Positions 1 to 64,000 of a stretch of 64,000 nt of DNA are shown here, piece by piece. Source of the DNA: Phyllobacterium bourgognense (GTDB lineage: Bacteria > Pseudomonadota > Alphaproteobacteria > Rhizobiales > Rhizobiaceae); NCBI RefSeq assembly GCF_003337575.1, contig NZ_QPJM01000002.1:186001-250000 (forward strand). The letters are read 5' to 3'. The first letter of the stretch is position 1. Every line of letters begins with the position of its first letter. The position numbers and the translations under genes are program-made. The notes beneath the pieces are model-generated. The model was given only the letters and a program-made list of their open reading frames with translations, searched no databases and was not told the DNA's origin.

Positions 1-18
1 GGCGATCAGGAGGAGAAT

Positions 19-645
19 CTAATCGGGAGCCGCAGCCGAGGTCAAGGCGGGAACGAGATCACCATAACCCGTCAGGCGCCGTTCGTAGGCGAGGCCTAGA
101 AAAGCTGCCGCTCGCTCGGCCTTCGCGCTCAACTTAGGATCATCAGTCTGCGCGATGTAGATCATCTTGGTGTAGTTGCCAAAATACATGTCGCGCAGTT
201 CAGGGTGCCGATCCAGTCCCAGCGGTTTGACCATGAACGTTTCGAAATGGCGGGCGAGGAAATCTGTCATGAAAAACGACGTCATGTCGTCGTCCCACTG
301 TGAGGAGAAGGCTTCATTGCCGACATAGAACGAAAAGCAATGCGGGCCGGCGATGCGTTCGACGCCATGTTTCTCACAGACACGGTCAAGCATGCCACCC
401 GTACCGCAATCTGCATAGCCGACAAATATGCGTGTTATGCCTTCAGCTTTGGCTTTGACGATTGCGCGATCTACCGATGGCGCAATCTTATCCGGATAGT
501 GATGATAAATCGCGGGGAGGCACTTTAGATCAATATGTTCGAGGCCAAATTGTTCGCGTATCGCGAGGATTTCGCGCGCAATCATCCCACAAGCAATGAC
601 CCGCACGATCTCCGGTGACTTCGTCGACTTTCGGCTTGCATTCAT
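19..645 (-). CDS. DUF1638 family protein of methyltransferase clusters
   Basis: The 208-residue protein matches the DUF1638 family in length and pattern: an N-terminal 'RVIACGMIAREI' strand, a central 'VGYADCGTGGML' with a conserved Cys, then 'GPHCFSFYVGN'. Biochemical function is not established; members recur beside corrinoid-dependent methyltransferase genes in archaea and rhizobia, and here the corrinoid protein and MttB genes follow within 2 kb. No signal peptide or membrane segment is visible, so it is probably cytoplasmic. The start at 645 has only a weak ribosome site. A role in corrinoid or metal handling is a guess from context and from the conserved Cys residues. Confidence 0.75.
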   Translation of the reverse strand: MNASRKSTKSPEIVRVIACGMIAREILAIREQFGLEHIDLKCLPAIYHHYPDKIAPSVDRAIVKAKAEGITRIFVGYADCGTGGMLDRVCEKHGVERIAGPHCFSFYVGNEAFSSQWDDDMTSFFMTDFLARHFETFMVKPLGLDRHPELRDMYFGNYTKMIYIAQTDDPKLSAKAERAAAFLGLAYERRLTGYGDLVPALTSAAAPD

Positions 646-715
646 GGAACTGATCTTGCTCTATCGCGTTGTTCCAGCGTTGGATTTAATTCTAGCAGAA
701 CGGGAGATACCGTCC

Positions 716-871
716 ATGAAACTATCACATATCGCTCCGATTGCCGCTGTACTTGCAGTCGTCGCACTTGCCGGCTGTGCCAATACGATTCGCGGCATGG
801 GTCAAGATACGGCCAATACGGTCAATGCGACCCAGAGCGCTGGTCATCGCGTGGCAAAGTCAGCCAATTAA
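716..871 (+). CDS. Entericidin EcnA/B-like small lipoprotein
   Basis: This 51-residue protein has a lipoprotein signal: a basic start (MKLSH), a hydrophobic run, and the lipobox 'ALAGC' with the lipidated Cys at residue 21. The mature part (CANTIRGMGQDTANT) is the usual entericidin signature. Entericidins are small membrane lipoproteins of the toxin/antidote type in enterobacteria; in rhizobia the role is unproven. A GGGAG ribosome site stands just before the ATG at 716, which favours this start over upstream ATGs in frame. A hairpin terminator follows at 923. Confidence 0.8.
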   Translation: MKLSHIAPIAAVLAVVALAGCANTIRGMGQDTANTVNATQSAGHRVAKSAN

Positions 872-922
872 TTAACGCTTAGGGCCGTCTGGGCCTCAGC
901 CGTTTATTGATTTCTTGCTAAC

Positions 923-952
923 AAAACGGTCGCATGCTCATGCGGCCGTTTT
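923..952. terminator. Bidirectional terminator between entericidin and corrinoid protein genes
   Basis: A 13-bp stem (AAAACGGTCGCAT with ATGCGGCCGTTTT, one G-U pair) closes a 4-base loop. A and T runs flank it, so it can serve the two converging genes on either side. Confidence 0.75.
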
Positions 953-960
953 GCATGCCA

Positions 961-1659
961 TCAAGCTCCCGAAAGCTGATTGTGTTTGCGTTTCATGTAG
1001 GCCTTGGCTGTCTCAACAGCAACCGCCGCATCGCGGCAATAGGCGTCCGCGCCGACGGCTTTGCCGAACTCTTCGTTGAGAGGTGCACCACCCACGAGCA
1101 CGATATAGTCGTCGCGGATGCCCTTTTCCTTCATCGTGTCGATAACGACTTTCATGTAGGGCATGGTGGTCGTGAGCAGTGCCGACATGCCAAGAATGTC
1201 GGGCTGATGTTCTTCTATTGCCGCCAGATACTTTTCGACCGGATTGTTGATACCAAGGTCGATGACATCGAAGCCAGCACCTTCCATCATCATACCGACC
1301 AGATTTTTGCCGATGTCATGAATGTCACCTTTGACGGTCCCGATGACGAGCTTGCCCTGCTTCGGTGCCCCGGTTGCAGCAAGGAGAGGGCGCAAGATGA
1401 ACATGCCGGCCTTCATCGCGTTGGCTGAGAGCAGTACTTCAGGTACGAAGAGAATGCCGTCCCGGAAGTCTTCGCCAACGATGCGCATGCCCTCGACCAA
1501 AGCTTCGGTCAGAACCTTGTAGGGCGCCCAACCGCGTTCAAGCAGAATATTGGTGCCTTCCTCGATTTCTTCCTTCAGGCCGTCATAAAGATCGTCATGC
1601 ATTTGCTCGACGAGTTCATCGTCAGAAAGCTCCGAAAGAATGATTTCATCATCGGCCAT
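961..1659 (-). CDS. Methyltransferase cognate corrinoid protein (MtbC/MttC/MtgC type)
   Basis: This is a 232-residue stand-alone cobalamin carrier. Residues 1-90 form the helical cap domain and 100-215 the B12-binding Rossmann domain. The lower-ligand motif D112-x-H114-x-x-G117 (GDIHDIGKN), the S159-x-L161 motif and the 'VGGAPL' loop near 190 are all present, as in the carriers of methylamine and betaine methyltransferases and in MetH. In such systems the bound Co(I) takes a methyl group from an MttB-type enzyme and passes it to an acceptor. The N-terminus is very acidic (15 Asp/Glu in 34 residues). The start at 1659 is chosen for its AGGAAG site 7 bases upstream; an upstream in-frame ATG at 1677 lacks one. 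It diverges from the MttB gene at 2019. Confidence 0.9.
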   Translation of the reverse strand: MADDEIILSELSDDELVEQMHDDLYDGLKEEIEEGTNILLERGWAPYKVLTEALVEGMRIVGEDFRDGILFVPEVLLSANAMKAGMFILRPLLAATGAPKQGKLVIGTVKGDIHDIGKNLVGMMMEGAGFDVIDLGINNPVEKYLAAIEEHQPDILGMSALLTTTMPYMKVVIDTMKEKGIRDDYIVLVGGAPLNEEFGKAVGADAYCRDAAVAVETAKAYMKRKHNQLSGA

Positions 1660-1824
1660 TTTTATGCTTCCTTTCAAGCGTTATGCAATGTCACTAACAT
1701 AACTGGTGTTTCTTTAACATATCGGGCAAGTTGCTGAAAACGCATCGCTTAAATGCGACCTAGTAAATGACGAAAACGACCGGCTAGTGGTCCGATTCTA
1801 ACATTCGCTAGCAATCTCAAAGTC

Positions 1825-1902
1825 CTAGTGGAACTTTTGGATTTGACTTTGGCTTCAGAAGCTGATGGCCAAGGCGTGCGAATGTCAAATCCGCTTCACT
1901 AG
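1825..1902. repeat. Nested inverted repeat in the corrinoid protein/MttB intergenic region
   Basis: The 359-base gap between the divergent genes holds a large imperfect hairpin. Outer arms CTAGTG (1825-1830) and CACTAG (1897-1902), middle arms GGATTTGAC (1839-1847) and GTCAAATCC (1884-1892), and inner arms TTGGC/GCCAA are all in register. It could be a small dispersed palindromic element, a folded leader or a regulatory site. No coding sequence is seen in the gap; the rest should hold the divergent promoters. Confidence 0.55.
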
Positions 1903-2018
1903 TTGTCTCCGATGCGCCACCCGGTGCCGCACACGGAAACGCTCTTGCCGGTGTCGCGTTTAGATTCGGACCTGCTCAAGAAGAAGTCTGCGCTTGTGAA
2001 GCGCTGAGGAGATAGAAA

Positions 2019-3605
2019 ATGGTTGAGGAAACGTCAGTCGATGCACCTGCAGAAGCGGAAACAGGCAGTGGGCGTCGTGGCCGCGGCGCAGGCGCTGGTG
2101 CCGCTGCACGTCGTGCTGCGCGTTCGGGTGGCGGTCCTGGCAAGTCGCTGACCTATATTACGCGCAAGATACGTACCTTCGAAGTGTTGGACGAAGAAGG
2201 TTTGGCGATAATCGAGGCGAACGCCGATACGGTGCTGGAGGAGATCGGCATCGAGTTCCGCGATGATGCGGAAGCGCTCGCACTGTGGAAAGAAGCCGGT
2301 GCCGACGTCAGAGGCGAGCGGGTGCATTTTCCCAAGGGTTTGCCGCGTTCTCTGCTGAAGACTGCTCCGCCGATCTACACGCAGCATGCGCGAAATCCGG
2401 AACGCTCCGTCCAGATTGGCGGCGATGCTACCGTTTTTGCACCGGTCTATGGGCCGCCTTTCGTTCGCGATCTCGAGGGCGTTCGCCGCTACGCGACGAT
2501 CGAAGACTTCAATAATTTCGTCAAGCTGGCTTATATGGCGCCGTCAATTCATCATTCGGGCGGTACGGTTTGCGAACCTGTCGATGTGCCGGTCAACAAA
2601 CGCCATCTCGATATGGTGTATGCGCACATCAAATATTCCGACAAGCCTTTCATGGGATCTGTCACCGCACCCGAACGTGCTGAAGATACGATTTCCATGT
2701 GCAAGTTGGTGTTCGGCGAGGACTATCTCGACCAGAACACCGTTTTGACGAGCCTGATCAATGCAAATTCTCCCATGGTATTCGATGAAACCATGCTGGG
2801 TGCGTTGAAGGTCTATGCACGCAACAATCAGGCTTGCATCGTCACGCCGTTCATTCTTGCCGGCGCCATGAGCCCGGTTACGGTGGCAGGTACGCTCACC
2901 CAAGTCCTGGCCGAGGTTCTTGCAGGCGCGTCTTTTACCCAATTGATCCGGCCCGGCGCCCCTGTGATTTTCGGCACGTTCGCGTCGTCGATCTCCATGC
3001 AATCAGGTGCGCCGACCTTTGGTACGCCCGAACCATCATTGGTTTCCTATGGTGCTGCGCAACTGGCACGCCGCTGCGGATTGCCTTTCCGCACCGGTGG
3101 TTCGCTCTGTGCTTCCAAGGTTTCCGATGCTCAGGCAGCTTATGAGAGCGCGAATACATTGAATTCGACGCTTCTTGCGGGCACGAATTTCGTGCTGCAT
3201 GGGGCGGGCTGGCTCGAAGGCGGTCTGGTATCTTCCTATGAAAAATTCATGATGGATATCGATCAGCTCGGCATGGCCCAGAAGATCGCCCAAGGCGTCG
3301 ACCTCTCCGAGAACGGTCAAGCGATGGATGCTATCCGGCAAGTTGGTCCCGGCAGCCACTATCTTGGTTGCGACCACACGCAGGCGAACTTCCAAACCGC
3401 ATTCTATCGTTCGAATATTGCAGATAACAATTCGTACGAGCAATGGCTGGCGGAAGGCGAAAAGCGGGCGGATCAGCGCGCCAATGAACTTGCTCGCCGT
3501 TGGCTGGAAACATACGAGGCGCCTTATCTCGATCCGGCCATCGACGAGTCACTCAAGGAGTTCATTGCCAAGAAAAAGGCGTCCATGCCCGACGCATTCA
3601 CGTGA
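2019..3605 (+). CDS. MttB-superfamily corrinoid methyltransferase, non-pyrrolysine (copy 1)
   Basis: The 528-residue protein belongs to the trimethylamine methyltransferase (MttB) superfamily: a TIM-barrel enzyme that moves a methyl from a quaternary or tertiary amine to a corrinoid protein. Family stretches include 'VLEEIGIEF', 'PFILAGAMSPVTVAGTLTQ', 'GTPEPSLVSYGAAQLARR' and 'HGAGWLEGGLVSSYEKFMMD'. The frame is open with no internal TAG, so no pyrrolysine is encoded; such homologues act on substrates such as glycine betaine (MtgB), proline betaine (MtpB) or carnitine (MtcB). Substrate here is inferred from the betaine importer and dimethylglycine dehydrogenase nearby. Residues 17-42 are a Gly/Ala/Arg-rich tail outside the usual fold. 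An AGGAG site precedes the ATG. Confidence 0.9.
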   Translation: MVEETSVDAPAEAETGSGRRGRGAGAGAAARRAARSGGGPGKSLTYITRKIRTFEVLDEEGLAIIEANADTVLEEIGIEFRDDAEALALWKEAGADVRGERVHFPKGLPRSLLKTAPPIYTQHARNPERSVQIGGDATVFAPVYGPPFVRDLEGVRRYATIEDFNNFVKLAYMAPSIHHSGGTVCEPVDVPVNKRHLDMVYAHIKYSDKPFMGSVTAPERAEDTISMCKLVFGEDYLDQNTVLTSLINANSPMVFDETMLGALKVYARNNQACIVTPFILAGAMSPVTVAGTLTQVLAEVLAGASFTQLIRPGAPVIFGTFASSISMQSGAPTFGTPEPSLVSYGAAQLARRCGLPFRTGGSLCASKVSDAQAAYESANTLNSTLLAGTNFVLHGAGWLEGGLVSSYEKFMMDIDQLGMAQKIAQGVDLSENGQAMDAIRQVGPGSHYLGCDHTQANFQTAFYRSNIADNNSYEQWLAEGEKRADQRANELARRWLETYEAPYLDPAIDESLKEFIAKKKASMPDAFT

Positions 3606-3684
3606 AAGAAGCCCGAAGACGGCCGGGCTAAAGTGGCCGATCTGATCCACCAGGAAGTCTGGGCCTCTGCTGTAAAGGGTTCAG

Positions 3685-4377
3685 ATGCGGGGTGACTTTG
3701 CAGAATTGATACCGGATCAAATCGCCGCCGCGCTGGAGCCATATGGTTTGGTCCCGCGCGGCGGTTTTGTTTTCGACAAAGAGAACGCGCCTTCGCCCTT
3801 GATTCGAGGGACCTATTTTCGAAGCGTTGTCTTGGTTGGCCACTTCGGATCGGCCATTTGGCCGCATTTCACGCGGTGGTGGCAGGACCACACGGATTCC
3901 CAGGATCCGCTCGATCAATGGTCCAAGGATGTTCTGACTGCCGTTGCATTGAAATTCAGTGCGATGGCCGTGTTTCCCTCCGACCGGCCTTATCTGCCGT
4001 TTCAACAATGGGCGATGCGCGCTGAGGGACTGCGCCCTTCTCCACTCGGAATACTGATCCATCCACAATACGGGCTTTGGCACGCTTATCGCGGGGCGCT
4101 GCTATTCGATCGCGCGCTCGATTTTGCTAGCGGTAGTCCGCAAAATCATCCCTGCTACGATTGCCAGGACAAGCCATGCCTTTCGTCTTGCCCAGTGAAT
4201 GCTTTTTCCGGTGACGGATACAATGTCGTCCGTTGTCGTTCCCATCTTGCTTCTGGAGAGGGGAACGAGTGCCTGAACGGCGGTTGTTTGGCACGCCGCG
4301 CATGTCCTGTGGGATGCGAGCACGCCTACAATACGCCGCAGATGCGTTTTCATATGAACGCTTTTGCCCGGGGCTGA
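3685..4377 (+). CDS. Double [4Fe-4S] protein, QueG-like; candidate corrinoid reductive activator
   Basis: The C-terminal third of this 230-residue protein has ferredoxin-type cysteines: C157-x2-C160-x4-C165-x3-C169-P, then C184, C196, C201, C207-P and C211, enough for two [4Fe-4S] clusters. The layout resembles the ferredoxin end of epoxyqueuosine reductase QueG, itself a corrinoid protein, but the protein is much shorter than QueG (about 350 residues), so it is unlikely to be QueG. It lies 79 bases after MttB on the same strand. Corrinoid methyltransferase systems need a reductase to restore Co(I) after oxidation (RamA and RACo play this part elsewhere); I infer that role from position and clusters. 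No signal peptide is seen. Confidence 0.7.
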   Translation: MRGDFAELIPDQIAAALEPYGLVPRGGFVFDKENAPSPLIRGTYFRSVVLVGHFGSAIWPHFTRWWQDHTDSQDPLDQWSKDVLTAVALKFSAMAVFPSDRPYLPFQQWAMRAEGLRPSPLGILIHPQYGLWHAYRGALLFDRALDFASGSPQNHPCYDCQDKPCLSSCPVNAFSGDGYNVVRCRSHLASGEGNECLNGGCLARRACPVGCEHAYNTPQMRFHMNAFARG

Positions 4378-4435
4378 CATACTTTCCGCAAAAAAATACA
4401 GAGGCTAATTCAAACTCTTAGGCGGAAACCTCGTA

Positions 4436-4472
4436 AAAGATATATCTTTATCTTGATTAAAGATATATCTTT
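4436..4472. promoter_or_regulatory. Two identical 14-bp palindromes upstream of the PadR gene (candidate operators)
   Basis: The palindrome AAAGATATATCTTT occurs at 4436-4449 and again at 4459-4472, with centres 23 bases apart (about two helical turns). Partial copies follow at 4478-4483 and 4491-4500, just before the PadR start. The arrangement fits autoregulation by a dimeric winged-helix repressor. Confidence 0.65.
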
Positions 4473-4514
4473 GCGTAGATATAGCTCATGAAAGATATAA
4501 CCAGGAGAAATTCC

Positions 4515-5120
4515 ATGTACGGTCATTGCAGAAATCACCACAGCTATGGCGGCGATCACTGGTCGCGCGTTGAGGCAATGTCAGGTTCGCAGGAGGGAGG
4601 CGGCCGCTTTGGCGGACGCGGACGCGGCGGTCCGTTCGGGCGGCATCGAGGCGGTCCGTTTGGCGGGCGCGGTCCGCGTATGTTTGATCCAGGTGCACTG
4701 CGCCTTGTCGTTCTCGGCTTAATCGCGGAAGAACCACGTCACGGCTACGACGTCATCAAGGCGCTGGAGGCGAGATTTCAGGGCGCCTATACCCCGAGTG
4801 CCGGCGCGATTTACCCGATGTTGCAAATGATGGAGGAAACCGATCTTGTTACCTCCACCACGACCGGCAACAAGCGGCTCTATACGATCACGGACCAGGG
4901 GCTTGCTTATCTCGATGAGAACCGGGCGGAGCTAGACAAGATCAATGGCCAACTTGACAACGCCTCCGGCGAGATACGTGGTGCCGCTTTGGGCGAGGAG
5001 ATGCATGCATTGAGCTTCGCACTTCGCTCGAAGCTCCGCAGTGGTTCGCTGACGGCTGAGAAGGCCGAGGAGCTGCGCAATATCCTGAAGAGGGTCCGCC
5101 GCGAAATCGAGGACCTCTGA
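4515..5120 (+). CDS. PadR family transcriptional regulator
   Basis: The 201-residue protein has a PadR winged-helix domain at about residues 55-135 ('LRLVVLGLIAEEPRHGYDVI', 'SAGAIYPMLQMMEE', 'LYTITDQGLAYLDENR') and a C-terminal helical region for dimerisation. Residues 1-52 form an unusual leader rich in His, Gly and Arg with repeated 'GGPFG' units; the His and Cys residues at the very start (MYGHCRNHH) could bind a metal, which is speculation. The start at 4515 has an AGGAG site; an upstream ATG at 4488 has none and lies inside the operator repeats. Two palindromes directly upstream suggest self-repression. The target pathway is unknown but probably the neighbouring methyltransferase genes. 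Confidence 0.88.
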   Translation: MYGHCRNHHSYGGDHWSRVEAMSGSQEGGGRFGGRGRGGPFGRHRGGPFGGRGPRMFDPGALRLVVLGLIAEEPRHGYDVIKALEARFQGAYTPSAGAIYPMLQMMEETDLVTSTTTGNKRLYTITDQGLAYLDENRAELDKINGQLDNASGEIRGAALGEEMHALSFALRSKLRSGSLTAEKAEELRNILKRVRREIEDL

Positions 5121-5144
5121 GGTCCAAAAGACTGTGACAAAAAG

Positions 5145-5173
5145 AACCGGCGGGTCAAACCGCCGGTTTTTGT
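5145..5173. terminator. Bidirectional terminator between padR and bmt
   Basis: A 9-bp perfect stem (AACCGGCGG at 5145-5153 and CCGCCGGTT at 5160-5168) is followed by a T-run on the plus strand. It sits between converging genes. Confidence 0.8.
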
Positions 5174-5184
5174 GTCAAATTAGT

Positions 5185-6198
5185 CTATCCCCGCCGTCCG
5201 CGGCGTTCCCGCTTTGGCATATCATCCGCGTGAGCTGCGAGTTTGTTGCGCATTGGTCCGATGGTCTCGACGATTGTCTCGACAGAGGGCCGCGCGCCAT
5301 GCGTGTGACTGTCGAGCGCTTTGCGCATTGCTGCCAGATGCTCGAACGATGTGCCACAGCAGCCGCCAATAATTTTCGCGCCGCCATTGATTGCAAGGTG
5401 GGCGTAGTCGGCCATCAGTTCCGGCGTGCCGGAATAGAAGATCTCCGCGCCGCGAAATTCCGGTATGCCGCAGTTGCCTTTGATAACAATCGTTGCGGAA
5501 GGATCGGCTTCACTCATGTCAAGAAGAGAAGCCAAAATATCCGACGCACCAACGCCGCAATTGGCGCCAACGGCAACCGGGCGTTGCGCGAGTCCGTCGA
5601 CCACACCGTGAATGTCCTTCGGCGGTAGACCCATCATGGTCTTGCCGGCGGTATCGAACGATCCGGTATAGACATAAGGTAGGCCCACTTTAACGGCTGC
5701 CTCGGCAGCTGCGCGTATTTCGCCCGGAGCTGACATCGTCTCGATCCAGGCAACGTCGATGCCGCCAGCCTTCAAGCCTTCCAGCTGTTCCGTGAAAGCC
5801 GTCACCGCATCTTCTTCGGTCAAGGCACCCAGCGGCACGAGCAATTCGCCTGTCGGGCCGACGGACCCTGCAACAATGACCTTGCGGTCTGCCTTGTCAG
5901 CAACGCTACGCGCCAGCTCTGCGGCTTTCTTGTTGAGTTCGAAGACACGATCCTGTGCATGATGGAGTTTCAGACGATGGCGTGTGCCACCGAAGGAATT
6001 GGTCAGGATGATGTCGGCTCCAGCATCGACAAAGCCCTGATGTAATGCAATGATTTTCTCGGGCTGCGCTTCATTCCAGAGTTCCGGAGCTTCGCCTGCT
6101 TCAAGCCCGGTAGCAAAAAGATTTGTGCCTGTTGCACCATCAGCCAGCAAAACGCCCTTCTCAGCGATGAGATCAGCAAGTGGGTTTGCAATAGTCAT
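5185..6198 (-). CDS. bmt: Homocysteine S-methyltransferase, betaine-homocysteine methyltransferase-like
   Basis: The 337-residue protein is a homocysteine methyltransferase barrel. Zinc ligands are visible as C214 ('GANCG') and the pair C280-C281 ('GGCCGT'); the N-terminal 'LLADGATGTNL' and 'ILTNSFGGTRHRL' are family motifs. It has no folate or cobalamin domain and matches the first module of MetH in size. A related rhizobial enzyme (Bmt of Sinorhizobium meliloti) links glycine betaine breakdown to methionine synthesis. Here it could take the methyl directly from betaine, or from the corrinoid protein next door. The C-terminus ends in a basic tail (KRERRGRRG). It lies 91 bases after the XRE regulator on the same strand. 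Confidence 0.85.
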   Translation of the reverse strand: MTIANPLADLIAEKGVLLADGATGTNLFATGLEAGEAPELWNEAQPEKIIALHQGFVDAGADIILTNSFGGTRHRLKLHHAQDRVFELNKKAAELARSVADKADRKVIVAGSVGPTGELLVPLGALTEEDAVTAFTEQLEGLKAGGIDVAWIETMSAPGEIRAAAEAAVKVGLPYVYTGSFDTAGKTMMGLPPKDIHGVVDGLAQRPVAVGANCGVGASDILASLLDMSEADPSATIVIKGNCGIPEFRGAEIFYSGTPELMADYAHLAINGGAKIIGGCCGTSFEHLAAMRKALDSHTHGARPSVETIVETIGPMRNKLAAHADDMPKRERRGRRG

Positions 6199-6289
6199 GG
6201 CGCACGTTCCCTTTGGATAAGCTAAATAATGATATAAGGAAGTCTTTATATGTGGTCAATGATCATTTGCGACAAGGCCCGCCGCATGA

Positions 6290-7126
6290 TCAACTGACCT
6301 TCAGCGATGAAACGTAACCAGCCACTTCGTGGGCATTGACTTTGGCGACCCGGATCAATCCGTCAAAATGCCGTTGCATGGTCAGCACCGCCTCAGTTGT
6401 GTACAGGACCAGATACATTTCCCCGACAAATATAGCGGCGCGGTATGGGCCAAAAACGGTATAGGGAACAGAGAAACGCTCGCGTCCGTCAAAGAGATAA
6501 AGCCGAAATGACGGATAGAGCTCATCAATCAATTCGGCCATGTGGTCGAGCTGTTCGAGACGGACCTTGCGCGAAAGATCGCTCCAGATGCTGCAACCGG
6601 CGGCAAAATCATTCAGCGTCTGGAAGGGCATACAGACCTCCATGTCGGTGCCCGGCTGGCGATTATAATCAAGCCGGAACGCGGTCTCGCTCAACTGGGT
6701 TGCGGGGTCCCGGTGGACCATGGAGGTCTCGTAAGCAACGACAGCTTGTGTACGCAACAAGTCCGGGATGCGCGCGGGGACGTAGCGGATTTTACTGCCG
6801 GTCGCTTCCGCGTGCCACTTGACGAGGAGCGTGCGTTCGAAGTTATTCGAACCTTCTTCTATTTCCATGCTTGGGCGAAGTTCGCCTGTAATGCCCTCAT
6901 CCTGGCTCAATCCTAAAAGCCAATCGAGCGACACGGCGTGGCGTTCGGCAATGTTGAGCAGAGTCTCAACGCGCGGCAGTCTGGTAGACACGCCCGACAG
7001 CAGTTGTGACAAGGCTGAACGGTCAATACCAACTGATGCAGCAAAGGCTGACTGGTTTTCACCACTCCGGACAAGGAGACTTTTGATGCGCTCCTGGAAT
7101 AGGCGGGAAAGGTCGCGTTTATCCAT
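6290..7126 (-). CDS. XRE-type helix-turn-helix transcriptional regulator
   Basis: Residues 6-65 of this 278-residue protein form a Cro/C1 helix-turn-helix ('NQSAFAASVGIDRSALSQLL', then 'LPRVETLLNIAERHAVSLDWLLG'). The remaining 200 residues match no domain I recognise; the mix of hydrophobic strands suggests a ligand-binding or dimer domain. It is divergent from the desaturase gene and lies upstream of bmt on the same strand, so it may control either. Two starts are possible: the ATG at 7126, used here because it begins just ahead of the HTH, or 7153. Neither has a strong ribosome site. Confidence 0.8.
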   Translation of the reverse strand: MDKRDLSRLFQERIKSLLVRSGENQSAFAASVGIDRSALSQLLSGVSTRLPRVETLLNIAERHAVSLDWLLGLSQDEGITGELRPSMEIEEGSNNFERTLLVKWHAEATGSKIRYVPARIPDLLRTQAVVAYETSMVHRDPATQLSETAFRLDYNRQPGTDMEVCMPFQTLNDFAAGCSIWSDLSRKVRLEQLDHMAELIDELYPSFRLYLFDGRERFSVPYTVFGPYRAAIFVGEMYLVLYTTEAVLTMQRHFDGLIRVAKVNAHEVAGYVSSLKVS

Positions 7127-7232
7127 ATTCGCACCACATTGTTCATAATGCACAACAATTGCGCCATTTGGTGCGCAAAATCAACACTTACTCACAAAAA
7201 TAGCATTGCTGACAGCTCCTGACAATGAGACC

Positions 7233-8279
7233 ATGAAAAACATGGAATCAGAACGACATAACAAAATACCCTCTTCACCATCCCAGCATTCGCGCAAGCG
7301 CACCGGCATTGAATGGCCAACCATTGGCTTGATGACAGCCTGCTACGGGCTTTGGTTTTTCTCCGGTTTTCACGTCTACGACACCATGCCATTGGTTGCT
7401 CTGGCCGCGATGGCCATTTCTGTCGCGTTGCATTCGTCCCTACAGCATGAAGTTCTGCACGGCCACCCAACGCGCAGTGGTCTTGTCAACGAAATCCTGA
7501 TTTCGTTGCCGATTGGTCTCGTTTTCCCTTATCGGCGCTACAAGCATCTTCACCTCAAGCACCATGCGGATGAGCGGCTGACAGACCCCTATGACGATCC
7601 TGAGAGTTATTTCCGCGCCATGGGCGACTGGGAAAAACTGCCTGCATTTGTCAAATCACTCCTCAACTGGAACAACACGTTGAGTGGCCGGATTATTATT
7701 GGCCCGATTCTGATGGCGATTGGCTTTATCATCGCTGAGGTGAAGCTGGTTGCTGGAGGCGACAGGAAGACGCGCACGGCCTGGCTCTTACATTTCGCCG
7801 GGCTATTCCCAATGCTTACAATTGTATGGATGGTTTTCGGCATTCCCCTTTGGATTTACGCGCTGACAGCTGTTTATTGGGGTCTGTCAATCATCTCGAT
7901 CCGCAGTTATTGCGAACACCAATGGTCGGAGCGCCCGGATGGGCGGACGATTATCGTGGAGAAATCGCCTCTCGCTCTCATTTTCCTTAATAACAACCTG
8001 CATTTTGTGCACCATAAACGGCCAACCGCGCCTTGGTATGATCTGCCGGAGCTCTATCGCGAACAGCGAGAGGAATGGCAGCGCATGAATGGTGGTTATG
8101 TCTTCCGCAATTATTTCGAGATTTTGCGTGCATATGCATTCCGCAAAAAACAGGAAGTCGTTCACCCCGTTCTTCGTCGTGAGCCGGCTCCAGGGCGGGC
8201 CTTCCGGCCACGCCGCCATGGCATCAGTCTGCAGGGCGGCTCAACAATGCCTATTCCCGCCGAGCCGCCGAAAGAGTAA
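7233..8279 (+). CDS. Membrane fatty acid desaturase family protein
   Basis: The protein (348 residues from this start) has the three His boxes of di-iron membrane desaturases/hydroxylases: H72-x3-H76, H105-x-H107-x2-H110-H111 and H257-x2-H260-H261. Hydrophobic segments lie at about 30-70, 85-100, 150-175 and 185-225. Substrate cannot be told from sequence: members act on fatty acyl chains but also on other lipophilic compounds. It is followed after 9 bases by the PhnD-like gene and diverges from the XRE regulator. Start is uncertain: ATG at 7233 or 7242, neither with a clear ribosome site. Confidence 0.82.
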   Translation: MKNMESERHNKIPSSPSQHSRKRTGIEWPTIGLMTACYGLWFFSGFHVYDTMPLVALAAMAISVALHSSLQHEVLHGHPTRSGLVNEILISLPIGLVFPYRRYKHLHLKHHADERLTDPYDDPESYFRAMGDWEKLPAFVKSLLNWNNTLSGRIIIGPILMAIGFIIAEVKLVAGGDRKTRTAWLLHFAGLFPMLTIVWMVFGIPLWIYALTAVYWGLSIISIRSYCEHQWSERPDGRTIIVEKSPLALIFLNNNLHFVHHKRPTAPWYDLPELYREQREEWQRMNGGYVFRNYFEILRAYAFRKKQEVVHPVLRREPAPGRAFRPRRHGISLQGGSTMPIPAEPPKE

Positions 8280-8288
8280 ACAAGCTCT

Positions 8289-9056
8289 ATGACTCTGGTG
8301 GCGGCTTTGCCGATGTATGACTGGCCGGAACGGCGCGCAGAAGTTGACGCGCAGTGGGCGGCCTTGCGTGACACACTACGATCGAACGGCTTTGATGCAC
8401 CGGAATTCCTTACGCGCCGCAATGCTGATCTGCCGGCGGTTCCTGGCGGCGTAAAAGATAAGACTGGCAATGTCATCGCGCCAGATCCAGCCGTACTTCC
8501 ACCCGACGAGTTAGATCGGCAGACGCTGTGGTGTCATCCTGGTTTGCTCTTTGCCCAAGCTTGCTGGGGCCCCCTCGAATTGGGTCTTCAAGCTTATGTC
8601 CATGTTGTCGGGCAGGATGATTACTCAGGCGTTGATGGTGGAAATGGTGAACTTTATTCAAGTGCACTGGTTATGCGGCGAGGCGAGGGGATGCCCGTCA
8701 AAGCGCCCCCCGGCGAAGAGGCCAGGTTACCTCTGGAAATAATGCGGCAGAAACGGCTCGCGTTCAATAGTCACGACTCCATGTCCGGCTATCTCACTCT
8801 TCAGCGGGACCTCGAAGCCCAGGGAGAGACGCTGGACCTGTTTATTAGTCATACGGAGACCGGCGGGCATCGCCATTCCGTTGAAGCTGTTGCGGCTGGA
8901 CGGGCAGACGTCGCTGCTATCGATTGCAAATCCTGGGAACTGGCGCAGCGTTATGATGAAGCCGCCAGCGCCTTGGTCGTCGTCGGCTGGACGGGGAAGC
9001 GCAAAGGCTTGCCCTTTATCTCGGCCTTTGAGTTACCCGCGCATCTTTTCGCCTGA
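8289..9056 (+). CDS. PhnD-like phosphate/phosphonate-binding protein without signal peptide
   Basis: The 255-residue protein resembles the periplasmic phosphonate-binding (PhnD, type 2 periplasmic) fold: 'AALPMYDWPE' at the start, 'GGNGELYSSALVMRRGEG' and 'RLAFNSHDSMSGYLTL' in the middle, 'VAAGRADVAAIDCKSWEL' near the end. It lacks any signal peptide, so it should stay in the cytoplasm, and there is no permease or ATPase beside it. It probably binds a small anion or zwitterion as a sensor or carrier rather than in transport; that is inference. It is coupled to the desaturase gene, and its 3' end overlaps the convergent dehydrogenase gene by 24 bases. Confidence 0.75.
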   Translation: MTLVAALPMYDWPERRAEVDAQWAALRDTLRSNGFDAPEFLTRRNADLPAVPGGVKDKTGNVIAPDPAVLPPDELDRQTLWCHPGLLFAQACWGPLELGLQAYVHVVGQDDYSGVDGGNGELYSSALVMRRGEGMPVKAPPGEEARLPLEIMRQKRLAFNSHDSMSGYLTLQRDLEAQGETLDLFISHTETGGHRHSVEAVAAGRADVAAIDCKSWELAQRYDEAASALVVVGWTGKRKGLPFISAFELPAHLFA

Positions 9057-11609
9057 CGGGTCGAACGGCGGCTCCAGGTTTATCCGGGCGGCGCGGCGAA
9101 CGCCGAGAATTTCCACCTCGAACAGGCCCTGTCGTTCGCTTCTGGCGAGTTCTGCCGGCACGTAGCCTTGAGCCATCGATTGGCCGACATAATGAGCATA
9201 ACCGCCGGATGTGACCCAGCCAACAACGCGCCATTCGCCTTGCACGGCTCCCTTGTCGCCCTCATGGGAGACAATTTCACCAGTTGCGTCGAAGCGTGGC
9301 GCGCCGACACCATGACCTGCCTGAACCGTCCCGTAATCCTTCGAGGTTTTCGCCCAGATCGGTTCGTCCCCCATGACATCGGCAGCACCCTCGCCATGCG
9401 GCACGTCGATCAGGAAGGAGACGCGGCGCAGCTTCGTGCTGGTTCCGGCATCAAACTCAGCCTTCTCCTTGGCTGCCAATTCCCGACCGATAAACTCATT
9501 CTTCGAAAGCTTGATGAAGCGGTCCATTGAACCTTCATACGGACCGTAGATTGGACGCAATTCGCGGAACCACGTGGGGAAATTTTTCTCCAGCCGCATG
9601 GCGAGCAATGCGCGCATGCCGAAATCAACGATGTTGTATTCGGCGCCTGCGTCCTTGATCGCCTTGTACACCAGGCGCTGGTAAGCGGGCTCCATCCAGA
9701 TCTCATAGCCGAGGTCGCCAGTGTAGGAGATGCGATTGACCTTGCACGGTGCTCCACCGACAGCCATCTCGCGGAAATCCATGAAGCGGAAAGCCGCGTT
9801 TGAAACGTCCTCGTCGACGAGTTTTGCAAGGAGATCGCGTGCTCTGGGACCGGCAATCGCCAGCCCCACCAACGTCTGATCGAAGCGGTGGATTCGCACC
9901 GAGCCGTCCCTCGGCTGCTGCTTCTGGAACCAGCGCATGTGATACCGCTGCGCGGCGGACGATCCCCAGATCAGGAACCGGTCGTCTGCTGCCTTGGCGA
10001 TGGTGAAGTCGCCGATGAGTTTGCCTTCTTCGTTCAGCATGGGAGTGAGGACCAGACGTCCAGTCTTCGGCATGGTGTTGGTCATCAGATGCGACAGAAA
10101 AGCCTCGGCACCAGCGCCCGTCACTTCATATTTGGCGAAATTGGCGATTTCGGTGACGCCGACAGTTGTCCGTGTTGCCCGCACTTCGTTGCCGACATGC
10201 TCGAAGTCGTTCGAGCGATGATAGGAGACGATATCGCGGGCTTCCGTGCCTTTGGGGGCGAACCATAGCGGAGTTTCGAGGCCCCAGGAATCGCCCATGA
10301 CTGCATTCTGTGCGACCATTGTGTCGTAGAGCGGCGTCGTCTGCTGAGGACGCGCAGCGGGCAGCTCTTCGTTGGGGAAGCGGATGGAAAAGCGGCGCGA
10401 ATAGTTCTCGCGCACCTTGGCATTGGTGTAGCGCAGGGTCGCCCATTCGCCGAAGCGGGCGACGTCCATGCCCCAGACGTCGAAGCCAGGCTCGCCATGC
10501 ACCATCCAGTTGGAAAGAGCGAGGCCAACGCCCCCGCCTTGGCTGAAACCAGCCATGACGGCACAGGCTGTCCAGTAATTGGTGAGACCAGGAACCGGTC
10601 CGACAAGCGGGTTGCCGTCCGGCGCGAACGTAAAGGGGCCATTGATGATCTGCTTGATGCCGGCCTTTTCGATACCCGGAAAATGCTTGAAACCCACTTC
10701 GAGTGAAGGAGCAATGCGGTCAATATCTGGCGCCAGCAGTTCGTGGCCGAAGTCCCATGGCGTGTTCACAGGCGACCATGGCTTTGCCGCCTTTTCATAG
10801 GTGCCGAGCAGAATGCCGTTACGCTCTTGACGGGTATAGATCTCGCCCTTGAAATCCATGACACCGATGAGTTCGCGTCCAGTGGATTTGTTGAACTCCA
10901 TGACTTCGGGAACGTCTTCGGTAAGGAGATACATGTGCTCCATGGCAAGGACTGGCAGTTCCAGACCGACCATGCGGCCGACTTCGCGGGCCCATAGACC
11001 GCCGCAATTGACGACATGTTCGGCCTTTACTGTGCCTTGTTCCGTGACAACATTCCAGGTGCCATCAGTCTCCTGGGTCAATTCAACGACGCGGTTGCGG
11101 AGTGTAATTTCCGCGCCAAGCTTGCGCGCCGCCTTGGCGTAGGCATGAGTCGTGCCCGATGGGTCGAGGTGACCTTCGACCGGGTCCCACATGGCGCCGA
11201 CGAAGTTGGTCTCGTCCATCAGCGGGAACATCGCCTTGGCTTCAGATGGCGTGATCAGTTCTGTATCCATGCCGAGATAGCGGCCACGCGCATGCGCGAG
11301 ACGCAGGAAATCCATGCGCTCCTGGCTGTCGGCCATCATCACGCCACCTGTCAGATGCAGGCCGCATGACTGCTCCGAGAGTTCCTCGATCTCCTTGTAG
11401 AGGCTGACCGTATAGGCCTGCAGTTTGGCAACGTTTGGATCGCCGTTGAGCGTATGGAAACCTCCGGCAGCATGCCAGGATGAACCGGACGTGAGCTCCG
11501 ATCGCTCGATCAGCATCACGTCTTTCCAGCCGGCGCGTGCAAGGTGATAGAGCACAGAGCATCCAACGACACCGCCTCCTATGACAACTGCTTTAACGTG
11601 CGATTTCAT
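9033..11609 (-). CDS. Dimethylglycine/sarcosine dehydrogenase-like FAD enzyme with GcvT domain
   Basis: The 858-residue protein has the two-part layout of dimethylglycine and sarcosine dehydrogenases. Residues 1-390 are a DAO-type FAD domain with the dinucleotide motif 'VVIGGGVVGCSVLYHL' and 'SSWHAAGG', where the His binds FAD covalently in relatives. Residues about 430-850 are an aminomethyltransferase (GcvT) domain expected to pass the methyl as methylene-tetrahydrofolate. It acts on N-methylated glycines, the products left after betaine has lost a methyl. It follows the second MttB gene by 59 bases on the same strand. Dimethylglycine is preferred over sarcosine only because of that context. 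Confidence 0.85.
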   Translation of the reverse strand: MKSHVKAVVIGGGVVGCSVLYHLARAGWKDVMLIERSELTSGSSWHAAGGFHTLNGDPNVAKLQAYTVSLYKEIEELSEQSCGLHLTGGVMMADSQERMDFLRLAHARGRYLGMDTELITPSEAKAMFPLMDETNFVGAMWDPVEGHLDPSGTTHAYAKAARKLGAEITLRNRVVELTQETDGTWNVVTEQGTVKAEHVVNCGGLWAREVGRMVGLELPVLAMEHMYLLTEDVPEVMEFNKSTGRELIGVMDFKGEIYTRQERNGILLGTYEKAAKPWSPVNTPWDFGHELLAPDIDRIAPSLEVGFKHFPGIEKAGIKQIINGPFTFAPDGNPLVGPVPGLTNYWTACAVMAGFSQGGGVGLALSNWMVHGEPGFDVWGMDVARFGEWATLRYTNAKVRENYSRRFSIRFPNEELPAARPQQTTPLYDTMVAQNAVMGDSWGLETPLWFAPKGTEARDIVSYHRSNDFEHVGNEVRATRTTVGVTEIANFAKYEVTGAGAEAFLSHLMTNTMPKTGRLVLTPMLNEEGKLIGDFTIAKAADDRFLIWGSSAAQRYHMRWFQKQQPRDGSVRIHRFDQTLVGLAIAGPRARDLLAKLVDEDVSNAAFRFMDFREMAVGGAPCKVNRISYTGDLGYEIWMEPAYQRLVYKAIKDAGAEYNIVDFGMRALLAMRLEKNFPTWFRELRPIYGPYEGSMDRFIKLSKNEFIGRELAAKEKAEFDAGTSTKLRRVSFLIDVPHGEGAADVMGDEPIWAKTSKDYGTVQAGHGVGAPRFDATGEIVSHEGDKGAVQGEWRVVGWVTSGGYAHYVGQSMAQGYVPAELARSERQGLFEVEILGVRRAARINLEPPFDPSGEKMRG

Positions 11610-11668
11610 ATTGTTATGCCTCGTATATGGAAATTTGATTCAACGCCGTGAGAGTCTGATTCAACTGG

Positions 11669-13249
11669 TCAGAAATCAGTGGGAGCACCACCCTCGGCCT
11701 TGCGCTTTGCAACGAAGGCATTGATTTCGTCTTCGATTGCTGGGTTGATCGCTGGTTTCACGTAAGTTGCCAATCGTTCTTTCCAGACTCGATTGGCTCG
11801 CTCGATCGCCGTTGGTGAACCGGCTTCTTGCCAGCTCTCGTAGTTGCGCCAGTCGGAAATGATCGGCGCATAGAAGGCATTCTTGTAGCGAGACTGGGTG
11901 TGGCCAGTGCCAAAGAAATGGCCGCCTGGACCGACATCGCGCATCGCATCGAGGCCTAGTGCATCTTCCGACAGATCAAGCGGCGTCAGGAATTCCGCCA
12001 CCATTTGCAACAGGTCGAAGTCGAGCATCATCTTTTCATAGGAACAGCAAAGCCCACCTTCCAACCAGCCCGCGGAATGCAGCATGAAATTGCCGCCGCC
12101 CTGGATCGCGCCCCAAAGCGAGAACACCGATTCATAGGCAGCCTGGGCATCCACCGTGTTAGCTGCACACACATTGGATGTGCGGTAGGGGATGCCATAA
12201 CGGCGAGCCAACTGACCGCCAACCATTTGGGCTTTCATGTATTCGGGAGTGCCAAAGGCGGGAGCACCCGATTTCATGTCGACATTGGAGGTAAATCCGC
12301 CGTAACCGACGGGCGCGCCCTTCTTGACCATCTGCGTGAAGGAGATACCGGCCAGCGCCTCGGCATTCTGCTGGACCAATGCTCCTGCAATCGTCACCGG
12401 GGCCATGGCGCCCGCGAGGGTGAAGGGCGTGACAATGACGATTTGGCCATTGCCCGACATCTGGATGATGCCCTCCATCATCGGGATATCGAGCTTCAGC
12501 GGCGAATTGGTGTTGATGATCGTATAGCAAGATGCTTCGCTCTGCAGCTGTTCGTGGCTGATGCCACGGGCGAGACGCGCAATTTCTATTCCATCCTGGT
12601 TTCGTTCCTTGCCGAGCGAATAGATGTGAAACGGCTTGTCGGTCAGTGTCGCAAGATCGCGTATGCATTCCAGATGGCGCACCGAGGGGTGAATATCGAT
12701 CGGTTCGACCGGGTAACCGCCTGTCGCATTGATGATATTGTGCATCTGAGCCAGTTTCAAAAAATTGCGGAAATCGGCCTGATTACCCGAACGCCGGCCA
12801 TTGTCCGTGTCAGAGCAATTCGGCGCCGATCCCATTTGGGCAAAGATCAGATTATTGCCGCCAAAACGCACATTATGTGCGGGGTTGCGAGCATGCAGCG
12901 TGAACTCGGATGGCGCGTGGCTGACATATTCAAGGATCATTTCCTTGTTGAAACGAACGCGCATTGTACCAGGAGTGACGTCAGCGCCGGCCTCTTTCAT
13001 GATTTCGCGTGCACCGTCGTGCAGCACGTCCACCCCAATCTCCTGCAGCACTTTAAGCGATGCATCGTGGATCGATTCAAGTTCATCGTCGGAAACGATC
13101 TTTGTCGGTGTAAATGGGATTTTGAGCTGCCGAAACGGCGGCTGATCGAAAGCACCGCTTTCAACGCTACGTGGCCGCGCCCGCCCGCCACGTCTGCCAT
13201 GGTCCCTGGCTGATGCGTTTGCGTCGGTCTCAACTGCAGGTTCACTCAT
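11669..13249 (-). CDS. MttB-superfamily corrinoid methyltransferase, non-pyrrolysine (copy 2)
   Basis: This second MttB homologue has 526 residues. It shares family stretches with copy 1 ('VLQEIGVDV', 'PFTLAGAMAPVTIAGALVQ', 'GTPEYMKAQMVGGQLARR', 'HSAGWLEGGLCCSYEKMML') but is clearly diverged, so the two may take different substrates or form pairs. The reading frame has no amber codon. An Arg-rich stretch (GRRGGRARPR) lies in the N-terminal tail at residues 18-27. It sits between the betaine-type importer and the dimethylglycine dehydrogenase-like gene, all on the same strand, which favours glycine betaine or a related betaine as substrate. The corrinoid partner is presumably the protein at 961. 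Confidence 0.9.
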   Translation of the reverse strand: MSEPAVETDANASARDHGRRGGRARPRSVESGAFDQPPFRQLKIPFTPTKIVSDDELESIHDASLKVLQEIGVDVLHDGAREIMKEAGADVTPGTMRVRFNKEMILEYVSHAPSEFTLHARNPAHNVRFGGNNLIFAQMGSAPNCSDTDNGRRSGNQADFRNFLKLAQMHNIINATGGYPVEPIDIHPSVRHLECIRDLATLTDKPFHIYSLGKERNQDGIEIARLARGISHEQLQSEASCYTIINTNSPLKLDIPMMEGIIQMSGNGQIVIVTPFTLAGAMAPVTIAGALVQQNAEALAGISFTQMVKKGAPVGYGGFTSNVDMKSGAPAFGTPEYMKAQMVGGQLARRYGIPYRTSNVCAANTVDAQAAYESVFSLWGAIQGGGNFMLHSAGWLEGGLCCSYEKMMLDFDLLQMVAEFLTPLDLSEDALGLDAMRDVGPGGHFFGTGHTQSRYKNAFYAPIISDWRNYESWQEAGSPTAIERANRVWKERLATYVKPAINPAIEDEINAFVAKRKAEGGAPTDF

Positions 13250-13278
13250 TGCTTATGCCCTCATTCGCACCTGTCACA

Positions 13279-13340
13279 GGCGATGGTCCACTATCGCCAG
13301 AGCACGGCGCAGGGTGCGCGGCGTGAGCGACGCCGAGCGC
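13279..13340. repeat. Two short hairpins between the importer ATPase and MttB genes
   Basis: An 8-bp hairpin (GGCGATGG with CTATCGCC, one G-U pair, loop TCCA) at 13279-13298 and a GC-rich one around GGCGT/ACGCC at 13316-13340 occupy the 117-base gap. No T-run follows on the minus strand. They may stabilise or process the message rather than end it. Confidence 0.4.
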
Positions 13341-13366
13341 AAGGGAAGCGACACCGACGGCGTTGA

Positions 13367-14440
13367 CTATTCCGCCGCAGCTTTCGATGTCAGATGGCTG
13401 ATAGGTGTGACCATCGCTTGAATCAAATTATTCATGCTGATGACGCCAGTGGGTTTCCCGTTATCATCAATAACCGTTGCATATTGCTGGTTGGCGTCGG
13501 TCATTGTCTTGGCAGCTTCTTCAAGAATTGTGCCGGTTTTGACTGTCACTCCGCCCGTTGCTGACGGCGCGCCGGATTGCGTGGCAATAGTGTCGACCAT
13601 GATAACCCGGCCGCGATTGACCTCTTTCACGAAGCTTGAAATATACTCGTCTGCAGGTTTTAGAACGATATCCTGCCCGGTTCCTTGTTGGACAACTTCA
13701 CCGTCACGAAGGATTGCGATGCGATCGCCCAGGCGCAAAGCCTCGTCGAGATCGTGAGTGATGAAAACGACCGTTTTCTTGATTTCCTTCTGCAGATCGA
13801 GAAGAACCGATTGCATGTCCATGCGAATAAGCGGGTCGAGCGCTGAGAAAGCTTCGTCCATCAGCAGGATAGGTGCGTCGTTGGTCAGGGCGCGAGCGAG
13901 ACCGACACGCTGCTGCATGCCACCGGAAAGCTGGTTGGGATAATGATCCTCAAACCCTTTGAGGCCCACCCGGCCGATCCAGCGCCTAGCCTGCTCCTCC
14001 TGTTTTTCCCGCGACAGGCCCTGTATCTCAAGGCCATAGACGGTGTTATCCAGCACCGTGCGATGGGGCAGCAAAGCAAATTTCTGGAAAACCATCGCCG
14101 TCTTGTGTCGCCGGAATTGACGCAGATCGTTCTGGTTCATCTTGCACACATCGGCGCCATCGATGATGACTTCACCTGCCGTTGGATCAATCAGGCGATT
14201 GATGTGGCGGATCAATGTGGACTTTCCTGAACCTGAGAGCCCCATAACAACTTGGATGCAACCGGCTGGCATATCGATGTTGATGTCGCGCAAGCCAAGA
14301 ACATGTCCATGATCTTCATTGAGTTCGGTCTTTGACATGCCTTTCTTCACCGCCTCGACATAGGCTTGCGGTCTCTGGCCGAAAATCTTGTAGAGATTCT
14401 TGATCTTGATGCCTGCTCCCTGAACCGAACGATCAGCCAT
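13367..14440 (-). CDS. Quaternary-amine (glycine betaine/proline) ABC importer, ATP-binding subunit (ProV-like)
   Basis: The 357-residue protein has an ABC ATPase domain at about residues 8-270: Walker A 'GLSGSGKSTLIRHI', signature 'LSGGMQQRVGLARAL' and Walker B 'ILLMDEAFSALD'. A C-terminal CBS-like region follows ('GTILEEAAKTMTDANQQYATVID'), typical of ProV/OpuAA, where it senses ionic strength. It powers uptake of compatible solutes. The ATG at 14440 is preceded by AGGAGG; it overlaps the end of the permease gene by 8 bases, so the two are coupled. The extended open frame to 14524 has no ribosome site and runs through permease codons. Confidence 0.9.
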   Translation of the reverse strand: MADRSVQGAGIKIKNLYKIFGQRPQAYVEAVKKGMSKTELNEDHGHVLGLRDINIDMPAGCIQVVMGLSGSGKSTLIRHINRLIDPTAGEVIIDGADVCKMNQNDLRQFRRHKTAMVFQKFALLPHRTVLDNTVYGLEIQGLSREKQEEQARRWIGRVGLKGFEDHYPNQLSGGMQQRVGLARALTNDAPILLMDEAFSALDPLIRMDMQSVLLDLQKEIKKTVVFITHDLDEALRLGDRIAILRDGEVVQQGTGQDIVLKPADEYISSFVKEVNRGRVIMVDTIATQSGAPSATGGVTVKTGTILEEAAKTMTDANQQYATVIDDNGKPTGVISMNNLIQAMVTPISHLTSKAAAE

Positions 14441-15320
14441 GGACAACCTCCTGGTGCTTCTGAAGACGCTTGCCATAGGCCTGACTAACGCGGTCGAAGA
14501 TGATGGCGATGCCAACGATGGCAAGGCCGTTGAAAAGTCCGAGCGAGAAAAACTGGCCGTTCACCGAACGCAGAACGGGCTGTCCAAGTCCTTGGACGCC
14601 TATCATCGATGCGATAACCACCATAGCGAGAGCCATCATGATTGTCTGATTGATACCGGCCATAATTGTCGGAAGGGCGAGCGGGATCTGAACGTTTCTC
14701 AATCGCTGCCAACTCGACGAACCGAATGCGTCAGCCGCCTCCAGGACGTCCTTGTCAACGAGCCTGATACCAAGATTGGTCAGGCGAATCATTGGCGGAA
14801 TAGCGTAAATCACAACGGCGATAAGGCCTGGGACCTTGCCGATGCCAAGCAACATCACAACCGGAATCAAATAGACGAAGCTCGGCATTGTCTGCATGAC
14901 ATCAAGAATGGGATTGACCATTCGCTGGAAACCATCAGAACGCGCCATCACAATGCCAATCGGGATACCAACGACGATGGAAACGACCGTGCCGACGAAG
15001 ATCATGGCAATGGTCTTCATCGCGTCACTCCACATATCGAAATAGCCGATGAGGAGAAGGGTCAGGATGGTACCACCTACGATCTTCCAGTTGCGGCTGG
15101 CTATCCATGCAATGCCGCCAATGAGAACGATCATGACCGGCCACGGCGTCGTCGTCATGAAACGTTCCGCCTGAATGAGAAAATACTGCAGGGGTTGAAA
15201 AAACGATTCAATGATGTCGCCATATTGACGGGTGAACGCCTTGAAACCCTCGTCCATCGTCTTTTTCAGGTTGCGCAGCGTGTCGTCATTCATATTGGGA
15301 AATGAGTAAAACCAATCCAT
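14433..15320 (-). CDS. Quaternary-amine ABC importer, permease subunit (ProW-like)
   Basis: The 295-residue membrane protein has about six hydrophobic segments, including those around residues 55-100, 105-135 and 140-170, and the inner-membrane ABC permease loop near 190 ('EAADAFGSSSWQRLRNVQIPLALP'), where it docks with the ATPase. The N-terminal 50 residues are soluble, as in ProW. It lies between the binding protein gene (128 bases upstream) and the ATPase gene (overlapping). Together the three form a betaine-type importer. Confidence 0.9.
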   Translation of the reverse strand: MDWFYSFPNMNDDTLRNLKKTMDEGFKAFTRQYGDIIESFFQPLQYFLIQAERFMTTTPWPVMIVLIGGIAWIASRNWKIVGGTILTLLLIGYFDMWSDAMKTIAMIFVGTVVSIVVGIPIGIVMARSDGFQRMVNPILDVMQTMPSFVYLIPVVMLLGIGKVPGLIAVVIYAIPPMIRLTNLGIRLVDKDVLEAADAFGSSSWQRLRNVQIPLALPTIMAGINQTIMMALAMVVIASMIGVQGLGQPVLRSVNGQFFSLGLFNGLAIVGIAIIFDRVSQAYGKRLQKHQEVVHG

Positions 15321-15413
15321 TTGTCTGTGCCCCTTCTATAGCCACCCCAAGCGCTACGCTTTTTGAATGGCTGAAGTGGTTGAACGCTGTGACGCTCAAC
15401 CTATCAAGAGTAG

Positions 15414-15442
15414 GATACGGCGAAGCCCTGCTTCGCCGTATC
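15414..15442. repeat. Intra-operon hairpin between binding protein and permease genes
   Basis: A perfect 12-bp stem (GATACGGCGAAG with CTTCGCCGTATC) has a 5-base loop. No T-run follows on the minus strand. Such hairpins after a binding protein gene often protect its message so that more of it is made than of the permease. Confidence 0.6.
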
Positions 15443-15448
15443 TGACAA

Positions 15449-16450
15449 TTATTGTATGGCTGCCTTGATTTTCTCTGCGGCTTCCGGCGAGACCCACTTT
15501 GTCCAAACAGCCTCATTGTTCTTGAGGTAATATTTGGCGCCATCGTCACCCGTAGCTTGGTTGTCGACCATCCAGGCTAGCAGCTTGTTGAATTCTTCAG
15601 TCGAAAGCTGCCGCTTTTTCAGATAATCGAAGGCGGGGCCAGCAGCGTCAGAAAATTTCTTTGTGACAACAGTGTAGATATCAGACTTCGCCCATCCGTT
15701 AGGCTTTGGATCGGGGCAATCGGCAACGACAGTGCAGCGTTTCCATTCGGCTTCGTCAAATGGTACGCCATTGTCGAGCTTGACCATGGGATACTTACCA
15801 AGGATTGCGGTGGGGCCCCAATAGTATCCGAGCCAAGGCTCTTTGCGCTCGTACGCCTTGGCTATTGAGCCATCAAGACCCGCTGCTGAACCTGTATCGA
15901 CAAGCATGAAGCCGTTTTTGTCGCCGCCATAGGCCTTATAGAAGTTGGTGGTCGTGATCTGGCAAGCCCAACCCGAAGGGCAATTATAAACTGCGCCTTT
16001 CTTGGGGTCTTCCGGAGCGGGGAACAATTCCGGGTGCTTCATCGCGTCCGCAATCGTCTTAATCTCCGGGTGCGCATCAGCGAAATATTTAGGGATCCAC
16101 CAGCTTTCCGTGCCGCCTTCGGTAATGGCAGGCGCGGCCAGCACCAGTCTTTCTTCCTTGACAGCCTTCTCAATGAGGTCACGGACAGTATTGAGCCAGC
16201 CCTCCGGTGCTATGTCCGGCTGACCCTTTTCTAACATCGACGTGAAAGTTGGAACCGTGTCGCCAGCCACCAGTTCGGCGTCGCAGCCATAACCTTCTGA
16301 TAGTATGATCTTGTCCAGGTTGGCCAAAGCTTCGGCGGAGGGCCAGTTCATATTGGCGATTGTTACAGTGCCGCATTCTGCAGCCGATGCCGATCCAGCG
16401 TAGCCGAAAAGACCAGCGGCGAGTATAGTTGAAGCGAGTAGCTTCTTCAT
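15449..16450 (-). CDS. Quaternary-amine ABC importer, periplasmic substrate-binding protein (OpuAC family)
   Basis: The 333-residue protein starts with a clear signal peptide (residues 1-23, cut after 'GSASA'). The mature part has OpuAC/ProX family features: 'VTIANMNWPSAEALANLDKI', 'APEGWLNTVRDLIEK', 'GTESWWIPKYF' and 'GWACQITTTNFYKAYGG', with many Trp and Tyr residues suited to an aromatic cage for a quaternary ammonium group. It is the first gene of a leftward run, importer then MttB then dehydrogenase, so it should supply the betaine that these enzymes break down. A GGGAG ribosome site precedes the ATG. Choline, glycine betaine and proline betaine all remain possible ligands. Confidence 0.88.
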   Translation of the reverse strand: MKKLLASTILAAGLFGYAGSASAAECGTVTIANMNWPSAEALANLDKIILSEGYGCDAELVAGDTVPTFTSMLEKGQPDIAPEGWLNTVRDLIEKAVKEERLVLAAPAITEGGTESWWIPKYFADAHPEIKTIADAMKHPELFPAPEDPKKGAVYNCPSGWACQITTTNFYKAYGGDKNGFMLVDTGSAAGLDGSIAKAYERKEPWLGYYWGPTAILGKYPMVKLDNGVPFDEAEWKRCTVVADCPDPKPNGWAKSDIYTVVTKKFSDAAGPAFDYLKKRQLSTEEFNKLLAWMVDNQATGDDGAKYYLKNNEAVWTKWVSPEAAEKIKAAIQ

Positions 16451-17136
16451 GTGCTTTATCTCCCACTCTTTGACAGTTCACCCGAATACGAATTCTAACT
16501 TGGTACTGTCCTACCCAGTTGTTCGCTTATGTGCCATTTGGCATCCTTATCCCGGCAGAATGCAATGCTTTCTTTGAATAAATGCGGTGCATCGCGACAA
16601 GGCCTGTCGATATAACGACGCCGGGACAATGAATGCGAACCAAGGCACAATGTTCATCCATGCATCGTAACAAACCAATCGATGAAAGATCAACGTTTTA
16701 GACAATTTCCTTTATCGATTCATTTGAAACGGCCATGCCTTGCCGCGTGGTGAGGTGTGGCGTCAATTGTCGTGACGCTTTTCTGTTTGCGCCACGCTGT
16801 TGTTTGGTCGCAAAACGGCGCAATCTAGACCGACAGGCGATTTGCGCATGCCTGCCATGCGAATTTGCGAGGCTGAATGCAGAAAATGCGACACCCCATG
16901 GCGAATTTTCCTGATCAAATTTCAGGCAAGTAGCGCATTTGAGAGGCAACAATAGTTTTCTCTTCGAGGTGCAGGAATGCTCTATATTTTTAACCGCAAT
17001 AACCGCGTCCATATTTCGTGGAATGCCACTGAAAAGCGCAACGCACCATCGAACAACGCGAAGAGCGGCGTAGCGTCGGCTCTTTCGTTCATATGGACGC
17101 GTTCGGCGGGCTGATCTACCAACGTGATTTATGCAG
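16451..17136. other. Gene-free stretch upstream of the betaine importer
   Basis: I see no convincing gene here. The open frames lack family motifs and ribosome sites and have atypical composition. The left end must carry the promoter of the importer run. The right end reaches a plus-strand terminator, so a small transcript may arise within it. Confidence 0.5.
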
Positions 17137-17165
17137 AACCGCTGCCTTTTCAGGTGGCGGTTTTT
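17137..17165 (+). terminator. Rho-independent terminator, plus strand, with no gene upstream
   Basis: A 10-bp stem (AACCGCTGCC with GGTGGCGGTT, two G-U pairs), a 6-base loop and TTTTTCTTT form a standard terminator. No plus-strand gene precedes it for over 1 kb. Confidence 0.6.
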
Positions 17166-17192
17166 CTTTGCATTTCGGAACCGGAGCATTTG

Positions 17193-17229
17193 AAAAAAAC
17201 CGCCCTGTCCCAGAGTGGAGCAGTGCGGT
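17193..17229 (-). terminator. Rho-independent terminator, minus strand, downstream of mmsB
   Basis: Read on the minus strand, ACCGC and CTGCTCC pair with GGGACAG and GCGGT (small bulges), followed by a run of seven T. It ends transcripts coming from the mmsB side, about 190 bases past the mmsB stop. Between them lie further small hairpins (CTCCGG/CCGGAG at 17265-17291; AAGCAG/CTGCTT at 17298-17318), so a structured 3' tail or small RNA is possible. Confidence 0.55.
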
Positions 17230-17413
17230 CTTTGTATACTGGATATAGTCCGAAGAAGGTGCAACTCCGGTACGCAGTACCTGATCCGGAGCAGGCAAGC
17301 AGGGTCTTGGTCTGCTTACCTGTAAAGTTTTAACCGGACATCGTTACCGCGAGGTTAGCAAGTGCTTAAGCAAATCTAAATTTGGAAGATTTCTGGGGCT
17401 TTGCTCTGTGTTT

Positions 17414-18304
17414 TCAGTTATCGCGTTTGGATTCGCGCAAGAAATTTACAATTCCTGAAAAATCAGAACCCTCATTGCCAGCCGAATTGAACGCCGCATA
17501 GAGCTCCTCGGCATGGGCGCCAAGCGGCGTCGCTGCTCCTACGCTCGCGGCGGCGTCCTGCGACAGCTTGAGGTCTTTCAACATCAATGCAGCGGCAAAT
17601 CCCGGCTTATAGCCATTATTCGCTGGAGACGTGGCAACCGGGCCGGGCACCGGACAGTATGTGGTCAGCGACCAACATTGCCCGGATGAAGTCGAGGCTA
17701 CGTCAAATAGTGCTTGATGCGAGAGGCCAAGTTTTTCTGCCAGCGTGAAAGCCTCGCTAACGCCGATCATCGAGATACCGAGGATCATGTTGTTGCAGAT
17801 CTTTGCGGCTTGTCCGTTGCCGGCTTCGCCGCAATGCACTATGCGGCCCGCCATGGGCTTAAGAATGGGTTCAGCTTTCGCAAACGCTTCAGCGCTGCTG
17901 CCAACCATGAACGTCAGCGTACCGGCTGCTGCGCCGCCAATACCGCCAGAAACAGGTGCATCGACCGAAAGCAGCCCATTCGCTTGAGCAATCTCGTGAG
18001 CATTTCGCGCCGAATGGACATCGATTGTAGACGAATCTATGAAAAGCGCGCCTTTTCGCGCTTTTTTTGCAACAGCTTCATAAACCGTCAATACGTGTTT
18101 GCCTGCAGGAAGCATCGTGATGACGACATCGGCTTCAGCCACCGCTGTTTCAGCGCTGTCTGTAACATCCACGCCGTTACCTCGGGCTGTTTCAAGGTTT
18201 TCCGGCAGTATATCGAAGCCCAGCACCTTTTGTCCCGCTTTGACAAGATTGGCCGCCATAGGATTGCCCATGTGCCCGAGACCAATAAAAGCGACAGTCG
18301 CCAT
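17414..18304 (-). CDS. mmsB: 3-hydroxyisobutyrate dehydrogenase
   Basis: The 296-residue protein is a beta-hydroxyacid dehydrogenase that oxidises 3-hydroxyisobutyrate to methylmalonate semialdehyde with NAD+ in valine breakdown. The NAD site is 'VAFIGLGHMGNPMAANL' at the N-terminus. The substrate motif 'DAPVSGGIGGAAAGTL' (about 117-132) and the catalytic Lys in 'GNGQAAKICNNM' (near 172) are present. It lies 25 bases after the isobutyryl-CoA dehydrogenase gene on the same strand, and the shared pathway supports both calls. The next enzyme, methylmalonate-semialdehyde dehydrogenase, is not in the window. Confidence 0.92.
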   Translation of the reverse strand: MATVAFIGLGHMGNPMAANLVKAGQKVLGFDILPENLETARGNGVDVTDSAETAVAEADVVITMLPAGKHVLTVYEAVAKKARKGALFIDSSTIDVHSARNAHEIAQANGLLSVDAPVSGGIGGAAAGTLTFMVGSSAEAFAKAEPILKPMAGRIVHCGEAGNGQAAKICNNMILGISMIGVSEAFTLAEKLGLSHQALFDVASTSSGQCWSLTTYCPVPGPVATSPANNGYKPGFAAALMLKDLKLSQDAAASVGAATPLGAHAEELYAAFNSAGNEGSDFSGIVNFLRESKRDN

Positions 18305-18329
18305 TGCAGTTTTCTCCTGATGAAATTGT

Positions 18330-19496
18330 TTAGTGACTGGTCATATGCCTTGCGATGATAACGCGCATGATTTCATTCGTTCCCTCGAGTATCTGGTGAA
18401 CGCGCAGATCACGAACGATCTTCTCGATGCCATAATCGTGCAGATAACCGTAACCACCATGGATCTGCAGCGCGTCGTTGGCGACATTGAAGCCAACATC
18501 TGTAACGAAGCGCTTGGCCATGGCTGACCATTTCGACGCGTCATGGGCCTTTCGGTCGAGCTTCGATGCAGCCGTGTAGAGCAGCATTCGTGCCGCAGAA
18601 AGATCGGTCTCCATGTCAGCAAGCTTGAACTGTAACGCCTGGAACTGGTTAATCGCCCTGCCAAAGGCCTTACGCTCGGAGGCATAGGCTACGGCTTTGT
18701 CCAGTGCCGACTGTGCACCGCCGAGAGAGCAGGCCGCAATATTGAGACGTCCGCCATCAAGGCCACCCATGGCAATCTTGAAGCCGTCGCCTTCCTCGCC
18801 AAGACGGTTTGACACAGGAACCCGGCAATTGTCGAATATGACCTGCCTTGTCGATTGAGCGTTCCAGCCCATCTTGAACTCATTTGCACCGAACGAAAGA
18901 CCGGGGGCGTCTTTCGGGATTACAAGTGCTGAAATGCCTTTCGGTCCGTCCTCGCCGGTCCGTACCATTGTCACGTAGACGTCGGAGTCGCCGGCGCCTG
19001 AGATAAACTGCTTGGCACCGTTGAGCACATACTCATCGCCGTCACGCACCGCGCGCGTCTTCAGTGCTGCAGCATCGGAACCAGAATTGGGTTCGGTCAG
19101 GCAATAGCTGGCCAACCACTCCATGGACGTCAATTTCGGTACAAAGCGCAGACGTTGCTCCTCGTTGCCAAAGAGATCAATCATCCATGTCCCCATATTG
19201 TGGATGGAAATAAACGCCGAGAATGCAGGGCAAGCCGCCGACAGGGCTTCGAAAATCAGAACGGCATCAAGCCGCTTCAGCCCTGAACCGCCCACATCTT
19301 CACGCACGTAGATACCGCCCATTCCAAGCGGACCGGTTTCACGAATCACATCTGCGGGAAAATGCTTTTCGCGGTCCCAGGCGAGCGCATTGGGTGCCAC
19401 ACGATCAGCGGCAAACGCCCGGGCCATGTCCTGGATTGCCAGTTGGTCCTCGTTCAGCTCGAACTGACCGGTAGCCGAATCGACCAGCGTGTCCAT
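18330..19496 (-). CDS. Acyl-CoA dehydrogenase, probable isobutyryl-CoA dehydrogenase
   Basis: This 388-residue flavoenzyme shows the acyl-CoA dehydrogenase order: N-terminal helices, a beta domain ('YCLTEPNSGSDAAALKTRA'), and C-terminal helices with the catalytic Glu in 'QILEGTNEIMRVIIARHM'. Coupling to mmsB makes isobutyryl-CoA (valine pathway) the likely substrate; other short branched acyl-CoAs are possible. The ATG at 19496 is chosen for its AGGGAGG site; an upstream frame to 19553 lacks one. It diverges from cobQ, 108 bases away. Confidence 0.88.
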   Translation of the reverse strand: MDTLVDSATGQFELNEDQLAIQDMARAFAADRVAPNALAWDREKHFPADVIRETGPLGMGGIYVREDVGGSGLKRLDAVLIFEALSAACPAFSAFISIHNMGTWMIDLFGNEEQRLRFVPKLTSMEWLASYCLTEPNSGSDAAALKTRAVRDGDEYVLNGAKQFISGAGDSDVYVTMVRTGEDGPKGISALVIPKDAPGLSFGANEFKMGWNAQSTRQVIFDNCRVPVSNRLGEEGDGFKIAMGGLDGGRLNIAACSLGGAQSALDKAVAYASERKAFGRAINQFQALQFKLADMETDLSAARMLLYTAASKLDRKAHDASKWSAMAKRFVTDVGFNVANDALQIHGGYGYLHDYGIEKIVRDLRVHQILEGTNEIMRVIIARHMTSH

Positions 19497-19604
19497 GGTA
19501 ACCTCCCTGCATTCTTGTTCCGTCCACTCTATCCCAAGCACCAAGTGGCGCAACGTCTTCGGGTGGGACTAGGAAGAGAAAGACATATCCGCTACTCAAA
19601 GCCC

Positions 19605-21065
19605 ATGACGCACGCAATCATGTTGCAGGGAACTGGCTCTGATGTTGGGAAATCGGTCCTCGTGGCGGGACTTTGCCGGCTAGCGCGCAATCGCGGCTTG
19701 AAGGTGCGCCCCTTCAAGCCGCAGAACATGTCAAACAATGCCGCCGTCAGCGACGATGGCGGGGAGATCGGCCGGGCGCAATGGCTGCAGGCACTGGCTT
19801 GCGGCGTGCCTTCATCGGTGCATATGAACCCGGTGCTTCTAAAACCGCAGTCTGAAACCGGCAGCCAGATCATCGTGCACGGCAAGGTCTGGGGACAAGC
19901 CAAGGGCCGCGACTATCAGAAATTCAAGTCACAGCTGCTCGATGCGGTCATGGCGTCTTGGGATATCGTGCGGGAAGGTACGGATCTTGTTATTGTAGAG
20001 GGTGCGGGATCGCCTGCGGAAATCAATCTGCGCGCTGGCGATATTGCCAATATGGGTTTCGCCACCCGCGCCAACGTTCCGGTTGTGCTGGTGGGCGATA
20101 TCGACCGTGGCGGGGTTATCGCATCGATCGTCGGCACACACGCGATTCTTCAACCGGAGGATCGAGACATGATCATTGGCTACATCATCAACAAGTTTCG
20201 CGGCGACATTTCGCTGTTCGATGATGGGCTCAAATCTATAACGCAATTTACCGGCTGGCCATCCTTCGGTGTCGTTCCGTGGCTGCGCGATGCCTCACGT
20301 TTGCCCGCCGAAGATTCCGTAGTGCTTGAGCGGCTGGTCAGGGGGGAGGGGCGGGCCTTGAAAATCGCAGTACCTGTCCTCGACCGCATTGCTAATTTCG
20401 ATGACTTCGATCCGCTAATGGCAGAGCCGCTGGTGGACGTGGTCATGGTAAGAAGTGGCGAGCGGCTGCCTCCGGATGCCGGACTTGTGATCATTCCCGG
20501 TTCCAAATCCACGATTGGCGATCTCTTGCGCTTCAAGGAAAATGGCTGGGACCGGGATCTCGATGTGCACAGGCGGCGCGGCGGTCATATCATTGGCATC
20601 TGCGGCGGATATCAAATGCTCGGCCGCACTGTCCGCGATCCCGATGGAATTGAAGGAAATATCACGGAAGTAGAAGGTCTCGGTCATCTCGATATCGATA
20701 CGGTCATGGAACCGGAAAAGACGGTGCGCAACGTAGAGGCACATTCGCTGCAGTTCGATTTGCCATTGAAGGGCTACGAGATTCACCTTGGTAGAACAAC
20801 GGGACCGGACTGCGAGCGACCAACAGTTCGCATCAACGGCACAGCGGATGGTGCCACCTCCAGGGACGGCAAAGTTTTTGGCAGCTATTTGCACGGGCTA
20901 TTCGTAGACGATGGTTTCAGGGCGGTATTCTTACAATCCATGGGTATTGCTGCGGACGCGCTCGATTATCATGCCGGGGTAGACCAGGCTCTCGATTCCA
21001 TAGCCGGCCAACTGTCGGTCGTGCTTGATATCGACCGGCTGCTCGCGCTCGAATCACAGCGATGA
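19605..21065 (+). CDS. cobQ: Cobyric acid synthase
   Basis: The 486-residue enzyme amidates four carboxyl groups of adenosyl-cobyrinate diamide, using glutamine and ATP. The N-terminal ATP-binding domain begins 'MLQGTGSDVGKSVLVAGLCR' with 'RPFKPQNMSNNA'. The C-terminal class I glutamine amidotransferase domain has the nucleophile Cys in 'HIIGICGGYQMLG' and a late His in 'GSYLHGLF'. Length matches the family (about 485). The start at 19605 is set by family alignment; the ribosome site is weak. It precedes the cobalamin riboswitch, so it is not under that switch itself. Confidence 0.95.
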   Translation: MTHAIMLQGTGSDVGKSVLVAGLCRLARNRGLKVRPFKPQNMSNNAAVSDDGGEIGRAQWLQALACGVPSSVHMNPVLLKPQSETGSQIIVHGKVWGQAKGRDYQKFKSQLLDAVMASWDIVREGTDLVIVEGAGSPAEINLRAGDIANMGFATRANVPVVLVGDIDRGGVIASIVGTHAILQPEDRDMIIGYIINKFRGDISLFDDGLKSITQFTGWPSFGVVPWLRDASRLPAEDSVVLERLVRGEGRALKIAVPVLDRIANFDDFDPLMAEPLVDVVMVRSGERLPPDAGLVIIPGSKSTIGDLLRFKENGWDRDLDVHRRRGGHIIGICGGYQMLGRTVRDPDGIEGNITEVEGLGHLDIDTVMEPEKTVRNVEAHSLQFDLPLKGYEIHLGRTTGPDCERPTVRINGTADGATSRDGKVFGSYLHGLFVDDGFRAVFLQSMGIAADALDYHAGVDQALDSIAGQLSVVLDIDRLLALESQR

Positions 21066-21119
21066 TGCGGCAGCAGCGGTTGGTGTCGCAGTTTCGTTTG
21101 ACATTCGTGGCGCTTGGTG

Positions 21120-21345
21120 AATAACGTCACCACATGATTGGTTCCCGATATCGGCCAAAGGCCAAGGGATCAAAAGGGAATGCGACGGCCGTACCCATCA
21201 GGGCGACCTAACCGCAGCCGACCCCGCGACTGTAGAGCGGCGAGGGTCAATGTCAGCGCCAGAAGCGAAAGCTGATGGCAGCCACTGGGAAACCGGGAAG
21301 GCGGCATTGATCTTTTGACCCGCGAGCCAGGAGACCTGCCAGTCA
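21120..21345 (+). promoter_or_regulatory. Cobalamin riboswitch upstream of cbtB
   Basis: The 340-base gap after cobQ holds the landmarks of a B12 riboswitch in order: AAAAGGGAAT near 21172, GCCGACCCCGCGACTGTAG near 21217 (the B12-box core), then GAGCCAGGAGACCTGCC at 21324-21340. It sits 62 bases before cbtB. In this family B12 binding shuts off expression, so it should repress cobalt uptake and perhaps the cob genes behind it when B12 is plentiful. Ends are approximate. Confidence 0.9.
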
Positions 21346-21406
21346 TAGGGCAATCGTGCCCAAAACCGAAGGGGATTGTCCCTTCTGGCCCTGCACGGAG
21401 GTTGTT

Positions 21407-21586
21407 ATGGCTGCTACTCGTACTTCGACTACGATTTCTCTCCCGCTCGCATCGCGTCTAACCACGGCGGTGTTTTCGCTTATGCTCGGCGTGTTCATCA
21501 TTTACGGTGTCGGTCTTTCGCATTCCGAAACGCTGCATGATACCGCGCACGACACCCGCCATTCATATGGATTTCCCTGCCATTGA
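21407..21586 (+). CDS. cbtB: Cobalt transporter subunit CbtB
   Basis: The 59-residue protein has one membrane segment (about residues 17-36) and a His-rich tail (HSETLHDTAHDTRHSYGFPCH), the mark of CbtB, where the His and Cys residues are thought to hold cobalt. It works with CbtA, encoded next, in cobalt uptake; the pair is usually under a B12 riboswitch, as here. The start at 21407 follows a GGAGG site; an upstream in-frame ATG lies within the riboswitch tail. Confidence 0.92.
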   Translation: MAATRTSTTISLPLASRLTTAVFSLMLGVFIIYGVGLSHSETLHDTAHDTRHSYGFPCH

Positions 21587-21595
21587 GCTTTTCAC

Positions 21596-21618
21596 TAGCT
21601 GAATAGACGATTCAGCTA
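21596..21618. repeat. Hairpin between cbtB and cbtA
   Basis: A perfect 9-bp stem (TAGCTGAAT with ATTCAGCTA) closes a 5-base loop. No T-run follows directly, so it probably stabilises the message or lowers read-through rather than ending it. Confidence 0.5.
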
Positions 21619-21710
21619 TCTGCTCTTACGCATTGAAAAATTACAATTTGTTTGGTCCGGGGCCTTTTCAGGTACCCGGCATCTCGCTTTAGGGATGGGG
21701 GAGTGAATTC

Positions 21711-22436
21711 ATGTTGGTTAAGTATCTATTGGCTACCATAGTAGCTGGTCTTTTTGCCGGTATTCTTTTGACACCGGCAATGTATGTGCGGAACGTTCCG
21801 CTTATTCTGCATGCCGAGGAATATGAAAACGCCGGCGGTCCTGAACATAGCCATGACGCTGCAGGGGCGACGTCTGAAGCTGCACCTGCTGCCGTAGCGC
21901 CGCACGAACATGAAAAAGAGGTAAGCCCTGCGCTTCCATTTGGCCGCTTTGGCAATACGCTGCTGATCAATCTCGTTGCCGGTGCTGGCTTTGCCCTCAT
22001 CACAGGAGCTGCCGCGCTTTTTCTGGGTCGCAGGATCACGCTTCAAAATGGTATTTATTGGGGTCTTGCAGGCTTCTTTATTTTCAATCTTGCGCCGGCA
22101 TTCAGCCTTTCACCGGAACTCCCGGCAATGCCTGCCGCCGATCTTGCCACAAGGCAGGCATGGTGGCTGATTACAGTTCTGCTGACGGCAGGCGGCGTTT
22201 ATCTCATCGTGCTTCGCGACGAGATCTGGGCAAAGGTGCTGGGCATTGCGCTGATCGTGGCTCCGCACGTTTATGGTGCGCCTGAAGCCGATGATCTGAC
22301 CTCAAGCGTACCGCCGACATTGGCTTCCGAATTTGCGGTGTCGACACTGGCAACCAACCTGTTCTTCTGGGTGGTGCTCGGAACAGCGCTTGGTTGGGCC
22401 ATTCAACATTACGCGCAATCGGAGCTGGATGCCTGA
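21711..22436 (+). CDS. cbtA: Cobalt transporter subunit CbtA
   Basis: The 241-residue protein has about five membrane segments and, after the first, a His-rich outward loop (EHSHDAAG..., PHEHEKE) that could bind cobalt. The pattern '[21 protein letters not shown]', '[25 protein letters not shown]' and '[12 protein letters not shown]' is typical of CbtA. It is the channel-like partner of CbtB. A GGGGGAG site precedes the ATG, and the stop overlaps the start of cobU by one base (TGATG), so translation is coupled. Confidence 0.93.
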
Positions 22437-22957
22437 TGCAACTCGAACGCAGAGCAACCTTTGTTTTGGGCGGCGCGCGTTCCGGTAAATCCTCTTTTGC
22501 CGAGGGGTTGATCGAGGCATCTGGTATGGATGCAGTCTATCTTGCTACTGGCAGAGCATGGGACGATGAAATGTCGGAGCGGATCGGGCTGCACAAGGCG
22601 CGGCGGGGTCCGAATTGGACAACGATCGAGGAACCTCTCGATCTTGCGGGCGCTCTGGAAAAAGAATGTGCCGACAACAAAGCGATCCTCGTCGACTGCC
22701 TGACATTATGGCTCACCAATCTGATGATGTCTGAGAAAGATATCGAAACAGAGACAGCGCGGCTTGTTGCGGTGCTGCCCACGTTCAAAGGTGCCGTGGT
22801 GCTCGTCTCCAATGAGGTCGGCCTCGGCATCGTGCCGGAAAACCGCATGGCGCGCGACTTTCGCGACCATGCAGGCCGGCTCCATCAAGCCGTGGCTGCT
22901 ACTGCGGCTCAGGTCTATTTCGTGGCAGCAGGACTGCCGCTCAAAATGAAGGGATAA
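22436..22957 (+). CDS. cobU: Adenosylcobinamide kinase/adenosylcobinamide-phosphate guanylyltransferase
   Basis: The 173-residue enzyme (CobU, also named CobP) phosphorylates adenosylcobinamide and then adds GMP, preparing the nucleotide loop. The P-loop '[12 protein letters not shown]' is at the N-terminus, followed by '[15 protein letters not shown]' carrying the His that takes the guanylyl group, and '[13 protein letters not shown]'. Length fits the family. It is coupled to cbtA by a one-base overlap and precedes cobW by 4 bases. Confidence 0.95.
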
Positions 22958-22961
22958 CACC

Positions 22962-24014
22962 ATGCAGGGTCAAAAGATTCCGGCAACCGTCATCACCGGC
23001 TTTCTCGGTTCTGGAAAAACGACGATGATCCGCAACCTCCTTGAAAATGCCAACGGCAAGCGTATTGCGTTGATCATCAACGAATTTGGCGATCTTGGCG
23101 TTGACGGCAACTTGCTTAAAGGGTGCGGTATCGAGGCCTGTCGCGACGAGGATATGATTGAACTGAACAATGGCTGCATCTGCTGCACCGTTGCGGATGA
23201 TTTCATTCCAACGATGACCAAACTCTTGGATCGGCCGGATCGCTTCGATCACATTGTCATCGAGACGTCGGGATTGGCTTTACCGCAGCCGCTGGTTGCC
23301 GCGTTCAACTGGCCGGAGATCAAGACACAAGTTACTGTCGATGGTGTGGTGACTGTCATCGACGCAGCCGCGGTTTCGGAGGGACGTTTTGCCGACGATC
23401 ATGACAAGGTCGACGCGCAACGGGAACGGGATGAATCGCTTGATCATGACAGTCCGCTGGAAGAGCTGTTCGAAGACCAGATCCGTGCTGCCGATCTAAT
23501 CATCCTCAACAAGTCCGATCTTATCAGTGATGCCGAGCTGACGAGTGTTCGCAGCGATGTGCAGAGCCGATCCTCGCGCTCGCTCAACATGGTTTCAGCA
23601 AGCTACGGCAAGCTTAGCAATGAATTGCTGCTCGGCCTTGGTGTCGGCACCGAGGAAGACATCGCCAATCGCCAGTCGCATCACGAGATGGAGCATGCGG
23701 CAGGCGAAGCGCACGATCATGATGAGTTCGAGAGCTTCGTCGTCGGACTTGGTCCAGTGGTCGAGCCCAAATCATTCGTCGAAAAGCTCAAAGCAGTGAT
23801 TGCCGATCACGATGTCCTGCGGCTCAAGGGCTTCGTCGATGTTCCCGGCAAGCCGATGCGTCTTGTGATTCAGGCCGTCGGTTCACGTATCGAACATTAC
23901 TTCGATCGCAGTTGGAACCCTGGCGAAGAGCGTCAGACGCGGCTCGTTGTGATTGGTTTGCACGATATCGATACGGCGGCCATCTCAACGGCAATGAACG
24001 CTGCCGCGGCCTGA
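22962..24014 (+). CDS. cobW: Cobalamin biosynthesis GTPase/metallochaperone CobW
   Basis: The 350-residue protein is a G3E-family GTPase thought to deliver cobalt to the cobaltochelatase. Walker A is 'GFLGSGKT' (13-20). The metal motif C72-x-C74-C75 ('GCICCTV') and a His-rich stretch near 228-242 (HHEMEHAAGEAHDHDE) are visible. The C-terminal CobW domain ends with 'RIEHYFDRSWNPGEERQTRLVVIG'. It lies directly before cobN, matching its proposed job of loading cobalt for CobN. Confidence 0.95.
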   Translation: MQGQKIPATVITGFLGSGKTTMIRNLLENANGKRIALIINEFGDLGVDGNLLKGCGIEACRDEDMIELNNGCICCTVADDFIPTMTKLLDRPDRFDHIVIETSGLALPQPLVAAFNWPEIKTQVTVDGVVTVIDAAAVSEGRFADDHDKVDAQRERDESLDHDSPLEELFEDQIRAADLIILNKSDLISDAELTSVRSDVQSRSSRSLNMVSASYGKLSNELLLGLGVGTEEDIANRQSHHEMEHAAGEAHDHDEFESFVVGLGPVVEPKSFVEKLKAVIADHDVLRLKGFVDVPGKPMRLVIQAVGSRIEHYFDRSWNPGEERQTRLVVIGLHDIDTAAISTAMNAAAA

Positions 24015-24025
24015 TAGGAAACTGA

Positions 24026-27000
24026 ATGCATCTCCTGCTGGCCCAGAAAGGCACGATCGCTGAAGGCGCCGAGGCCATAGACCTTGGCCAGACGCCGGGA
24101 GATGTGTTGTTTCTTTCCGCGGCCGATACGGAACTGGCAAGCCTTAGCTTTGCCCGGCGACAAAACGACGTCGTATCGTTACGTCTTGCCAATATGATGG
24201 CTCTGGCACATCCCATGTCGGTCGATGCCTATGTTGAGCGTACGGCGCGCCATGCAAAGCTTATTGTTGTGCGGATTATCGGCGGCGAAAGCTATTGGCC
24301 TTACGGGCTGGAAGCGTTGCATGCTTGCGCGATCAATCACAAGGTACAGCTTGCGGTGCTGCCAGGTGACGATAAGCCGGACCCGGGGCTGGACCGGTTT
24401 TCCACGATTTCACGACAGGATCGCGATGCGCTCTGGCACTATCTGCTGGAGGGTGGCGCGCAGAACGCCCTACGTTTCCTCGATTATTGTGGATCACTGA
24501 TCGACGGCAAGGATAAGCCGCAGGAAGCAGCGCCGCTTTTGAAAGCCGGGTTGTGGTGGCCGGGCAGCGCCGCGCCATCGCTGGAAGAATTGCGTGGACA
24601 ATGGCAGGATAATGCATCGGTCGTTGCCGTCTGTTTTTACCGCGCACTGGTGCAGAGCGGGCAGACACAGCCGGCCGAAGCTTTGATCGATGCGCTGAAA
24701 GCCAAGGGGCTCAATCCTTTACCGGTGTTCGTTTCCAGCCTGAAAGATCCGGTATCTGTGGCGACGCTAGAGAGCATTTTCGCCGAGGCGCCGCCTTCTG
24801 TCGTGCTCAATTCGACTGGCTTTGCCGTTTCCGCGCCGGGCAGCGCACGCAAAGCTACCGTGCTCGAACACGACGGCGCGATGGTGCTGCAGGTGATCTT
24901 TTCCGGATCGAGCATCGAACAATGGCGCGGCTCCGATCAGGGATTGTCAGCCCGCGACCTGGCAATGAATGTGGCACTACCGGAGGTCGACGGACGTGTT
25001 CTTTCGCGCGCGGTGTCATTCAAATCCGCACGGCACTATGACGATAGCACCCAGGCCAATATCGTCACGCATGAACCGATGGCCGACCGCGTGGAGTTTG
25101 TTGCTGCGCTGGCAGCGAACTGGGCGCGGCTTCGTGCTGCGAAGCCTGCTTCACGCCGTGTCGCGCTGATTATGGCAAACTACCCTAATCGCGATGGGCG
25201 GCTTGGCAATGGTGTGGGTTTGGATACGCCTGCTGGTACCTGGCATATCCTGCATGCGATGCGCGAGCAGGGCTATCCGGTTGCCAGCGTACCAAGCGAC
25301 GGCGACGCGCTGATCAACCATATGATGTCGGGCCCGACCAACGCAGCCCACGATGGGCGGGAAATCCGCGAAACGATTTCCTTGGATCAATACAGAAGCT
25401 TCTTCGAAAAGCTTCCGCAATCGATTCAAGACATTGTCACCTCGCGCTGGGGGCAGCCGGAGGCCGATCCGTACTTCATGGAGCATGCCGAGACGTTTGC
25501 CCTGCCGCTGGCGCGCTTCGGCGAAACGCTCGTCGGCATTCAGCCGGCGCGCGGCTATAACATCGATCCGAAAGAAACATACCATTCGCCGGACCTTGTG
25601 CCGCCGCATGGCTATCTCGCGTTCTACGCCTATCTGCGGGAGGTATATGGCGCGCATGCCATTGTGCATGTCGGCAAGCACGGCAATCTTGAATGGTTGC
25701 CGGGCAAGTCGCTGGCGCTTTCGGAAAACTGTTATCCAGAAGCCGTGCTTGGGCCCGTCCCGCATATCTACCCGTTTATCGTCAACGATCCGGGTGAGGG
25801 AACCCAGGCCAAGCGCCGCTCGTCGGCAGTGATTATCGACCATCTGACGCCGCCGCTCACCCGCGCCGAGAGCTATGGTCCGCTCAAAGACCTTGAAGCG
25901 CTGGTGGACGAATATTACGAGGCATCCGGTGTCGATCCGCGCCGTCTTGTGCGTCTTAAGGCGCAAATTCTCGATCTGGTGCGCGATATCGGGCTGGACA
26001 GTGATGCGGGCATTCACGACCATGACCCGGACGATCTCGCTCTGCAGAAACTCGATGCGTATCTTTGTGATTTGAAGGAAATGCAAATCCGCGATGGCCT
26101 GCATGTTTTTGGACGATCGCCGGAAGGGCGTCTGCTGACCGATCTCGTGGTTGCGCTGGCGCGCGTGCCACGCGGGGCCGGCCATGGCGCCGATCAGAGC
26201 CTGCAGCGGGCGATTGCGCTTGATCTCGGGCTGGAGGGCTTCGACCCGCTGGATTGTGAGATGGCCAAGCCATGGGACGGGCCTCGCCCCGATATCTTGC
26301 AAGCTATTTCGGATGAGCCTTGGCGCATCGCCGGCGATACCGTCGAACGTGTCGAGCTACTGGCCGCCAAATTGGTGGCCGGAGAGGTGGATTGCACTCA
26401 GGATTGGGCAGCGACAATTGCCGTACTTGACGGCATCGGCACCAACTTGCGTTCTGCCGTTACCGCTTGTGGCGATGCCGAGATGAACGCGTTGCTGACG
26501 GCACTGGACGGACGTTTCGTTGTGCCGGGGCCGTCGGGGGCGCCAACTCGCGGGCGCCCGGATGTCTTGCCGACTGGGCGAAACTTCTTTTCGGTCGATA
26601 GCCGCGCCGTGCCAACGCCGGCCGCATGGGAGCTCGGGCAGAAATCCGCCGAGCTTCTGATCCGACGCTACACCCAGGATCATGGCGAATGGCCGACATC
26701 CTTTGGCCTTACGGCCTGGGGCACGTCGAATATGCGCACCGGCGGCGACGATATTGCGCAAGCGCTGGCACTGATCGGTGCCAAGCCGGTGTGGGATATG
26801 GCCTCGCGCCGGGTTACCGGTTACGAGATCATCCCGACGGCCATGCTTGGTCGTCCACGCGTCGATGTAACCTTGAGAATTTCGGGGTTCTTCCGTGATG
26901 CATTTCCAGACCAGATAGCGCTGTTCGACACGGCAGTGCGGGCAGTGGGCGCTTTGGATGAAGATGCCGAGGATAATCCTATCGCCGCACGCATGCGCAG

Positions 27001-27754
27001 CGAGCAGGTGCGGCTCATTGGAGAAGGCACAGAAGAAAAGCTGGCCAGACAACGCGCCGGTTTTCGCGTATTCGGCTCCAAGCCGGGTGCCTATGGTGCT
27101 GGCCTGCAAGCACTCATGGACGAAAACGACTGGACAAAGCGCGACGATCTGGCCGAAGCCTGGCTCGTCTGGGGCGGCTATGCCTATGGCGCGGGCATCG
27201 AGGGCAATGCTGAGCGGGGCTTACTCGAAGAACGGCTGCGGGACGTCAACGCAGTCGTGCAAAATCAGGACAACCGCGAGCACGATCTGCTCGATTCCGA
27301 CGATTACTACCAGTTCGAAGGCGGTATGTCGGCGGCGGTGGAACTTGTCTCGGGCGAGCGCCCCGCCATCTACCACAATGACCATTCACGTCCGGAAAAA
27401 CCCGTTATCCGCACGCTTGAAGAAGAAATCGCCCGTACGGTTCGTGGCCGCGTGACCAACCCGAAATGGATTACTGGCGTGATGCGCCATGGCTATAAGG
27501 GTGCATTCGAGATGGCGGCGACCGTGGATTATCTTTTTGCCTTCGCCGCTACCACCGGCGCTGTCGGCAACCACCACTTCGAAGCTGTCTACCAGGCATT
27601 TCTGGTAAACGACGACGTGCGGAATTTTCTGGCCGAGAAGAACCCGCATGCCTTGCGTGATATTGCGGAAAAGTTGGAACAGGCGGTCACGCGCGACTTC
27701 TGGAGGCCGCGTTCCAACTCGGCGCGCTACGATTTAAGCAAACTTGCCGCTTGA
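24026..27754 (+). CDS. cobN: Cobaltochelatase subunit CobN
   Basis: At 1242 residues this is the large subunit of the ATP-dependent, oxygen-pathway cobaltochelatase CobNST, which inserts cobalt into hydrogenobyrinate diamide. It belongs to the CobN/magnesium chelatase H family: 'GVGLDTPAGTWHILHAM', 'VHVGKHGNLEWLPGKSLALS' and 'GRNFFSVDSRAVPTPAAWE' are family stretches, and the end ('YQAFLVNDDVRNFLAEKNP') is intact. CobS and CobT are not in the window. It starts 11 bases after cobW and is followed after 26 bases by cobO. Confidence 0.96.
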   Translation: MHLLLAQKGTIAEGAEAIDLGQTPGDVLFLSAADTELASLSFARRQNDVVSLRLANMMALAHPMSVDAYVERTARHAKLIVVRIIGGESYWPYGLEALHACAINHKVQLAVLPGDDKPDPGLDRFSTISRQDRDALWHYLLEGGAQNALRFLDYCGSLIDGKDKPQEAAPLLKAGLWWPGSAAPSLEELRGQWQDNASVVAVCFYRALVQSGQTQPAEALIDALKAKGLNPLPVFVSSLKDPVSVATLESIFAEAPPSVVLNSTGFAVSAPGSARKATVLEHDGAMVLQVIFSGSSIEQWRGSDQGLSARDLAMNVALPEVDGRVLSRAVSFKSARHYDDSTQANIVTHEPMADRVEFVAALAANWARLRAAKPASRRVALIMANYPNRDGRLGNGVGLDTPAGTWHILHAMREQGYPVASVPSDGDALINHMMSGPTNAAHDGREIRETISLDQYRSFFEKLPQSIQDIVTSRWGQPEADPYFMEHAETFALPLARFGETLVGIQPARGYNIDPKETYHSPDLVPPHGYLAFYAYLREVYGAHAIVHVGKHGNLEWLPGKSLALSENCYPEAVLGPVPHIYPFIVNDPGEGTQAKRRSSAVIIDHLTPPLTRAESYGPLKDLEALVDEYYEASGVDPRRLVRLKAQILDLVRDIGLDSDAGIHDHDPDDLALQKLDAYLCDLKEMQIRDGLHVFGRSPEGRLLTDLVVALARVPRGAGHGADQSLQRAIALDLGLEGFDPLDCEMAKPWDGPRPDILQAISDEPWRIAGDTVERVELLAAKLVAGEVDCTQDWAATIAVLDGIGTNLRSAVTACGDAEMNALLTALDGRFVVPGPSGAPTRGRPDVLPTGRNFFSVDSRAVPTPAAWELGQKSAELLIRRYTQDHGEWPTSFGLTAWGTSNMRTGGDDIAQALALIGAKPVWDMASRRVTGYEIIPTAMLGRPRVDVTLRISGFFRDAFPDQIALFDTAVRAVGALDEDAEDNPIAARMRSEQVRLIGEGTEEKLARQRAGFRVFGSKPGAYGAGLQALMDENDWTKRDDLAEAWLVWGGYAYGAGIEGNAERGLLEERLRDVNAVVQNQDNREHDLLDSDDYYQFEGGMSAAVELVSGERPAIYHNDHSRPEKPVIRTLEEEIARTVRGRVTNPKWITGVMRHGYKGAFEMAATVDYLFAFAATTGAVGNHHFEAVYQAFLVNDDVRNFLAEKNPHALRDIAEKLEQAVTRDFWRPRSNSARYDLSKLAA

Positions 27755-27780
27755 TAATTTGATTCGGAAGGGAAAGCCAA

Positions 27781-28419
27781 ATGGCTGAAAAGTCACAAAA
27801 ATTGCAGAATCTGACCGAAGCGGAAATCAATGAGCGGCACGCCGACAAGATGCGCAAGAAGAAAGCGGTGCGCGACAAAATTCTGGCAACAAAGACCGAC
27901 GAAAAAGGTCTGGTGATCGTCAATACCGGTAAAGGAAAAGGCAAATCCACGGCCGGTTTCGGCGTTGTATTCCGGGCGCTCGGCCATGGCATGAAGATCG
28001 GCGTCGTCCAGTTCGTCAAGGGATCATGGGATACGGGCGAGCGTTGGGTTCTGGAGAAATTCCCCGAGCAGGTGACGATTTCCGCCATGGGCGAGGGATT
28101 TACGTGGGAAACGCAGGATCGTGCCCGCGATATCGCCATGGCGCGCGATGCGTGGGAACAGGCCAAGATGATGATCCTCGACGACGAAACCGAGTTGGTT
28201 CTCTGCGACGAACTGAACATTGCCCTGCGTTATGACTATCTGCCGGTGGATGAAATCATCGAAGTTCTGAAGCAGAAGCCGCATATGAAACATGTGATCA
28301 TCACTGGCCGTAACGCCAAGGATGAGCTCATCGAGTTTGCGGATCTTGTCACCGAGATGGAAATGATCAAGCATCCGTTCCGATCGGGCATCAAGGCTCA
28401 AAAGGGCATCGAATTTTAA
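27781..28419 (+). CDS. cobO: Cob(I)yrinic acid a,c-diamide adenosyltransferase
   Basis: The 212-residue CobO/BtuR-type enzyme adds the adenosyl group to reduced cobalt. The P-loop is 'NTGKGKGKSTAGFG' (about 45-58). 'VQFVKGSWDTGERW' and 'LCDELNIALRYDYLP' (Walker B region) follow, and 'HVIITGRNAKDELIEFADLVTEM' lies near the end. An N-terminal helical leader of about 35 residues is usual for this group. It sits directly after cobN, matching the order of the reactions. Confidence 0.95.
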   Translation: MAEKSQKLQNLTEAEINERHADKMRKKKAVRDKILATKTDEKGLVIVNTGKGKGKSTAGFGVVFRALGHGMKIGVVQFVKGSWDTGERWVLEKFPEQVTISAMGEGFTWETQDRARDIAMARDAWEQAKMMILDDETELVLCDELNIALRYDYLPVDEIIEVLKQKPHMKHVIITGRNAKDELIEFADLVTEMEMIKHPFRSGIKAQKGIEF

Positions 28420-28507
28420 TTTTGTAGATGCTGGCCTGAGGCGTTTCGCTACTTGAATTCGGCTGTCTGTACTGCAATCAATCAGTAGAGACAATTTTGG
28501 GGGTAAA

Positions 28508-28939
28508 ATGAGCGAAAGCATTTTTGATCGGATCGCGACATTTCTGGGTACGAAAAGTGCGGTGCAGAAGGTTGCCGATGACCCGGTGTTGACAGCAGAA
28601 CTTTTGCTGCTGCTGCACATAGCATTGGCGGATGGAAAGACTGATAAAGCCGAATATGGCGCGATTCTGCGTGTCGCTTCGAATGATTTCGGAATTTCGC
28701 CTGAGGAGTTCGGAGAAGTCGCTGAATACCTCAAGGACTTCGGTTACGAGACCACAAGTACCCAAGCGGCGCTGGCCTTTGCGGACGTGTCGTTTGAACG
28801 TAAGGTTCAGTTGCTGCGTCATCTTTTGGCGATTGCGAATGCCGACGATGAATTGGATGCCAAGGAAGCCAATCTGATCCGCAAGACGGCCGATCTTTTG
28901 GGCGTAACACCGGAAGAACTGCACAAGAAGCACGTATGA
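28508..28939 (+). CDS. TerB-like protein embedded in the cob operon
   Basis: The 143-residue helical, acidic protein matches the TerB/DjlA-type domain: two related halves with 'LLLLLHIALADGKTDKAEY' and 'LLRHLLAIANADDELDAKEA', each with an acidic loop that binds a metal in TerB. No signal or membrane segment is present. Its stop overlaps the cobE start (ATGA), so the two are coupled, although TerB proteins are not known cobalamin enzymes. An 88-base gap separates it from cobO. A link to metal handling or stress is inference. Confidence 0.8.
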   Translation: MSESIFDRIATFLGTKSAVQKVADDPVLTAELLLLLHIALADGKTDKAEYGAILRVASNDFGISPEEFGEVAEYLKDFGYETTSTQAALAFADVSFERKVQLLRHLLAIANADDELDAKEANLIRKTADLLGVTPEELHKKHV

Positions 28940-29328
28940 CTTCGCCAATCTATGCGCTGGGGGTGGGGTGCGAACGGGGATGCGCGCCCGACGAGCTCTT
29001 CGACCTCGTCAACAAGGTCTTGCAAAACGCGGCCATTGAGCCATCGAATCTAAGCGGCATACATTCCATAGACTTGCGACGTGGCGAGCCAGCCATTGTA
29101 GATGTGGCGCGGAAATTCAGCCGCCCTGTTTGCTACTTCAGCGCTTCCTTTCTGGAAGAACAGACACCGAGTTTGCTGAACCCGTCCGATCGCGTTTTTG
29201 CACTGATGGGATGTCACGGCGTGGCTGAAGCCGCCGCCCTTGCAGGTGTTGGACCGACAGGCGTATTGGTCGTTGGAAAAACAAAATCGGCTCATGCCAC
29301 AGCAGCATTGGCTGTAACAAAGAGATAA
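28936..29328 (+). CDS. cobE: Cobalamin biosynthesis protein CobE (CbiG C-terminal-like)
   Basis: The 130-residue protein matches CobE: 'ALGVGCERGCAPDELFDLV' at the start, 'SIDLRRGEPAIVDVARKF' in the middle and 'GVAEAAALAG' near the end. CobE corresponds to the C-terminal domain of CbiG; its exact role in the oxygen-dependent route remains uncertain. It begins inside the TerB gene stop and ends 3 bases before cobM. Confidence 0.88.
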   Translation: MTSPIYALGVGCERGCAPDELFDLVNKVLQNAAIEPSNLSGIHSIDLRRGEPAIVDVARKFSRPVCYFSASFLEEQTPSLLNPSDRVFALMGCHGVAEAAALAGVGPTGVLVVGKTKSAHATAALAVTKR

Positions 29329-29331
29329 AAA

Positions 29332-30093
29332 ATGACGGTCCATTTTATTGGAGCAGGCCCCGGCGCCCCCGACCTTATTACTGTCCGCGGATTAAAACTG
29401 ATTCAATCCTGTCCAGTCTGTTTGTATGCAGGTTCATTGGTTCCAGTGGAGATGGTCGCGGAAGTGCCCGAAAACGCGCGCGTGGTCGATACATCATCGC
29501 TCACGCTCGATGAGATCATTGCGGAGTTCGAGAAGGCCCACGCGGAAGGCAAGGATGTGGCGCGGGTTCATTCCGGCGATCCGTCGATATACGGTGCGGT
29601 GGCAGAGCAGATGCGGCGCCTCGATGCTTTGGGTATCCACTATGATGTGACGCCGGGCGTTCCGGCATTTGCGGCCGCTGCTGCCGCCTTGAAAAAAGAA
29701 CTGACGGTCCCGGAAGTATGTCAAACCATCATCCTGACGCGTACTTCGATAAAATCATCCTCTATGCCGGAAGGCGAAGATCTGGCAACTCTTGCGAAAT
29801 CGGGTGCGACGTTGGTTATCCACCTTTCGATCCGCAATCTGGCACGTATCGAAACCGAACTTTCCCCGCTCTACGGCGCTGAGTGTCCTGTTATTGTTGC
29901 CTATCGCGTGGGCTGGACAGACGAACAATTTATACACGGAACGCTTGCCGATATTGCCGGCAAGGTAAAAATGTCGGGCTTGGATCGTTCAGCGATGATT
30001 TTCGTTGGGCGCGGTCTAGCGGCAGATACTTTCCGGGATTCGGCTCTTTATCACGAGGGCCACACGCACTCGCTGCGCAAGCCATCAGGCTGA
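29332..30093 (+). CDS. cobM: Precorrin-4 C11-methyltransferase
   Basis: The 253-residue SAM-dependent enzyme methylates C11 of precorrin-4. Family motifs are 'VHFIGAGPGAPDLITVRGLKLI' at the N-terminus, 'RVHSGDPSIYGAVAEQM' near 78-94 and 'VTPGVPAFAAAAAALKKELTVPE'. Length is as expected. It is the last gene of the rightward block that starts at the riboswitch, and its 3' end overlaps the convergent cobK by 9 bases. Confidence 0.95.
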   Translation: MTVHFIGAGPGAPDLITVRGLKLIQSCPVCLYAGSLVPVEMVAEVPENARVVDTSSLTLDEIIAEFEKAHAEGKDVARVHSGDPSIYGAVAEQMRRLDALGIHYDVTPGVPAFAAAAAALKKELTVPEVCQTIILTRTSIKSSSMPEGEDLATLAKSGATLVIHLSIRNLARIETELSPLYGAECPVIVAYRVGWTDEQFIHGTLADIAGKVKMSGLDRSAMIFVGRGLAADTFRDSALYHEGHTHSLRKPSG

Positions 30094-30831
30094 GCCAAAA
30101 AATCTATCAACAAACAGAATGACGCTTTCGATATCGGCCACACTATGGATGCTGGGGCGATGCGGACGATCGATCATGATCACAGGGATACCGAGATCAC
30201 GCGCCGCCTTGATCTTGGTGTAGGAGGCGGTGCCGCCGGAATTACGGCAGACGATATGTGTGAGGCGTTTCGTCGTCAGGAAAGCAGTTTCGTCATCAAC
30301 TTTGCCAGGCTTCGACAATTCCAGTTCGAAGTCCACAAGATCAAGCGGCGCTTCAGGCGGATCTATCATTCGCACGACAAAATGTACGTCGCCGCGACTG
30401 GAGAACGGTGCGATGTGTTGTCGTCCAAGTGCGAGCAGCACGCGTGCCTTGGCGGGGATGAGGGAAACCGCGTCTTCGAGCGACGTGACGCTTGTCCAAT
30501 TGTCGCCCGGTTTCGCGTGCCACGCGGGGCGTTCCAACCGGACGAAAGGCGTTTTTGTTGAAGCTGCTGCAAGGATGGCATTGTCAGAGATTTGCGTTGC
30601 GAAAGGGTGAGTTGCGTCGATGAGCAAATATATTTCCTGTTTCACGATGTATGCAATAAGGCCCCTCGCACCACCAAAACCGCCGACGCGAACTTCGCCC
30701 TTGAGTGTTGCCGGATTGAGCGTGCGTCCCGCCAAAGATGAAATCACGCGGTGACCCTGCGCGGCGAGACGAGACGCGAGTTTTGACGCCTCGGCAGTAC
30801 CACCCAGAATGAGAATCGGACGATTAGACAC
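30085..30831 (-). CDS. cobK: Precorrin-6A reductase
   Basis: The 248-residue NADPH-dependent reductase matches CobK/CbiJ: 'ILILGGTAEASKLASRLAAQG' at the N-terminus, 'LIDATHPFATQISDNA' near 75-90, 'RLERPAW' and 'LGRQHIAPF' in the middle, and 'HIVCRNSGGTASYTKIKAARDLGIPVIMIDRP' towards the end. It reduces the macrocycle after ring contraction. Its start overlaps the end of cbiD by 8 bases, so the two form a small leftward operon inside the rightward cluster. Confidence 0.94.
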   Translation of the reverse strand: MSNRPILILGGTAEASKLASRLAAQGHRVISSLAGRTLNPATLKGEVRVGGFGGARGLIAYIVKQEIYLLIDATHPFATQISDNAILAAASTKTPFVRLERPAWHAKPGDNWTSVTSLEDAVSLIPAKARVLLALGRQHIAPFSSRGDVHFVVRMIDPPEAPLDLVDFELELSKPGKVDDETAFLTTKRLTHIVCRNSGGTASYTKIKAARDLGIPVIMIDRPHRPSIHSVADIESVILFVDRFFGSA

Positions 30832-31939
30832 GGGAAAGAACTGTACCCTTGCGATCGGTGACGATGACCTCTACTTCAACCGGGGCGCCCTTAAGTGTGG
30901 CAAGAGCTGTTTGCCTGGCCAGTGTGGCAATGAGACCGGCGAGATCGATTCCCATAGATTGTGTCAATTCAAGCACTTCCTGCGCAGTGTTGGCATTCAG
31001 AATCCGCTCCCTCACACTGGCATCGAGCCCCAGCTTTTCAGCTTCATCAGCAAGAAAAGTCATGCTGACCTGACTGCGGCCGGAATGAAGATCGAGCGCA
31101 CCCTGTGCCAGTTTTGTCAGCTTGGCAAAGCCGCCGGCGATTGTCAGTCGATCGATTGGATGAACGCGCAGGTATTTCAGCAATCCACCGGCAAAATCAC
31201 CCATGTCAAGAAGCGCAATCTCCGGCAGATGATAAATGGCTTGCGCCGCATCCTCGGAGGTGGAGCCGGTTGCGGCGAGAACATGCTTGAGGCCTGCTGC
31301 ACGTGATACATCAATGCCGCGGTGGATCGAATGTATCCAGGCCGCGCAAGAAAAGGGGTGAACGATGCCAGTGGTTCCCAGTATCGAAATACCGCCGACA
31401 ATGCCAAGACGCGGGTTCCAGGTTTTCTTGGCCAACTCTTCGCCCTCAGGCACAGAGATTGTGATGACGATATCTGCTGGAAGATCATATTGCGCACAGA
31501 TTTCCTCACAAATCCGGCTCATCATTGCACGCGGTACGGGATTGATGGCGGGTTCTCCGGGCGCGATGGGGAGTCCCGGCAGGGTAACCGTGCCCACGCC
31601 TTCGCCTGCGACAAACTGTATGCCGCTTCCGGGCGGGGCGGGAAACACCGTCGAGATTATCGTTGCACCATGCGTTACATCGGGATCATCACCGGCATCT
31701 TTGACGATGCCCGCCATTGCATAACCGTCGCCGATCGATTCGATCGCCAGCTGAAAGTGCGGTACTTCTCCTTTAGGCAGGATGATCGCTACGGGATCGG
31801 GAAATTCGCCTGTGATCAGCGCGATCAAAGCCGCTTTGGTCGCAGCGGTTGCACAAGCACCCGTAGTCCAGCCTCTGCGCAAGGGCCGGTCGCTCGTCTC
31901 GTCGGGTTTCCGCTGTCCTGCATCAGTTTCATCGCTCAT
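30824..31939 (-). CDS. cbiD: Cobalt-precorrin-5B C1-methyltransferase
   Basis: The 371-residue protein matches CbiD: 'GWTTGACATAATKAAL' near the start, 'VKDAGDDPDVTHGATI' in the middle, 'NPRLGIVGGISILGTTGIV' and 'TIAGGFAKLTKLAQG' further on. CbiD methylates C1 in the cobalt-early pathway. Many alphaproteobacteria carry it in an otherwise oxygen-type pathway in place of CobF. The start at 31939 is set by alignment with Brucella-type CbiD; an upstream ATG at 31975 is also open. It diverges from cobA. Confidence 0.92.
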   Translation of the reverse strand: MSDETDAGQRKPDETSDRPLRRGWTTGACATAATKAALIALITGEFPDPVAIILPKGEVPHFQLAIESIGDGYAMAGIVKDAGDDPDVTHGATIISTVFPAPPGSGIQFVAGEGVGTVTLPGLPIAPGEPAINPVPRAMMSRICEEICAQYDLPADIVITISVPEGEELAKKTWNPRLGIVGGISILGTTGIVHPFSCAAWIHSIHRGIDVSRAAGLKHVLAATGSTSEDAAQAIYHLPEIALLDMGDFAGGLLKYLRVHPIDRLTIAGGFAKLTKLAQGALDLHSGRSQVSMTFLADEAEKLGLDASVRERILNANTAQEVLELTQSMGIDLAGLIATLARQTALATLKGAPVEVEVIVTDRKGTVLSRV

Positions 31940-32043
31940 GTAGGTCTTATAGACCAGCTTCTGCACCCGTTGCATGATTTTTCCGATAAGGTCATGGTTA
32001 CGATCAGAAAAATTGTGCTATGCGCAAAAGATCGGAACGAGCG

Positions 32044-32883
32044 ATGAGCGCAATGAATTCGAAGCTGCCAGTTTTTGAAACCGGCCACGTCTGGCTGGTA
32101 GGAGCAGGGCCGGGAGATCCTGGCCTACTGACCCTGCATGCTGTCAACGGGCTCGAACAGGCCGATGTCATCGTCTACGACGCTTTAGTCAATGACGATT
32201 GCCTTTCTTTCGCTGGTCCTGGGGCAGTGATGGAATATGCGGGCAAACGGGGCGGGAAACCATCTCCGCAACAACGCGATATATCGCTTCGACTGGTCGA
32301 ACTCGCCAAGTCCGGCAAACGAGTGCTGCGCTTGAAAGGCGGTGACCCTTTCGTCTTTGGAAGAGGCGGTGAGGAAGCGTTGACCTTGGTTGAACATCAA
32401 GTGCCATTCCGGATTATCCCCGGCATTACGGCCGGGATTGGTGGTCTTGCCTACGCGGGTATCCCCGTCACTCACCGCGAAACCAACCAAAGTGTTACCT
32501 TCCTGACCGGACATGATTCTAACGGCCTCGTTCCCGACTCGATGGACTGGAATAGTATCGCCAAGGGTTCTTCGGTCATCGTGATGTATATGGCAATGAA
32601 GCATATCGGACTGATTGCTTCGCGCCTGATTGCTGCTGGTCGCTCCAGGGATGAACCAATCGCCTTTGTCTGCAATGCCACCACGGGCCGTCAGAAGGTA
32701 CTTGAGACAACACTCGAAAGAGCCGAGGTAGATGTTCAGCAGTCGGGCCTCCGCCCTCCCGCCATCGTGGTGGTGGGACAGGTTGTCCGCTTACGCGCGG
32801 CGCTCGACTGGCTCGGCGCGGGAGAAGGTCGTGTGCTTACGCAGGATCCGCTTGGAACCCGCCGGGAAAAGGATGCGGGATGA
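32044..32883 (+). CDS. cobA: Uroporphyrinogen-III C-methyltransferase
   Basis: The 279-residue SUMT converts uroporphyrinogen III to precorrin-2 with two SAM, the first step committed to corrins and sirohaem. Motifs are 'VWLVGAGPGDPGLLTLHAV', 'RLKGGDPFVFGRGGEEA', 'GITAGIGGLAYAGIPVTHRE' and 'VVVGQVVRLRAAL'. It is a single-domain enzyme with no CysG reductase part. The start at 32044 has a GGAACGAG site. It overlaps cobB by 4 bases (ATGA). Confidence 0.94.
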   Translation: MSAMNSKLPVFETGHVWLVGAGPGDPGLLTLHAVNGLEQADVIVYDALVNDDCLSFAGPGAVMEYAGKRGGKPSPQQRDISLRLVELAKSGKRVLRLKGGDPFVFGRGGEEALTLVEHQVPFRIIPGITAGIGGLAYAGIPVTHRETNQSVTFLTGHDSNGLVPDSMDWNSIAKGSSVIVMYMAMKHIGLIASRLIAAGRSRDEPIAFVCNATTGRQKVLETTLERAEVDVQQSGLRPPAIVVVGQVVRLRAALDWLGAGEGRVLTQDPLGTRREKDAG

Positions 32884-34178
32884 AAGGCATGATTGTTGCC
32901 GCTCCGTCATCTGGCAGCGGCAAGACGACCGTCACGCTTGGATTGTTGCGCGCTCTTCGAAATCTCGGTGTAGAGATAGCGCCAGCAAAAGCGGGGCCAG
33001 ATTACATCGACCCGGCTTATCACGCGGTGGCGAGCGGTAGCCCTTGCGTCAATCTCGATCCTTGGGCGATGCGGCCGGATTTGATCAGTGCGCTGGCTTC
33101 GCGTCATACCGAAGGAAACAAGATGCTCGTGGTCGAAGGTATGATGGGCCTTTTCGATGGTGCCAGCGACGGGCGGGGGTCTGCCGCCGATCTTGCGACA
33201 CATCTGTCGCTTCCCGTTATTCTTGTAGTCGACTGTGCGCGGCAATCGCATTCGATCGCCGCGCTTGTTAGCGGTTTTCGAGATTTTCGCCGCGACGTCA
33301 TGATTGCGGGCCTGATCCTTAATAGGGTTGGCAGTGTCCGCCATGAGACCATGCTGCGTTCTGCATTGGAGTCCGTCGGCGTACCGGTTCTCGGTTGCTT
33401 GCCGCGTGACCAGGGGTTGCAATTACCGGAACGGCATCTCGGGCTCGTTCAGGCCGGCGAGCATCTCGATCTTGAGGCTTTCATCACGCATGCAGGTCAT
33501 CTCGTTGCCAACAGGATAGATCTCGAACAGATCCAGAAAATCGCCAATCGCTACGGTCCCGCTGGTTCGATGGCGAATGTTTCCCGCATTCCGCCTCTTG
33601 GACAAAGGATCGCTGTTGCGCGTGATAACGCCTTCGCATTTTCCTACTGGCATCTGCTGGACGGTTGGAGGCGGCGCGGGGCCGAGATAAGCTATTTTTC
33701 ACCGCTTGCGGATGAAGCGCCAGCCGGAGACAGCGATGCGATCTATTTACCTGGAGGTTATCCAGAGCTTCACGCTGGACCCCTCGCCCAAGCATCTAAC
33801 TTTGCTTCTGGCATCAGGGATGCTGCGACCAATGGTGTTACCATCTATGGCGAATGCGGAGGTTACATGGTGCTGGGTGAGAGCATAGAGGATGCTATGG
33901 GCAAGGCACATCCGATGCTTGGGCTACTGCCTGTCGAAACAAGTTTTGCAAAACGAAAGATGCATCTCGGCTATCGCCGCTTAGAACCACTTGCGACGGC
34001 TCTGTTTCAGACGGAGGTTACCGGTCATGAATTTCACTATGCCAGTATTGTCCGCGAGGGCGTCGCCGAACGGCTCTTCCGCGTTCGGGACGCACTGGGT
34101 GAAGATCTGGGCGAAGCCGGGCTGCGCATCGGATCGGTGAGCGGCTCCTATATGCACATAATTGATTTGGCGGGATAA
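32880..34178 (+). CDS. cobB: Hydrogenobyrinic acid a,c-diamide synthase
   Basis: The 432-residue glutamine-dependent enzyme amidates the a and c side chains. The N-terminal ATP-binding domain has 'APSSGSGKTTVTLGLLRAL' and 'KAGPDYIDPAYH'; 'VVEGMMGLFDGASDGRGSAADLA' follows. The C-terminal amidotransferase domain carries the nucleophile in 'YGECGGYMVLGE' and a late His in 'GSYMHIID'. Its start overlaps the cobA stop and its stop overlaps the cobC start by one base, so all three are coupled. Confidence 0.95.
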   Translation: MKGMIVAAPSSGSGKTTVTLGLLRALRNLGVEIAPAKAGPDYIDPAYHAVASGSPCVNLDPWAMRPDLISALASRHTEGNKMLVVEGMMGLFDGASDGRGSAADLATHLSLPVILVVDCARQSHSIAALVSGFRDFRRDVMIAGLILNRVGSVRHETMLRSALESVGVPVLGCLPRDQGLQLPERHLGLVQAGEHLDLEAFITHAGHLVANRIDLEQIQKIANRYGPAGSMANVSRIPPLGQRIAVARDNAFAFSYWHLLDGWRRRGAEISYFSPLADEAPAGDSDAIYLPGGYPELHAGPLAQASNFASGIRDAATNGVTIYGECGGYMVLGESIEDAMGKAHPMLGLLPVETSFAKRKMHLGYRRLEPLATALFQTEVTGHEFHYASIVREGVAERLFRVRDALGEDLGEAGLRIGSVSGSYMHIIDLAG

Positions 34179-35191
34179 TGCAGATTGAACATGGTGGCGC
34201 GCTCGATCGCGCTATGGACCGTTTCGGTGGTCCGCTATCCGACTGGATTGATCTTTCGACCGGTATCAATCCTGAGGTATTTCCATTGCCGTCGATCGGT
34301 CTTGAAATCTGGAACCGCTTGCCGGACGAAAAACTGCTCACGTCAACCATTAACGCCGCCCGAAAATATTATGGCGCTGCGGCTGAGGCCGGAATCGTTG
34401 CAGCGCCAGGCACACAATCGCTGATTCAGATACTGCCTGATCTTATGGCAACCAAAGGCGACGTTGCGATTGTTGGTCCGACTTACCAGGAACACAGTGC
34501 GTCATTCCACAATGCAGGCTGGCGAATTTCGAACTGCTCGAGCATCGATGAAATTCCGCCATCCTCGAAGGTTGCGGTTGTGGTCAATCCGAACAATCCT
34601 GACGGACGAATTGTCTCAAGGGAATCTTTGCTTGAACTTGCTGGACGATTGGGGAGCAGAGGTGGCGTCCTGATTGTAGATGAAGCCTTTGCCGATCCCC
34701 ATCCAGAAGCAAGCATCGCAGACCACGCAGGGATAAGTGGGCTGATTATCCTGAAATCTTTCGGCAAATTCTTCGGCTTGGGAGGGCTGCGATTGGGTTT
34801 TGCGTTGACGGCGCATGATGTTGCGGACGCCCTCAAGCTGCGGCTGGGTCCGTGGGCCGTATCGGGTCCCGCCCTAACCGTCGCATCCCATGCGTTCTCC
34901 GATGAAATCCTCCTTGCAGGTTTTGCGAAGCGGTTGAGCGCACGTCGTGAGTTGCTTGGACGCGTCCTGGCAGAAGCGGGTCTTTTCCAAGTTGGTGGCA
35001 CAATGCTGTTTTCATTGGTGGAGTTTGAACAGGTTCAGAAGCTCCACGAAGCATTATGCGAGCACCAGGTACTGACAAGAAAATTTGACTACGCGCCACA
35101 ATGGTTGCGTTTTGGTCTGCCATTGGATGAGAATGCAGCTGAACGATTGCAGCAACGTCTTCGTACTGCGCTAAGTGTAATATCCCGCTGA
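34178..35191 (+). CDS. cobC: Threonine-phosphate decarboxylase (CobC, class I/II aminotransferase fold)
   Basis: The 337-residue PLP enzyme makes the aminopropanol phosphate arm of cobalamin. The PLP Lys is in 'LKSFGKFFGLGGLRLGF' near residue 195. Other motifs are 'DLSTGINPEVFPLP' at the N-terminus, 'VVNPNNPDGRIVSRE' and 'LIVDEAFADPHPE'. The symbol follows the Pseudomonas denitrificans naming, where CobC corresponds to CobD of Salmonella. It is coupled to cobB and followed after 28 bases by cobD. Confidence 0.92.
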   Translation: MQIEHGGALDRAMDRFGGPLSDWIDLSTGINPEVFPLPSIGLEIWNRLPDEKLLTSTINAARKYYGAAAEAGIVAAPGTQSLIQILPDLMATKGDVAIVGPTYQEHSASFHNAGWRISNCSSIDEIPPSSKVAVVVNPNNPDGRIVSRESLLELAGRLGSRGGVLIVDEAFADPHPEASIADHAGISGLIILKSFGKFFGLGGLRLGFALTAHDVADALKLRLGPWAVSGPALTVASHAFSDEILLAGFAKRLSARRELLGRVLAEAGLFQVGGTMLFSLVEFEQVQKLHEALCEHQVLTRKFDYAPQWLRFGLPLDENAAERLQQRLRTALSVISR

Positions 35192-35219
35192 TTTTTGATT
35201 CAACAGGATCGAATTATTC

Positions 35220-36200
35220 ATGGAAATCAATCTATTGATTCTGTTTCTTGCCTTGCTGGCCGATCGAACTTTCGGCGATCCTGATGGGTTGTGGCGGAAA
35301 ATCCCCCATCCTGTCGTTCTATTTGGCAAAGCGATCGAGCTGGCCGACAAACGGTTCAACAAGGCTAGCGGTTCGGACGATGAAAGACGGCGTGATGGTT
35401 TCCTCGTGATGCTGGGTTTGTTGGTGCTGGCAGCGTTCATTGGCTTTCTCGTGCATCTCGCGCTGCAGACGATTCAGCCCTTTGGCGGTCTGATCGAAGC
35501 ATTGATTGTTGCGATATTTCTGGCGCAGAAGAGCCTCGGCGAACACGTCGAACGTGTCGCGATAGCCTTGCGCGAGGAAGGTATCGTTGGTGCTCGTCGC
35601 GCTGTGTCGATGATTGTCGGACGTGACCCCGAAGCCCTCGATGATGCAGCGGTTAGCCGCGCCGCCATCGAAAGTCTTGCTGAAAACACCTCCGACGGCA
35701 TCATTGCACCGGCGTTTTGGTATGCCCTGCTGGGGCTTCCCGGGCTTTTTGTTTACAAGATGTTAAATACGGCGGATTCGATGATAGGCCATTTGAACGA
35801 TCGTTACCGTGATTTCGGTCGATTTGCGGCCAAATTCGATGACGTTGCCAACTGGATACCTGCGAGAGTGACAGGCCTTCTGATCTCGGCAGCAGCTTGG
35901 GTCGTGCATGGTTATGATGCGGCGCTTCGCTCGTTTGATGTGATGATGCGCGATGCGCGGCTGCATCGCTCGCCCAACGCAGGCTGGCCCGAGGCGGCGA
36001 TGGCGGGGGCGATCGAAGTGGCACTTGCAGGCCCCCGCATTTACGGCGGCGTGATAGCGAATGAACCGATGCTGAACGGTGCAGGGCGCCGCGATGCCGG
36101 AGCCGAGAACATCGAGGACGCGCTTAACATTTTCAGCGTGACAACCGGAATTTTTACAGCCGCAATCCTGGCGCTGTTTCTGCTCGGGTTGCTCTTGTAA
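35220..36200 (+). CDS. cobD: Adenosylcobinamide-phosphate synthase (CbiB-type)
   Basis: The 326-residue membrane protein joins the aminopropanol arm to adenosylcobyric acid. Motifs include 'LLADRTFGDPDGLWRKIPHPVVLFGK' near the start, 'AIESLAENTSDGIIAPAFWYALLGLPGLF' in the middle, 'NTADSMIGHLNDRYRDFG' and 'NAGWPEAAMAGAIEVALAGPRIYGG'. Several hydrophobic segments are evident, including the last (about 306-326). It ends this cob block, 6 bases from the convergent permease gene. Confidence 0.94.
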   Translation: MEINLLILFLALLADRTFGDPDGLWRKIPHPVVLFGKAIELADKRFNKASGSDDERRRDGFLVMLGLLVLAAFIGFLVHLALQTIQPFGGLIEALIVAIFLAQKSLGEHVERVAIALREEGIVGARRAVSMIVGRDPEALDDAAVSRAAIESLAENTSDGIIAPAFWYALLGLPGLFVYKMLNTADSMIGHLNDRYRDFGRFAAKFDDVANWIPARVTGLLISAAAWVVHGYDAALRSFDVMMRDARLHRSPNAGWPEAAMAGAIEVALAGPRIYGGVIANEPMLNGAGRRDAGAENIEDALNIFSVTTGIFTAAILALFLLGLLL

Positions 36201-36206
36201 CGGCTA

Positions 36207-37028
36207 TCACCGAAATCTTGGGTCAAGCACATCGCGCAAACCATCGCCAAGCAAATTAAGCCCGAGGACTGTGATGACAATCGCGAGACCGGGAAACAGG
36301 GCCATGTGCGGTGCCAAGCCAATCATAGTCTGGGCTTCGAATAGCATTCTACCCCAGCTCGGCATGGGAGGTTGTGAACCCAGTCCCACATAAGAAAGAC
36401 CTGCTTCTGCAAGGATGCCCAGGGAAAACTGGATGGTGGCCTGCACGATCAAAAGAGACGCGAGATTTGGCAATATGTGATCACGCGTAATGCGGGCCGG
36501 GCTTTTACCAATAGCGCCCGCTGCTATCACAAACTCGCGCGACCACAGGGAGAGGGCGGCGGCACGGGCGACACGCGCAAAAACCGGGATGTTGAAAATG
36601 CCGATCGCGATAATTGCGTTAATCGCGCCCGGGCCGAAGACTGCCGTAATCATGACAGCCGAGAGCAATGCCGGAAAGGCGAAGACAAGATCGTTGAAGC
36701 GCATCAGAACCTCATCGATGTAGCCACCGCTCGCCGCACCCCACAAACCAAGCGGTACGCCAATGCCAGCGCCAATGGCTACGGAGACAGATGCTACAGC
36801 GATGGAATTACGGCTCCCGACCATGATCATCGACAGAATGTCCCGACCAAAATGATCTGTGCCGAGCCAATGCGCTGCGGAGGGCGGTTTTAGCTTGCTT
36901 GCGATGTCGAGGGCTGCGACCGGGTAGGGCGTCCAGACAAATGAGGCTAACGCCACCAGCGCGATCATGCCCGTGACGATGAGGCCGACGCAAAATGATC
37001 TATTCGCCAGTGCCTTACCGATGTTCAC
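36207..37028 (-). CDS. Dipeptide/oligopeptide-type ABC transporter permease (DppC-like)
   Basis: The 273-residue membrane protein has the DppC layout: one N-terminal segment, a loop with 'HWLGTDHFGRDILSMIMVGSRNSI', then five more segments with the ATPase-docking loop 'EFVIAAGAIGKSPARITRDHILPN'. It pairs with the DppB-like permease; their genes overlap by 4 bases (GTGA), which also explains the GTG start at 37028. It is the last gene of a leftward run, and no ATPase gene follows. Confidence 0.9.
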   Translation of the reverse strand: MNIGKALANRSFCVGLIVTGMIALVALASFVWTPYPVAALDIASKLKPPSAAHWLGTDHFGRDILSMIMVGSRNSIAVASVSVAIGAGIGVPLGLWGAASGGYIDEVLMRFNDLVFAFPALLSAVMITAVFGPGAINAIIAIGIFNIPVFARVARAAALSLWSREFVIAAGAIGKSPARITRDHILPNLASLLIVQATIQFSLGILAEAGLSYVGLGSQPPMPSWGRMLFEAQTMIGLAPHMALFPGLAIVITVLGLNLLGDGLRDVLDPRFR

Positions 37029-37972
37029 GAACGCCTCCTCAATCGAGGATCTACTGCGGCGTAGGACAGATCGACCAGCAGATTGACGAGGATGAGAGTA
37101 GCAATGAGCAGCATGACGACGCCCTCCACCACGATCAGATCCCGCTGGGTGATTGCCTGGAACACCAAACGACCGAGGCCCGGCAGATAGAACACGTTCT
37201 CAATGATGATCGTACCCGCAAGCAGGAATGCAAATTGCAAACCAAGAATGGTAAGGACGGGAATAAGAGCATTGCGCAGTGCGTGACGGTATAAAACCTG
37301 TCGCCGGCTCAGACCCTTGGCGCGAGCCGTGCGGATATAGTCCTCCCCGAGTACTTCGAGCAGAGCAGAGCGGGTGACGCGGGCAAGGATCGCGGCTTGG
37401 GGGAGAGCAAGTGCAATGGACGGCAGGATCAGTGACTTAAGGCTCACACCGAAGCCTGCACTCCAGCCCGGGAAGCCACCGGCCGGTACAAGCCTCAGCG
37501 TCACTGCGAATACATAGACTAACAGTAGCGCGAACCAAAAATTTGGTATCGCTACACCCATCTGCGCAACTCCCATGGCTAGCGTATCGGAGAACTCGCC
37601 ACGTTTTGACGCGGCAAAAATGCCGACAGGAAGTGCGATCAACGTGGATAGTGCCAACGAGATCGCAGCGAGTGGCAATGAAACAGCAACCCGCTCCTTG
37701 ATGAGGTCAAACACGGGAACCGAATACGTATAGGATTTGCCGAGGTCTCCTGTCAGCAGCCCGCCGAGCCAGCTGAAATATCGTATAGCGAGCGGTTGAT
37801 TGAGCCCCATCTGCTGTTGCAGGTTATGGACCGCGTCTTCGGTGGCGTTCATTCCCAACATCAGTCGAGCGGGATCGCCCGGCACGATTTCAAGCATCGT
37901 AAAAACAACAAGAGATGCGACGAGAAGCGTGAAAATGGCAATCAACGCTCGCTTCGTGGCATAGCTCAACAT
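37025..37972 (-). CDS. Dipeptide/oligopeptide-type ABC transporter permease (DppB-like)
   Basis: The 315-residue membrane protein matches DppB: an N-terminal segment followed by 'LEIVPGDPARLMLG', then five segments, with the docking loop 'GEDYIRTARAKGLSRRQVLYRHALRNALIPVLT' near 210-245. It lies 22 bases after the binding protein gene. The substrate could be a peptide, an N-acyl amino acid or another small solute; the adjacent M20 deacylase suggests an amide-bonded compound. Confidence 0.9.
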   Translation of the reverse strand: MLSYATKRALIAIFTLLVASLVVFTMLEIVPGDPARLMLGMNATEDAVHNLQQQMGLNQPLAIRYFSWLGGLLTGDLGKSYTYSVPVFDLIKERVAVSLPLAAISLALSTLIALPVGIFAASKRGEFSDTLAMGVAQMGVAIPNFWFALLLVYVFAVTLRLVPAGGFPGWSAGFGVSLKSLILPSIALALPQAAILARVTRSALLEVLGEDYIRTARAKGLSRRQVLYRHALRNALIPVLTILGLQFAFLLAGTIIIENVFYLPGLGRLVFQAITQRDLIVVEGVVMLLIATLILVNLLVDLSYAAVDPRLRRRS

Positions 37973-37994
37973 CGGACGGGCGCGCCGGATCGCA

Positions 37995-39476
37995 TTAGTC
38001 CAGCCACTTCACAGCGGTTAAATCATTGGCTTGGATCGGCCCATTTTCCCAAAGTCCTTTGATCTTTGCGTCCCAGATTCCCGTTTTGGGAAGCTGAAAC
38101 AGGAACGCCGCAGGTACGTCTTTTGCGAGCAATTTTTGCGCCTGCTGGTAAAGTCCGGTGCGTTCGGCGCCATTGGATGTGGCGTCTATTTGTTTGATCA
38201 GATCCTTGAAGGCCGGACTGTCATAATTGAAATAATAGTCGTCGCGGGAAAAAATATTCAGGTCGTTCGGCTCGGTATGAGAGACGATCGTCATGTCATA
38301 GTCTTTATTCTTGAAGACCTGATCCAGCCATTGCGCCCATTCCACCGGGATAATTTCCGCCTCGATGCCGATTTCACGCAGTTCGGCCGCGATAATTTCA
38401 CCGCCGCGCCGGGCGTAGGTGGGTGGCGGAAGTTTGAGCGTTGTCTTAAATCCGTCAGGATGACCGGCCTCGGCTATTAGCTTCTTCGCAAGTTCCGGAT
38501 CATAAGCAGTTTCCGCTGTCAGATCGATATAGGCGGGGTGATGGGGCGGAAAGAATGATCCGATGGGCATCCCAAATCCGAACATAGCCCCATCGATCAA
38601 GGACTTCCGATCAATGGCGCGGGCGACGGCTTGACGGACCTTTGGATTATCAAAGGGCGGTTTCTTGTTATTCATGCCGAGAACGGTCTCGCCTTCCGTC
38701 GTGCCGATGACAACCTTAAAACGGGGATCAGCCTGGAACTGCGGGATGCTTTCGTAACTCGGAAAAACCGGAAAAGCCTGGACGTCACCCGCCAAGAGCG
38801 CCGCCGTTGCGGCAGCCGGATCTGGGATGACCCGGAACGTGGCTTTGTCGAGCAATGCTGGTTTTCCCCAATAATCGGGATTTTTCGCAATGACAATCTG
38901 CGAGCCCTTCGCCCAGCTATTGAATTTGAATGGACCGGTTCCAACAGGCTTGTCCTTGTTGGTCCCGGCGCTTTCAGGCGCGACGATGACCGCATCGCCC
39001 CAGCCCATATTGTAGAGGAAATCACCGCTCGGCTGTTTCAGGGTGACTCTGACCGTTGACGGATCAACAACGTCGACGGTATCGATGGCTGCAAACAGGC
39101 CCTTTTGCGCATTGGTGGATGTATTACCGCGAGCGCGATCGAGCGAAAATTTGACATCATCGGCGTCGAACGCTGTGCCGTCATGAAATTTGACGTCCTT
39201 ATGCAGCTTGAAGGTGTAGACCTTGCCGTCCTCCGATTGTGTCCAGCTTTCGGCGAGGGCGGGGAGAACGTCTCCCTTTGGGCCAATGCGTGTCAGCCCT
39301 TCAAAGATATTCGCATAGACGATCTCGTCGATAGCTGCCGCGGCGCCCGCGGTCGGATCGAGGTGCGGAGGTTCCAAAACGATGCCGAGGACAAGATCGG
39401 TCTTCGCGGCATAGGATGCCGAGGACATCACCAAGCTTACTGCCACACCGGCGATGACTAACTTCCATGATTTCAT
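37995..39476 (-). CDS. Extracellular solute-binding protein family 5 (DppA/OppA-like)
   Basis: The 493-residue protein has a signal peptide (about residues 1-23, ending 'SASYA') and the family 5 layout. 'LVLGIVLEPPHLDPTAGAAAAIDEIVYANIFEGL' is cut here in words: the start of the mature chain, the 'LDP' motif and the 'IFEGL' motif. 'YTFKLHKDVKFHDGTAFDADDV' and 'VGTGPFKFNSW' are typical further on. It captures a peptide or similar solute in the periplasm. It lies 26 bases after the M20 deacylase gene, in one leftward run with two permeases. Confidence 0.9.
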   Translation of the reverse strand: MKSWKLVIAGVAVSLVMSSASYAAKTDLVLGIVLEPPHLDPTAGAAAAIDEIVYANIFEGLTRIGPKGDVLPALAESWTQSEDGKVYTFKLHKDVKFHDGTAFDADDVKFSLDRARGNTSTNAQKGLFAAIDTVDVVDPSTVRVTLKQPSGDFLYNMGWGDAVIVAPESAGTNKDKPVGTGPFKFNSWAKGSQIVIAKNPDYWGKPALLDKATFRVIPDPAAATAALLAGDVQAFPVFPSYESIPQFQADPRFKVVIGTTEGETVLGMNNKKPPFDNPKVRQAVARAIDRKSLIDGAMFGFGMPIGSFFPPHHPAYIDLTAETAYDPELAKKLIAEAGHPDGFKTTLKLPPPTYARRGGEIIAAELREIGIEAEIIPVEWAQWLDQVFKNKDYDMTIVSHTEPNDLNIFSRDDYYFNYDSPAFKDLIKQIDATSNGAERTGLYQQAQKLLAKDVPAAFLFQLPKTGIWDAKIKGLWENGPIQANDLTAVKWLD

Positions 39477-39502
39477 CCAGTAACTCTCCAGCTTTTTGGC
39501 AA

Positions 39503-40774
39503 TCAGACCGATCCCGACAGTAGCACCTTTAAGCCGAGCGCCATGACTTTGGCGGACTCGATCATGTCTTCGATGCCAACATATTCATCCGGCCGATGGG
39601 CGAGGTCCAGTATGCCCGGGCCGTAGGCTATGCAGTCGTGCAGTAGCCCGATGCGTGCAATATGTTTTTGATCGTAGGTACCGGGTGATATCACGTACTG
39701 CGGTTCCCGTCCGAAAACTGAGCGGATTCCCTCGGCAACTGCGATCACGACCGGCGTATCACGCTCGGTCATCAATGGTTGCACTTCCATGATGTCGCGA
39801 ATGCTGTACTGAAATTTCGGACGCTCCCACTGTAGCCTGTCGAGGATCGAAACGACCTCTCGTTTAACCTCAGAAATGTCTTCCTCGAGCAAGAAACGGC
39901 GATCGATAGTCAGGCGGCAACTATCGGGCACGTTAGGTGAGGGCAGTCCTGAATAATCGTCAGTCTGTCCACCATGGATGGAATTGAGATTCATGGTGGA
40001 TCGCCGCGCACCATCGGGAACCACCGGCATAGAGGTTTGCTTGCTATCCAGGACGGGGAAAAGTTCGTTTTCGAATGCTTCAAGCACCGCTCCCATATGG
40101 CGAACGGCGCAATCCCCCAAAAACGGCATCGATCCGTGAGCGATTTCGCCCTTGGTTTCGATTTCTGCCCACCAGACGCCACGATGACCGAGACAGATCC
40201 GATCCTTGTTGAGCGGTTCGGGAATGATGACGTGATCGACGCGGGGCTTCGAGAAGAAGCCCTTGCTGGCAAGATAGGCAACACCACCGAAGCCACCGGA
40301 TTCCTCATCTACCGTACCAGATATTTCTATGGCGCCCGCGAAGTCTGGATAAACGTCGATAAATGCTTCCGCTGCAATGATTGAGGCGGCGAGACCTCCC
40401 TTCATGTCACAGGCGCCGCGGCCGTAAACCTTGCCGTCCTTAACGATGCCTTCGAAGGGGTCAACGGTCCAGCCTTCACCGGTTTCCACGACGTCGATAT
40501 GGGAATTGAAGTGCACGACCTCGCCATGGGTGCGACCGTCAAAGCGGCCGACGACATTGGTGCGCGGGTAGCGATCCGTATCGCCCGGCGCGCCTTCACC
40601 CCGAATCAATTGCGTTTCGAAGCCGATCGATTGCAACCGCTTCGCGAGAAATTCCGCGCAGGGCGTATACGCCTCGCCGGGCGGATTGATAGTAGGGAAA
40701 CGGATGAGATCGCGCGTCAGTGCGATCAGGTCATCACGCCGTTTCTCAATGGCACGGGAAAGCTTGTCATCCAT
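39503..40774 (-). CDS. M20 family metallo-deacylase (ArgE/DapE-like)
   Basis: The 423-residue protein is a di-zinc M20 amidohydrolase. Metal ligands and catalytic residues are visible in 'VVHFNSHIDVVE', 'VYGRGACDMKGGLAASI' and 'GTVDEESGGFGG', with the late His in 'ISPGTYDQKHIARIG' region. ArgE/DapE-type enzymes split N-acetyl, N-succinyl or similar groups from amino acids; the exact substrate is not clear. Its place at the head of the importer run suggests it processes what the transporter brings in. No signal peptide is present, so it acts in the cytoplasm. Confidence 0.87.
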   Translation of the reverse strand: MDDKLSRAIEKRRDDLIALTRDLIRFPTINPPGEAYTPCAEFLAKRLQSIGFETQLIRGEGAPGDTDRYPRTNVVGRFDGRTHGEVVHFNSHIDVVETGEGWTVDPFEGIVKDGKVYGRGACDMKGGLAASIIAAEAFIDVYPDFAGAIEISGTVDEESGGFGGVAYLASKGFFSKPRVDHVIIPEPLNKDRICLGHRGVWWAEIETKGEIAHGSMPFLGDCAVRHMGAVLEAFENELFPVLDSKQTSMPVVPDGARRSTMNLNSIHGGQTDDYSGLPSPNVPDSCRLTIDRRFLLEEDISEVKREVVSILDRLQWERPKFQYSIRDIMEVQPLMTERDTPVVIAVAEGIRSVFGREPQYVISPGTYDQKHIARIGLLHDCIAYGPGILDLAHRPDEYVGIEDMIESAKVMALGLKVLLSGSV

Positions 40775-40932
40775 GCCTTATCAAATCAGCACCACTCCCG
40801 ATTTGGCAAGTAGCAACTTCTTGTCTGTCCGTCATGCCGCTTTCCGGGTGGGATGTCGCTTGTGTGTTTGGTGGTTTGGAATTGTTCTTATAAAACGATT
40901 CTGAAAGAATATAATCCGCGGGGATATCGAGA

Positions 40933-43788
40933 ATGAATTCAGAACCAGTCCTTGCTTTATCAGAGCCGGTTGGTGATGAGATTCGGAAAACGACCTGCTA
41001 TATGTGCGCCTGCCGTTGTGGCATCGATGTCCATCTGAAAGACGGCAAAATCCGCTATATCGAGGGCAACCGCGACCACCCGATCAACAAGGGGGTTTTG
41101 TGTGCCAAAGGATCAGCGGGAATTATGCAGCACTATTCGCCAGCACGTTTGCGCGCACCGCTGTTACGAACAGGACCGCGCGGTTCAGGCGAATTCAAAG
41201 AAATCAGCTGGGAAGAAGCGTTGGCGTTGGCTGTCGATTGGCTGCAGCCGCTGCGGGAAACCGCGCCGCAGAAGCTCGCTTTCTTCACGGGCCGCGATCA
41301 AAGCCAGGCTCTGACCAGCTTTTGGGCGCAAAATTTCGGCACACCGAACTATGCTGCACATGGCGGGTTTTGTTCCGTCAACATGGCAGCCGCAGGGATT
41401 TATACCATCGGTGGCGCGTTCTGGGAGTTTGGAGCGCCCGATTGGGACAAGACCAAGCTCTTCGTGTTGTTCGGCGTGGCAGAGGATCATGATTCCAACC
41501 CGATCAAGATCGGGATTTCCAAACTCAAGAAGCGTGGAGCGCGTTTTGTTTCGGTGAATCCGGTGCGGACCGGCTATTCGGCTATCGCTGATAACTGGAT
41601 CGGCATTCGGCCAGGTACTGATGGACTGCTCATTCTGGCGGTCATTCATGAACTTTTTCGCACCGGCAAGATCGATCTCGATTATCTCCAGCGCTACACC
41701 AATGCCCCGTGGCTGTTGATCGATGATGAGGGCAAGGAAGACCATGGGCTTTTCCTGCGCGACGATCTTGGCAAGGCTTTGGTGCGTGACCGGAGGTCGG
41801 GTGCGGTTGTCCGGTTCGATGAACCGGGTCACGTCGCGGATGTCAATGCTGACTTCGTTACACAAGATGGCCGGAAGGTGCGCAGCGTCTTGCGTCTGAT
41901 GGCTGAGAAGTATCTCGATCCGAAGTATGCACCCGATGCGGTCGCGGAGGAGACCGGGATCGGGGCGAGTACCATCCGTGGGCTGGCTTCGGAAATCGCC
42001 CGCGTCGCTTTTGAGGAAGAGATCGTCCTCCAACAACCGTGGACCGACATGAAAGGCGAACAGCATGAATTCATGGTCGGACGGCCGGTGAGCTTCCATG
42101 CCATGCGCGGCATCTCCGCTCATTCGAATGGATTTCAGTCGGCGCGTGCGTTGCATATTTTACAAACGATCATCGGCTCCATCGACTGCCCGGGCGGCCA
42201 TCGGTACAAGCCTCCTTATCCCAAACCGGTGACGGCTCACCCGAGACCACATGGCAGAGCGGAACATGTGAAGCCCGGCCAACCGCTTGCGGGGCCGCAT
42301 CTCGGCTATCCACTTGGACCTGAAGACCTGTTGGTAGATGGCGAAGGCAAGCCGCAGCGGATCGACAAGGCGTTCTCATGGGAAGCGCCGCTCTCGGCTC
42401 ACGGGATGATGCATATGGCTATCGCCAATGCGTGCGCTGGCGATCCTTATTCTGTCGACGTACTGTTCCTGTATATGGCCAATATGGCGTGGAACTCGTC
42501 GATGAACACGCGTGGCACGATCAAGATGCTTGAGGAGCGCGACGACAACACCGGTGAATACAGGATCCCGAAGATCATCTATTCGGACGCCTATTCATCC
42601 GAAATGGTAGCCTATGCCGACCTTGTTTTGCCAGACACGACCTATCTGGAGCGTTACGACTGCATCTCGCTGCTCGACCGGCCAATTTCCGAACCTGATG
42701 CCGCCTGCGACGCGATTCGCTGGCCCGTATTGGAGCCTGACAGGGATGTACGCGGGTTTCAGTCCGTACTGATTGATCTTGGTGCACGGTTGAAGCTGCC
42801 GGGCTTCATCGATGACAATGGAGCGGCTCTATATAAGGACTATGCCGACTATATCGTAAACCACGAACGCAAGCCTGGAATTGGACCGCTGTCCGGATGG
42901 CGTGGCGCGGACGCCGTGGATGAGGGCAGGGGCGCACCCAACAAAGATCAGCTGAAGGATTACATTGACCACGGTGCGTTCTGGATGAAGCACATTCCCG
43001 ATGAAGGACTGTATTTCAAGCATCACAATGCCGCTTATCAACAGTTCGCCATCGACATGGGTTTCTTCGATGCGCCGCAACCGGTCACGCTTCAGCTTTA
43101 TGTCGAGACGCTGCAGAAGTTCCGGCTGTCGGCGATGGGTGTCCGGCAACCGTTCGCGCCTGAACAATATCGCAAACGCCTGCTCGATTGTTTCGATCCG
43201 CTACCGGACTGGTACCGGCCCTTGGAAGAACAGGGCGTCGATATCGCGGAGTTCCCCTATCATGCGATCACACAGCGGCCGATGGCGATGTATCACTCCT
43301 GGGGCTCGCAGAATGCATGGCTGCGACAGATACACACGAAAAATCCATTGTATGTCCCTGGTACGATTTGCGACGAGCAAGGGTTGAAAGATGGCGATTG
43401 GGTTTGGGTCATTTCGCATCATGGCCGGATCAAAGGCGAAATTGCGCGGACCGATGCGGTGAATGGCAAAACAATGTGGACATGGAATGCGATCGGCAAA
43501 CGCAAGGGCGCTTGGGCACTTGATCCGCACGCGCCCGAAGCAACCAAGGGATTCCTCCTCAACCATCTTATTCATGAACTTCTCCCACCGAAAGCTGATG
43601 GGATGCGCTGGTCGAATTCCGATCCGATCACCGGGCAGGCCGCCTGGTATGATTTGCGCGTGCGGATTGAAAAGGCCGAGGCTGGGGTGGAGATCAGCGA
43701 ACCGTATTTCGCTGCAATCAAACGGCCCGGCAGCCAATCGCAACCGGTCGATGAACTGCGTTACGGGCAGGAATGGTCTCCAAAATGA
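40933..43788 (+). CDS. soeA: Molybdopterin oxidoreductase, probable sulfite dehydrogenase catalytic subunit SoeA
   Basis: The 951-residue protein belongs to the DMSO reductase family. An N-terminal [4Fe-4S] site is formed by C22, C25, C29 and C57. The Mo ligand is probably C147 in 'YAAHGGFCSVNMAA', as in the polysulfide/thiosulfate reductase and SoeA group. Molybdopterin regions follow ('FVSVNPVRTGYSAIADNWIGIRPGTDG') and the C-terminal guanine-dinucleotide domain closes it ('HSWGSQNAWLRQIHTKNPLYV'). No twin-arginine signal exists, so it faces the cytoplasm, as SoeA does. With the next two genes it forms SoeABC, which oxidises sulfite to sulfate and passes electrons to quinone. A different substrate cannot be excluded. 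Confidence 0.83.
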   Translation: MNSEPVLALSEPVGDEIRKTTCYMCACRCGIDVHLKDGKIRYIEGNRDHPINKGVLCAKGSAGIMQHYSPARLRAPLLRTGPRGSGEFKEISWEEALALAVDWLQPLRETAPQKLAFFTGRDQSQALTSFWAQNFGTPNYAAHGGFCSVNMAAAGIYTIGGAFWEFGAPDWDKTKLFVLFGVAEDHDSNPIKIGISKLKKRGARFVSVNPVRTGYSAIADNWIGIRPGTDGLLILAVIHELFRTGKIDLDYLQRYTNAPWLLIDDEGKEDHGLFLRDDLGKALVRDRRSGAVVRFDEPGHVADVNADFVTQDGRKVRSVLRLMAEKYLDPKYAPDAVAEETGIGASTIRGLASEIARVAFEEEIVLQQPWTDMKGEQHEFMVGRPVSFHAMRGISAHSNGFQSARALHILQTIIGSIDCPGGHRYKPPYPKPVTAHPRPHGRAEHVKPGQPLAGPHLGYPLGPEDLLVDGEGKPQRIDKAFSWEAPLSAHGMMHMAIANACAGDPYSVDVLFLYMANMAWNSSMNTRGTIKMLEERDDNTGEYRIPKIIYSDAYSSEMVAYADLVLPDTTYLERYDCISLLDRPISEPDAACDAIRWPVLEPDRDVRGFQSVLIDLGARLKLPGFIDDNGAALYKDYADYIVNHERKPGIGPLSGWRGADAVDEGRGAPNKDQLKDYIDHGAFWMKHIPDEGLYFKHHNAAYQQFAIDMGFFDAPQPVTLQLYVETLQKFRLSAMGVRQPFAPEQYRKRLLDCFDPLPDWYRPLEEQGVDIAEFPYHAITQRPMAMYHSWGSQNAWLRQIHTKNPLYVPGTICDEQGLKDGDWVWVISHHGRIKGEIARTDAVNGKTMWTWNAIGKRKGAWALDPHAPEATKGFLLNHLIHELLPPKADGMRWSNSDPITGQAAWYDLRVRIEKAEAGVEISEPYFAAIKRPGSQSQPVDELRYGQEWSPK

Positions 43789-44552
43789 CCAGCCTTCCGC
43801 AAAATCGTACCGCGAAAAAACTCGGGCTGGTGATCGATCTTGATGTGTGCGTCGGCTGTCATGCCTGCGTGATCAGCTGCAAGGAGTGGAACACCGGCGG
43901 CTATGGCAGTGCGTTGTCGGACCAGCATCCCTATGGCGAGGACGTTTCGGGTACGTTTCTCAACCGCATCCACAGTTTTGAAGTCACGCCAGAAGGCGGA
44001 CAAATTATCGGTGAAGCTGGCGACGCCCGCGTTGTGCACTTTCCAAAGTCCTGTTTGCATTGCGAAGACGCGCCGTGTGTCACGGTCTGCCCGACTGGAG
44101 CGTCTTACAAGCGTGCCGAGGACGGCATCGTGCTGGTGGATGAGGACAAGTGCATCGGATGCGGACTCTGCGCCTGGGCCTGTGCCTATGGTGCGCGGGA
44201 AATGGATATTGCTGCCGGCGTGATGAAGAAGTGCACACTGTGCGTCGACCGCGTTTACAATGAGACACTGAAGCAAGAAGACCGCGTGCCTTCCTGTGTC
44301 AGGACTTGTCCGGTCAACGCCCGGCATTTTGGCGACCTTGGCGATCCGAATTCCGATGTGGCCATCATGGTGGTCGAACGCGGTGGTTTCGATCTTATGC
44401 CGGAGCAGGAAACACGGCCCACCAACAAATATCTCCCGCCGCGCCCTCGCACGTCCCTAAGCGATAGCGCGCCAATTATTCCGCTCGCCGAGAATACCGA
44501 AGGCGCACGCGGATTTTTCGCTTGGCTCGACAAGACGCTGGACCGGATCTAA
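43785..44552 (+). CDS. soeB: Four-cluster ferredoxin subunit, probable SoeB
   Basis: The 255-residue electron-transfer subunit has four cysteine groups for [4Fe-4S] clusters: 'CVGCHACVISC', 'CLHCEDAPCVTVCPTGA', 'CIGCGLCAWACAYGA' and a split one ('CTLCVDR' with 'CVRTCPVNA'). The order is that of DmsB/PsrB/SoeB proteins. It carries electrons from the molybdenum subunit to the membrane anchor. The ATG at 43785 overlaps the soeA stop (ATGA), which favours it over 43773. Confidence 0.87.
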   Translation: MTSLPQNRTAKKLGLVIDLDVCVGCHACVISCKEWNTGGYGSALSDQHPYGEDVSGTFLNRIHSFEVTPEGGQIIGEAGDARVVHFPKSCLHCEDAPCVTVCPTGASYKRAEDGIVLVDEDKCIGCGLCAWACAYGAREMDIAAGVMKKCTLCVDRVYNETLKQEDRVPSCVRTCPVNARHFGDLGDPNSDVAIMVVERGGFDLMPEQETRPTNKYLPPRPRTSLSDSAPIIPLAENTEGARGFFAWLDKTLDRI

Positions 44553-44555
44553 ACG

Positions 44556-45461
44556 ATGCATCCAGCGTATTCGATTATTGTTTTCACGACGCTGTCAGGT
44601 CTGGGCTACGGACTTGCGGTCGTGCTGGGGCTCGGATTTCTGGATCCATCGCTGCTAATGACCAAGCTTGCCTATTTGACTTCGCTGGCACTGATCAGCA
44701 TTGGACTGGCAGCCTCACTCCTGCATCTCGGCAACGCGCAACGTACATGGCGGGCCTTGAGCCAATGGCGCTCCAGCTGGTTGTCACGCGAGGGTGTGAT
44801 GGCAATCGCCACGTTTGTCCCCCTGACGCTGAGTGCGACGCTCGCGATTTTCGCCGACAGACATGATGTGATTTTGGGGTTTATCACTGTGTTTGGTGCG
44901 TTGGTGACCGTCTATTGCACGTCGATGATCTATGCCTCGCTCAAGACAGTGAACTCGTGGCATACGAAACTGACACCACTGTGCTTCCTGTTGTTTTCGC
45001 TAGCCGGCGGGTTCTTGTTCGCAAGCGCCTTCCTAGGTGGAAATGGGTTGGTCGCGGAATTGCTGGCGCTTCTATTCGTCCTCCTGGCGTTGGTCACCAA
45101 GATGGTTTGGCGCAATCGGGCCACTACGCTCTTACCCATTTCGACGCCGGAAACGGCAACCGGTCTTGGCTTCATCGGCAAGGTCCGGCTGTTTGAGCGC
45201 CCGCACGCGCTCGACAATTATTTGACGCGAGAAATGGGCTTTCGCGTTGCCCGTAAACACGCCGCAAAGCTGTGGGTGATCGCCTTCGTTTTTGGTGTGG
45301 TCCTGCCTATTCTGGCGCTTTTGCTGGCTCTGGCGATTGGCGGCGGGCCGGCCGCGCAGATTGCGCTTGTTCTCGGCGTCGTAGCATATGCGCTGGGGAT
45401 TTTTGTCGAGCGCTGGTTGTTTTTCGCCGAAGCCAAACATGCAGTGATGAATTACTACTAA
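44556..45461 (+). CDS. soeC: DmsC-type membrane anchor, probable SoeC
   Basis: The 301-residue protein has about eight membrane segments and matches the DmsC anchor family used by SoeABC ('HPAYSIIVFTTLSGLGYGLAV' at the start, 'LGNAQRTWRALSQWRSSWLSREG' after the second segment, 'YASLKTVNSWHTKLTPLCF' in the middle). It should hold the complex on the inner face of the membrane and reduce quinone. It starts 3 bases after soeB and its 3' end overlaps the convergent lpxXL gene by 4 bases. Confidence 0.85.
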   Translation: MHPAYSIIVFTTLSGLGYGLAVVLGLGFLDPSLLMTKLAYLTSLALISIGLAASLLHLGNAQRTWRALSQWRSSWLSREGVMAIATFVPLTLSATLAIFADRHDVILGFITVFGALVTVYCTSMIYASLKTVNSWHTKLTPLCFLLFSLAGGFLFASAFLGGNGLVAELLALLFVLLALVTKMVWRNRATTLLPISTPETATGLGFIGKVRLFERPHALDNYLTREMGFRVARKHAAKLWVIAFVFGVVLPILALLLALAIGGGPAAQIALVLGVVAYALGIFVERWLFFAEAKHAVMNYY

Positions 45462-46390
45462 TTGTTCCAGCGCTTGTGGAACCACATCCACTGGCCGGGG
45501 TATTCTCGCACCCAAGTCTCGACCTTGTCGTTCAGAGCCTGGACAGTTGCGGCGAGGTCCACAGCTCCTTTGTCATCGCGCGGTATGGTCATCTTCTCTT
45601 CTAGCTCCAGCCGAAACCGGCCACCGGGCAGACGCACACAGCGCGCCGGATAGACATCGCACTCGTATTGCCTCACGAGTTTCGCGAGAAGTGGATTGGT
45701 TTTGCAAGGGCGGTTGAAGAACGTCGAAGGGATGCCGCGTTTGAATTTTTGATCGACCAGCATGCCGACATTGCCATTGTTGTTGAGCACAGTGGCGAGC
45801 GACCAAGCTGCGCCGGCCTTCGATGGGACGAGATGCCCCATGTTGGTGCGGCGCGCCCCAAGGATCTTCTTGGCAACGTAGGGGTTGTTCGGTGGGCGAA
45901 AGAGGGCCGTGACATTCAGGTCGAATGTCGCCGCGCAGATCGGCAATAGCTCGAAATTGCCCGTATGACCTGTGAAAAATATGTGCGGACGATCCTTCTC
46001 GTCGCGAATGCGCTCGAAGATCTCCCGGCCCTGAACCTCGACCAGTCCGGGCGTGTCGCTGTGCGGATCGAAATCGAAGATCGCATCCAGGAAAACATAT
46101 TCGGCCGTGAGCCGTGCCATGTTGCCCCACATATCACGCGCAATCTGCTGTAGTTCCTCTTCGGGTTTCTCCGGGTAGGCTTTGTGCAGGTTGGTCATCG
46201 CAATGCGATGGCGGCCCATCAGGGGACCAATTCTACGTGCTGCGGCATCAGTAAAATCCATAGCCGCCTTCGCAGGCAGCATACGGAGCAATTTGAGGAT
46301 ACCGAAAATGACAAATGCCGACAGCCAGTAGTTGAATTTCTTCAACCGCTGGCTCCAGCGGAATAGCGCTAGCTTTGTATCGAGCTTCAT
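45458..46390 (-). CDS. lpxXL: Lipid A C28 very-long-chain acyltransferase
   Basis: The 310-residue enzyme is of the LpxL/HtrB late acyltransferase family, with the catalytic HX4E motif in 'FTGHTGNFELLP' near 145, 'ALFRPPNNPYVAKKIL' and 'VGMLVDQKFKRGIPSTFFNRP' further on. A hydrophobic N-terminal segment (about 20-45) anchors it to the inner membrane. Its place at the end of the acpXL locus marks it as LpxXL, which moves the 27-hydroxy-octacosanoyl chain from AcpXL to lipid A. It lies 6 bases after the dehydrogenase gene. Confidence 0.92.
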   Translation of the reverse strand: MKLDTKLALFRWSQRLKKFNYWLSAFVIFGILKLLRMLPAKAAMDFTDAAARRIGPLMGRHRIAMTNLHKAYPEKPEEELQQIARDMWGNMARLTAEYVFLDAIFDFDPHSDTPGLVEVQGREIFERIRDEKDRPHIFFTGHTGNFELLPICAATFDLNVTALFRPPNNPYVAKKILGARRTNMGHLVPSKAGAAWSLATVLNNNGNVGMLVDQKFKRGIPSTFFNRPCKTNPLLAKLVRQYECDVYPARCVRLPGGRFRLELEEKMTIPRDDKGAVDLAATVQALNDKVETWVREYPGQWMWFHKRWNN

Positions 46391-46396
46391 TCTGGA

Positions 46397-47425
46397 TCAG
46401 TTTACGCGCAGGATGATCTTACCGAAGACGTCCCGGCCCTCCATCCGCTTCAATGCCGTATCGATGTCATCGAAGCCGACTTCGGTGTCGATGACTGGAT
46501 GGACAAGGCCGCGCGCCATCTTCTGCATGGCGTCCGCCATGTTTTCCATGCGGCACCCGAATGAGCCGAGCAGCTTCAATTGCTGCTGAAACAGCATCAT
46601 CAGGTTCATGCTGGTTGAAACTCCGGAGGTCGAACCGCAGGTGACCAGCCGGCCACCGCGGCGCAACGACAGCATGGAACCCGCCCACGTATCGGCCCCG
46701 ACATGCTCGAAGACCACATCAACGCCCTTCTTCTTTGTCAACTTGCGCACGACTCCCTCGAAGCGGTCCTCGCGGTAATTGATGACGTGATCTGCGCCCA
46801 GCGCCTTGGCCTTCTCAATCTTGTTATCCGAGCCTACGGTCGTAATGACAACACAGCCCATCTTCTTGGCAAGCTGGATTGCCGCCGAGCCAATACCAGA
46901 ACCGCCGGCATGGACAAGGATCGTTTCGCCCGGTTCGAGCTTGGCATTGTCAAAAAGCATGTGCTCGACTGTTCCGAACGTGACGGGAGCGACGGCCGCG
47001 CCGATTTCATCGACGCCGGGAGGAGCCGGGACAAGCAAACGGGCCTTGAGGTTGACTTTCTCCTGGGCGAAACCATCGAGATGGAAGCCATGCACACCGG
47101 AGACATGTTCGCAAAGATTGTCACGACCTTCACGGCAGGGACGGCACAATCCGCACGTCTGCGCACCATAGATCGAGACGAGCTGGCCGGGCAACAGGCT
47201 GCCGACGCCCGCGCCGATCGCATCGACAACGCCCGAAGCTTCAGCGCCGATCGTCAACGGCATCTTGCGCTTGGCAAAAGCCATGCCGCGCCAGCCCCAG
47301 ACATCAATGTGATTGAGTGCAACAGCTTTGATGCTGACGGTGACCTCACCGGGACCGGGTGCAGGCGGGGGCGCAACATCGACGATCTCGAGCTTGCGGT
47401 CTTCAATCAATTGTAGTGCACGCAT
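46397..47425 (-). CDS. adh2XL: Zinc-type alcohol dehydrogenase/quinone reductase-like enzyme of the VLCFA locus
   Basis: The 342-residue medium-chain dehydrogenase has the GroES-like domain ('LTIGAEASGVVDAIGAGVGSL', 'YGAQTCGLCRPCREGRDNLCEH' with structural-zinc cysteines) and an NAD(P) domain ('ILVHAGGSGIGSAAIQLAKKMG'). In rhizobia the homologue (adh2XL) belongs to the C28 fatty acid locus, probably as the enoyl-ACP reducing step, though direct proof is limited. The ATG at 47425 has an AAGGA site; the open frame to 47482 would overlap fabF1XL. Confidence 0.87.
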   Translation of the reverse strand: MRALQLIEDRKLEIVDVAPPPAPGPGEVTVSIKAVALNHIDVWGWRGMAFAKRKMPLTIGAEASGVVDAIGAGVGSLLPGQLVSIYGAQTCGLCRPCREGRDNLCEHVSGVHGFHLDGFAQEKVNLKARLLVPAPPGVDEIGAAVAPVTFGTVEHMLFDNAKLEPGETILVHAGGSGIGSAAIQLAKKMGCVVITTVGSDNKIEKAKALGADHVINYREDRFEGVVRKLTKKKGVDVVFEHVGADTWAGSMLSLRRGGRLVTCGSTSGVSTSMNLMMLFQQQLKLLGSFGCRMENMADAMQKMARGLVHPVIDTEVGFDDIDTALKRMEGRDVFGKIILRVN

Positions 47426-47451
47426 ATCCGTTTCCTTATTCAGGCCACGGA

Positions 47452-48729
47452 TTAGTTCGGTTCTGCCGTCATGACAAGACACGTATTTTGTCCGCCGAAG
47501 CCGAATGAGCTGGAAAGCACCGACGAGACGCTTGCTTCGCGCTTAACGTTGGGGACGACATCCATGACAATTGCCGGATCAGGATTGTCATAGTTGATCG
47601 TTGGCGGGATCGTACCGGTCTGAATGGTCAGTACAGAGAATACGGCTTCGATCGCGCCGGCAGCCGTCAAGGTATGGCCGATCATCGACTTGTTAGACGA
47701 CACCGGCAACGACGAAATGCGGTCGCCGAAAACGGTCGACAACGCCAGATATTCCATCTTGTCATTTTCTGGCGTCGACGTTCCATGGGCGTTGATGTAG
47801 TCGATTGCGCCTTCTTCAATACCTGCATCTTCAAGGGACGCGCGCACCGCACCAATGGCGGGCGAACCGTCGGGCTTCGAACGGGTACGATGGAAGTCAT
47901 CGGCCTTTTCGCCGCAACCACGCATGATGCCAAGAACATTTGCACCGCGTGCGACGGCCGATTCGAGCGATTCCATCACCATAGCGCCGGAGCCTTCTGC
48001 CATGACAAACCCATCTCGATCTTTCGAGAAGGGTTTTGCGGCCTTATGGGCCGGTTCGTTATGTGTGGAAAGCGCAGAGAGCAGCGAAAACCGGATCAGT
48101 GCCTCGGCGGAAACCGAACCATCGGTGCCGATCGACAGCACCCTGTCGCTTTCGCCGCGACGGATAGCTTCTACGCCCAACTGAATGGCAGTCGCACCAG
48201 AAGCACAGGCTGTGGACAAAGTGATCGGTAAACCACGCGTGCCGAACTTATCGGCCAGAACCTCAGCGATATAGCCGAATTCCGCTGTGTTGAACATGTC
48301 TTCCTGCGGACCGCGGCGGCATGCGGCGAGCAGCAAATCATAGCCAGGTTCGCCCTCAGACTTGACCAACGCGTCCAAGGCAAAGCGATTGCGCCATTCG
48401 AGCTCAACCGGCGGGGCAGCCAGGAATAGCGGGCCGCCGAAGTCATCAACTGGAAAACCAGCTTGCGCTACAGCTTCTTCCGCTGCAAGCGAAGCCAGCT
48501 TCTGCGACAGTGCCGAAGCGCCTTTGGTGCTTTCTTCAAGAAAATCGACAGTCCCGGCGATCTGCGTTCGAAGATTGTCCAGGGCGAACCGCGTAATCGT
48601 GTGGATACCGGACGTGCCGGAAGTCAGCGCAGCCCAGTTCTCTTCCTTACCTTGCCCGAGGGATGAGACAACGCCTAGGCCGGTTATGGCGACAAGGGGG
48701 CGGCCGAGATGATCAGTGTATTTGGACAT
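47452..48729 (-). CDS. fabF1XL: Beta-ketoacyl-ACP synthase of the VLCFA locus (catalytic partner)
   Basis: The 425-residue KAS II-type enzyme retains all catalytic residues: C175 ('STACASGAT'), H315 ('NAHGTSTPEND'), K347 and H352 ('SNKSMIGHTLTAAG'). It condenses malonyl units with the growing chain on AcpXL. It follows fabF2XL by 11 bases. The pairing of an intact KAS with a neighbour that has lost these residues resembles KS-alpha and chain-length factor of type II polyketide synthases. Confidence 0.92.
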   Translation of the reverse strand: MSKYTDHLGRPLVAITGLGVVSSLGQGKEENWAALTSGTSGIHTITRFALDNLRTQIAGTVDFLEESTKGASALSQKLASLAAEEAVAQAGFPVDDFGGPLFLAAPPVELEWRNRFALDALVKSEGEPGYDLLLAACRRGPQEDMFNTAEFGYIAEVLADKFGTRGLPITLSTACASGATAIQLGVEAIRRGESDRVLSIGTDGSVSAEALIRFSLLSALSTHNEPAHKAAKPFSKDRDGFVMAEGSGAMVMESLESAVARGANVLGIMRGCGEKADDFHRTRSKPDGSPAIGAVRASLEDAGIEEGAIDYINAHGTSTPENDKMEYLALSTVFGDRISSLPVSSNKSMIGHTLTAAGAIEAVFSVLTIQTGTIPPTINYDNPDPAIVMDVVPNVKREASVSSVLSSSFGFGGQNTCLVMTAEPN

Positions 48730-48740
48730 GGAAATATCCC

Positions 48741-49925
48741 TTAAACTTTGACCAGGCGGGCAACGCCTTCGCTGCGAGTCCCGCCAATGGACGTTGCGAG
48801 CGCGGTATTGACACTGGACGGTCCGGCTTTCTCATTCTTCGCGTCCACAGGCGGGAACGCAGATCCATTGAAGACGCTTAGTGCAGCCAGAGCAACAACC
48901 AGTGGGAATTGTGCTTCGCGCAGATGGCCGAGTTTGCCCGCGACGCCGCGCACCGCCGAACTCGAGAATGTATCGAACGCCGCTTTCTCTACCGCGGTTA
49001 CGTGTTTAGCCCCGCTGGCGCCCGAAATGATCAGATCTGCTGCTTTGTCTGCACTGGCCGCACCGATCAGCTTGGCTACGGTTTGGGTTAAATCATCGCG
49101 GCTGCGTCGAATTTGCGCGCTGTAGATCCCATCGATAGCAGCATACACTCGCGCACCGCGTTTTTGTGCGTGTTCCGCACTTTCCAGAACCAGGAACGCA
49201 CCGCCAGATCCGGTAACGATCCCGCCTCCCTCGCTGTCTTCTCGTTGCCAAAGCGGCGCCCAACCGTCACGCTTGAGCATCCCGTTTAATTCGTAGCCCA
49301 ACAACATGTCTGGATGCTGGGAATTGTACGAACCACCAACAAGCGCATGTGTACTCTGTCCGGAGCGAATGCGAGCTACAGCTGTATCGATTGCCGAGAT
49401 ACCCGACCCTTCTTCACCCATGAATGTACGCGAAGAGCCGGTAACTTTATGAACAATAGAGATATTTCCAGCAAGCAGGTTCGAAAGCTGTGCCAGAAAC
49501 AAGGTTGGGCGCAGCTCGGTCGTGAGCTTCTCGTTTAGCATCGTTCCGATATCATTGCGTACACGCGCTTCGGCAAGGATTTGCGTGTCTACCGAGACGT
49601 CGCGTTCTCCACCGCCTGCCGCCACCACCATATCCATACTAGCACAAAGCGACTCGTCGTCTTTTATGCCTGCATCCTGCAGCGCGAGGCCAGCTGTGTA
49701 GGTCCCTATACGCTGCCACGTCTCCATCTGCCGCTGGTCGCCGCGCTTCGGTATCTGGTTGTTCCAGTCGACTTCGACGAGCGGATGAACGGCATACGGC
49801 TTGAATGTTTCGCTGTCGATGCGAGGTTCGAGCCCATCATTGAACGCTTTCCAATGGGCGTCGACGCCTTCGCCAAGTGATGAAATCAGTCCGATACCAG
49901 TAATAACGACGGTGTTGTTCTGCAT
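48741..49925 (-). CDS. fabF2XL: Ketosynthase-like protein lacking the catalytic Cys (chain-length-factor-like)
   Basis: The 394-residue protein has the thiolase-like KAS fold (N-terminal 'VVITGIGLISSLGEGVDAHW') but aligns Glu172 ('FMGEEGSGISAID') with the catalytic Cys of its neighbour (C175, 'TACASGATAIQ'). The 'NAHGTST' His motif is also missing; the equivalent stretch reads 'LIISGASGAKHVTAV'. The second His survives ('GKLGHLREAQ'). It is therefore unlikely to condense by itself and may form a heterodimer with FabF1XL to set chain length. It lies 45 bases after acpXL, where fabZXL would normally come between. Confidence 0.88.
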   Translation of the reverse strand: MQNNTVVITGIGLISSLGEGVDAHWKAFNDGLEPRIDSETFKPYAVHPLVEVDWNNQIPKRGDQRQMETWQRIGTYTAGLALQDAGIKDDESLCASMDMVVAAGGGERDVSVDTQILAEARVRNDIGTMLNEKLTTELRPTLFLAQLSNLLAGNISIVHKVTGSSRTFMGEEGSGISAIDTAVARIRSGQSTHALVGGSYNSQHPDMLLGYELNGMLKRDGWAPLWQREDSEGGGIVTGSGGAFLVLESAEHAQKRGARVYAAIDGIYSAQIRRSRDDLTQTVAKLIGAASADKAADLIISGASGAKHVTAVEKAAFDTFSSSAVRGVAGKLGHLREAQFPLVVALAALSVFNGSAFPPVDAKNEKAGPSSVNTALATSIGGTRSEGVARLVKV

Positions 49926-49970
49926 TGTCTCGCAACACCGTTTGTACGGTGTACCCGGTTAGCTGGGAAA

Positions 49971-50252
49971 TCAGGCCTTCTTGGCGGCGACGAGTTCGTC
50001 GATCTTGGCGCACAGGTTTTTCAACACGAAATATTCTTCGGTCGGAACCTTGCCGTCATTGACTTCCTGCGTCCACTGTTCAAGCGGGATCTTGATACCG
50101 AAGGCCTTGTCGATCGCAAAAACGATATCGAGGAAATCAAGGCTATCGATGCCCAGATCGTCAATTGTGTGACTTTCCGGCGTAATGGAGTCGCGATCGA
50201 TCTCGCTGGTTTCGGCAATGATGTCGGCGACCTTGTCGAATGTATCGGACAA
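49971..50252 (-). CDS. acpXL: Acyl carrier protein for very-long-chain fatty acids
   Basis: The 93-residue acidic carrier protein has the phosphopantetheine Ser at position 37 in '[21 protein letters not shown]'. The later '[28 protein letters not shown]' is characteristic of AcpXL and absent from ordinary AcpP. It carries the 27-hydroxy-octacosanoyl chain made for lipid A. It is the first gene of the leftward run acpXL, fabF2XL, fabF1XL, adh2XL, lpxXL. Confidence 0.95.
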
Positions 50253-50358
50253 TTGATTTTCCTTTGCTTATCGTGCCTCAGGCAAGGGCACTGATGTAGA
50301 ATGAAGCCGGTATCTAGCGTTTTTCATGCCTCAGGGAAAGACCAAAGCTGCGCTGTGA

Positions 50359-50946
50359 TTAGTCGAATATGATTCTTCCTGCGATATGGAGGTTTTCACC
50401 GTCCTCTGCTTTGGAAACAACGACCGCCTCTGTCGGACGCGGTGTAACGCCGGTCAGAGCGATGATATTGGCGCGATCAGTCATCATTACCAGGTTACCC
50501 AAGCCCTTGAATGCAACGATCGTCGCACGCATCTGTTCGATCTGTGCTTGTTTGGCAGCTTCGTTCCCAGGCAATGGATCGAGCGGCCTAAAGATTTCGG
50601 CGGTGATTGATCCGAACGACAGCCGTGCGGTTTCCCGTGCATTGCAGGTAGAACTTGTGAGAACTTTGTCGATTCGCACCCCGCGTGCGGCAAAACGGGC
50701 TCCAAGTTTTTGCGCCAGCTGCCGTCCTCGGTCGGAAAGCGTTTGCGTGACCGAACAATCGGCCGAGCTGTCGACGGTTGGGCTCAAGGTTCCGGAAGCA
50801 TCGGCGCCCTGAATGAGAATTGTGTATCCGCCGCGCTGTACTCTTGCCCAGGCAGCATCTGTCGCATATGCGTGCGATACGACGAAAACCAAACTGAACA
50901 GCGCATACATAGAAATGGCCCAGGGGCGGAATTGCTTCAACATCAT
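50359..50946 (-). CDS. Exported histidine-phosphatase-like protein with degenerate active site
   Basis: The 195-residue protein has a signal peptide (about residues 1-28, ending 'SHAYA'). The fold pattern of the histidine phosphatase family is visible ('TLSDRGRQLAQKLGARFAARGVRIDKVLTSSTCNARETA'), given here in two halves: the helix and the 'SSTCNARETA' loop with its Arg. However the catalytic 'RHG' motif is replaced by 'IQGAD', and the second His by Asp in 'MMTDRANI'. It is therefore probably not an active phosphatase and may bind phosphate or act structurally in the periplasm. It lies 106 bases upstream of acpXL on the same strand. Confidence 0.7.
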   Translation of the reverse strand: MMLKQFRPWAISMYALFSLVFVVSHAYATDAAWARVQRGGYTILIQGADASGTLSPTVDSSADCSVTQTLSDRGRQLAQKLGARFAARGVRIDKVLTSSTCNARETARLSFGSITAEIFRPLDPLPGNEAAKQAQIEQMRATIVAFKGLGNLVMMTDRANIIALTGVTPRPTEAVVVSKAEDGENLHIAGRIIFD

Positions 50947-51045
50947 TCTCCTTAGCAGTCGAGATGGGGATTTGCTGAGGAAAAATAAAGCCAGACAACC
51001 AGAACGTCTTGCACCGCCGGATTTGCCGGCCTATTGCGGAACGCG

Positions 51046-52002
51046 ATGGGTCTCATTCAAACAATCATCGTCGTTTTTGGTGTGATTGCCATCGCCTATG
51101 CAGCGGCGCATTTCAAGTTGCTGGATGAGCGAGTGGGCGATGGACTGTCTGATTTTGTCTTCGTGATCGCCGCACCTTTGCTACTGTTCAGGACAATGGT
51201 GACTGCTGATTTCCATGGCACAGCGCCTTGGTCGTTGTGGACCGCCTATTTTATTGGTGTGATCGTCGCTTGGGCGGCATCGGATCTGGCTATCAAGCTG
51301 TTCTTTGGGCGAGACAATCGCGCCGGCGTTGTGGCCGGCGTCTCTGGAGCATTTTCCAATCTCGTTTTTCTTGGCATGCCGCTCATGCTTGGGGTCTTCG
51401 GCCAGAATGGCTTTGCGATCCTGTCTTTGATCGTCGCCGTCCATATGCCTGTCATGATGGCCGCCTCGATTACGCTGCACGAATTGGCCATGAGAAGGGA
51501 CGGCGTGTTCAAGGGCGAGAGTCATTGGGTCGCGGTGATCGGATCGTTCTTCAACAGCCTGCTGCGCAACCCGTTTGTGCTGGGCATCCTCGCCGGCTGG
51601 CTGTGGCGCCTGCTGGGCTTGCGAATGCCGGACGCAGCCGACGCGTTGATCGAAACCTTGGGTGGAGTGGCAGGGCCCGTCGCGCTGTTCGCCATGGGCA
51701 TGGGTCTGAAAAAGTTCGGCGTTTCTGGAAATATAGTAGCAGCGGTGCTCATGTCTGGTATCAAACTTGTCCTTATGCCTGCCGTGGTGCTTGGCGCCGC
51801 GTGGTTGATCGGTTTACCACCATTTACCGCGAAAATCGCGGTGGTTGCCGCCGCGCTGCCGGCTGGCGTCAATTCCTACTTGATTGCCACACGCTTTGGC
51901 ACGGGTCAGGCACTCGCCTCCAATTCCATGGTGATGGCGACTGCTCTTTCGGCGCTGACACTGACGTTCTGGGTTTACGTCGCCACGCAGATATTTGGTT
52001 GA
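51046..52002 (+). CDS. AEC family transporter (auxin efflux carrier type)
   Basis: The 318-residue membrane protein has about ten hydrophobic segments in two repeats of five. 'AGVSGAFSNLVFLGMPLMLGVFG' in the first half and 'AALPAGVNSYLIATRFGTGQALASN' in the second are AEC signatures. Members export organic acids such as malate or malonate, or other anions; the substrate here is unknown. The ATG at 51046 is preferred over a TTG at 51034. It diverges from the phosphatase-like gene. Confidence 0.87.
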   Translation: MGLIQTIIVVFGVIAIAYAAAHFKLLDERVGDGLSDFVFVIAAPLLLFRTMVTADFHGTAPWSLWTAYFIGVIVAWAASDLAIKLFFGRDNRAGVVAGVSGAFSNLVFLGMPLMLGVFGQNGFAILSLIVAVHMPVMMAASITLHELAMRRDGVFKGESHWVAVIGSFFNSLLRNPFVLGILAGWLWRLLGLRMPDAADALIETLGGVAGPVALFAMGMGLKKFGVSGNIVAAVLMSGIKLVLMPAVVLGAAWLIGLPPFTAKIAVVAAALPAGVNSYLIATRFGTGQALASNSMVMATALSALTLTFWVYVATQIFG

Positions 52003-52143
52003 CGGAACCCCGTTGCAGCTTTTGCCAAAAAGGAGCAGGGTAGTCGCACGCCTCGACCAAGGCAGACATTGCCATGCGCAGTGCAGGGTTTATTTTTCAC
52101 GGAACTCACGAACAACAATAACCCTTCGAACACAGGGAGAAAC

Positions 52144-53604
52144 ATGATGTTGCAGAAATCCAGCCAGTTCATGAAGCAAGCAAACCTCATCGACGGTGAG
52201 TGGGTGGCGGCAGATTCGGGCAAGACAATCGACGTCATCAACCCTGCTACCGGCCTGAAGATCGGTACCGTTCCAAATTCGGGCAGGGCCGAGACACAAC
52301 GTGCCATTGATGCCGCGGCAAAAGCCTTCAAGACATGGCGCAAGACATCCGTGCTGGAACGCTCGAAACTGATGCGCAAGCTGCACGATGCCATTTTGGA
52401 CAATCAAGATGCGCTCGCTGAATTGCTGACACTGGAACAGGGTAAATCCCTCGCGGAATCCAAAGGCGAGATCGGCATGTCCGCCGCTTATATCCTTTGG
52501 TATGCGGAGGAAGCTCGCCGTACCTATGGCGATGTTGTCCCTTCCCCTTGGGCCGATCGCAGAATTCTGGTCACGAAAGAGCCTGTGGGGGTCATCGCTG
52601 CAATAACTCCCTGGAATTTCCCTTCTTCAATGCTTGCGCGCAAGATCGGCCCGGCGCTGGCGGCCGGTTGCACGGCGGTGGTCAAGCCCGCAACACAGAC
52701 GCCTTATTCAGGGCTGGTCTGGGGTTCGCTTTGCGAAGAGGTCGGCATTCCGAAGGGCGTCGTGAACATCTTGACCGGGTCTGCGACCGAAATTGGCGGG
52801 GAGATTACAAGCAATGAGCTTGTTCGCAAGATCACCTTCACTGGATCGACGGAAATCGGCAAGATACTGATCAAGCAAGCTGCGGACACGGTCAAGAAGG
52901 TCTCCATGGAGCTTGGAGGCAACGCGCCGTTCATCGTTTTCGATGATGCCGATGTCGATCGGGCGGTGGACGGAGCGATCATCGCGAAGTTCCGCAATTC
53001 GGGTCAGACTTGCGTCTGCACCAACCGTTTTCTGGTACAGGCCGCCATCTATGACACATTCGTCGAGAAGTTTGCCGCCGCTACCCAGAAGCTCAAGATC
53101 GGAAATGGTCTGGAAGAAGGGACGCAGCAGGGGCCATTGATCGATGACAAGGCTGTCGCCAAGGTCGAGGAATTCATTGCGGATGCCACGCACAAGGGCG
53201 GTAAGGTCATCACGGGCGGAAAACGTCATGCGCTTGGTGGCAGTTTCTTTGAGCCCACTGTGATCGCGGACGCCACGCCGGAAATGCTCTTCACCAAGGA
53301 GGAAATCTTTGGGCCGGTAGCGCCGGTCTACAAGTTTCAAACCGAGCAGGAAGCAATCGACCTCGCGAACGATACGCAATTCGGTCTCGCCAGTTACTTC
53401 TACACACAGGATCTTGGGCGGGTGTTCCGCGTCTCGGAAGGGCTGAAATACGGTCTGATTGGCGTCAACGAGGGCATGATTACCACGGTGGAAGCCCCTT
53501 TCGGCGGCTTGAAGGAATCCGGCCTCGGCAAGGAAGGCGGACACCAGGGTATCGAAGATTATCTCGACACGAAATATGTCTGCGTTGGCGGCTTGGGGTT
53601 GTAG
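52144..53604 (+). CDS. gabD: Succinate-semialdehyde dehydrogenase [NADP+]
   Basis: The 486-residue aldehyde dehydrogenase has E256 ('MELGGNAPFIVF') and the nucleophile C290 ('NSGQTCVCTNRF'), the second Cys two residues later being typical of GabD, where it forms a redox-controlled disulfide. The NAD(P) region is 'PWNFPSSMLARKIGPALAAGC'. It oxidises succinate semialdehyde from GABA to succinate. The ATG at 52144 follows an AGGGAG site; the frame extends upstream to 52069 without a site. galM follows after 5 bases. Confidence 0.9.
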   Translation: MMLQKSSQFMKQANLIDGEWVAADSGKTIDVINPATGLKIGTVPNSGRAETQRAIDAAAKAFKTWRKTSVLERSKLMRKLHDAILDNQDALAELLTLEQGKSLAESKGEIGMSAAYILWYAEEARRTYGDVVPSPWADRRILVTKEPVGVIAAITPWNFPSSMLARKIGPALAAGCTAVVKPATQTPYSGLVWGSLCEEVGIPKGVVNILTGSATEIGGEITSNELVRKITFTGSTEIGKILIKQAADTVKKVSMELGGNAPFIVFDDADVDRAVDGAIIAKFRNSGQTCVCTNRFLVQAAIYDTFVEKFAAATQKLKIGNGLEEGTQQGPLIDDKAVAKVEEFIADATHKGGKVITGGKRHALGGSFFEPTVIADATPEMLFTKEEIFGPVAPVYKFQTEQEAIDLANDTQFGLASYFYTQDLGRVFRVSEGLKYGLIGVNEGMITTVEAPFGGLKESGLGKEGGHQGIEDYLDTKYVCVGGLGL

Positions 53605-53609
53605 AATAA

Positions 53610-54635
53610 ATGAATACGGAAGTTTTCGGCCACACGCCGGACGGCGAGGCAGTTCACCGCATTTCAATTTCGGGTGGTGGATTAACCGCCGATGTATTGA
53701 CGTGGGGCGCAGTTATCCAAGACTTGCGCCTCAAGGGGCATGAGCATCCGCTTGTCCTTGGGTATCGCGACTTTGCCGATTATCCCGCATACTCGCCCTA
53801 CCTCGGTGCAACGATCGGCCGTTGTATCAACCGTATTCGCGACGGTGAGCTTGCGATCGACGGGAAGACCTACGAGCTCGAAAAAAACTTTCATGGCAGG
53901 CATAATATCCATGGCGGGAGCCGTGGTGCTGGCAAACGTATATGGGATGTTGTCGCTATTGGTCCGGATTACGTCACATTGACGGTCCAGCTTGGTGACG
54001 GCGAGATGGGTTTTCCTGGAAATCTGACGGTCACGTGTACTTATATGCTGGAGTCCAGGGGAACTCTTGTGATCCGCCTGGATGCAGTCACGGACAAGCC
54101 GACCATCTGCAATTTTGCGCATCACAGCTATTTCAATCTCGATGACGGAGGCGCAACCGAGGCGCTCGATCATCAGGTCAGGATCGATGCACAAGCCTAT
54201 CTTCCTGTGAATGATGATCTTCTTCCCGACGGCCGCGTTATGCCGGTGGCCGGGACCGAGCATGATTTCCGCGAGTATCGGGCGGTCCGGCGCGAAGTGG
54301 ACGGCAAGCAGGTCATCTATGACAATAATTTCTGTCTTGCCAGCCAGCGCCGCCCATTATGTCTTGTTGCTTCGGTAAAAGGTGCGGATTCCGGCGTCGA
54401 GATGAATGTTTCCACAACCGAGCCTGGCGTGCAATTCTACGCGGCGAATACACTAGGCGGGAAGCCACCCATCGGGCTGACCGGCAAGACCTACGATAAC
54501 TATGCAGGCCTTTGCTTCGAAGCGCAGACCTGGCCCGATTCCACTCACTTTCCGTATTTTCCCCAAGCAATTTTGCGGCCTGACGAAGTCTACAGCCAGA
54601 TGACCAAGTACAGTTTCAGAAAAACGAAGACCTAG
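53610..54635 (+). CDS. galM: Aldose 1-epimerase (mutarotase)
   Basis: The 341-residue enzyme interconverts the alpha and beta forms of aldoses. Family motifs are 'TWGAVIQDLRLKG' near the start, 'YLGATIGRCINRIRDG', 'NFHGRHNIHGGSRG' and 'NFAHHSYFNLDDGG' with a catalytic His, and 'GLCFEAQTWPDSTHFPYFP' with the catalytic Glu near the end. It follows gabD closely, so the two may share a message. A hairpin overlaps its stop. Confidence 0.92.
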   Translation: MNTEVFGHTPDGEAVHRISISGGGLTADVLTWGAVIQDLRLKGHEHPLVLGYRDFADYPAYSPYLGATIGRCINRIRDGELAIDGKTYELEKNFHGRHNIHGGSRGAGKRIWDVVAIGPDYVTLTVQLGDGEMGFPGNLTVTCTYMLESRGTLVIRLDAVTDKPTICNFAHHSYFNLDDGGATEALDHQVRIDAQAYLPVNDDLLPDGRVMPVAGTEHDFREYRAVRREVDGKQVIYDNNFCLASQRRPLCLVASVKGADSGVEMNVSTTEPGVQFYAANTLGGKPPIGLTGKTYDNYAGLCFEAQTWPDSTHFPYFPQAILRPDEVYSQMTKYSFRKTKT

Positions 54636-54653
54636 AGCAAAATTTTCTCTAGG
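54631..54653. terminator. Short bidirectional terminator-like hairpin between galM and kdgK
   Basis: A 7-bp stem (CCTAGAG with CTCTAGG) with a 9-base A/T-rich loop overlaps the stop codons of both converging genes. T-runs are weak, so its strength is doubtful. Confidence 0.5.
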
Positions 54654-55566
54654 CTTTGAATGCCTTCTTCGCTTCATCCATTGGGGCGAGCGCGCCATGG
54701 AACTCGACCACGCGGGCAGCCACTTTGTGTGCGTTGACTGCAGCAACCAGTGGATCGAGACCAGCGAGGCGCGAAGTAATGTATCCGCCGTTGAAGCTGT
54801 CGCCAGCGCCCGTCGTGTCGACAGCGTTGGCGCGAACTGCAGGCACTTCAGTGCTTGTGCCGCCTGCGATGACCAGCGCCGGCTCCGTGCCATCTTTGAC
54901 GACGATCTCGCGCACACCATAACCAGCGATGCGTGTAGCGGTATCGGCAGGCGTTGCGTCACCGAACAGGGCATTCTCATCCGGAAAGGTTGGTAACGCG
55001 ATATCGGTGACGTGAAATGCGTTGCTCAAAACCTGCCGCGCGGTATCAGCATTTTCCCATAGGCGAGGGCGGTAATTGGCATCGAAGACCACAAGCGAAC
55101 CTTGACGGCGGGCATTGCTAACGGCATTGAGGACATTCTGGCGACTTTTGGGGCTCAAAATTCCCATCGTGATCCCGGAGAAGTAAATGACTTGCCGGCC
55201 ATCCAGGCTTTTCGCCAACGCGTCGGGATCATCGGCCAGATGGCGTGCTGCGGCATCATTGCGCCAATAGGTAAATGAGCGCTCGCTACCGGTTAGCGTG
55301 ATGGCATAGATTCCGGGGCGAGCGCCAACGATGGTCGGGCTATGGGCGGTGTTGATAGCATTATCGCGGAGGAATCTGCGCTGTTTCACCGAGAAAGGAT
55401 CGTCGCCAAAGGCTGTGACATAATCGACAGCAAAATCTGTATCGGTGAGGGCTCGAACATACCAGGTAGTGTTCAGGGTGTCTCCCGCAAAACCCATGCG
55501 CCACTGATCGCCGTTGGCGCCGGACAATTCGATCATGCACTCGCCAATGGCTGCAAATCCGCTCAT
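54649..55566 (-). CDS. kdgK: 2-dehydro-3-deoxygluconokinase (PfkB family sugar kinase)
   Basis: The 305-residue protein is a ribokinase-family kinase with the anion hole and catalytic Asp in 'AVDTTGAGDSFNGGYI' near 250. The N-terminal 'GECMIELSGANGDQWRMGFAGDTLNT' and 'VTAFGDDPFS' match KDG kinases. It phosphorylates 2-keto-3-deoxygluconate, feeding the Entner-Doudoroff route. It stands alone, converging with galM. Another sugar acid substrate is possible. Confidence 0.87.
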   Translation of the reverse strand: MSGFAAIGECMIELSGANGDQWRMGFAGDTLNTTWYVRALTDTDFAVDYVTAFGDDPFSVKQRRFLRDNAINTAHSPTIVGARPGIYAITLTGSERSFTYWRNDAAARHLADDPDALAKSLDGRQVIYFSGITMGILSPKSRQNVLNAVSNARRQGSLVVFDANYRPRLWENADTARQVLSNAFHVTDIALPTFPDENALFGDATPADTATRIAGYGVREIVVKDGTEPALVIAGGTSTEVPAVRANAVDTTGAGDSFNGGYITSRLAGLDPLVAAVNAHKVAARVVEFHGALAPMDEAKKAFKA

Positions 55567-55700
55567 AAAATCCTCCGCTGCTCTGGTCGCAGCGACTGAT
55601 ATACAAGTGCATTGCCATTGTCATTTCATAAAAACGCGAACTGTCATAATCAGTTCGTCATGCCATGTTAGTCGGCGAATACGTCCTCAAGGAGAATTCA

Positions 55701-56315
55701 ATGTCGCGGATCACGACGATCGACCAACTCGAAGCCATCTACGGCGGTGGCATAACTGAAGCATCCACAGCCAAAGTTGCCGATCGGATTACGCCGGAAT
55801 ACCGCAAGTTGATCGAGGGCTCGCCCTTTGTGGCGCTGGCGACAAGTGGTCCCGAAGGCCTCGATTGCTCGCCGCGCGGAGATCTTGCGGGTTTCGTGAG
55901 GATTCATGACGAATCGACCTTGATGATACCAGATCGCCGCGGCAACAACCGCGTTGACTCGCTCCGCAATATAGTTCGAGACCCGCGCGTAGCTCTGCTC
56001 TTCCTCATTCCTGGACTGACGACAACGTTTCGTGTCAACGGGCGTGCATTTGTCGAAACAGATCAGGCATTGCTCGATAGTTTCATCGTTGATGGCAAAG
56101 CTCCGCGTTCCGTCACCGTCGTAGAAGTGGAGGAGGCCTATTTTCAGTGCGCTCGTGCACTAATTCGCTCCGAATTGTGGAACCCGGCCAAGTGCCGCTC
56201 GGCAAAAGAATTCCCCACCCCCGGGCAAATACTGGCGGCGCTCAGCGAAGATCTCGTTGGCGGCGAGATCTATGACCGCGAATGGCCGGAGCGCGCTGCC
56301 AAAACGATGTGGTAG
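55701..56315 (+). CDS. Pyridoxamine 5'-phosphate oxidase-like FMN-binding protein
   Basis: The 204-residue protein has the split-barrel FMN-binding fold of the PPOX family: 'SPFVALATSGPEGLDCSPRGD' near residues 37-57, 'MIPDRRGNNRVDSLRNIVRDPRVALLFLIPG' further on and 'VVEVEEAYFQCARALIRSELWNP' near the end. It is likely a flavin-dependent oxidoreductase of unknown substrate; it is not PdxH, which differs in motifs and partners. The ATG at 55701 has an AGGAG site. It converges with phnF, one base apart. Confidence 0.82.
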   Translation: MSRITTIDQLEAIYGGGITEASTAKVADRITPEYRKLIEGSPFVALATSGPEGLDCSPRGDLAGFVRIHDESTLMIPDRRGNNRVDSLRNIVRDPRVALLFLIPGLTTTFRVNGRAFVETDQALLDSFIVDGKAPRSVTVVEVEEAYFQCARALIRSELWNPAKCRSAKEFPTPGQILAALSEDLVGGEIYDREWPERAAKTMW

Positions 56316-56316
56316 G

Positions 56317-57063
56317 TTATTTGGCGCTGTCGTTATCGATAGCGATTTCCAAGCGATCCGCGGCAAAGCGGGTTTTCGAATATTGAATTGGATGGCCTTC
56401 GGTATCGACGTTGATGGCCGTTGAAACGAGAACAATAGCTCCGGGGGAGAGTTTCAGATGGCGCAACTCCTCTGCTTCGGCATGGCGCGCCGAGATGAGT
56501 GTCGATTTGCGCAGATAGTCGTCAATTCCCGCAGCTTTAAGAGCAAACGTTATTGAACCGGATGAGCGATAGTCTTCTGCCACATTGGGTACGCGCGCCG
56601 CATCGAACCAGGCCGTGGCGCACGAAACCGGATTGCCATCTGCGGTGTGCATCGTGTCGATCCTCACCACCTGGCCAGATGTTACATGGAGTGCCTCGGC
56701 AACATCGACGGGTGCTTCTTCACGGCGGTGGGCAAGCAGTATGCCCTTGGTTTCGCGCACCTGTGTGGAAAGGATCTGCGAAAAGCGTGTGCGCTCGCCG
56801 ATGCGATAGGTGAGCTTCTTGCTGTTGGCGACAAAAGTACCACGTCCCTGTTCGGTTCGCAGGACGCCCTCCTTGGTGAGCGCGGCTATAGCACTGCGGA
56901 TTGTATGGCGGTTGACCGCAAAACGCGTCGCCATTTCAATCTCAGGCGGCACGCGCGCGCCATTAGCCAGTTTTCCCGCCGAGATATCACCCCTGATCTG
57001 ATCTGCGATCTGGCGCCAGATTGCCACGCCACTGTTGCGTGTGATGAATCGTGCCGATGTCAC
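56317..57063 (-). CDS. phnF: GntR family regulator of phosphonate metabolism PhnF
   Basis: The 248-residue HutC/FadR-type regulator has an N-terminal winged helix at about 10-75 ('GARVPPEIEMATRFAVNRHTIRSAIAALTKEG') in the GntR pattern and a C-terminal UTRA ligand-binding domain (about 95-240). It faces phnG across a 90-base control region with palindromes and a Pho box, so it should repress the C-P lyase operon and perhaps itself. The start is a GTG at 57063 with GGAG 11 bases upstream; an ATG ten bases further is out of frame. Confidence 0.9.
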   Translation of the reverse strand: MTSARFITRNSGVAIWRQIADQIRGDISAGKLANGARVPPEIEMATRFAVNRHTIRSAIAALTKEGVLRTEQGRGTFVANSKKLTYRIGERTRFSQILSTQVRETKGILLAHRREEAPVDVAEALHVTSGQVVRIDTMHTADGNPVSCATAWFDAARVPNVAEDYRSSGSITFALKAAGIDDYLRKSTLISARHAEAEELRHLKLSPGAIVLVSTAINVDTEGHPIQYSKTRFAADRLEIAIDNDSAK

Positions 57064-57066
57064 GTT

Positions 57067-57084
57067 CTGTCATGCTCCTGTCAT
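57067..57084 (+). promoter_or_regulatory. Pho box upstream of phnG
   Basis: CTGTCAT at 57067-57073 is repeated exactly at 57078-57084, an 11-base step. This is the classical PhoB site, so phosphate starvation should switch on phnGHIJKL. Confidence 0.8.
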
Positions 57085-57091
57085 TGACCCA

Positions 57092-57135
57092 ATCTATAAA
57101 CATAGATATTGTCTAATTGTATAGATGACTAGACA
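57092..57135. promoter_or_regulatory. Palindromes between phnF and phnG (candidate PhnF operators)
   Basis: ATCTAT-AAAC-ATAGAT at 57092-57107 is a perfect inverted repeat. TGTCTA at 57110-57115 pairs with TAGACA at 57130-57135 around a TATAGA core. Sites of this kind are used by GntR/HutC-type repressors such as PhnF. Confidence 0.6.
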
Positions 57136-57153
57136 AATTTTAGCGAGGTGTCA

Positions 57154-57636
57154 ATGGGCAACGAAAATTCAAGCGCCACTCCGACTTCTGGCGAAACTGA
57201 TTTCGGGCGCAAGGCTGCCATGGCCTTGCTGGCGCAGGCAACTGTGCAGGAGATGAAGGATTTCTGGGCGCATTGGGCGAACAAGCCGCAGGTCGAGACC
57301 TTGCGTGGGCCGGAAACCGGCCTTGTCATGATGCGGGGACGCATCGGTGGTGGCGGTGCTCCCTTTAATCTGGGCGAAGCAACAGTCACGCGTGCAACAG
57401 TGCGGCTCGGCAATGGTGCTGTGGGTCACGCTTACGCCCTTGGACGATCGAGCGAGAAAGTCCGACTCGCGGCGATCTTTGACGCGCTGTGGCAGGAGCC
57501 GGCCTACCGCCAGACGGTTGAGGACACGATCCTCGCCCCCATTGCGCAACGCCTCAACGACAATCTTGAAGACCGACGTGCCGAAACGGCTGCGACCAAG
57601 GTCGACTTCTTCACAATGGTGCGAGGTGATAATTGA
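57154..57636 (+). CDS. phnG: Phosphonate C-P lyase system protein PhnG
   Basis: The 160-residue protein matches PhnG: 'RKAAMALLAQATVQEMKDFW' near the start, 'LRGPETGLVMMRGRIGGGGAPFNLGEATVTRA' in the middle and 'GHAYALGRSSEKVRLAAIFDALWQ' further on. PhnG, H, I and J form the C-P lyase core complex. The ATG at 57154 follows GAGG; a GTG two codons earlier is possible. It overlaps phnH by one base. Confidence 0.93.
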   Translation: MGNENSSATPTSGETDFGRKAAMALLAQATVQEMKDFWAHWANKPQVETLRGPETGLVMMRGRIGGGGAPFNLGEATVTRATVRLGNGAVGHAYALGRSSEKVRLAAIFDALWQEPAYRQTVEDTILAPIAQRLNDNLEDRRAETAATKVDFFTMVRGDN

Positions 57637-58247
57637 TGCGCGCAGTCACACAGGTTTACGAAGGCGGTTTCAGCGATGCTGTTTTCAATTCGCAAGAGGT
57701 CTTTCGGGCACTGATGGACGCTATGGCTAGCCCGGGCCGGGTAATTGAGATCGGCAAGCTAGCGGCTGCTCCGTCGCCGATTTCCTCGGTAGCAGCGTCA
57801 GTTGCGGCTACTTTGTTTGATCATGACGCGACGGTCTGGTGCGACAAGTCGATTACCAGCTCAGCGGCGGCAATTGGCTGGCTGAAGTTTCATACCGGAC
57901 TTGAACTGACGTCAAATCCATCAGACGCGCAATTTGCGTTGATCGGCGACCTACAGACGATGCCATCGTTGGAATCCTTTGCCAAAGGAACCCCGGAATA
58001 TCCCGATCGTTCGACAACGATTATTCTCCAGATCGATAGTTTTAATGGGCCGGAAGAACTGACGCTGAGTGGCCCAGGCATCAAGGACACGCAAGGTTTT
58101 GCGCCAAGCCAGTTGCCAAAAATGTTCGTTGATCAATGGGCCGCCAATCGCGGCGCCTTTCCGCGCGGCATCGACCTCATCTTCGCCGGTGAAGGCGCAC
58201 TCGCTGCCTTGCCGCGTACGACGCGCATTTCGAAAAAGGAGGCGTGA
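57636..58247 (+). CDS. phnH: Phosphonate C-P lyase system protein PhnH
   Basis: The 203-residue core complex subunit matches PhnH: 'GGFSDAVFNSQEVFRALMDAMASPGR' near the start, 'LFDHDATVW' and 'KGTPEYPDRSTTIILQI' in the middle, and 'FPRGIDLIFAGEGALAALPRTTRI' at the end. PhnH forms dimers with a PLP-transferase-like fold without catalysis of that kind. It is coupled to phnG (TGATG) and precedes phnI by 3 bases. Confidence 0.94.
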   Translation: MRAVTQVYEGGFSDAVFNSQEVFRALMDAMASPGRVIEIGKLAAAPSPISSVAASVAATLFDHDATVWCDKSITSSAAAIGWLKFHTGLELTSNPSDAQFALIGDLQTMPSLESFAKGTPEYPDRSTTIILQIDSFNGPEELTLSGPGIKDTQGFAPSQLPKMFVDQWAANRGAFPRGIDLIFAGEGALAALPRTTRISKKEA

Positions 58248-58250
58248 GCC

Positions 58251-59348
58251 ATGTATGTTGCTGTCAAGGGCGGTGAAGCCGCCATCCGCAATGCACATAG
58301 ACTGCTTGGCGACCGCCGCCGAGGCGATCGCTCGCTGCCAGCGATCGGCCTTCACCAGATTGTCGAACAGCTTGCATTGGCAGTCGACCGTGTCATGGCC
58401 GAAGGATCGCTCTACGATACCGAGCTCGCAGCGCTGGCAGTGAAGCAGGCGCGGGGCGATATGATCGAAGCGATCTTTCTTGTTCGTGCCTACCGCACCA
58501 CATTGCCGCGCTTTGGTTATACCAAACCGCTGGAGACCTCGCGGATGGCGATCGAACGACGCATATCTGCAACTTTCAAGGATTTGCCAGGCGGACAACT
58601 ACTCGGCCCGACATTCGACTATACGCATCGTCTGCTCGATCCCGAACTCGCCGAAGATGGGATCGTCGAAACGCCCGAACGTCGTGTTGAAGCGCACGAG
58701 CATACGCCGCGCGTCACCGATATCCTCGGCCATGACGGCATGATCGAAGCCGATGGCGATATGCCCGAGGGCGTCGAGACAGGGGATCTCACACGTGAGC
58801 CGTTGTCGTTTCCTCTGGAACGCGATTTGCGTTTGCAGGCACTCGCTCGGGGTGACGAAGGGTTCCTACTCGGTCTCGCCTATTCGACACAGCGAGGCTA
58901 TGGCCGCAGCCACCCTTTTGCTGGTGAAATTCGTATCGGCGAGGTTGAAATCGAACTGGAAGTCGCCGAACTTGATTTCCCTCTGACGCTGGGCCGCATT
59001 CGTGTCACCGAGTGTCAGATGATCAATCAATTCAAAGGCTCATCCAAGCAGCCTCCGCAGTTCACCCGCGGCTATGGCCTCGTATTCGGCCAAAGTGAGC
59101 GCAAGTCCATGTCGATGGCGCTGTGTGACCGCGCACTGCGGGCAAGGGAACTCGGCGAGGATATCACGGCTGCGGCGCAGGACGAGGAATTCGTCATCTC
59201 CCACAGCGATAATGTGCAATCCACCGGTTTCGTCGAGCATCTGAAACTGCCGCACTATGTGGACTTCCAGGCAGAGCTTGACCTCGTACGGCGCATGCGC
59301 GGCGAGCATGAACGCCGCGAGAGCGAAAACAGGGAGGCAGCAGAATGA
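58251..59348 (+). CDS. phnI: Alpha-D-ribose 1-methylphosphonate 5-triphosphate synthase subunit PhnI
   Basis: The 365-residue PhnI joins the phosphonate to ribose from ATP (displacing adenine), together with G, H and L. Motifs are 'MYVAVKGGEAAIRNAHRLL' at the start, 'LVRAYRTTLPRFGYTKPLET' in the middle and 'GLAYSTQRGYGRSHPFAGEIR' near 210. Length is typical. It overlaps phnJ by 4 bases. Confidence 0.95.
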   Translation: MYVAVKGGEAAIRNAHRLLGDRRRGDRSLPAIGLHQIVEQLALAVDRVMAEGSLYDTELAALAVKQARGDMIEAIFLVRAYRTTLPRFGYTKPLETSRMAIERRISATFKDLPGGQLLGPTFDYTHRLLDPELAEDGIVETPERRVEAHEHTPRVTDILGHDGMIEADGDMPEGVETGDLTREPLSFPLERDLRLQALARGDEGFLLGLAYSTQRGYGRSHPFAGEIRIGEVEIELEVAELDFPLTLGRIRVTECQMINQFKGSSKQPPQFTRGYGLVFGQSERKSMSMALCDRALRARELGEDITAAAQDEEFVISHSDNVQSTGFVEHLKLPHYVDFQAELDLVRRMRGEHERRESENREAAE

Positions 59349-60247
59349 CCGAGCTTGCGACATATAATTTCGCCTATCTCGACGAACAGACGAAACGGAT
59401 GATCCGCCGCGCCATCCTCAAGGCAATTGCCATTCCCGGTTATCAGGTGCCGTTCGCGTCGCGCGAAATGCCGATGCCCTATGGTTGGGGCACGGGCGGC
59501 GTTCAGGTGACAGCTGCGGTGATTGGCCCGAATGATATGTTGAAGGTGATCGACCAGGGCGCCGACGATACGACCAATGCCGTATCGATCCGTGCCTTCT
59601 TCCAAAAGGTTTCCAATGTTCGGGTGACTACAAAAACGACGGAAGCGACGATCATCCAGACGCGCCATCGCATTCCCGAAACTGCGCTGCAAGCCGGACA
59701 AACGCTCGTCTATCAGGTGCCGATCCCGGAACCCCTGCGGTTTCTTGAGCCGCGCGAGACCGAGACGCGGAAGATGCATGCGCTCGAAGAATATGGACTG
59801 ATGCATGTGAAACTCTACGAGGACATCGCGCGTCACGGCCGTATCGCCACGACCTATGCCTATCCGGTGAAGGTCGAAGGTCGTTATGTGATGGACCCAT
59901 CGCCCACACCAAAATTCGACAATCCAAAGATGCACCAATCGCCAGCATTGCAATTATTCGGCGCAGGGCGTGAAAAGCGCATCTATGCCATCCCTCCCTA
60001 TACGGAAGTGGTCAGCCTCGATTTTGAAGATCATCCGTTCGAGATTCAGACGTTCTCTGAGCCATGCGCGCTATGCGGCGCCAAAGGCAGTTATCTCGAC
60101 GAAGTCATTCTCGATGACAAAGGCGGCAGCATGTTTGTCTGCTCGGATACCGATTTTTGTGAGGATCGGCAGGCGGAGGGCAACGGCGACCATCTCTCGG
60201 CCAATCCAGCACAGGCAGCAGCCAATCCTGCGGAGGCAGCAGAATGA
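59345..60247 (+). CDS. phnJ: C-P lyase (alpha-D-ribose 1-methylphosphonate 5-phosphate lyase) PhnJ
   Basis: The 300-residue radical SAM enzyme breaks the carbon-phosphorus bond. The four key cysteines are C241, C244, C266 and C272 ('EPCALCGAKG', 'FVCSDTDFCED'), the same numbers as in Escherichia coli PhnJ, giving the [4Fe-4S] site and the Cys thiyl radical. A short Ala-rich tail ends the protein. It overlaps phnI and phnK by 4 bases each. Confidence 0.96.
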   Translation: MTELATYNFAYLDEQTKRMIRRAILKAIAIPGYQVPFASREMPMPYGWGTGGVQVTAAVIGPNDMLKVIDQGADDTTNAVSIRAFFQKVSNVRVTTKTTEATIIQTRHRIPETALQAGQTLVYQVPIPEPLRFLEPRETETRKMHALEEYGLMHVKLYEDIARHGRIATTYAYPVKVEGRYVMDPSPTPKFDNPKMHQSPALQLFGAGREKRIYAIPPYTEVVSLDFEDHPFEIQTFSEPCALCGAKGSYLDEVILDDKGGSMFVCSDTDFCEDRQAEGNGDHLSANPAQAAANPAEAAE

Positions 60248-61020
60248 GCGATATCCCACTCCTGAAAGTCAAAGCGCTTTCGAAATTCTACGGAAGCCGG
60301 ATTGGCTGCCAAAACGTGGCCTTCGAGCTGTGGCCAGGGGAGGTTCTTGCCGTCGTTGGCGAATCCGGTTCAGGCAAGACGACGCTGCTCGACTGTCTGG
60401 CAACGCGCCTTGCACCTTCCACGGGTTCGGTCGAATACCGGATGCGTGATGGCCAGTTCCGCGACCTCTATCGCATGAGTGAGGCAGAGCGGCGCTTTCT
60501 AATGCGTACGGACTGGGGCTTCGTTCATCAAAATCCCGCCGATGGATTGCGCATGAGCGTGTCCGCAGGTGCCAATGTCGGCGAACGGTTGATGGCTGTT
60601 GGCGACCGGCACTACGGCAAGATCCGCGCGACCGCTACCGATTGGCTCGGTCGTGTCGAGATTGCCGCCGACCGTATCGATGATCAGCCGCGCGCTTTTT
60701 CCGGCGGTATGCGCCAGCGCCTTCAGATCGCACGAAATCTCGTCACCAATCCGCGGCTCATCTTCATGGATGAGCCGACAGGCGGTCTTGATGTGTCGGT
60801 CCAGGCAAGACTTCTCGATCTGCTCCGTGGTCTCGTCAGCGATCTCGGTCTGGCAGCCATTGTCGTGACGCATGATCTTGCGGTGGCGCGTTTGCTCTCA
60901 CACCGGATGATGGTGATGAAGGATGGTCACATTGTCGAGACCGGCCTTACGGATCGCGTTCTCGATGATCCGCAGGCGCCTTACACCCAGCTCCTCGTTT
61001 CGTCCATCCTGCAAGTTTAG
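60244..61020 (+). CDS. phnK: Phosphonate C-P lyase ATP-binding protein PhnK
   Basis: The 258-residue ABC-type ATPase binds the C-P lyase core rather than a transporter. Walker A is 'GESGSGKTTLLDCL', the signature 'FSGGMRQRLQIARNL' and Walker B 'LIFMDEPTGGLD'. PhnK docks on PhnJ. It begins in the phnJ stop and ends 10 bases before phnL. Confidence 0.94.
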   Translation: MSDIPLLKVKALSKFYGSRIGCQNVAFELWPGEVLAVVGESGSGKTTLLDCLATRLAPSTGSVEYRMRDGQFRDLYRMSEAERRFLMRTDWGFVHQNPADGLRMSVSAGANVGERLMAVGDRHYGKIRATATDWLGRVEIAADRIDDQPRAFSGGMRQRLQIARNLVTNPRLIFMDEPTGGLDVSVQARLLDLLRGLVSDLGLAAIVVTHDLAVARLLSHRMMVMKDGHIVETGLTDRVLDDPQAPYTQLLVSSILQV

Positions 61021-61030
61021 GAGAAGATCA

Positions 61031-61741
61031 ATGCCGACACCTCTCGTTGTTTCCGATGTTGCCAAGAGCTTCACCATGCATTTGCGCGATGGTATCCGTC
61101 TGCCCGTGGTGGCGAATGTTTCCTTCTCCATCAAGGCGGGCGAATGCGCCGTTCTTGGCGGTCCCTCAGGGGCGGGCAAGAGCTCGATCCTGAAGATGGT
61201 TTACGGCAACTACGCCGTGGATCGCGGCCAGATCATCGTTCCCTACCGCGACCGGCTCGTTGATGTTGCTGCCGCCGATCCGCGCACGATGCTCGGCATA
61301 AGACGCGACATGATCGGTTATGTCAGCCAATTCCTGCGTACGGTACCACGCGTTTCGGCGTTGGACGTTGTCGCGGAACCGCTGATTGCACGCGGTGTTG
61401 ATCGTAAAGATGCACGCGACAAAGCCGGATCATTGCTTGCCGGACTCAATTTGCCTGAACGGCTGTGGTCGCTGCCACCAGCGACATTTTCGGGGGGCGA
61501 ACAGCAGCGCGTCAATATTGCTCGCGGTTTTATCACAGATCATCCGATCCTGCTTCTCGACGAGCCAACGGCGTCGCTTGATGCCAAGAACCGCGATGTG
61601 GTGGTCTCGATGATCCAGCAGAAGAAGGACACGGGTGTGGCGATGCTTGGCATCTTCCACGATCAGGATGTGCGGGAAGCTGTAGCCGACAGGATCGTCG
61701 ATGTCACGGCGTTTTCTGTACCGAATGGCGTAGCGGCATAA
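61031..61741 (+). CDS. phnL: Phosphonate C-P lyase ATP-binding protein PhnL
   Basis: The 236-residue ABC-type ATPase assists PhnI. Walker A is '[16 protein letters not shown]', the signature '[15 protein letters not shown]' and Walker B '[12 protein letters not shown]'. The ATG at 61031 has a GGAG site; an overlapping longer frame from 60923 would run through phnK. The 214-base gap after it contains a Pho box and begins the transporter part. Confidence 0.94.
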
Positions 61742-61872
61742 GTCCACTTTTGGGCCATACTCGAATTTAATCACCGGTTTTCGGGGGGCGGATTACGCAA
61801 ATTTATGTGCGGCTCCCTTTCTCGTTGCAGTGTTTTCTGTGGATAACATAACGCCTGAGAAAGCGATCCGAA

Positions 61873-61903
61873 GTTGTCACGTAACTGAAATGAAACTGCC
61901 ATC
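61873..61903 (+). promoter_or_regulatory. Candidate Pho box upstream of phnC
   Basis: Three 11-base units beginning TGTCAC, TGAAAT and TGCCAT start at 61875, 61886 and 61897. The spacing fits PhoB sites, but the match is looser than at phnG. It would give phnCDE its own phosphate-starvation promoter. Confidence 0.55.
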
Positions 61904-61955
61904 GCAGGTTCACACAATCCCTCTAGGACGGAGCAGTGGCCAAAGGGATTACCGA

Positions 61956-62789
61956 ATGCTGAAGATTGAAAACGTGAGGCGGCGCTTTGGCAGCACTATC
62001 GCCATCGACAACGTCAATGTTGAAATTCCGCAGGGCCAGATGGTTGGCATTATCGGCCGATCGGGCGCAGGCAAGTCGACCTTGCTGCGTATGATCAACC
62101 GGCTTATCGATCCTTCCGAGGGCTCAATTCTCTTCGAGGGCACCGATGTCGCCAAGCTGCGCGGGGCACACCTGCGCAATTGGCAGCGCGACTGCGCCAT
62201 GATCTTCCAGCAGTTCAATCTTGTGCCGCGCCTCGATGTTCTGACCAATGTCTTGCTTGGCCGTCTCAATCATCGTTCCACCATTAAAAGTCTTCTTGGC
62301 ATTTTCTCGCGGGAAGAGCGTGCCATGGCCATTGCTGCCCTTGAGCGTCTCGATATCGCCAAGACTGCTTTACAACGCGCTGGAACGCTTTCCGGTGGTC
62401 AGCAACAGCGTGTCGCCATTGCCCGTGCTCTGATGCAAAACCCCAAAGTCATCCTTGCGGACGAGCCAATTGCCTCGCTCGATCCGCGCAATGCTCAGGT
62501 TGTGATGGAGTCGCTGCGTGACATCAATGAGAAGGAAGGCCTGACCGTTATCACCAATCTGCATACGCTTGACACCGCGCGGCATTTTTGCAGCCGTATC
62601 ATCGGCATGCAAGGCGGCAAGATCGTCTTCGATGGCACACCGGACGACCTGACAGAGCTTGCTGCGCGCCGGATTTATGGCGCTGACGGCATGAAGGATG
62701 CATTTTCAGAAGCCATTACTTCCACAAGCATTTCGCGTGGCACGCCAAAGCCCATTCCCGAACTTGAGGCCATTCTCGCCGCGCGCTGA
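61956..62789 (+). CDS. phnC: Phosphonate ABC transporter ATP-binding protein PhnC
   Basis: The 277-residue ATPase drives phosphonate import. Walker A is '[17 protein letters not shown]', the signature '[15 protein letters not shown]' and Walker B '[12 protein letters not shown]'; '[25 protein letters not shown]' is a PhnC-type stretch. The ATG at 61956 has an AAGGG site and fits the family; the frame from 61830 adds 42 residues without homology and would cover the Pho box. Confidence 0.94.
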
Positions 62790-62865
62790 AAGAATCGTCT
62801 AGCCCACGTCACGGGCAACCATGAACAGATCACAAACTCAAACGGAAGTTTGACAGGAGAGAACG

Positions 62866-63780
62866 ATGTTGCTCAAAAAAGCTTTACTTGGTGCAATCAC
62901 GATTGGCGCAATGCTTGCCGGTTCGATGGCGCGTGCGGAAAATCTCGAAACGTTCCGTATCGGTATTATCGGCGGCGAAAACGAAGCTGATCGCCTACGC
63001 AACTATCAGTGCGTTGTGGATCAGCTTCCGAAAGTTCTCGGGGTGAAGGACGTCAAGCTGTTTCCGGCTACGGATTATGACGGTGTTATCCAGGGGTTGC
63101 TTGGTGGCACGCTAGATTATGCCGAGCTTGGTGCATCGGGTTTTGCTAAAATCTACCTCACCAATCCAAAGGCAGTAGAACCGATTCTGACCACTATTCA
63201 GACCGATGGCGCGACCGGCTATTATTCGATCATGGTTGCCCGCAAGGACAGCGGCATCAAGACGCTTGCGGATATGAAGGGCAAGAAGCTAGGCTTCGCA
63301 GATCCGGACTCGACGTCGGGCTATCTCATTCCAGTGACCTCTCTACCAAAGGACATCAAGACTTCGGTCAAGGATTATTTCAGTGAAACTGGTTTTGGCG
63401 GCGGTCACGAGAATCTCGTCCTCGCTGTTAAGGACGGCAAATTCGATGCCGGGACCACTTTCGGTTCAGGTGTTGGCACATTCGACGAGGGTTACACGTC
63501 CGGCAACCTGCGCAAGATGGTCGACAAGGGCTTGATCGACATGAAGGACTTTGTCGAACTGTGGAAGTCGCCGCTCATTCCGAACGGCCCGATCGTGGTC
63601 CGCACATCGCTCGACAACGACATGAAGGCCAAGTTCAAGGACTACATGATGAACTTGCCAAAAACCGATCCGGCTTGCTTTGCCTCGACGATGGGTGGTG
63701 ATTTCAAGGGCTACACCGAAGTAAACACCGAATTCTATCAGCCTATCATCGACGCCCGCAAAGCGCAGATCGGCGGTTAA
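62866..63780 (+). CDS. phnD: Phosphonate ABC transporter substrate-binding protein PhnD
   Basis: The 304-residue periplasmic protein has a signal peptide (about residues 1-24, ending 'SMARA'). Mature-part motifs are 'FRIGIIGGENEADRLRNYQCV', 'FPATDYDGVIQGLLGGTLDYAELG' and 'LGFADPDSTSGYLIPVTSL', the last holding the Ser/Thr residues that bind the phosphonate group. A GGAG site precedes the ATG. A strong hairpin follows the gene, which should raise its level above that of the permease. Confidence 0.95.
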   Translation: MLLKKALLGAITIGAMLAGSMARAENLETFRIGIIGGENEADRLRNYQCVVDQLPKVLGVKDVKLFPATDYDGVIQGLLGGTLDYAELGASGFAKIYLTNPKAVEPILTTIQTDGATGYYSIMVARKDSGIKTLADMKGKKLGFADPDSTSGYLIPVTSLPKDIKTSVKDYFSETGFGGGHENLVLAVKDGKFDAGTTFGSGVGTFDEGYTSGNLRKMVDKGLIDMKDFVELWKSPLIPNGPIVVRTSLDNDMKAKFKDYMMNLPKTDPACFASTMGGDFKGYTEVNTEFYQPIIDARKAQIGG

Positions 63781-63793
63781 TTCGTAACTCTCC

Positions 63794-63830
63794 ATCACGG
63801 CCAGGTCTTTGGATCTGGCCGTGATTTTTT
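63794..63830 (+). terminator. Terminator-like hairpin between phnD and phnE
   Basis: An 11-bp perfect stem (ATCACGGCCAG with CTGGCCGTGAT) and a 10-base loop are followed by a T-run. It lies inside the phnCDE run, so it probably acts as a partial terminator. Confidence 0.75.
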
Positions 63831-63851
63831 ATGCTTCGGAAGGATAGTTTG

Positions 63852-64000
63852 ATGAGCCGAGCCATTTCCACCGAACTGTCGCTCGATGGCATTCAGATCG
63901 AACGGCACTGGCAGGAACTTGCCGGGCGCCGACGTGCGTATTCCTGGCTGATTTCGATCTGCCTTCTGGCGACAGTGGCTGGCTCGCTCTGGTTTGCCAA
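63852..64000 (+). CDS. phnE: Phosphonate ABC transporter permease PhnE (partial, cut by window end)
   Basis: Only the first 49 complete codons are present; the frame is open to the last base. The start (MSRAISTELSLDGIQIERHW) is soluble and the first membrane segment begins at about residue 31 ('SWLISICLLATVAGSLW'). The AAGGA site and position directly after phnD support PhnE. Identity rests mostly on context. Confidence 0.8.
   Translation, partial: MSRAISTELSLDGIQIERHWQELAGRRRAYSWLISICLLATVAGSLWFA

Follow-up and report, generated by a model that had tools for sequence, protein, structure and literature searches.

A cluster in Phyllobacterium bourgognense, in which separate genes for corrinoid-dependent methyl transfer lie beside a betaine importer, raises two questions: where the methyl groups go, and how one B12 carrier is shared among many donors, two acceptors and one repair enzyme, a point left unexplained in the published texts examined. 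The window analyzed here is the whole 64,000-nucleotide stretch (contig NZ_QPJM01000002.1, positions 186,001 to 250,000). A preliminary description of this DNA had read the cluster as a disassembled MetH passing methyl groups from betaine through a corrinoid protein to homocysteine. This idea is already in print (Price 2018; Mausz 2025), and the MtgBCDE pathway is already described and widespread. What is newly seen here is a set of Arg/Gly-rich terminal tags on MtgB, MtgD, MtgE and RamA, together with an acidic extension of MtgC. We consider it probable (roughly 0.6) that the cluster is the Rhizobiales form of aerobic MtgBCDE and that the tags act as docking handles for MtgC.

Protein families were assigned by Pfam/NCBIfam profile matches (Table 1). 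The genes of the preliminary description are real: the profiles recovered both MttB-type donors, a carrier with B12 cap and B12-binding domains, a homocysteine methyltransferase devoid of B12 or folate domains, the glycine-betaine-type importer and the dimethylglycine dehydrogenase-like enzyme. The two MttB-family genes are the only ones in the whole genome; their substrates are presumed, and solved relatives of MtgB1 are 4yyc, 2qne and 9yce. The protein at 3685, previously called a reductase candidate, lost that support: no Pfam family matched it, and its only NCBIfam matches, QueG and NapG, are weak (about 19 bits). It is possibly an electron donor for corrinoid reactivation. As the corrinoid activase itself it was rejected, having no RACo or RamA domain; the true activase is at L004:3879-5963. 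A CobQ-like gene adjoins the methyl-transfer cluster.

Table 1. Features of the window (positions counted from its first base).
Feature	Position	Strand	Evidence and remarks
DUF1638 protein, partner in corrinoid reactivation	19..645	-	PF07796, 90.7 bits; untagged
MtgC, corrinoid carrier protein	961..1677	-	PF02607 + PF02310; likely ATG start 1659
MtgC acidic N-terminal extension MADDEIILSELSDDELVEQMHDDLYDGLKEE	1567..1659	-	net charge counts; motif absent in anaerobe-type corrinoid proteins
MtgB1, MttB family, presumed betaine (or related quaternary amine):corrinoid methyltransferase	2019..3605	+	PF06253, 779 bits
MtgB1 N-terminal Arg/Gly/Ala-rich tag GRRGRGAGAGAAARRAAR	2070..2123	+	5 Arg in 15 residues
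Iron-sulfur-type protein	3685..4377	+	two Cys clusters
PadR regulator	4488-5120		Arg/Gly-rich N-end
MtgE/Bmt, homocysteine S-methyltransferase module	5185..6198	-	PF02574; NF005718, 556 bits (cut-off 338)
MtgE C-terminal tag PKRERRGRRG	5188..5217	-	low-pLDDT end; tag counts in homologues
Putative dimethylglycine-dehydrogenase-like FAD/GcvT protein	9033..11609	-	PF01266, PF16350, PF01571, PF08669
MtgB2, second MttB-family methyltransferase	11669..13249	-	PF06253, 661 bits
MtgB2 N-terminal tag RDHGRRGGRARPR	13169..13207	-	6 Arg in 15 residues
Glycine-betaine-type ABC importer (ATPase, permease, binding protein)	13367..16450	-	PF00005+CBS, PF00528, PF04069
CobQ-like gene, cobalamin synthesis	19362..21065	+	PF07685 + PF01656 on 19434-21065; likely start 19434

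The missing part of the pathway lies just beyond the window. About 3 kb to the left of its first base we found MtgD (C2:182052-183011; PF00809; NF005719 397 bits, cut-off 259), situated between MetF2 (C2:183022-183939) and the RACo/RamA activase, all on the same strand. The earlier statement that no MtgA-type folate methyltransferase is present thus holds for the window, which contains no PF00809 gene of the MtgD type, but fails for the locus, and the absence is an effect of the window edge. Since MtgD and MetF2 adjoin the window, we read the methyl groups as passing mainly from betaine through MtgB, MtgC and MtgD, in this order, to folate. The genome also encodes a complete MetH (1258 aa, all five Pfam domains, C-end untagged), so the cluster is not a split MetH acting as the sole methionine synthase. 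Given MtgD, MetF2 and this MetH, the direct route from betaine via corrinoid to homocysteine would be a side branch at most. Its strictest form, with no folate outlet whatsoever, would agree with the co-presence of MtgB, MtgC and MtgE in a window without MtgD, but MtgD, MetF2 and the activase directly beyond the window, as well as three MtgD genomes that retain MtgB, MtgC, MtgD and RamA without MtgE, stand against it; this form is highly improbable, and the gene content already refutes it. An origin by disassembly of MetH is unlikely as well, as aerobic MtgC forms a branch separate from MetH in the phylogeny of Mausz 2025 (PMC12478193).

The co-occurrence of the parts in relatives, which the preliminary description had wished to see checked, was borne out. 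A search with MtgC revealed 80 Rhizobiales loci, and the neighbors within reach were counted. Hits numbered 77 for MtgB1-like MttB, 75 for DUF1638, 70 for MtgD, 69 for the Fe-S protein, 68 for RamA and 53 for MtgE, and the gene order was mostly one and the same. This co-occurrence exceeds chance. In the wide sample, a close MtgC homologue (E 4.2e-113 or better) was present in 28 of the 32 entries searched; MttB paralogues were numerous, with as many as 15 matches, fragments included, in a single genome. On the basis of families, neighbors, gene order and the genetics of relatives, we regard an MtgBCDE glycine-betaine pathway in this organism, probably an aerobe as had been supposed, with separate parts, a MetH-like homocysteine module and betaine import, as very likely.

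The role of MtgE is less settled, its methyl donor being contested. MtgE/Bmt might be a stand-alone betaine-homocysteine methyltransferase that needs no carrier and lies beside mtgBC through shared regulation only. NCBI indeed names NF005718 betaine--homocysteine S-methyltransferase, and direct use of betaine, the result that the preliminary description had set against its own route, has been reported in vitro for the Phaeobacter homologue, a Bmt that forms methionine when given betaine or DMSP and requires neither B12 nor folate (PMC12366255). On the other side, MtgE is closer to the homocysteine module of MetH than to BHMT both in sequence (2.6e-38 against MetH module 1q7m, 1.1e-12 against BHMT 1lt7) and in fold, where MetH modules came first and the first BHMT chain ranked 17; Mausz 2025 (PMC12478193) disputes the direct use of betaine, the S. 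meliloti type being devoid, in the alignment given there, of residues that human BHMT requires to bind betaine. The distribution of MtgE is also that of a methionine-synthase part: all 19 MtgD genomes that lack a MetH-type frame have MtgE, against 8 of the 11 that possess such a frame. Of the three MtgD genomes devoid of MtgE, two (G033 and G141) belong to one genus, which corresponds to about two independent losses. Finally, MtgE carries a tag of the same kind as MtgB, MtgD and RamA. In view of these data, the carrier-free account appears improbable.

The tag is located at the N-terminus of MttB and at the C-terminus of MtgD, MtgE and RamA. With a threshold of 5 Arg in 15 residues and duplicate ends counted once, tags were present on 237 of the 251 ends from Rhizobiales and, in the wide sample, on 183 of 202. 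By group, tags were revealed at MttB N-ends with MtgB1 as best hit (75/77 in Rhizobiales, 61/64 in the wide sample) or MtgB2 as best hit (22/26, wide) and at MtgE C-ends (52/52 and 22/26, respectively). The wide set takes in the control genomes G066, G107 and G006, and its MttB ends come from 30 loci and 60 chosen stretches, a part of all MttB places, with L328 and L332 outside the count. The 19 ends of this sample below threshold comprise 7 MttB, 4 MtgD, 4 MtgE and 4 RamA. Untagged by count are a broken MtgD (L119 of G062) and a RamA with extra residues beyond the tag (L249), while the MtgD-like C-end of L269 is basic, yet below threshold. The motif RRGGRx(A/G/S)R ends 120 of 120 nearest MtgD homologues after a linker of variable length, and RRGGREARR is letter-identical in MttB N-ends (L221, L225, L229, L230) and MtgD C-ends. 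In the MtgE model, pLDDT is below 50 over the last 15 residues. As a genome-wide word the exact motif was of no use: CGN-coded RRGGRxxR gave 8 matches against 8 for the reversed control. Seven of its own 8 matches fall in frames of 32-104 aa, and only that of MtgD in a long one.

The opposite ends of the same proteins rarely reached the threshold (MttB C 3/159, MtgD N 6/115, MtgE N 0/78, RamA N 3/112), and the tag is rare in neighboring families. Because the N-end background from all ORFs (89/382) is inflated by wrong frames and free choice of start, named families served as the N-end control; exceptions there were FeS 7/71, ABC ATPase 3/21, PadR 4/7, DUF1638 2/98, MetF2 1/31 and HTH 1/19. Among the 55 mechanical genes of the window, with MtgE and MtgB2 removed by hand from the 54 others, the 52 genes left include one that passes the threshold at its C-end and five that do so at the N-end. 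Noise arising from high GC content, or a wrong choice of reading frame, might nevertheless be suspected: of the 202 wide ends, 178 lie in loci with at least 50% GC, and 23 of 489 background ORFs have a C-end that passes. The latter value is, however, an upper bound that includes wrong-frame ORFs, the C-terminal tags share a frame with the conserved domain, and the MttB tag is present in the solved chain 4yyc. In loci below 45% GC, 8 of 8 ends are tagged, the opposite of vanishing at low GC; they include MttB, MtgD, MtgE and RamA of G051 (32-35% GC), in which AGA and CGN codons are mixed. These eight ends led us to reject GC drift as an origin of the tag; noise or misreading is extremely improbable, and we are nearly certain that the tag is a real selected feature. 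Searches of literature texts found no mention of a tag on these enzymes, and the main text of Mausz 2025 (PMC12478193) mentions neither terminal tags nor an acidic extension of the carrier.

What could the tags bind? The tagged proteins are those expected to contact MtgC, and the acidic extension of this carrier accompanies the tagged systems. The net charge of this MtgC extension over 40 residues ranges from -9 to -17 in 28 of 28 wide homologues and from -11 to -15 in all 80 from Rhizobiales; the AlphaFold model of MtgC has a mean pLDDT of 55.8, too low for interpretation. MetF2, for which no contact with the carrier is expected, is untagged; so is DUF1638, which is expected to act on it. In G066 and G107 the RACo-like and MtgD-like proteins are below threshold, and their carriers lack the motif of the acidic extension. 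From these sequence features we propose that the tags are shared electrostatic docking handles for MtgC. Polyanion binding by RG-rich stretches is known, and the tags might instead bind another target (each other's partners, RNA or another polyanion) or form a condensate, the acidity of MtgC being incidental. As RamA and the MttBs alike carry tags, contact between tag and tag is electrostatically unexpected, and a third party is possible. Moreover, MttBs in L328 and L239/L332 have Arg-rich N-ends beside a motif-less private corrinoid protein, evidence against MtgC as the sole target, with the start codons uncertain; of three MttBs with a private carrier, that in L238 alone is below threshold. 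The private carriers of L238 and L298 have a net charge of -9 each, matching the least acidic MtgC. Against a target other than MtgC, the tag tracks the expected partners of the carrier and is seldom seen in the remaining families counted, MetF2 and DUF1638 among them, and the acidic extension is missing where tags are missing. We judge a target other than MtgC rather unlikely, and put MtgC as the main target at about even odds. A common docking code in aerobic corrinoid systems of Pseudomonadota, suggested by the tag on four unrelated families and the acidic MtgC extension, is offered slightly more tentatively still.

In the pathway regarded above as very likely, betaine would enter through the ABC importer, and MtgB would transfer a methyl group to Co(I) of MtgC, leaving dimethylglycine. 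MtgD would pass the methyl group from MtgC to tetrahydrofolate for oxidation by MetF2, with a side branch through MtgE to methionine, and spent corrinoid would be re-reduced by RACo/RamA with DUF1638. Under docking on MtgC, the interchangeable tags on flexible ends would hold donor, acceptor and repair enzymes at MtgC, replacing the covalent linkage of MetH, and an enzyme that gained a tag, such as an MttB paralogue, could feed its own donor into MtgC and the same folate outlet. If this is true, a transferable tag would explain how one carrier serves many enzymes, would allow uncharacterized MttB-type demethylases to be recognized from their sequence as clients of the carrier, and would be relevant to the disputed methyl source of Bmt/MtgE, carrier or betaine itself. 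The docking code would then be a non-covalent, expandable counterpart of the tethered modules of MetH.

Among known systems, the aerobic MtgBCDE of Ruegeria pomeroyi and Sinorhizobium meliloti (Mausz 2025, PMC12478193) has the same MtgB, MtgC, MtgD, MtgE, MetF2, RamA and DUF1638. In Phyllobacterium we found an adjacent PF06253 MtgB and B12 carrier MtgC (961-3605), MtgD with MetF2, MtgE, a RamA-type activase and DUF1638. That study names a colocated S. meliloti set with cobalamin genes beside the mtg genes, like the Phyllobacterium cluster, and its R. pomeroyi mtgC and mtgD mutants lose methionine synthesis and growth on betaine; R. pomeroyi lacks MetH, whereas the Phyllobacterium genome has it. 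The split methionine synthase of Phaeobacter inhibens (Price 2018, PMC5764234) likewise distributes the homocysteine, pterin and B12 functions over individual proteins, accompanied by RamA-like and DUF1638 partners, and the DUF1638 gene is required for methionine synthesis there; that system is described for methionine synthesis only, while Phyllobacterium adds an MttB donor, betaine import and MetH. Anaerobic MtgABC (Desulfitobacterium) also combines an MttB-family betaine:corrinoid methyltransferase, a corrinoid protein and a folate methyltransferase. However, MtgB1 of Phyllobacterium has 528 aa and a tag, whereas the 120 nearest anaerobe-type MtgB proteins have a median of 475 aa and are untagged (0/120), and the acidic-extension motif of MtgC is absent from anaerobe-type corrinoid proteins (0/120, nearest to 1y80). 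BHMT shares the zinc homocysteine methyltransferase fold with MtgE but is more distant than the MetH module. In MetH itself, the homocysteine, folate and B12 modules correspond to MtgE, MtgD and MtgC; MetH is one polypeptide, whereas the Mtg parts of Phyllobacterium are separate.

Pfam and NCBIfam assignments confirmed the gene calls of the preliminary description, except that the reductase candidate named there is an iron-sulfur-type protein. Its family gave 69 matches in 80 MtgC loci, mostly positioned between MtgB1 and MtgE, and it is a possible candidate for the electron donor in corrinoid reactivation. In another locus, L117, a relative of this protein adjoins MtgD. The MtgA-type gene that the preliminary description did not see is MtgD, which lies left of the window together with MetF2 and a RACo/RamA activase. 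MetF2 beside MtgD gave just 9 matches in 80 Rhizobiales loci and is common beside it in the wide set, which comes from class and phylum draws.

Features of the cluster and its neighbourhood (window positions; C2, contig NZ_QPJM01000002.1; L004, stretch left of the window)
Feature	Position	Strand	Remarks
RACo/RamA activase	C2:179879-181963	same as MetF2 and MtgD	left of window
MtgD	C2:182052-183011	same as MetF2 and RACo/RamA	pterin-binding domain; left of window
MetF2	C2:183022-183939 (= L004:7022-7939)	same as MtgD and RACo/RamA	left of window
DUF1638 protein	19-645	-	
MtgC	961-1677	-	corrinoid carrier
MtgB1	2019-3605	+	MttB family
Iron-sulfur-type protein	3685-4377	+	two Cys clusters; matches no Pfam family; reductase role not established
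PadR-type regulator	4488-5120	+	own N-end Arg/Gly-rich
MtgE (Bmt)	5185-6198	-	homocysteine S-methyltransferase module
HTH regulator, fatty-acid desaturase-like, phosphonate-binding-like genes	6290-9056		flank cluster; in just part of Rhizobiales loci
MtgB2	11669-13249	-	MttB family
CobQ-like gene	19362-21065	+	downstream of cluster
1242-aa ORF	24026-27754	+	downstream of cluster; position suggests cobalt-chelatase CobN

The genome (5.6 Mb in 61 contigs; window, C2:186001-250000) encodes two MttB proteins, both inside the window, and three PF02574 proteins: MtgE, one further paralogue and, on another contig, a MetH of 1258 aa with all five domains. The closest named relatives of its MtgC come from two Phyllobacterium (99% identity). 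Cobalamin genes (the CobQ-like gene and the putative CobN) adjoin the cluster.

An Arg/Gly-rich tag was revealed at the N-terminus of MttB proteins and at the C-termini of MtgD, MtgE and RamA. Per 15 residues, the two MttBs of the P. bourgognense genome have 5 and 6 Arg, and its MtgD, MtgE and RamA have 6, 5 and 8, respectively. All 120 nearest MtgD homologues listed carry RRGGRx(A/G/S)R at the C-end, 25-38 residues past the last Trp. With a threshold of at least 5 Arg within a 15-residue window and distinct ends counted, 237/251 ends were tagged in the 80 Rhizobiales loci (MttB 75/77; MtgD 49/60; MtgE 52/52; RamA 61/62); the 11 MtgD ends below threshold are RRGGRAAR or RRGGRAGR, with four Arg, and RRGGR is present in 60/60. 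The wide set gave 183/202 tagged ends (MttB 61/64 and 22/26 in two best-hit groups; MtgD 51/55; MtgE 22/26; RamA 27/31). The threshold was reached by the opposite ends in 3/159 (MttB C), 6/115 (MtgD N), 0/78 (MtgE N) and 3/112 (RamA N) cases, and in other families by 0/33 MetF2 C-ends, 0/89 C- and 0/112 N-ends of MtgC, and 3/100 C- and 2/98 N-ends of DUF1638 proteins. Higher counts were obtained for the N-ends of the iron-sulfur-type protein (7/71), an ABC ATPase (3/21) and PadR (4/7). RRGGREARR is identical in certain MttB N-ends and MtgD C-ends. A single motif on differing ends of four distinct protein families is hard to explain by common descent.

GC drift as the source of the tags was ruled out by the loci below 45% GC, where 8/8 ends are tagged and AGA and CGN codons are mixed; at 45-50% GC, 13/16 ends are tagged. 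The tag is present in the solved chain 4yyc, which we take to be from S. meliloti. Among the 120 nearest matches listed to the 9yce sequence (anaerobe-type MtgB), none was tagged.

The carrier MtgC in tagged systems has an acidic N-terminal extension, approximately DLxxLxDxELVxQMxDDLYDGL. Its net charge over 40 residues is -9 to -17 in the wide set (28/28; median -13) and -11 to -15 in Rhizobiales (80/80). The strict motif D[DE]LY[DE]G[LM] was found in 25/28 and 80/80 MtgC proteins, respectively, the remaining three having EDLYDGL. Neither this motif nor ELVxQ[MV] occurred in 120 corrinoid proteins listed as nearest to 1y80, whose first 45 residues have a net charge of -1 to -8 (median -3); five further corrinoid proteins of the sampled genomes (-2 to -9) are without the motif.

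The phylum draw gave a match in 35/299 genomes, the sole one from outside the class being G219; of the four proteins whose ends were inspected there, MtgB, MtgD and RamA are tagged and MtgC has an acidic start. In genomes G066 and G107 (loci L329 and L330) MtgD-like and RACo-like proteins are under threshold, the corrinoid proteins are without the motif, and no MttB match was found in either genome; the MtgD-like C-end of G107 (L269), although under threshold, is basic. L329 and L330 represent a separate corrinoid system in Alphaproteobacteria without clear tags or acidic motif.

We propose, as our own reading of the sequences, that the tags and the acidic extension may mediate electrostatic docking on MtgC. 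This reading is weakened because two MttBs with Arg-rich N-ends (loci L328 and L239/L332; start codons uncertain) adjoin a private corrinoid protein without the motif, and the lack of a tag on DUF1638 also counts against it. A third distant MttB adjoining a private corrinoid protein (L238) is under the threshold.

The AlphaFold model of MtgE is of good quality (mean pLDDT 82.1), with values below 50 for the last 15 residues, which bear the tag. In the fold comparison Thermotoga MetH chains come first and the first BHMT chain appears at rank 17; by sequence, E is 2.6e-38 for 1q7m versus 1.1e-12 for 1lt7. In the class-wide draw of 144 genomes, MtgD (E <=1.1e-66) was found in 30, own included; 27 of these, own included, have MtgE (E <=3.1e-46), and 11 have a MetH-type frame (at least 892 aa, matched in the same search). 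MtgE was present in 19/19 MtgD genomes without MetH versus 8/11 with it (one-sided Fisher ~0.04 by hand calculation; of the three genomes without MtgE, two belong to one genus). Since its losses are confined to MetH genomes, MtgE behaves as a methionine-synthase part, dispensable when MetH is present. The three genomes without MtgE retain MtgB, MtgC, MtgD and RamA, which argues that the core of the system is the folate outlet, not homocysteine. The constancy of MtgD itself is not measurable from a draw selected by MtgD. In loci selected by MtgC, MtgD was present in 70/80. Six of the other ten end at a contig edge on the MtgD side (L021, L031, L062, L066, L070, L089), and in L047 the contig is not cut there; L020, L041 and L052 are stand-alone mtgC copies of Mesorhizobium with MtgD and RamA not within reach. 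A different MttB adjoins the copy in L020, and a DMGDH-like gene those in L041 and L052. Genome G027 has up to 15 MttB matches, fragments among them, and one MtgC match, and its many donor enzymes may have one common carrier.

The common end tag and the acidic MtgC extension are robust. They appear undescribed so far within the open-licence text of PubMed Central, where no paper on a shared end tag was found (subscription papers and supplements could hold one). Mausz et al. (2025; PMC12478193) do not use the words arginine, tail, disordered, terminus, docking or acidic in their main text, and Price et al. (2018; PMC5764234) do not use arginine-rich, disordered, docking or C-terminal tail. The tag and the extension, apparently the new part, make a clear experiment now possible.

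The gene cluster by itself is an already known system of a published kind, which supersedes the preliminary proposal of a betaine to corrinoid to homocysteine route built as a disassembled MetH. The split methionine synthase described by Price et al. (2018; PMC5764234) has RamA-like and DUF1638 partners; the occurrence of these partners in S. meliloti, despite its ordinary MetH, is termed unexplained there. Mausz et al. (2025; PMC12478193) introduce the name MtgBCDE, show that Ruegeria pomeroyi mtgC and mtgD mutants are methionine auxotrophs for which betaine does not support growth even when methionine is supplied, and report the same set colocated in S. meliloti, adjoining cobalamin genes. 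According to Narvaez-Barragan et al. (2025; PMC12366255), the Phaeobacter Bmt forms methionine straight from betaine or DMSP in vitro, and this direct route is in conflict with the view of MtgE in Mausz et al. (2025).
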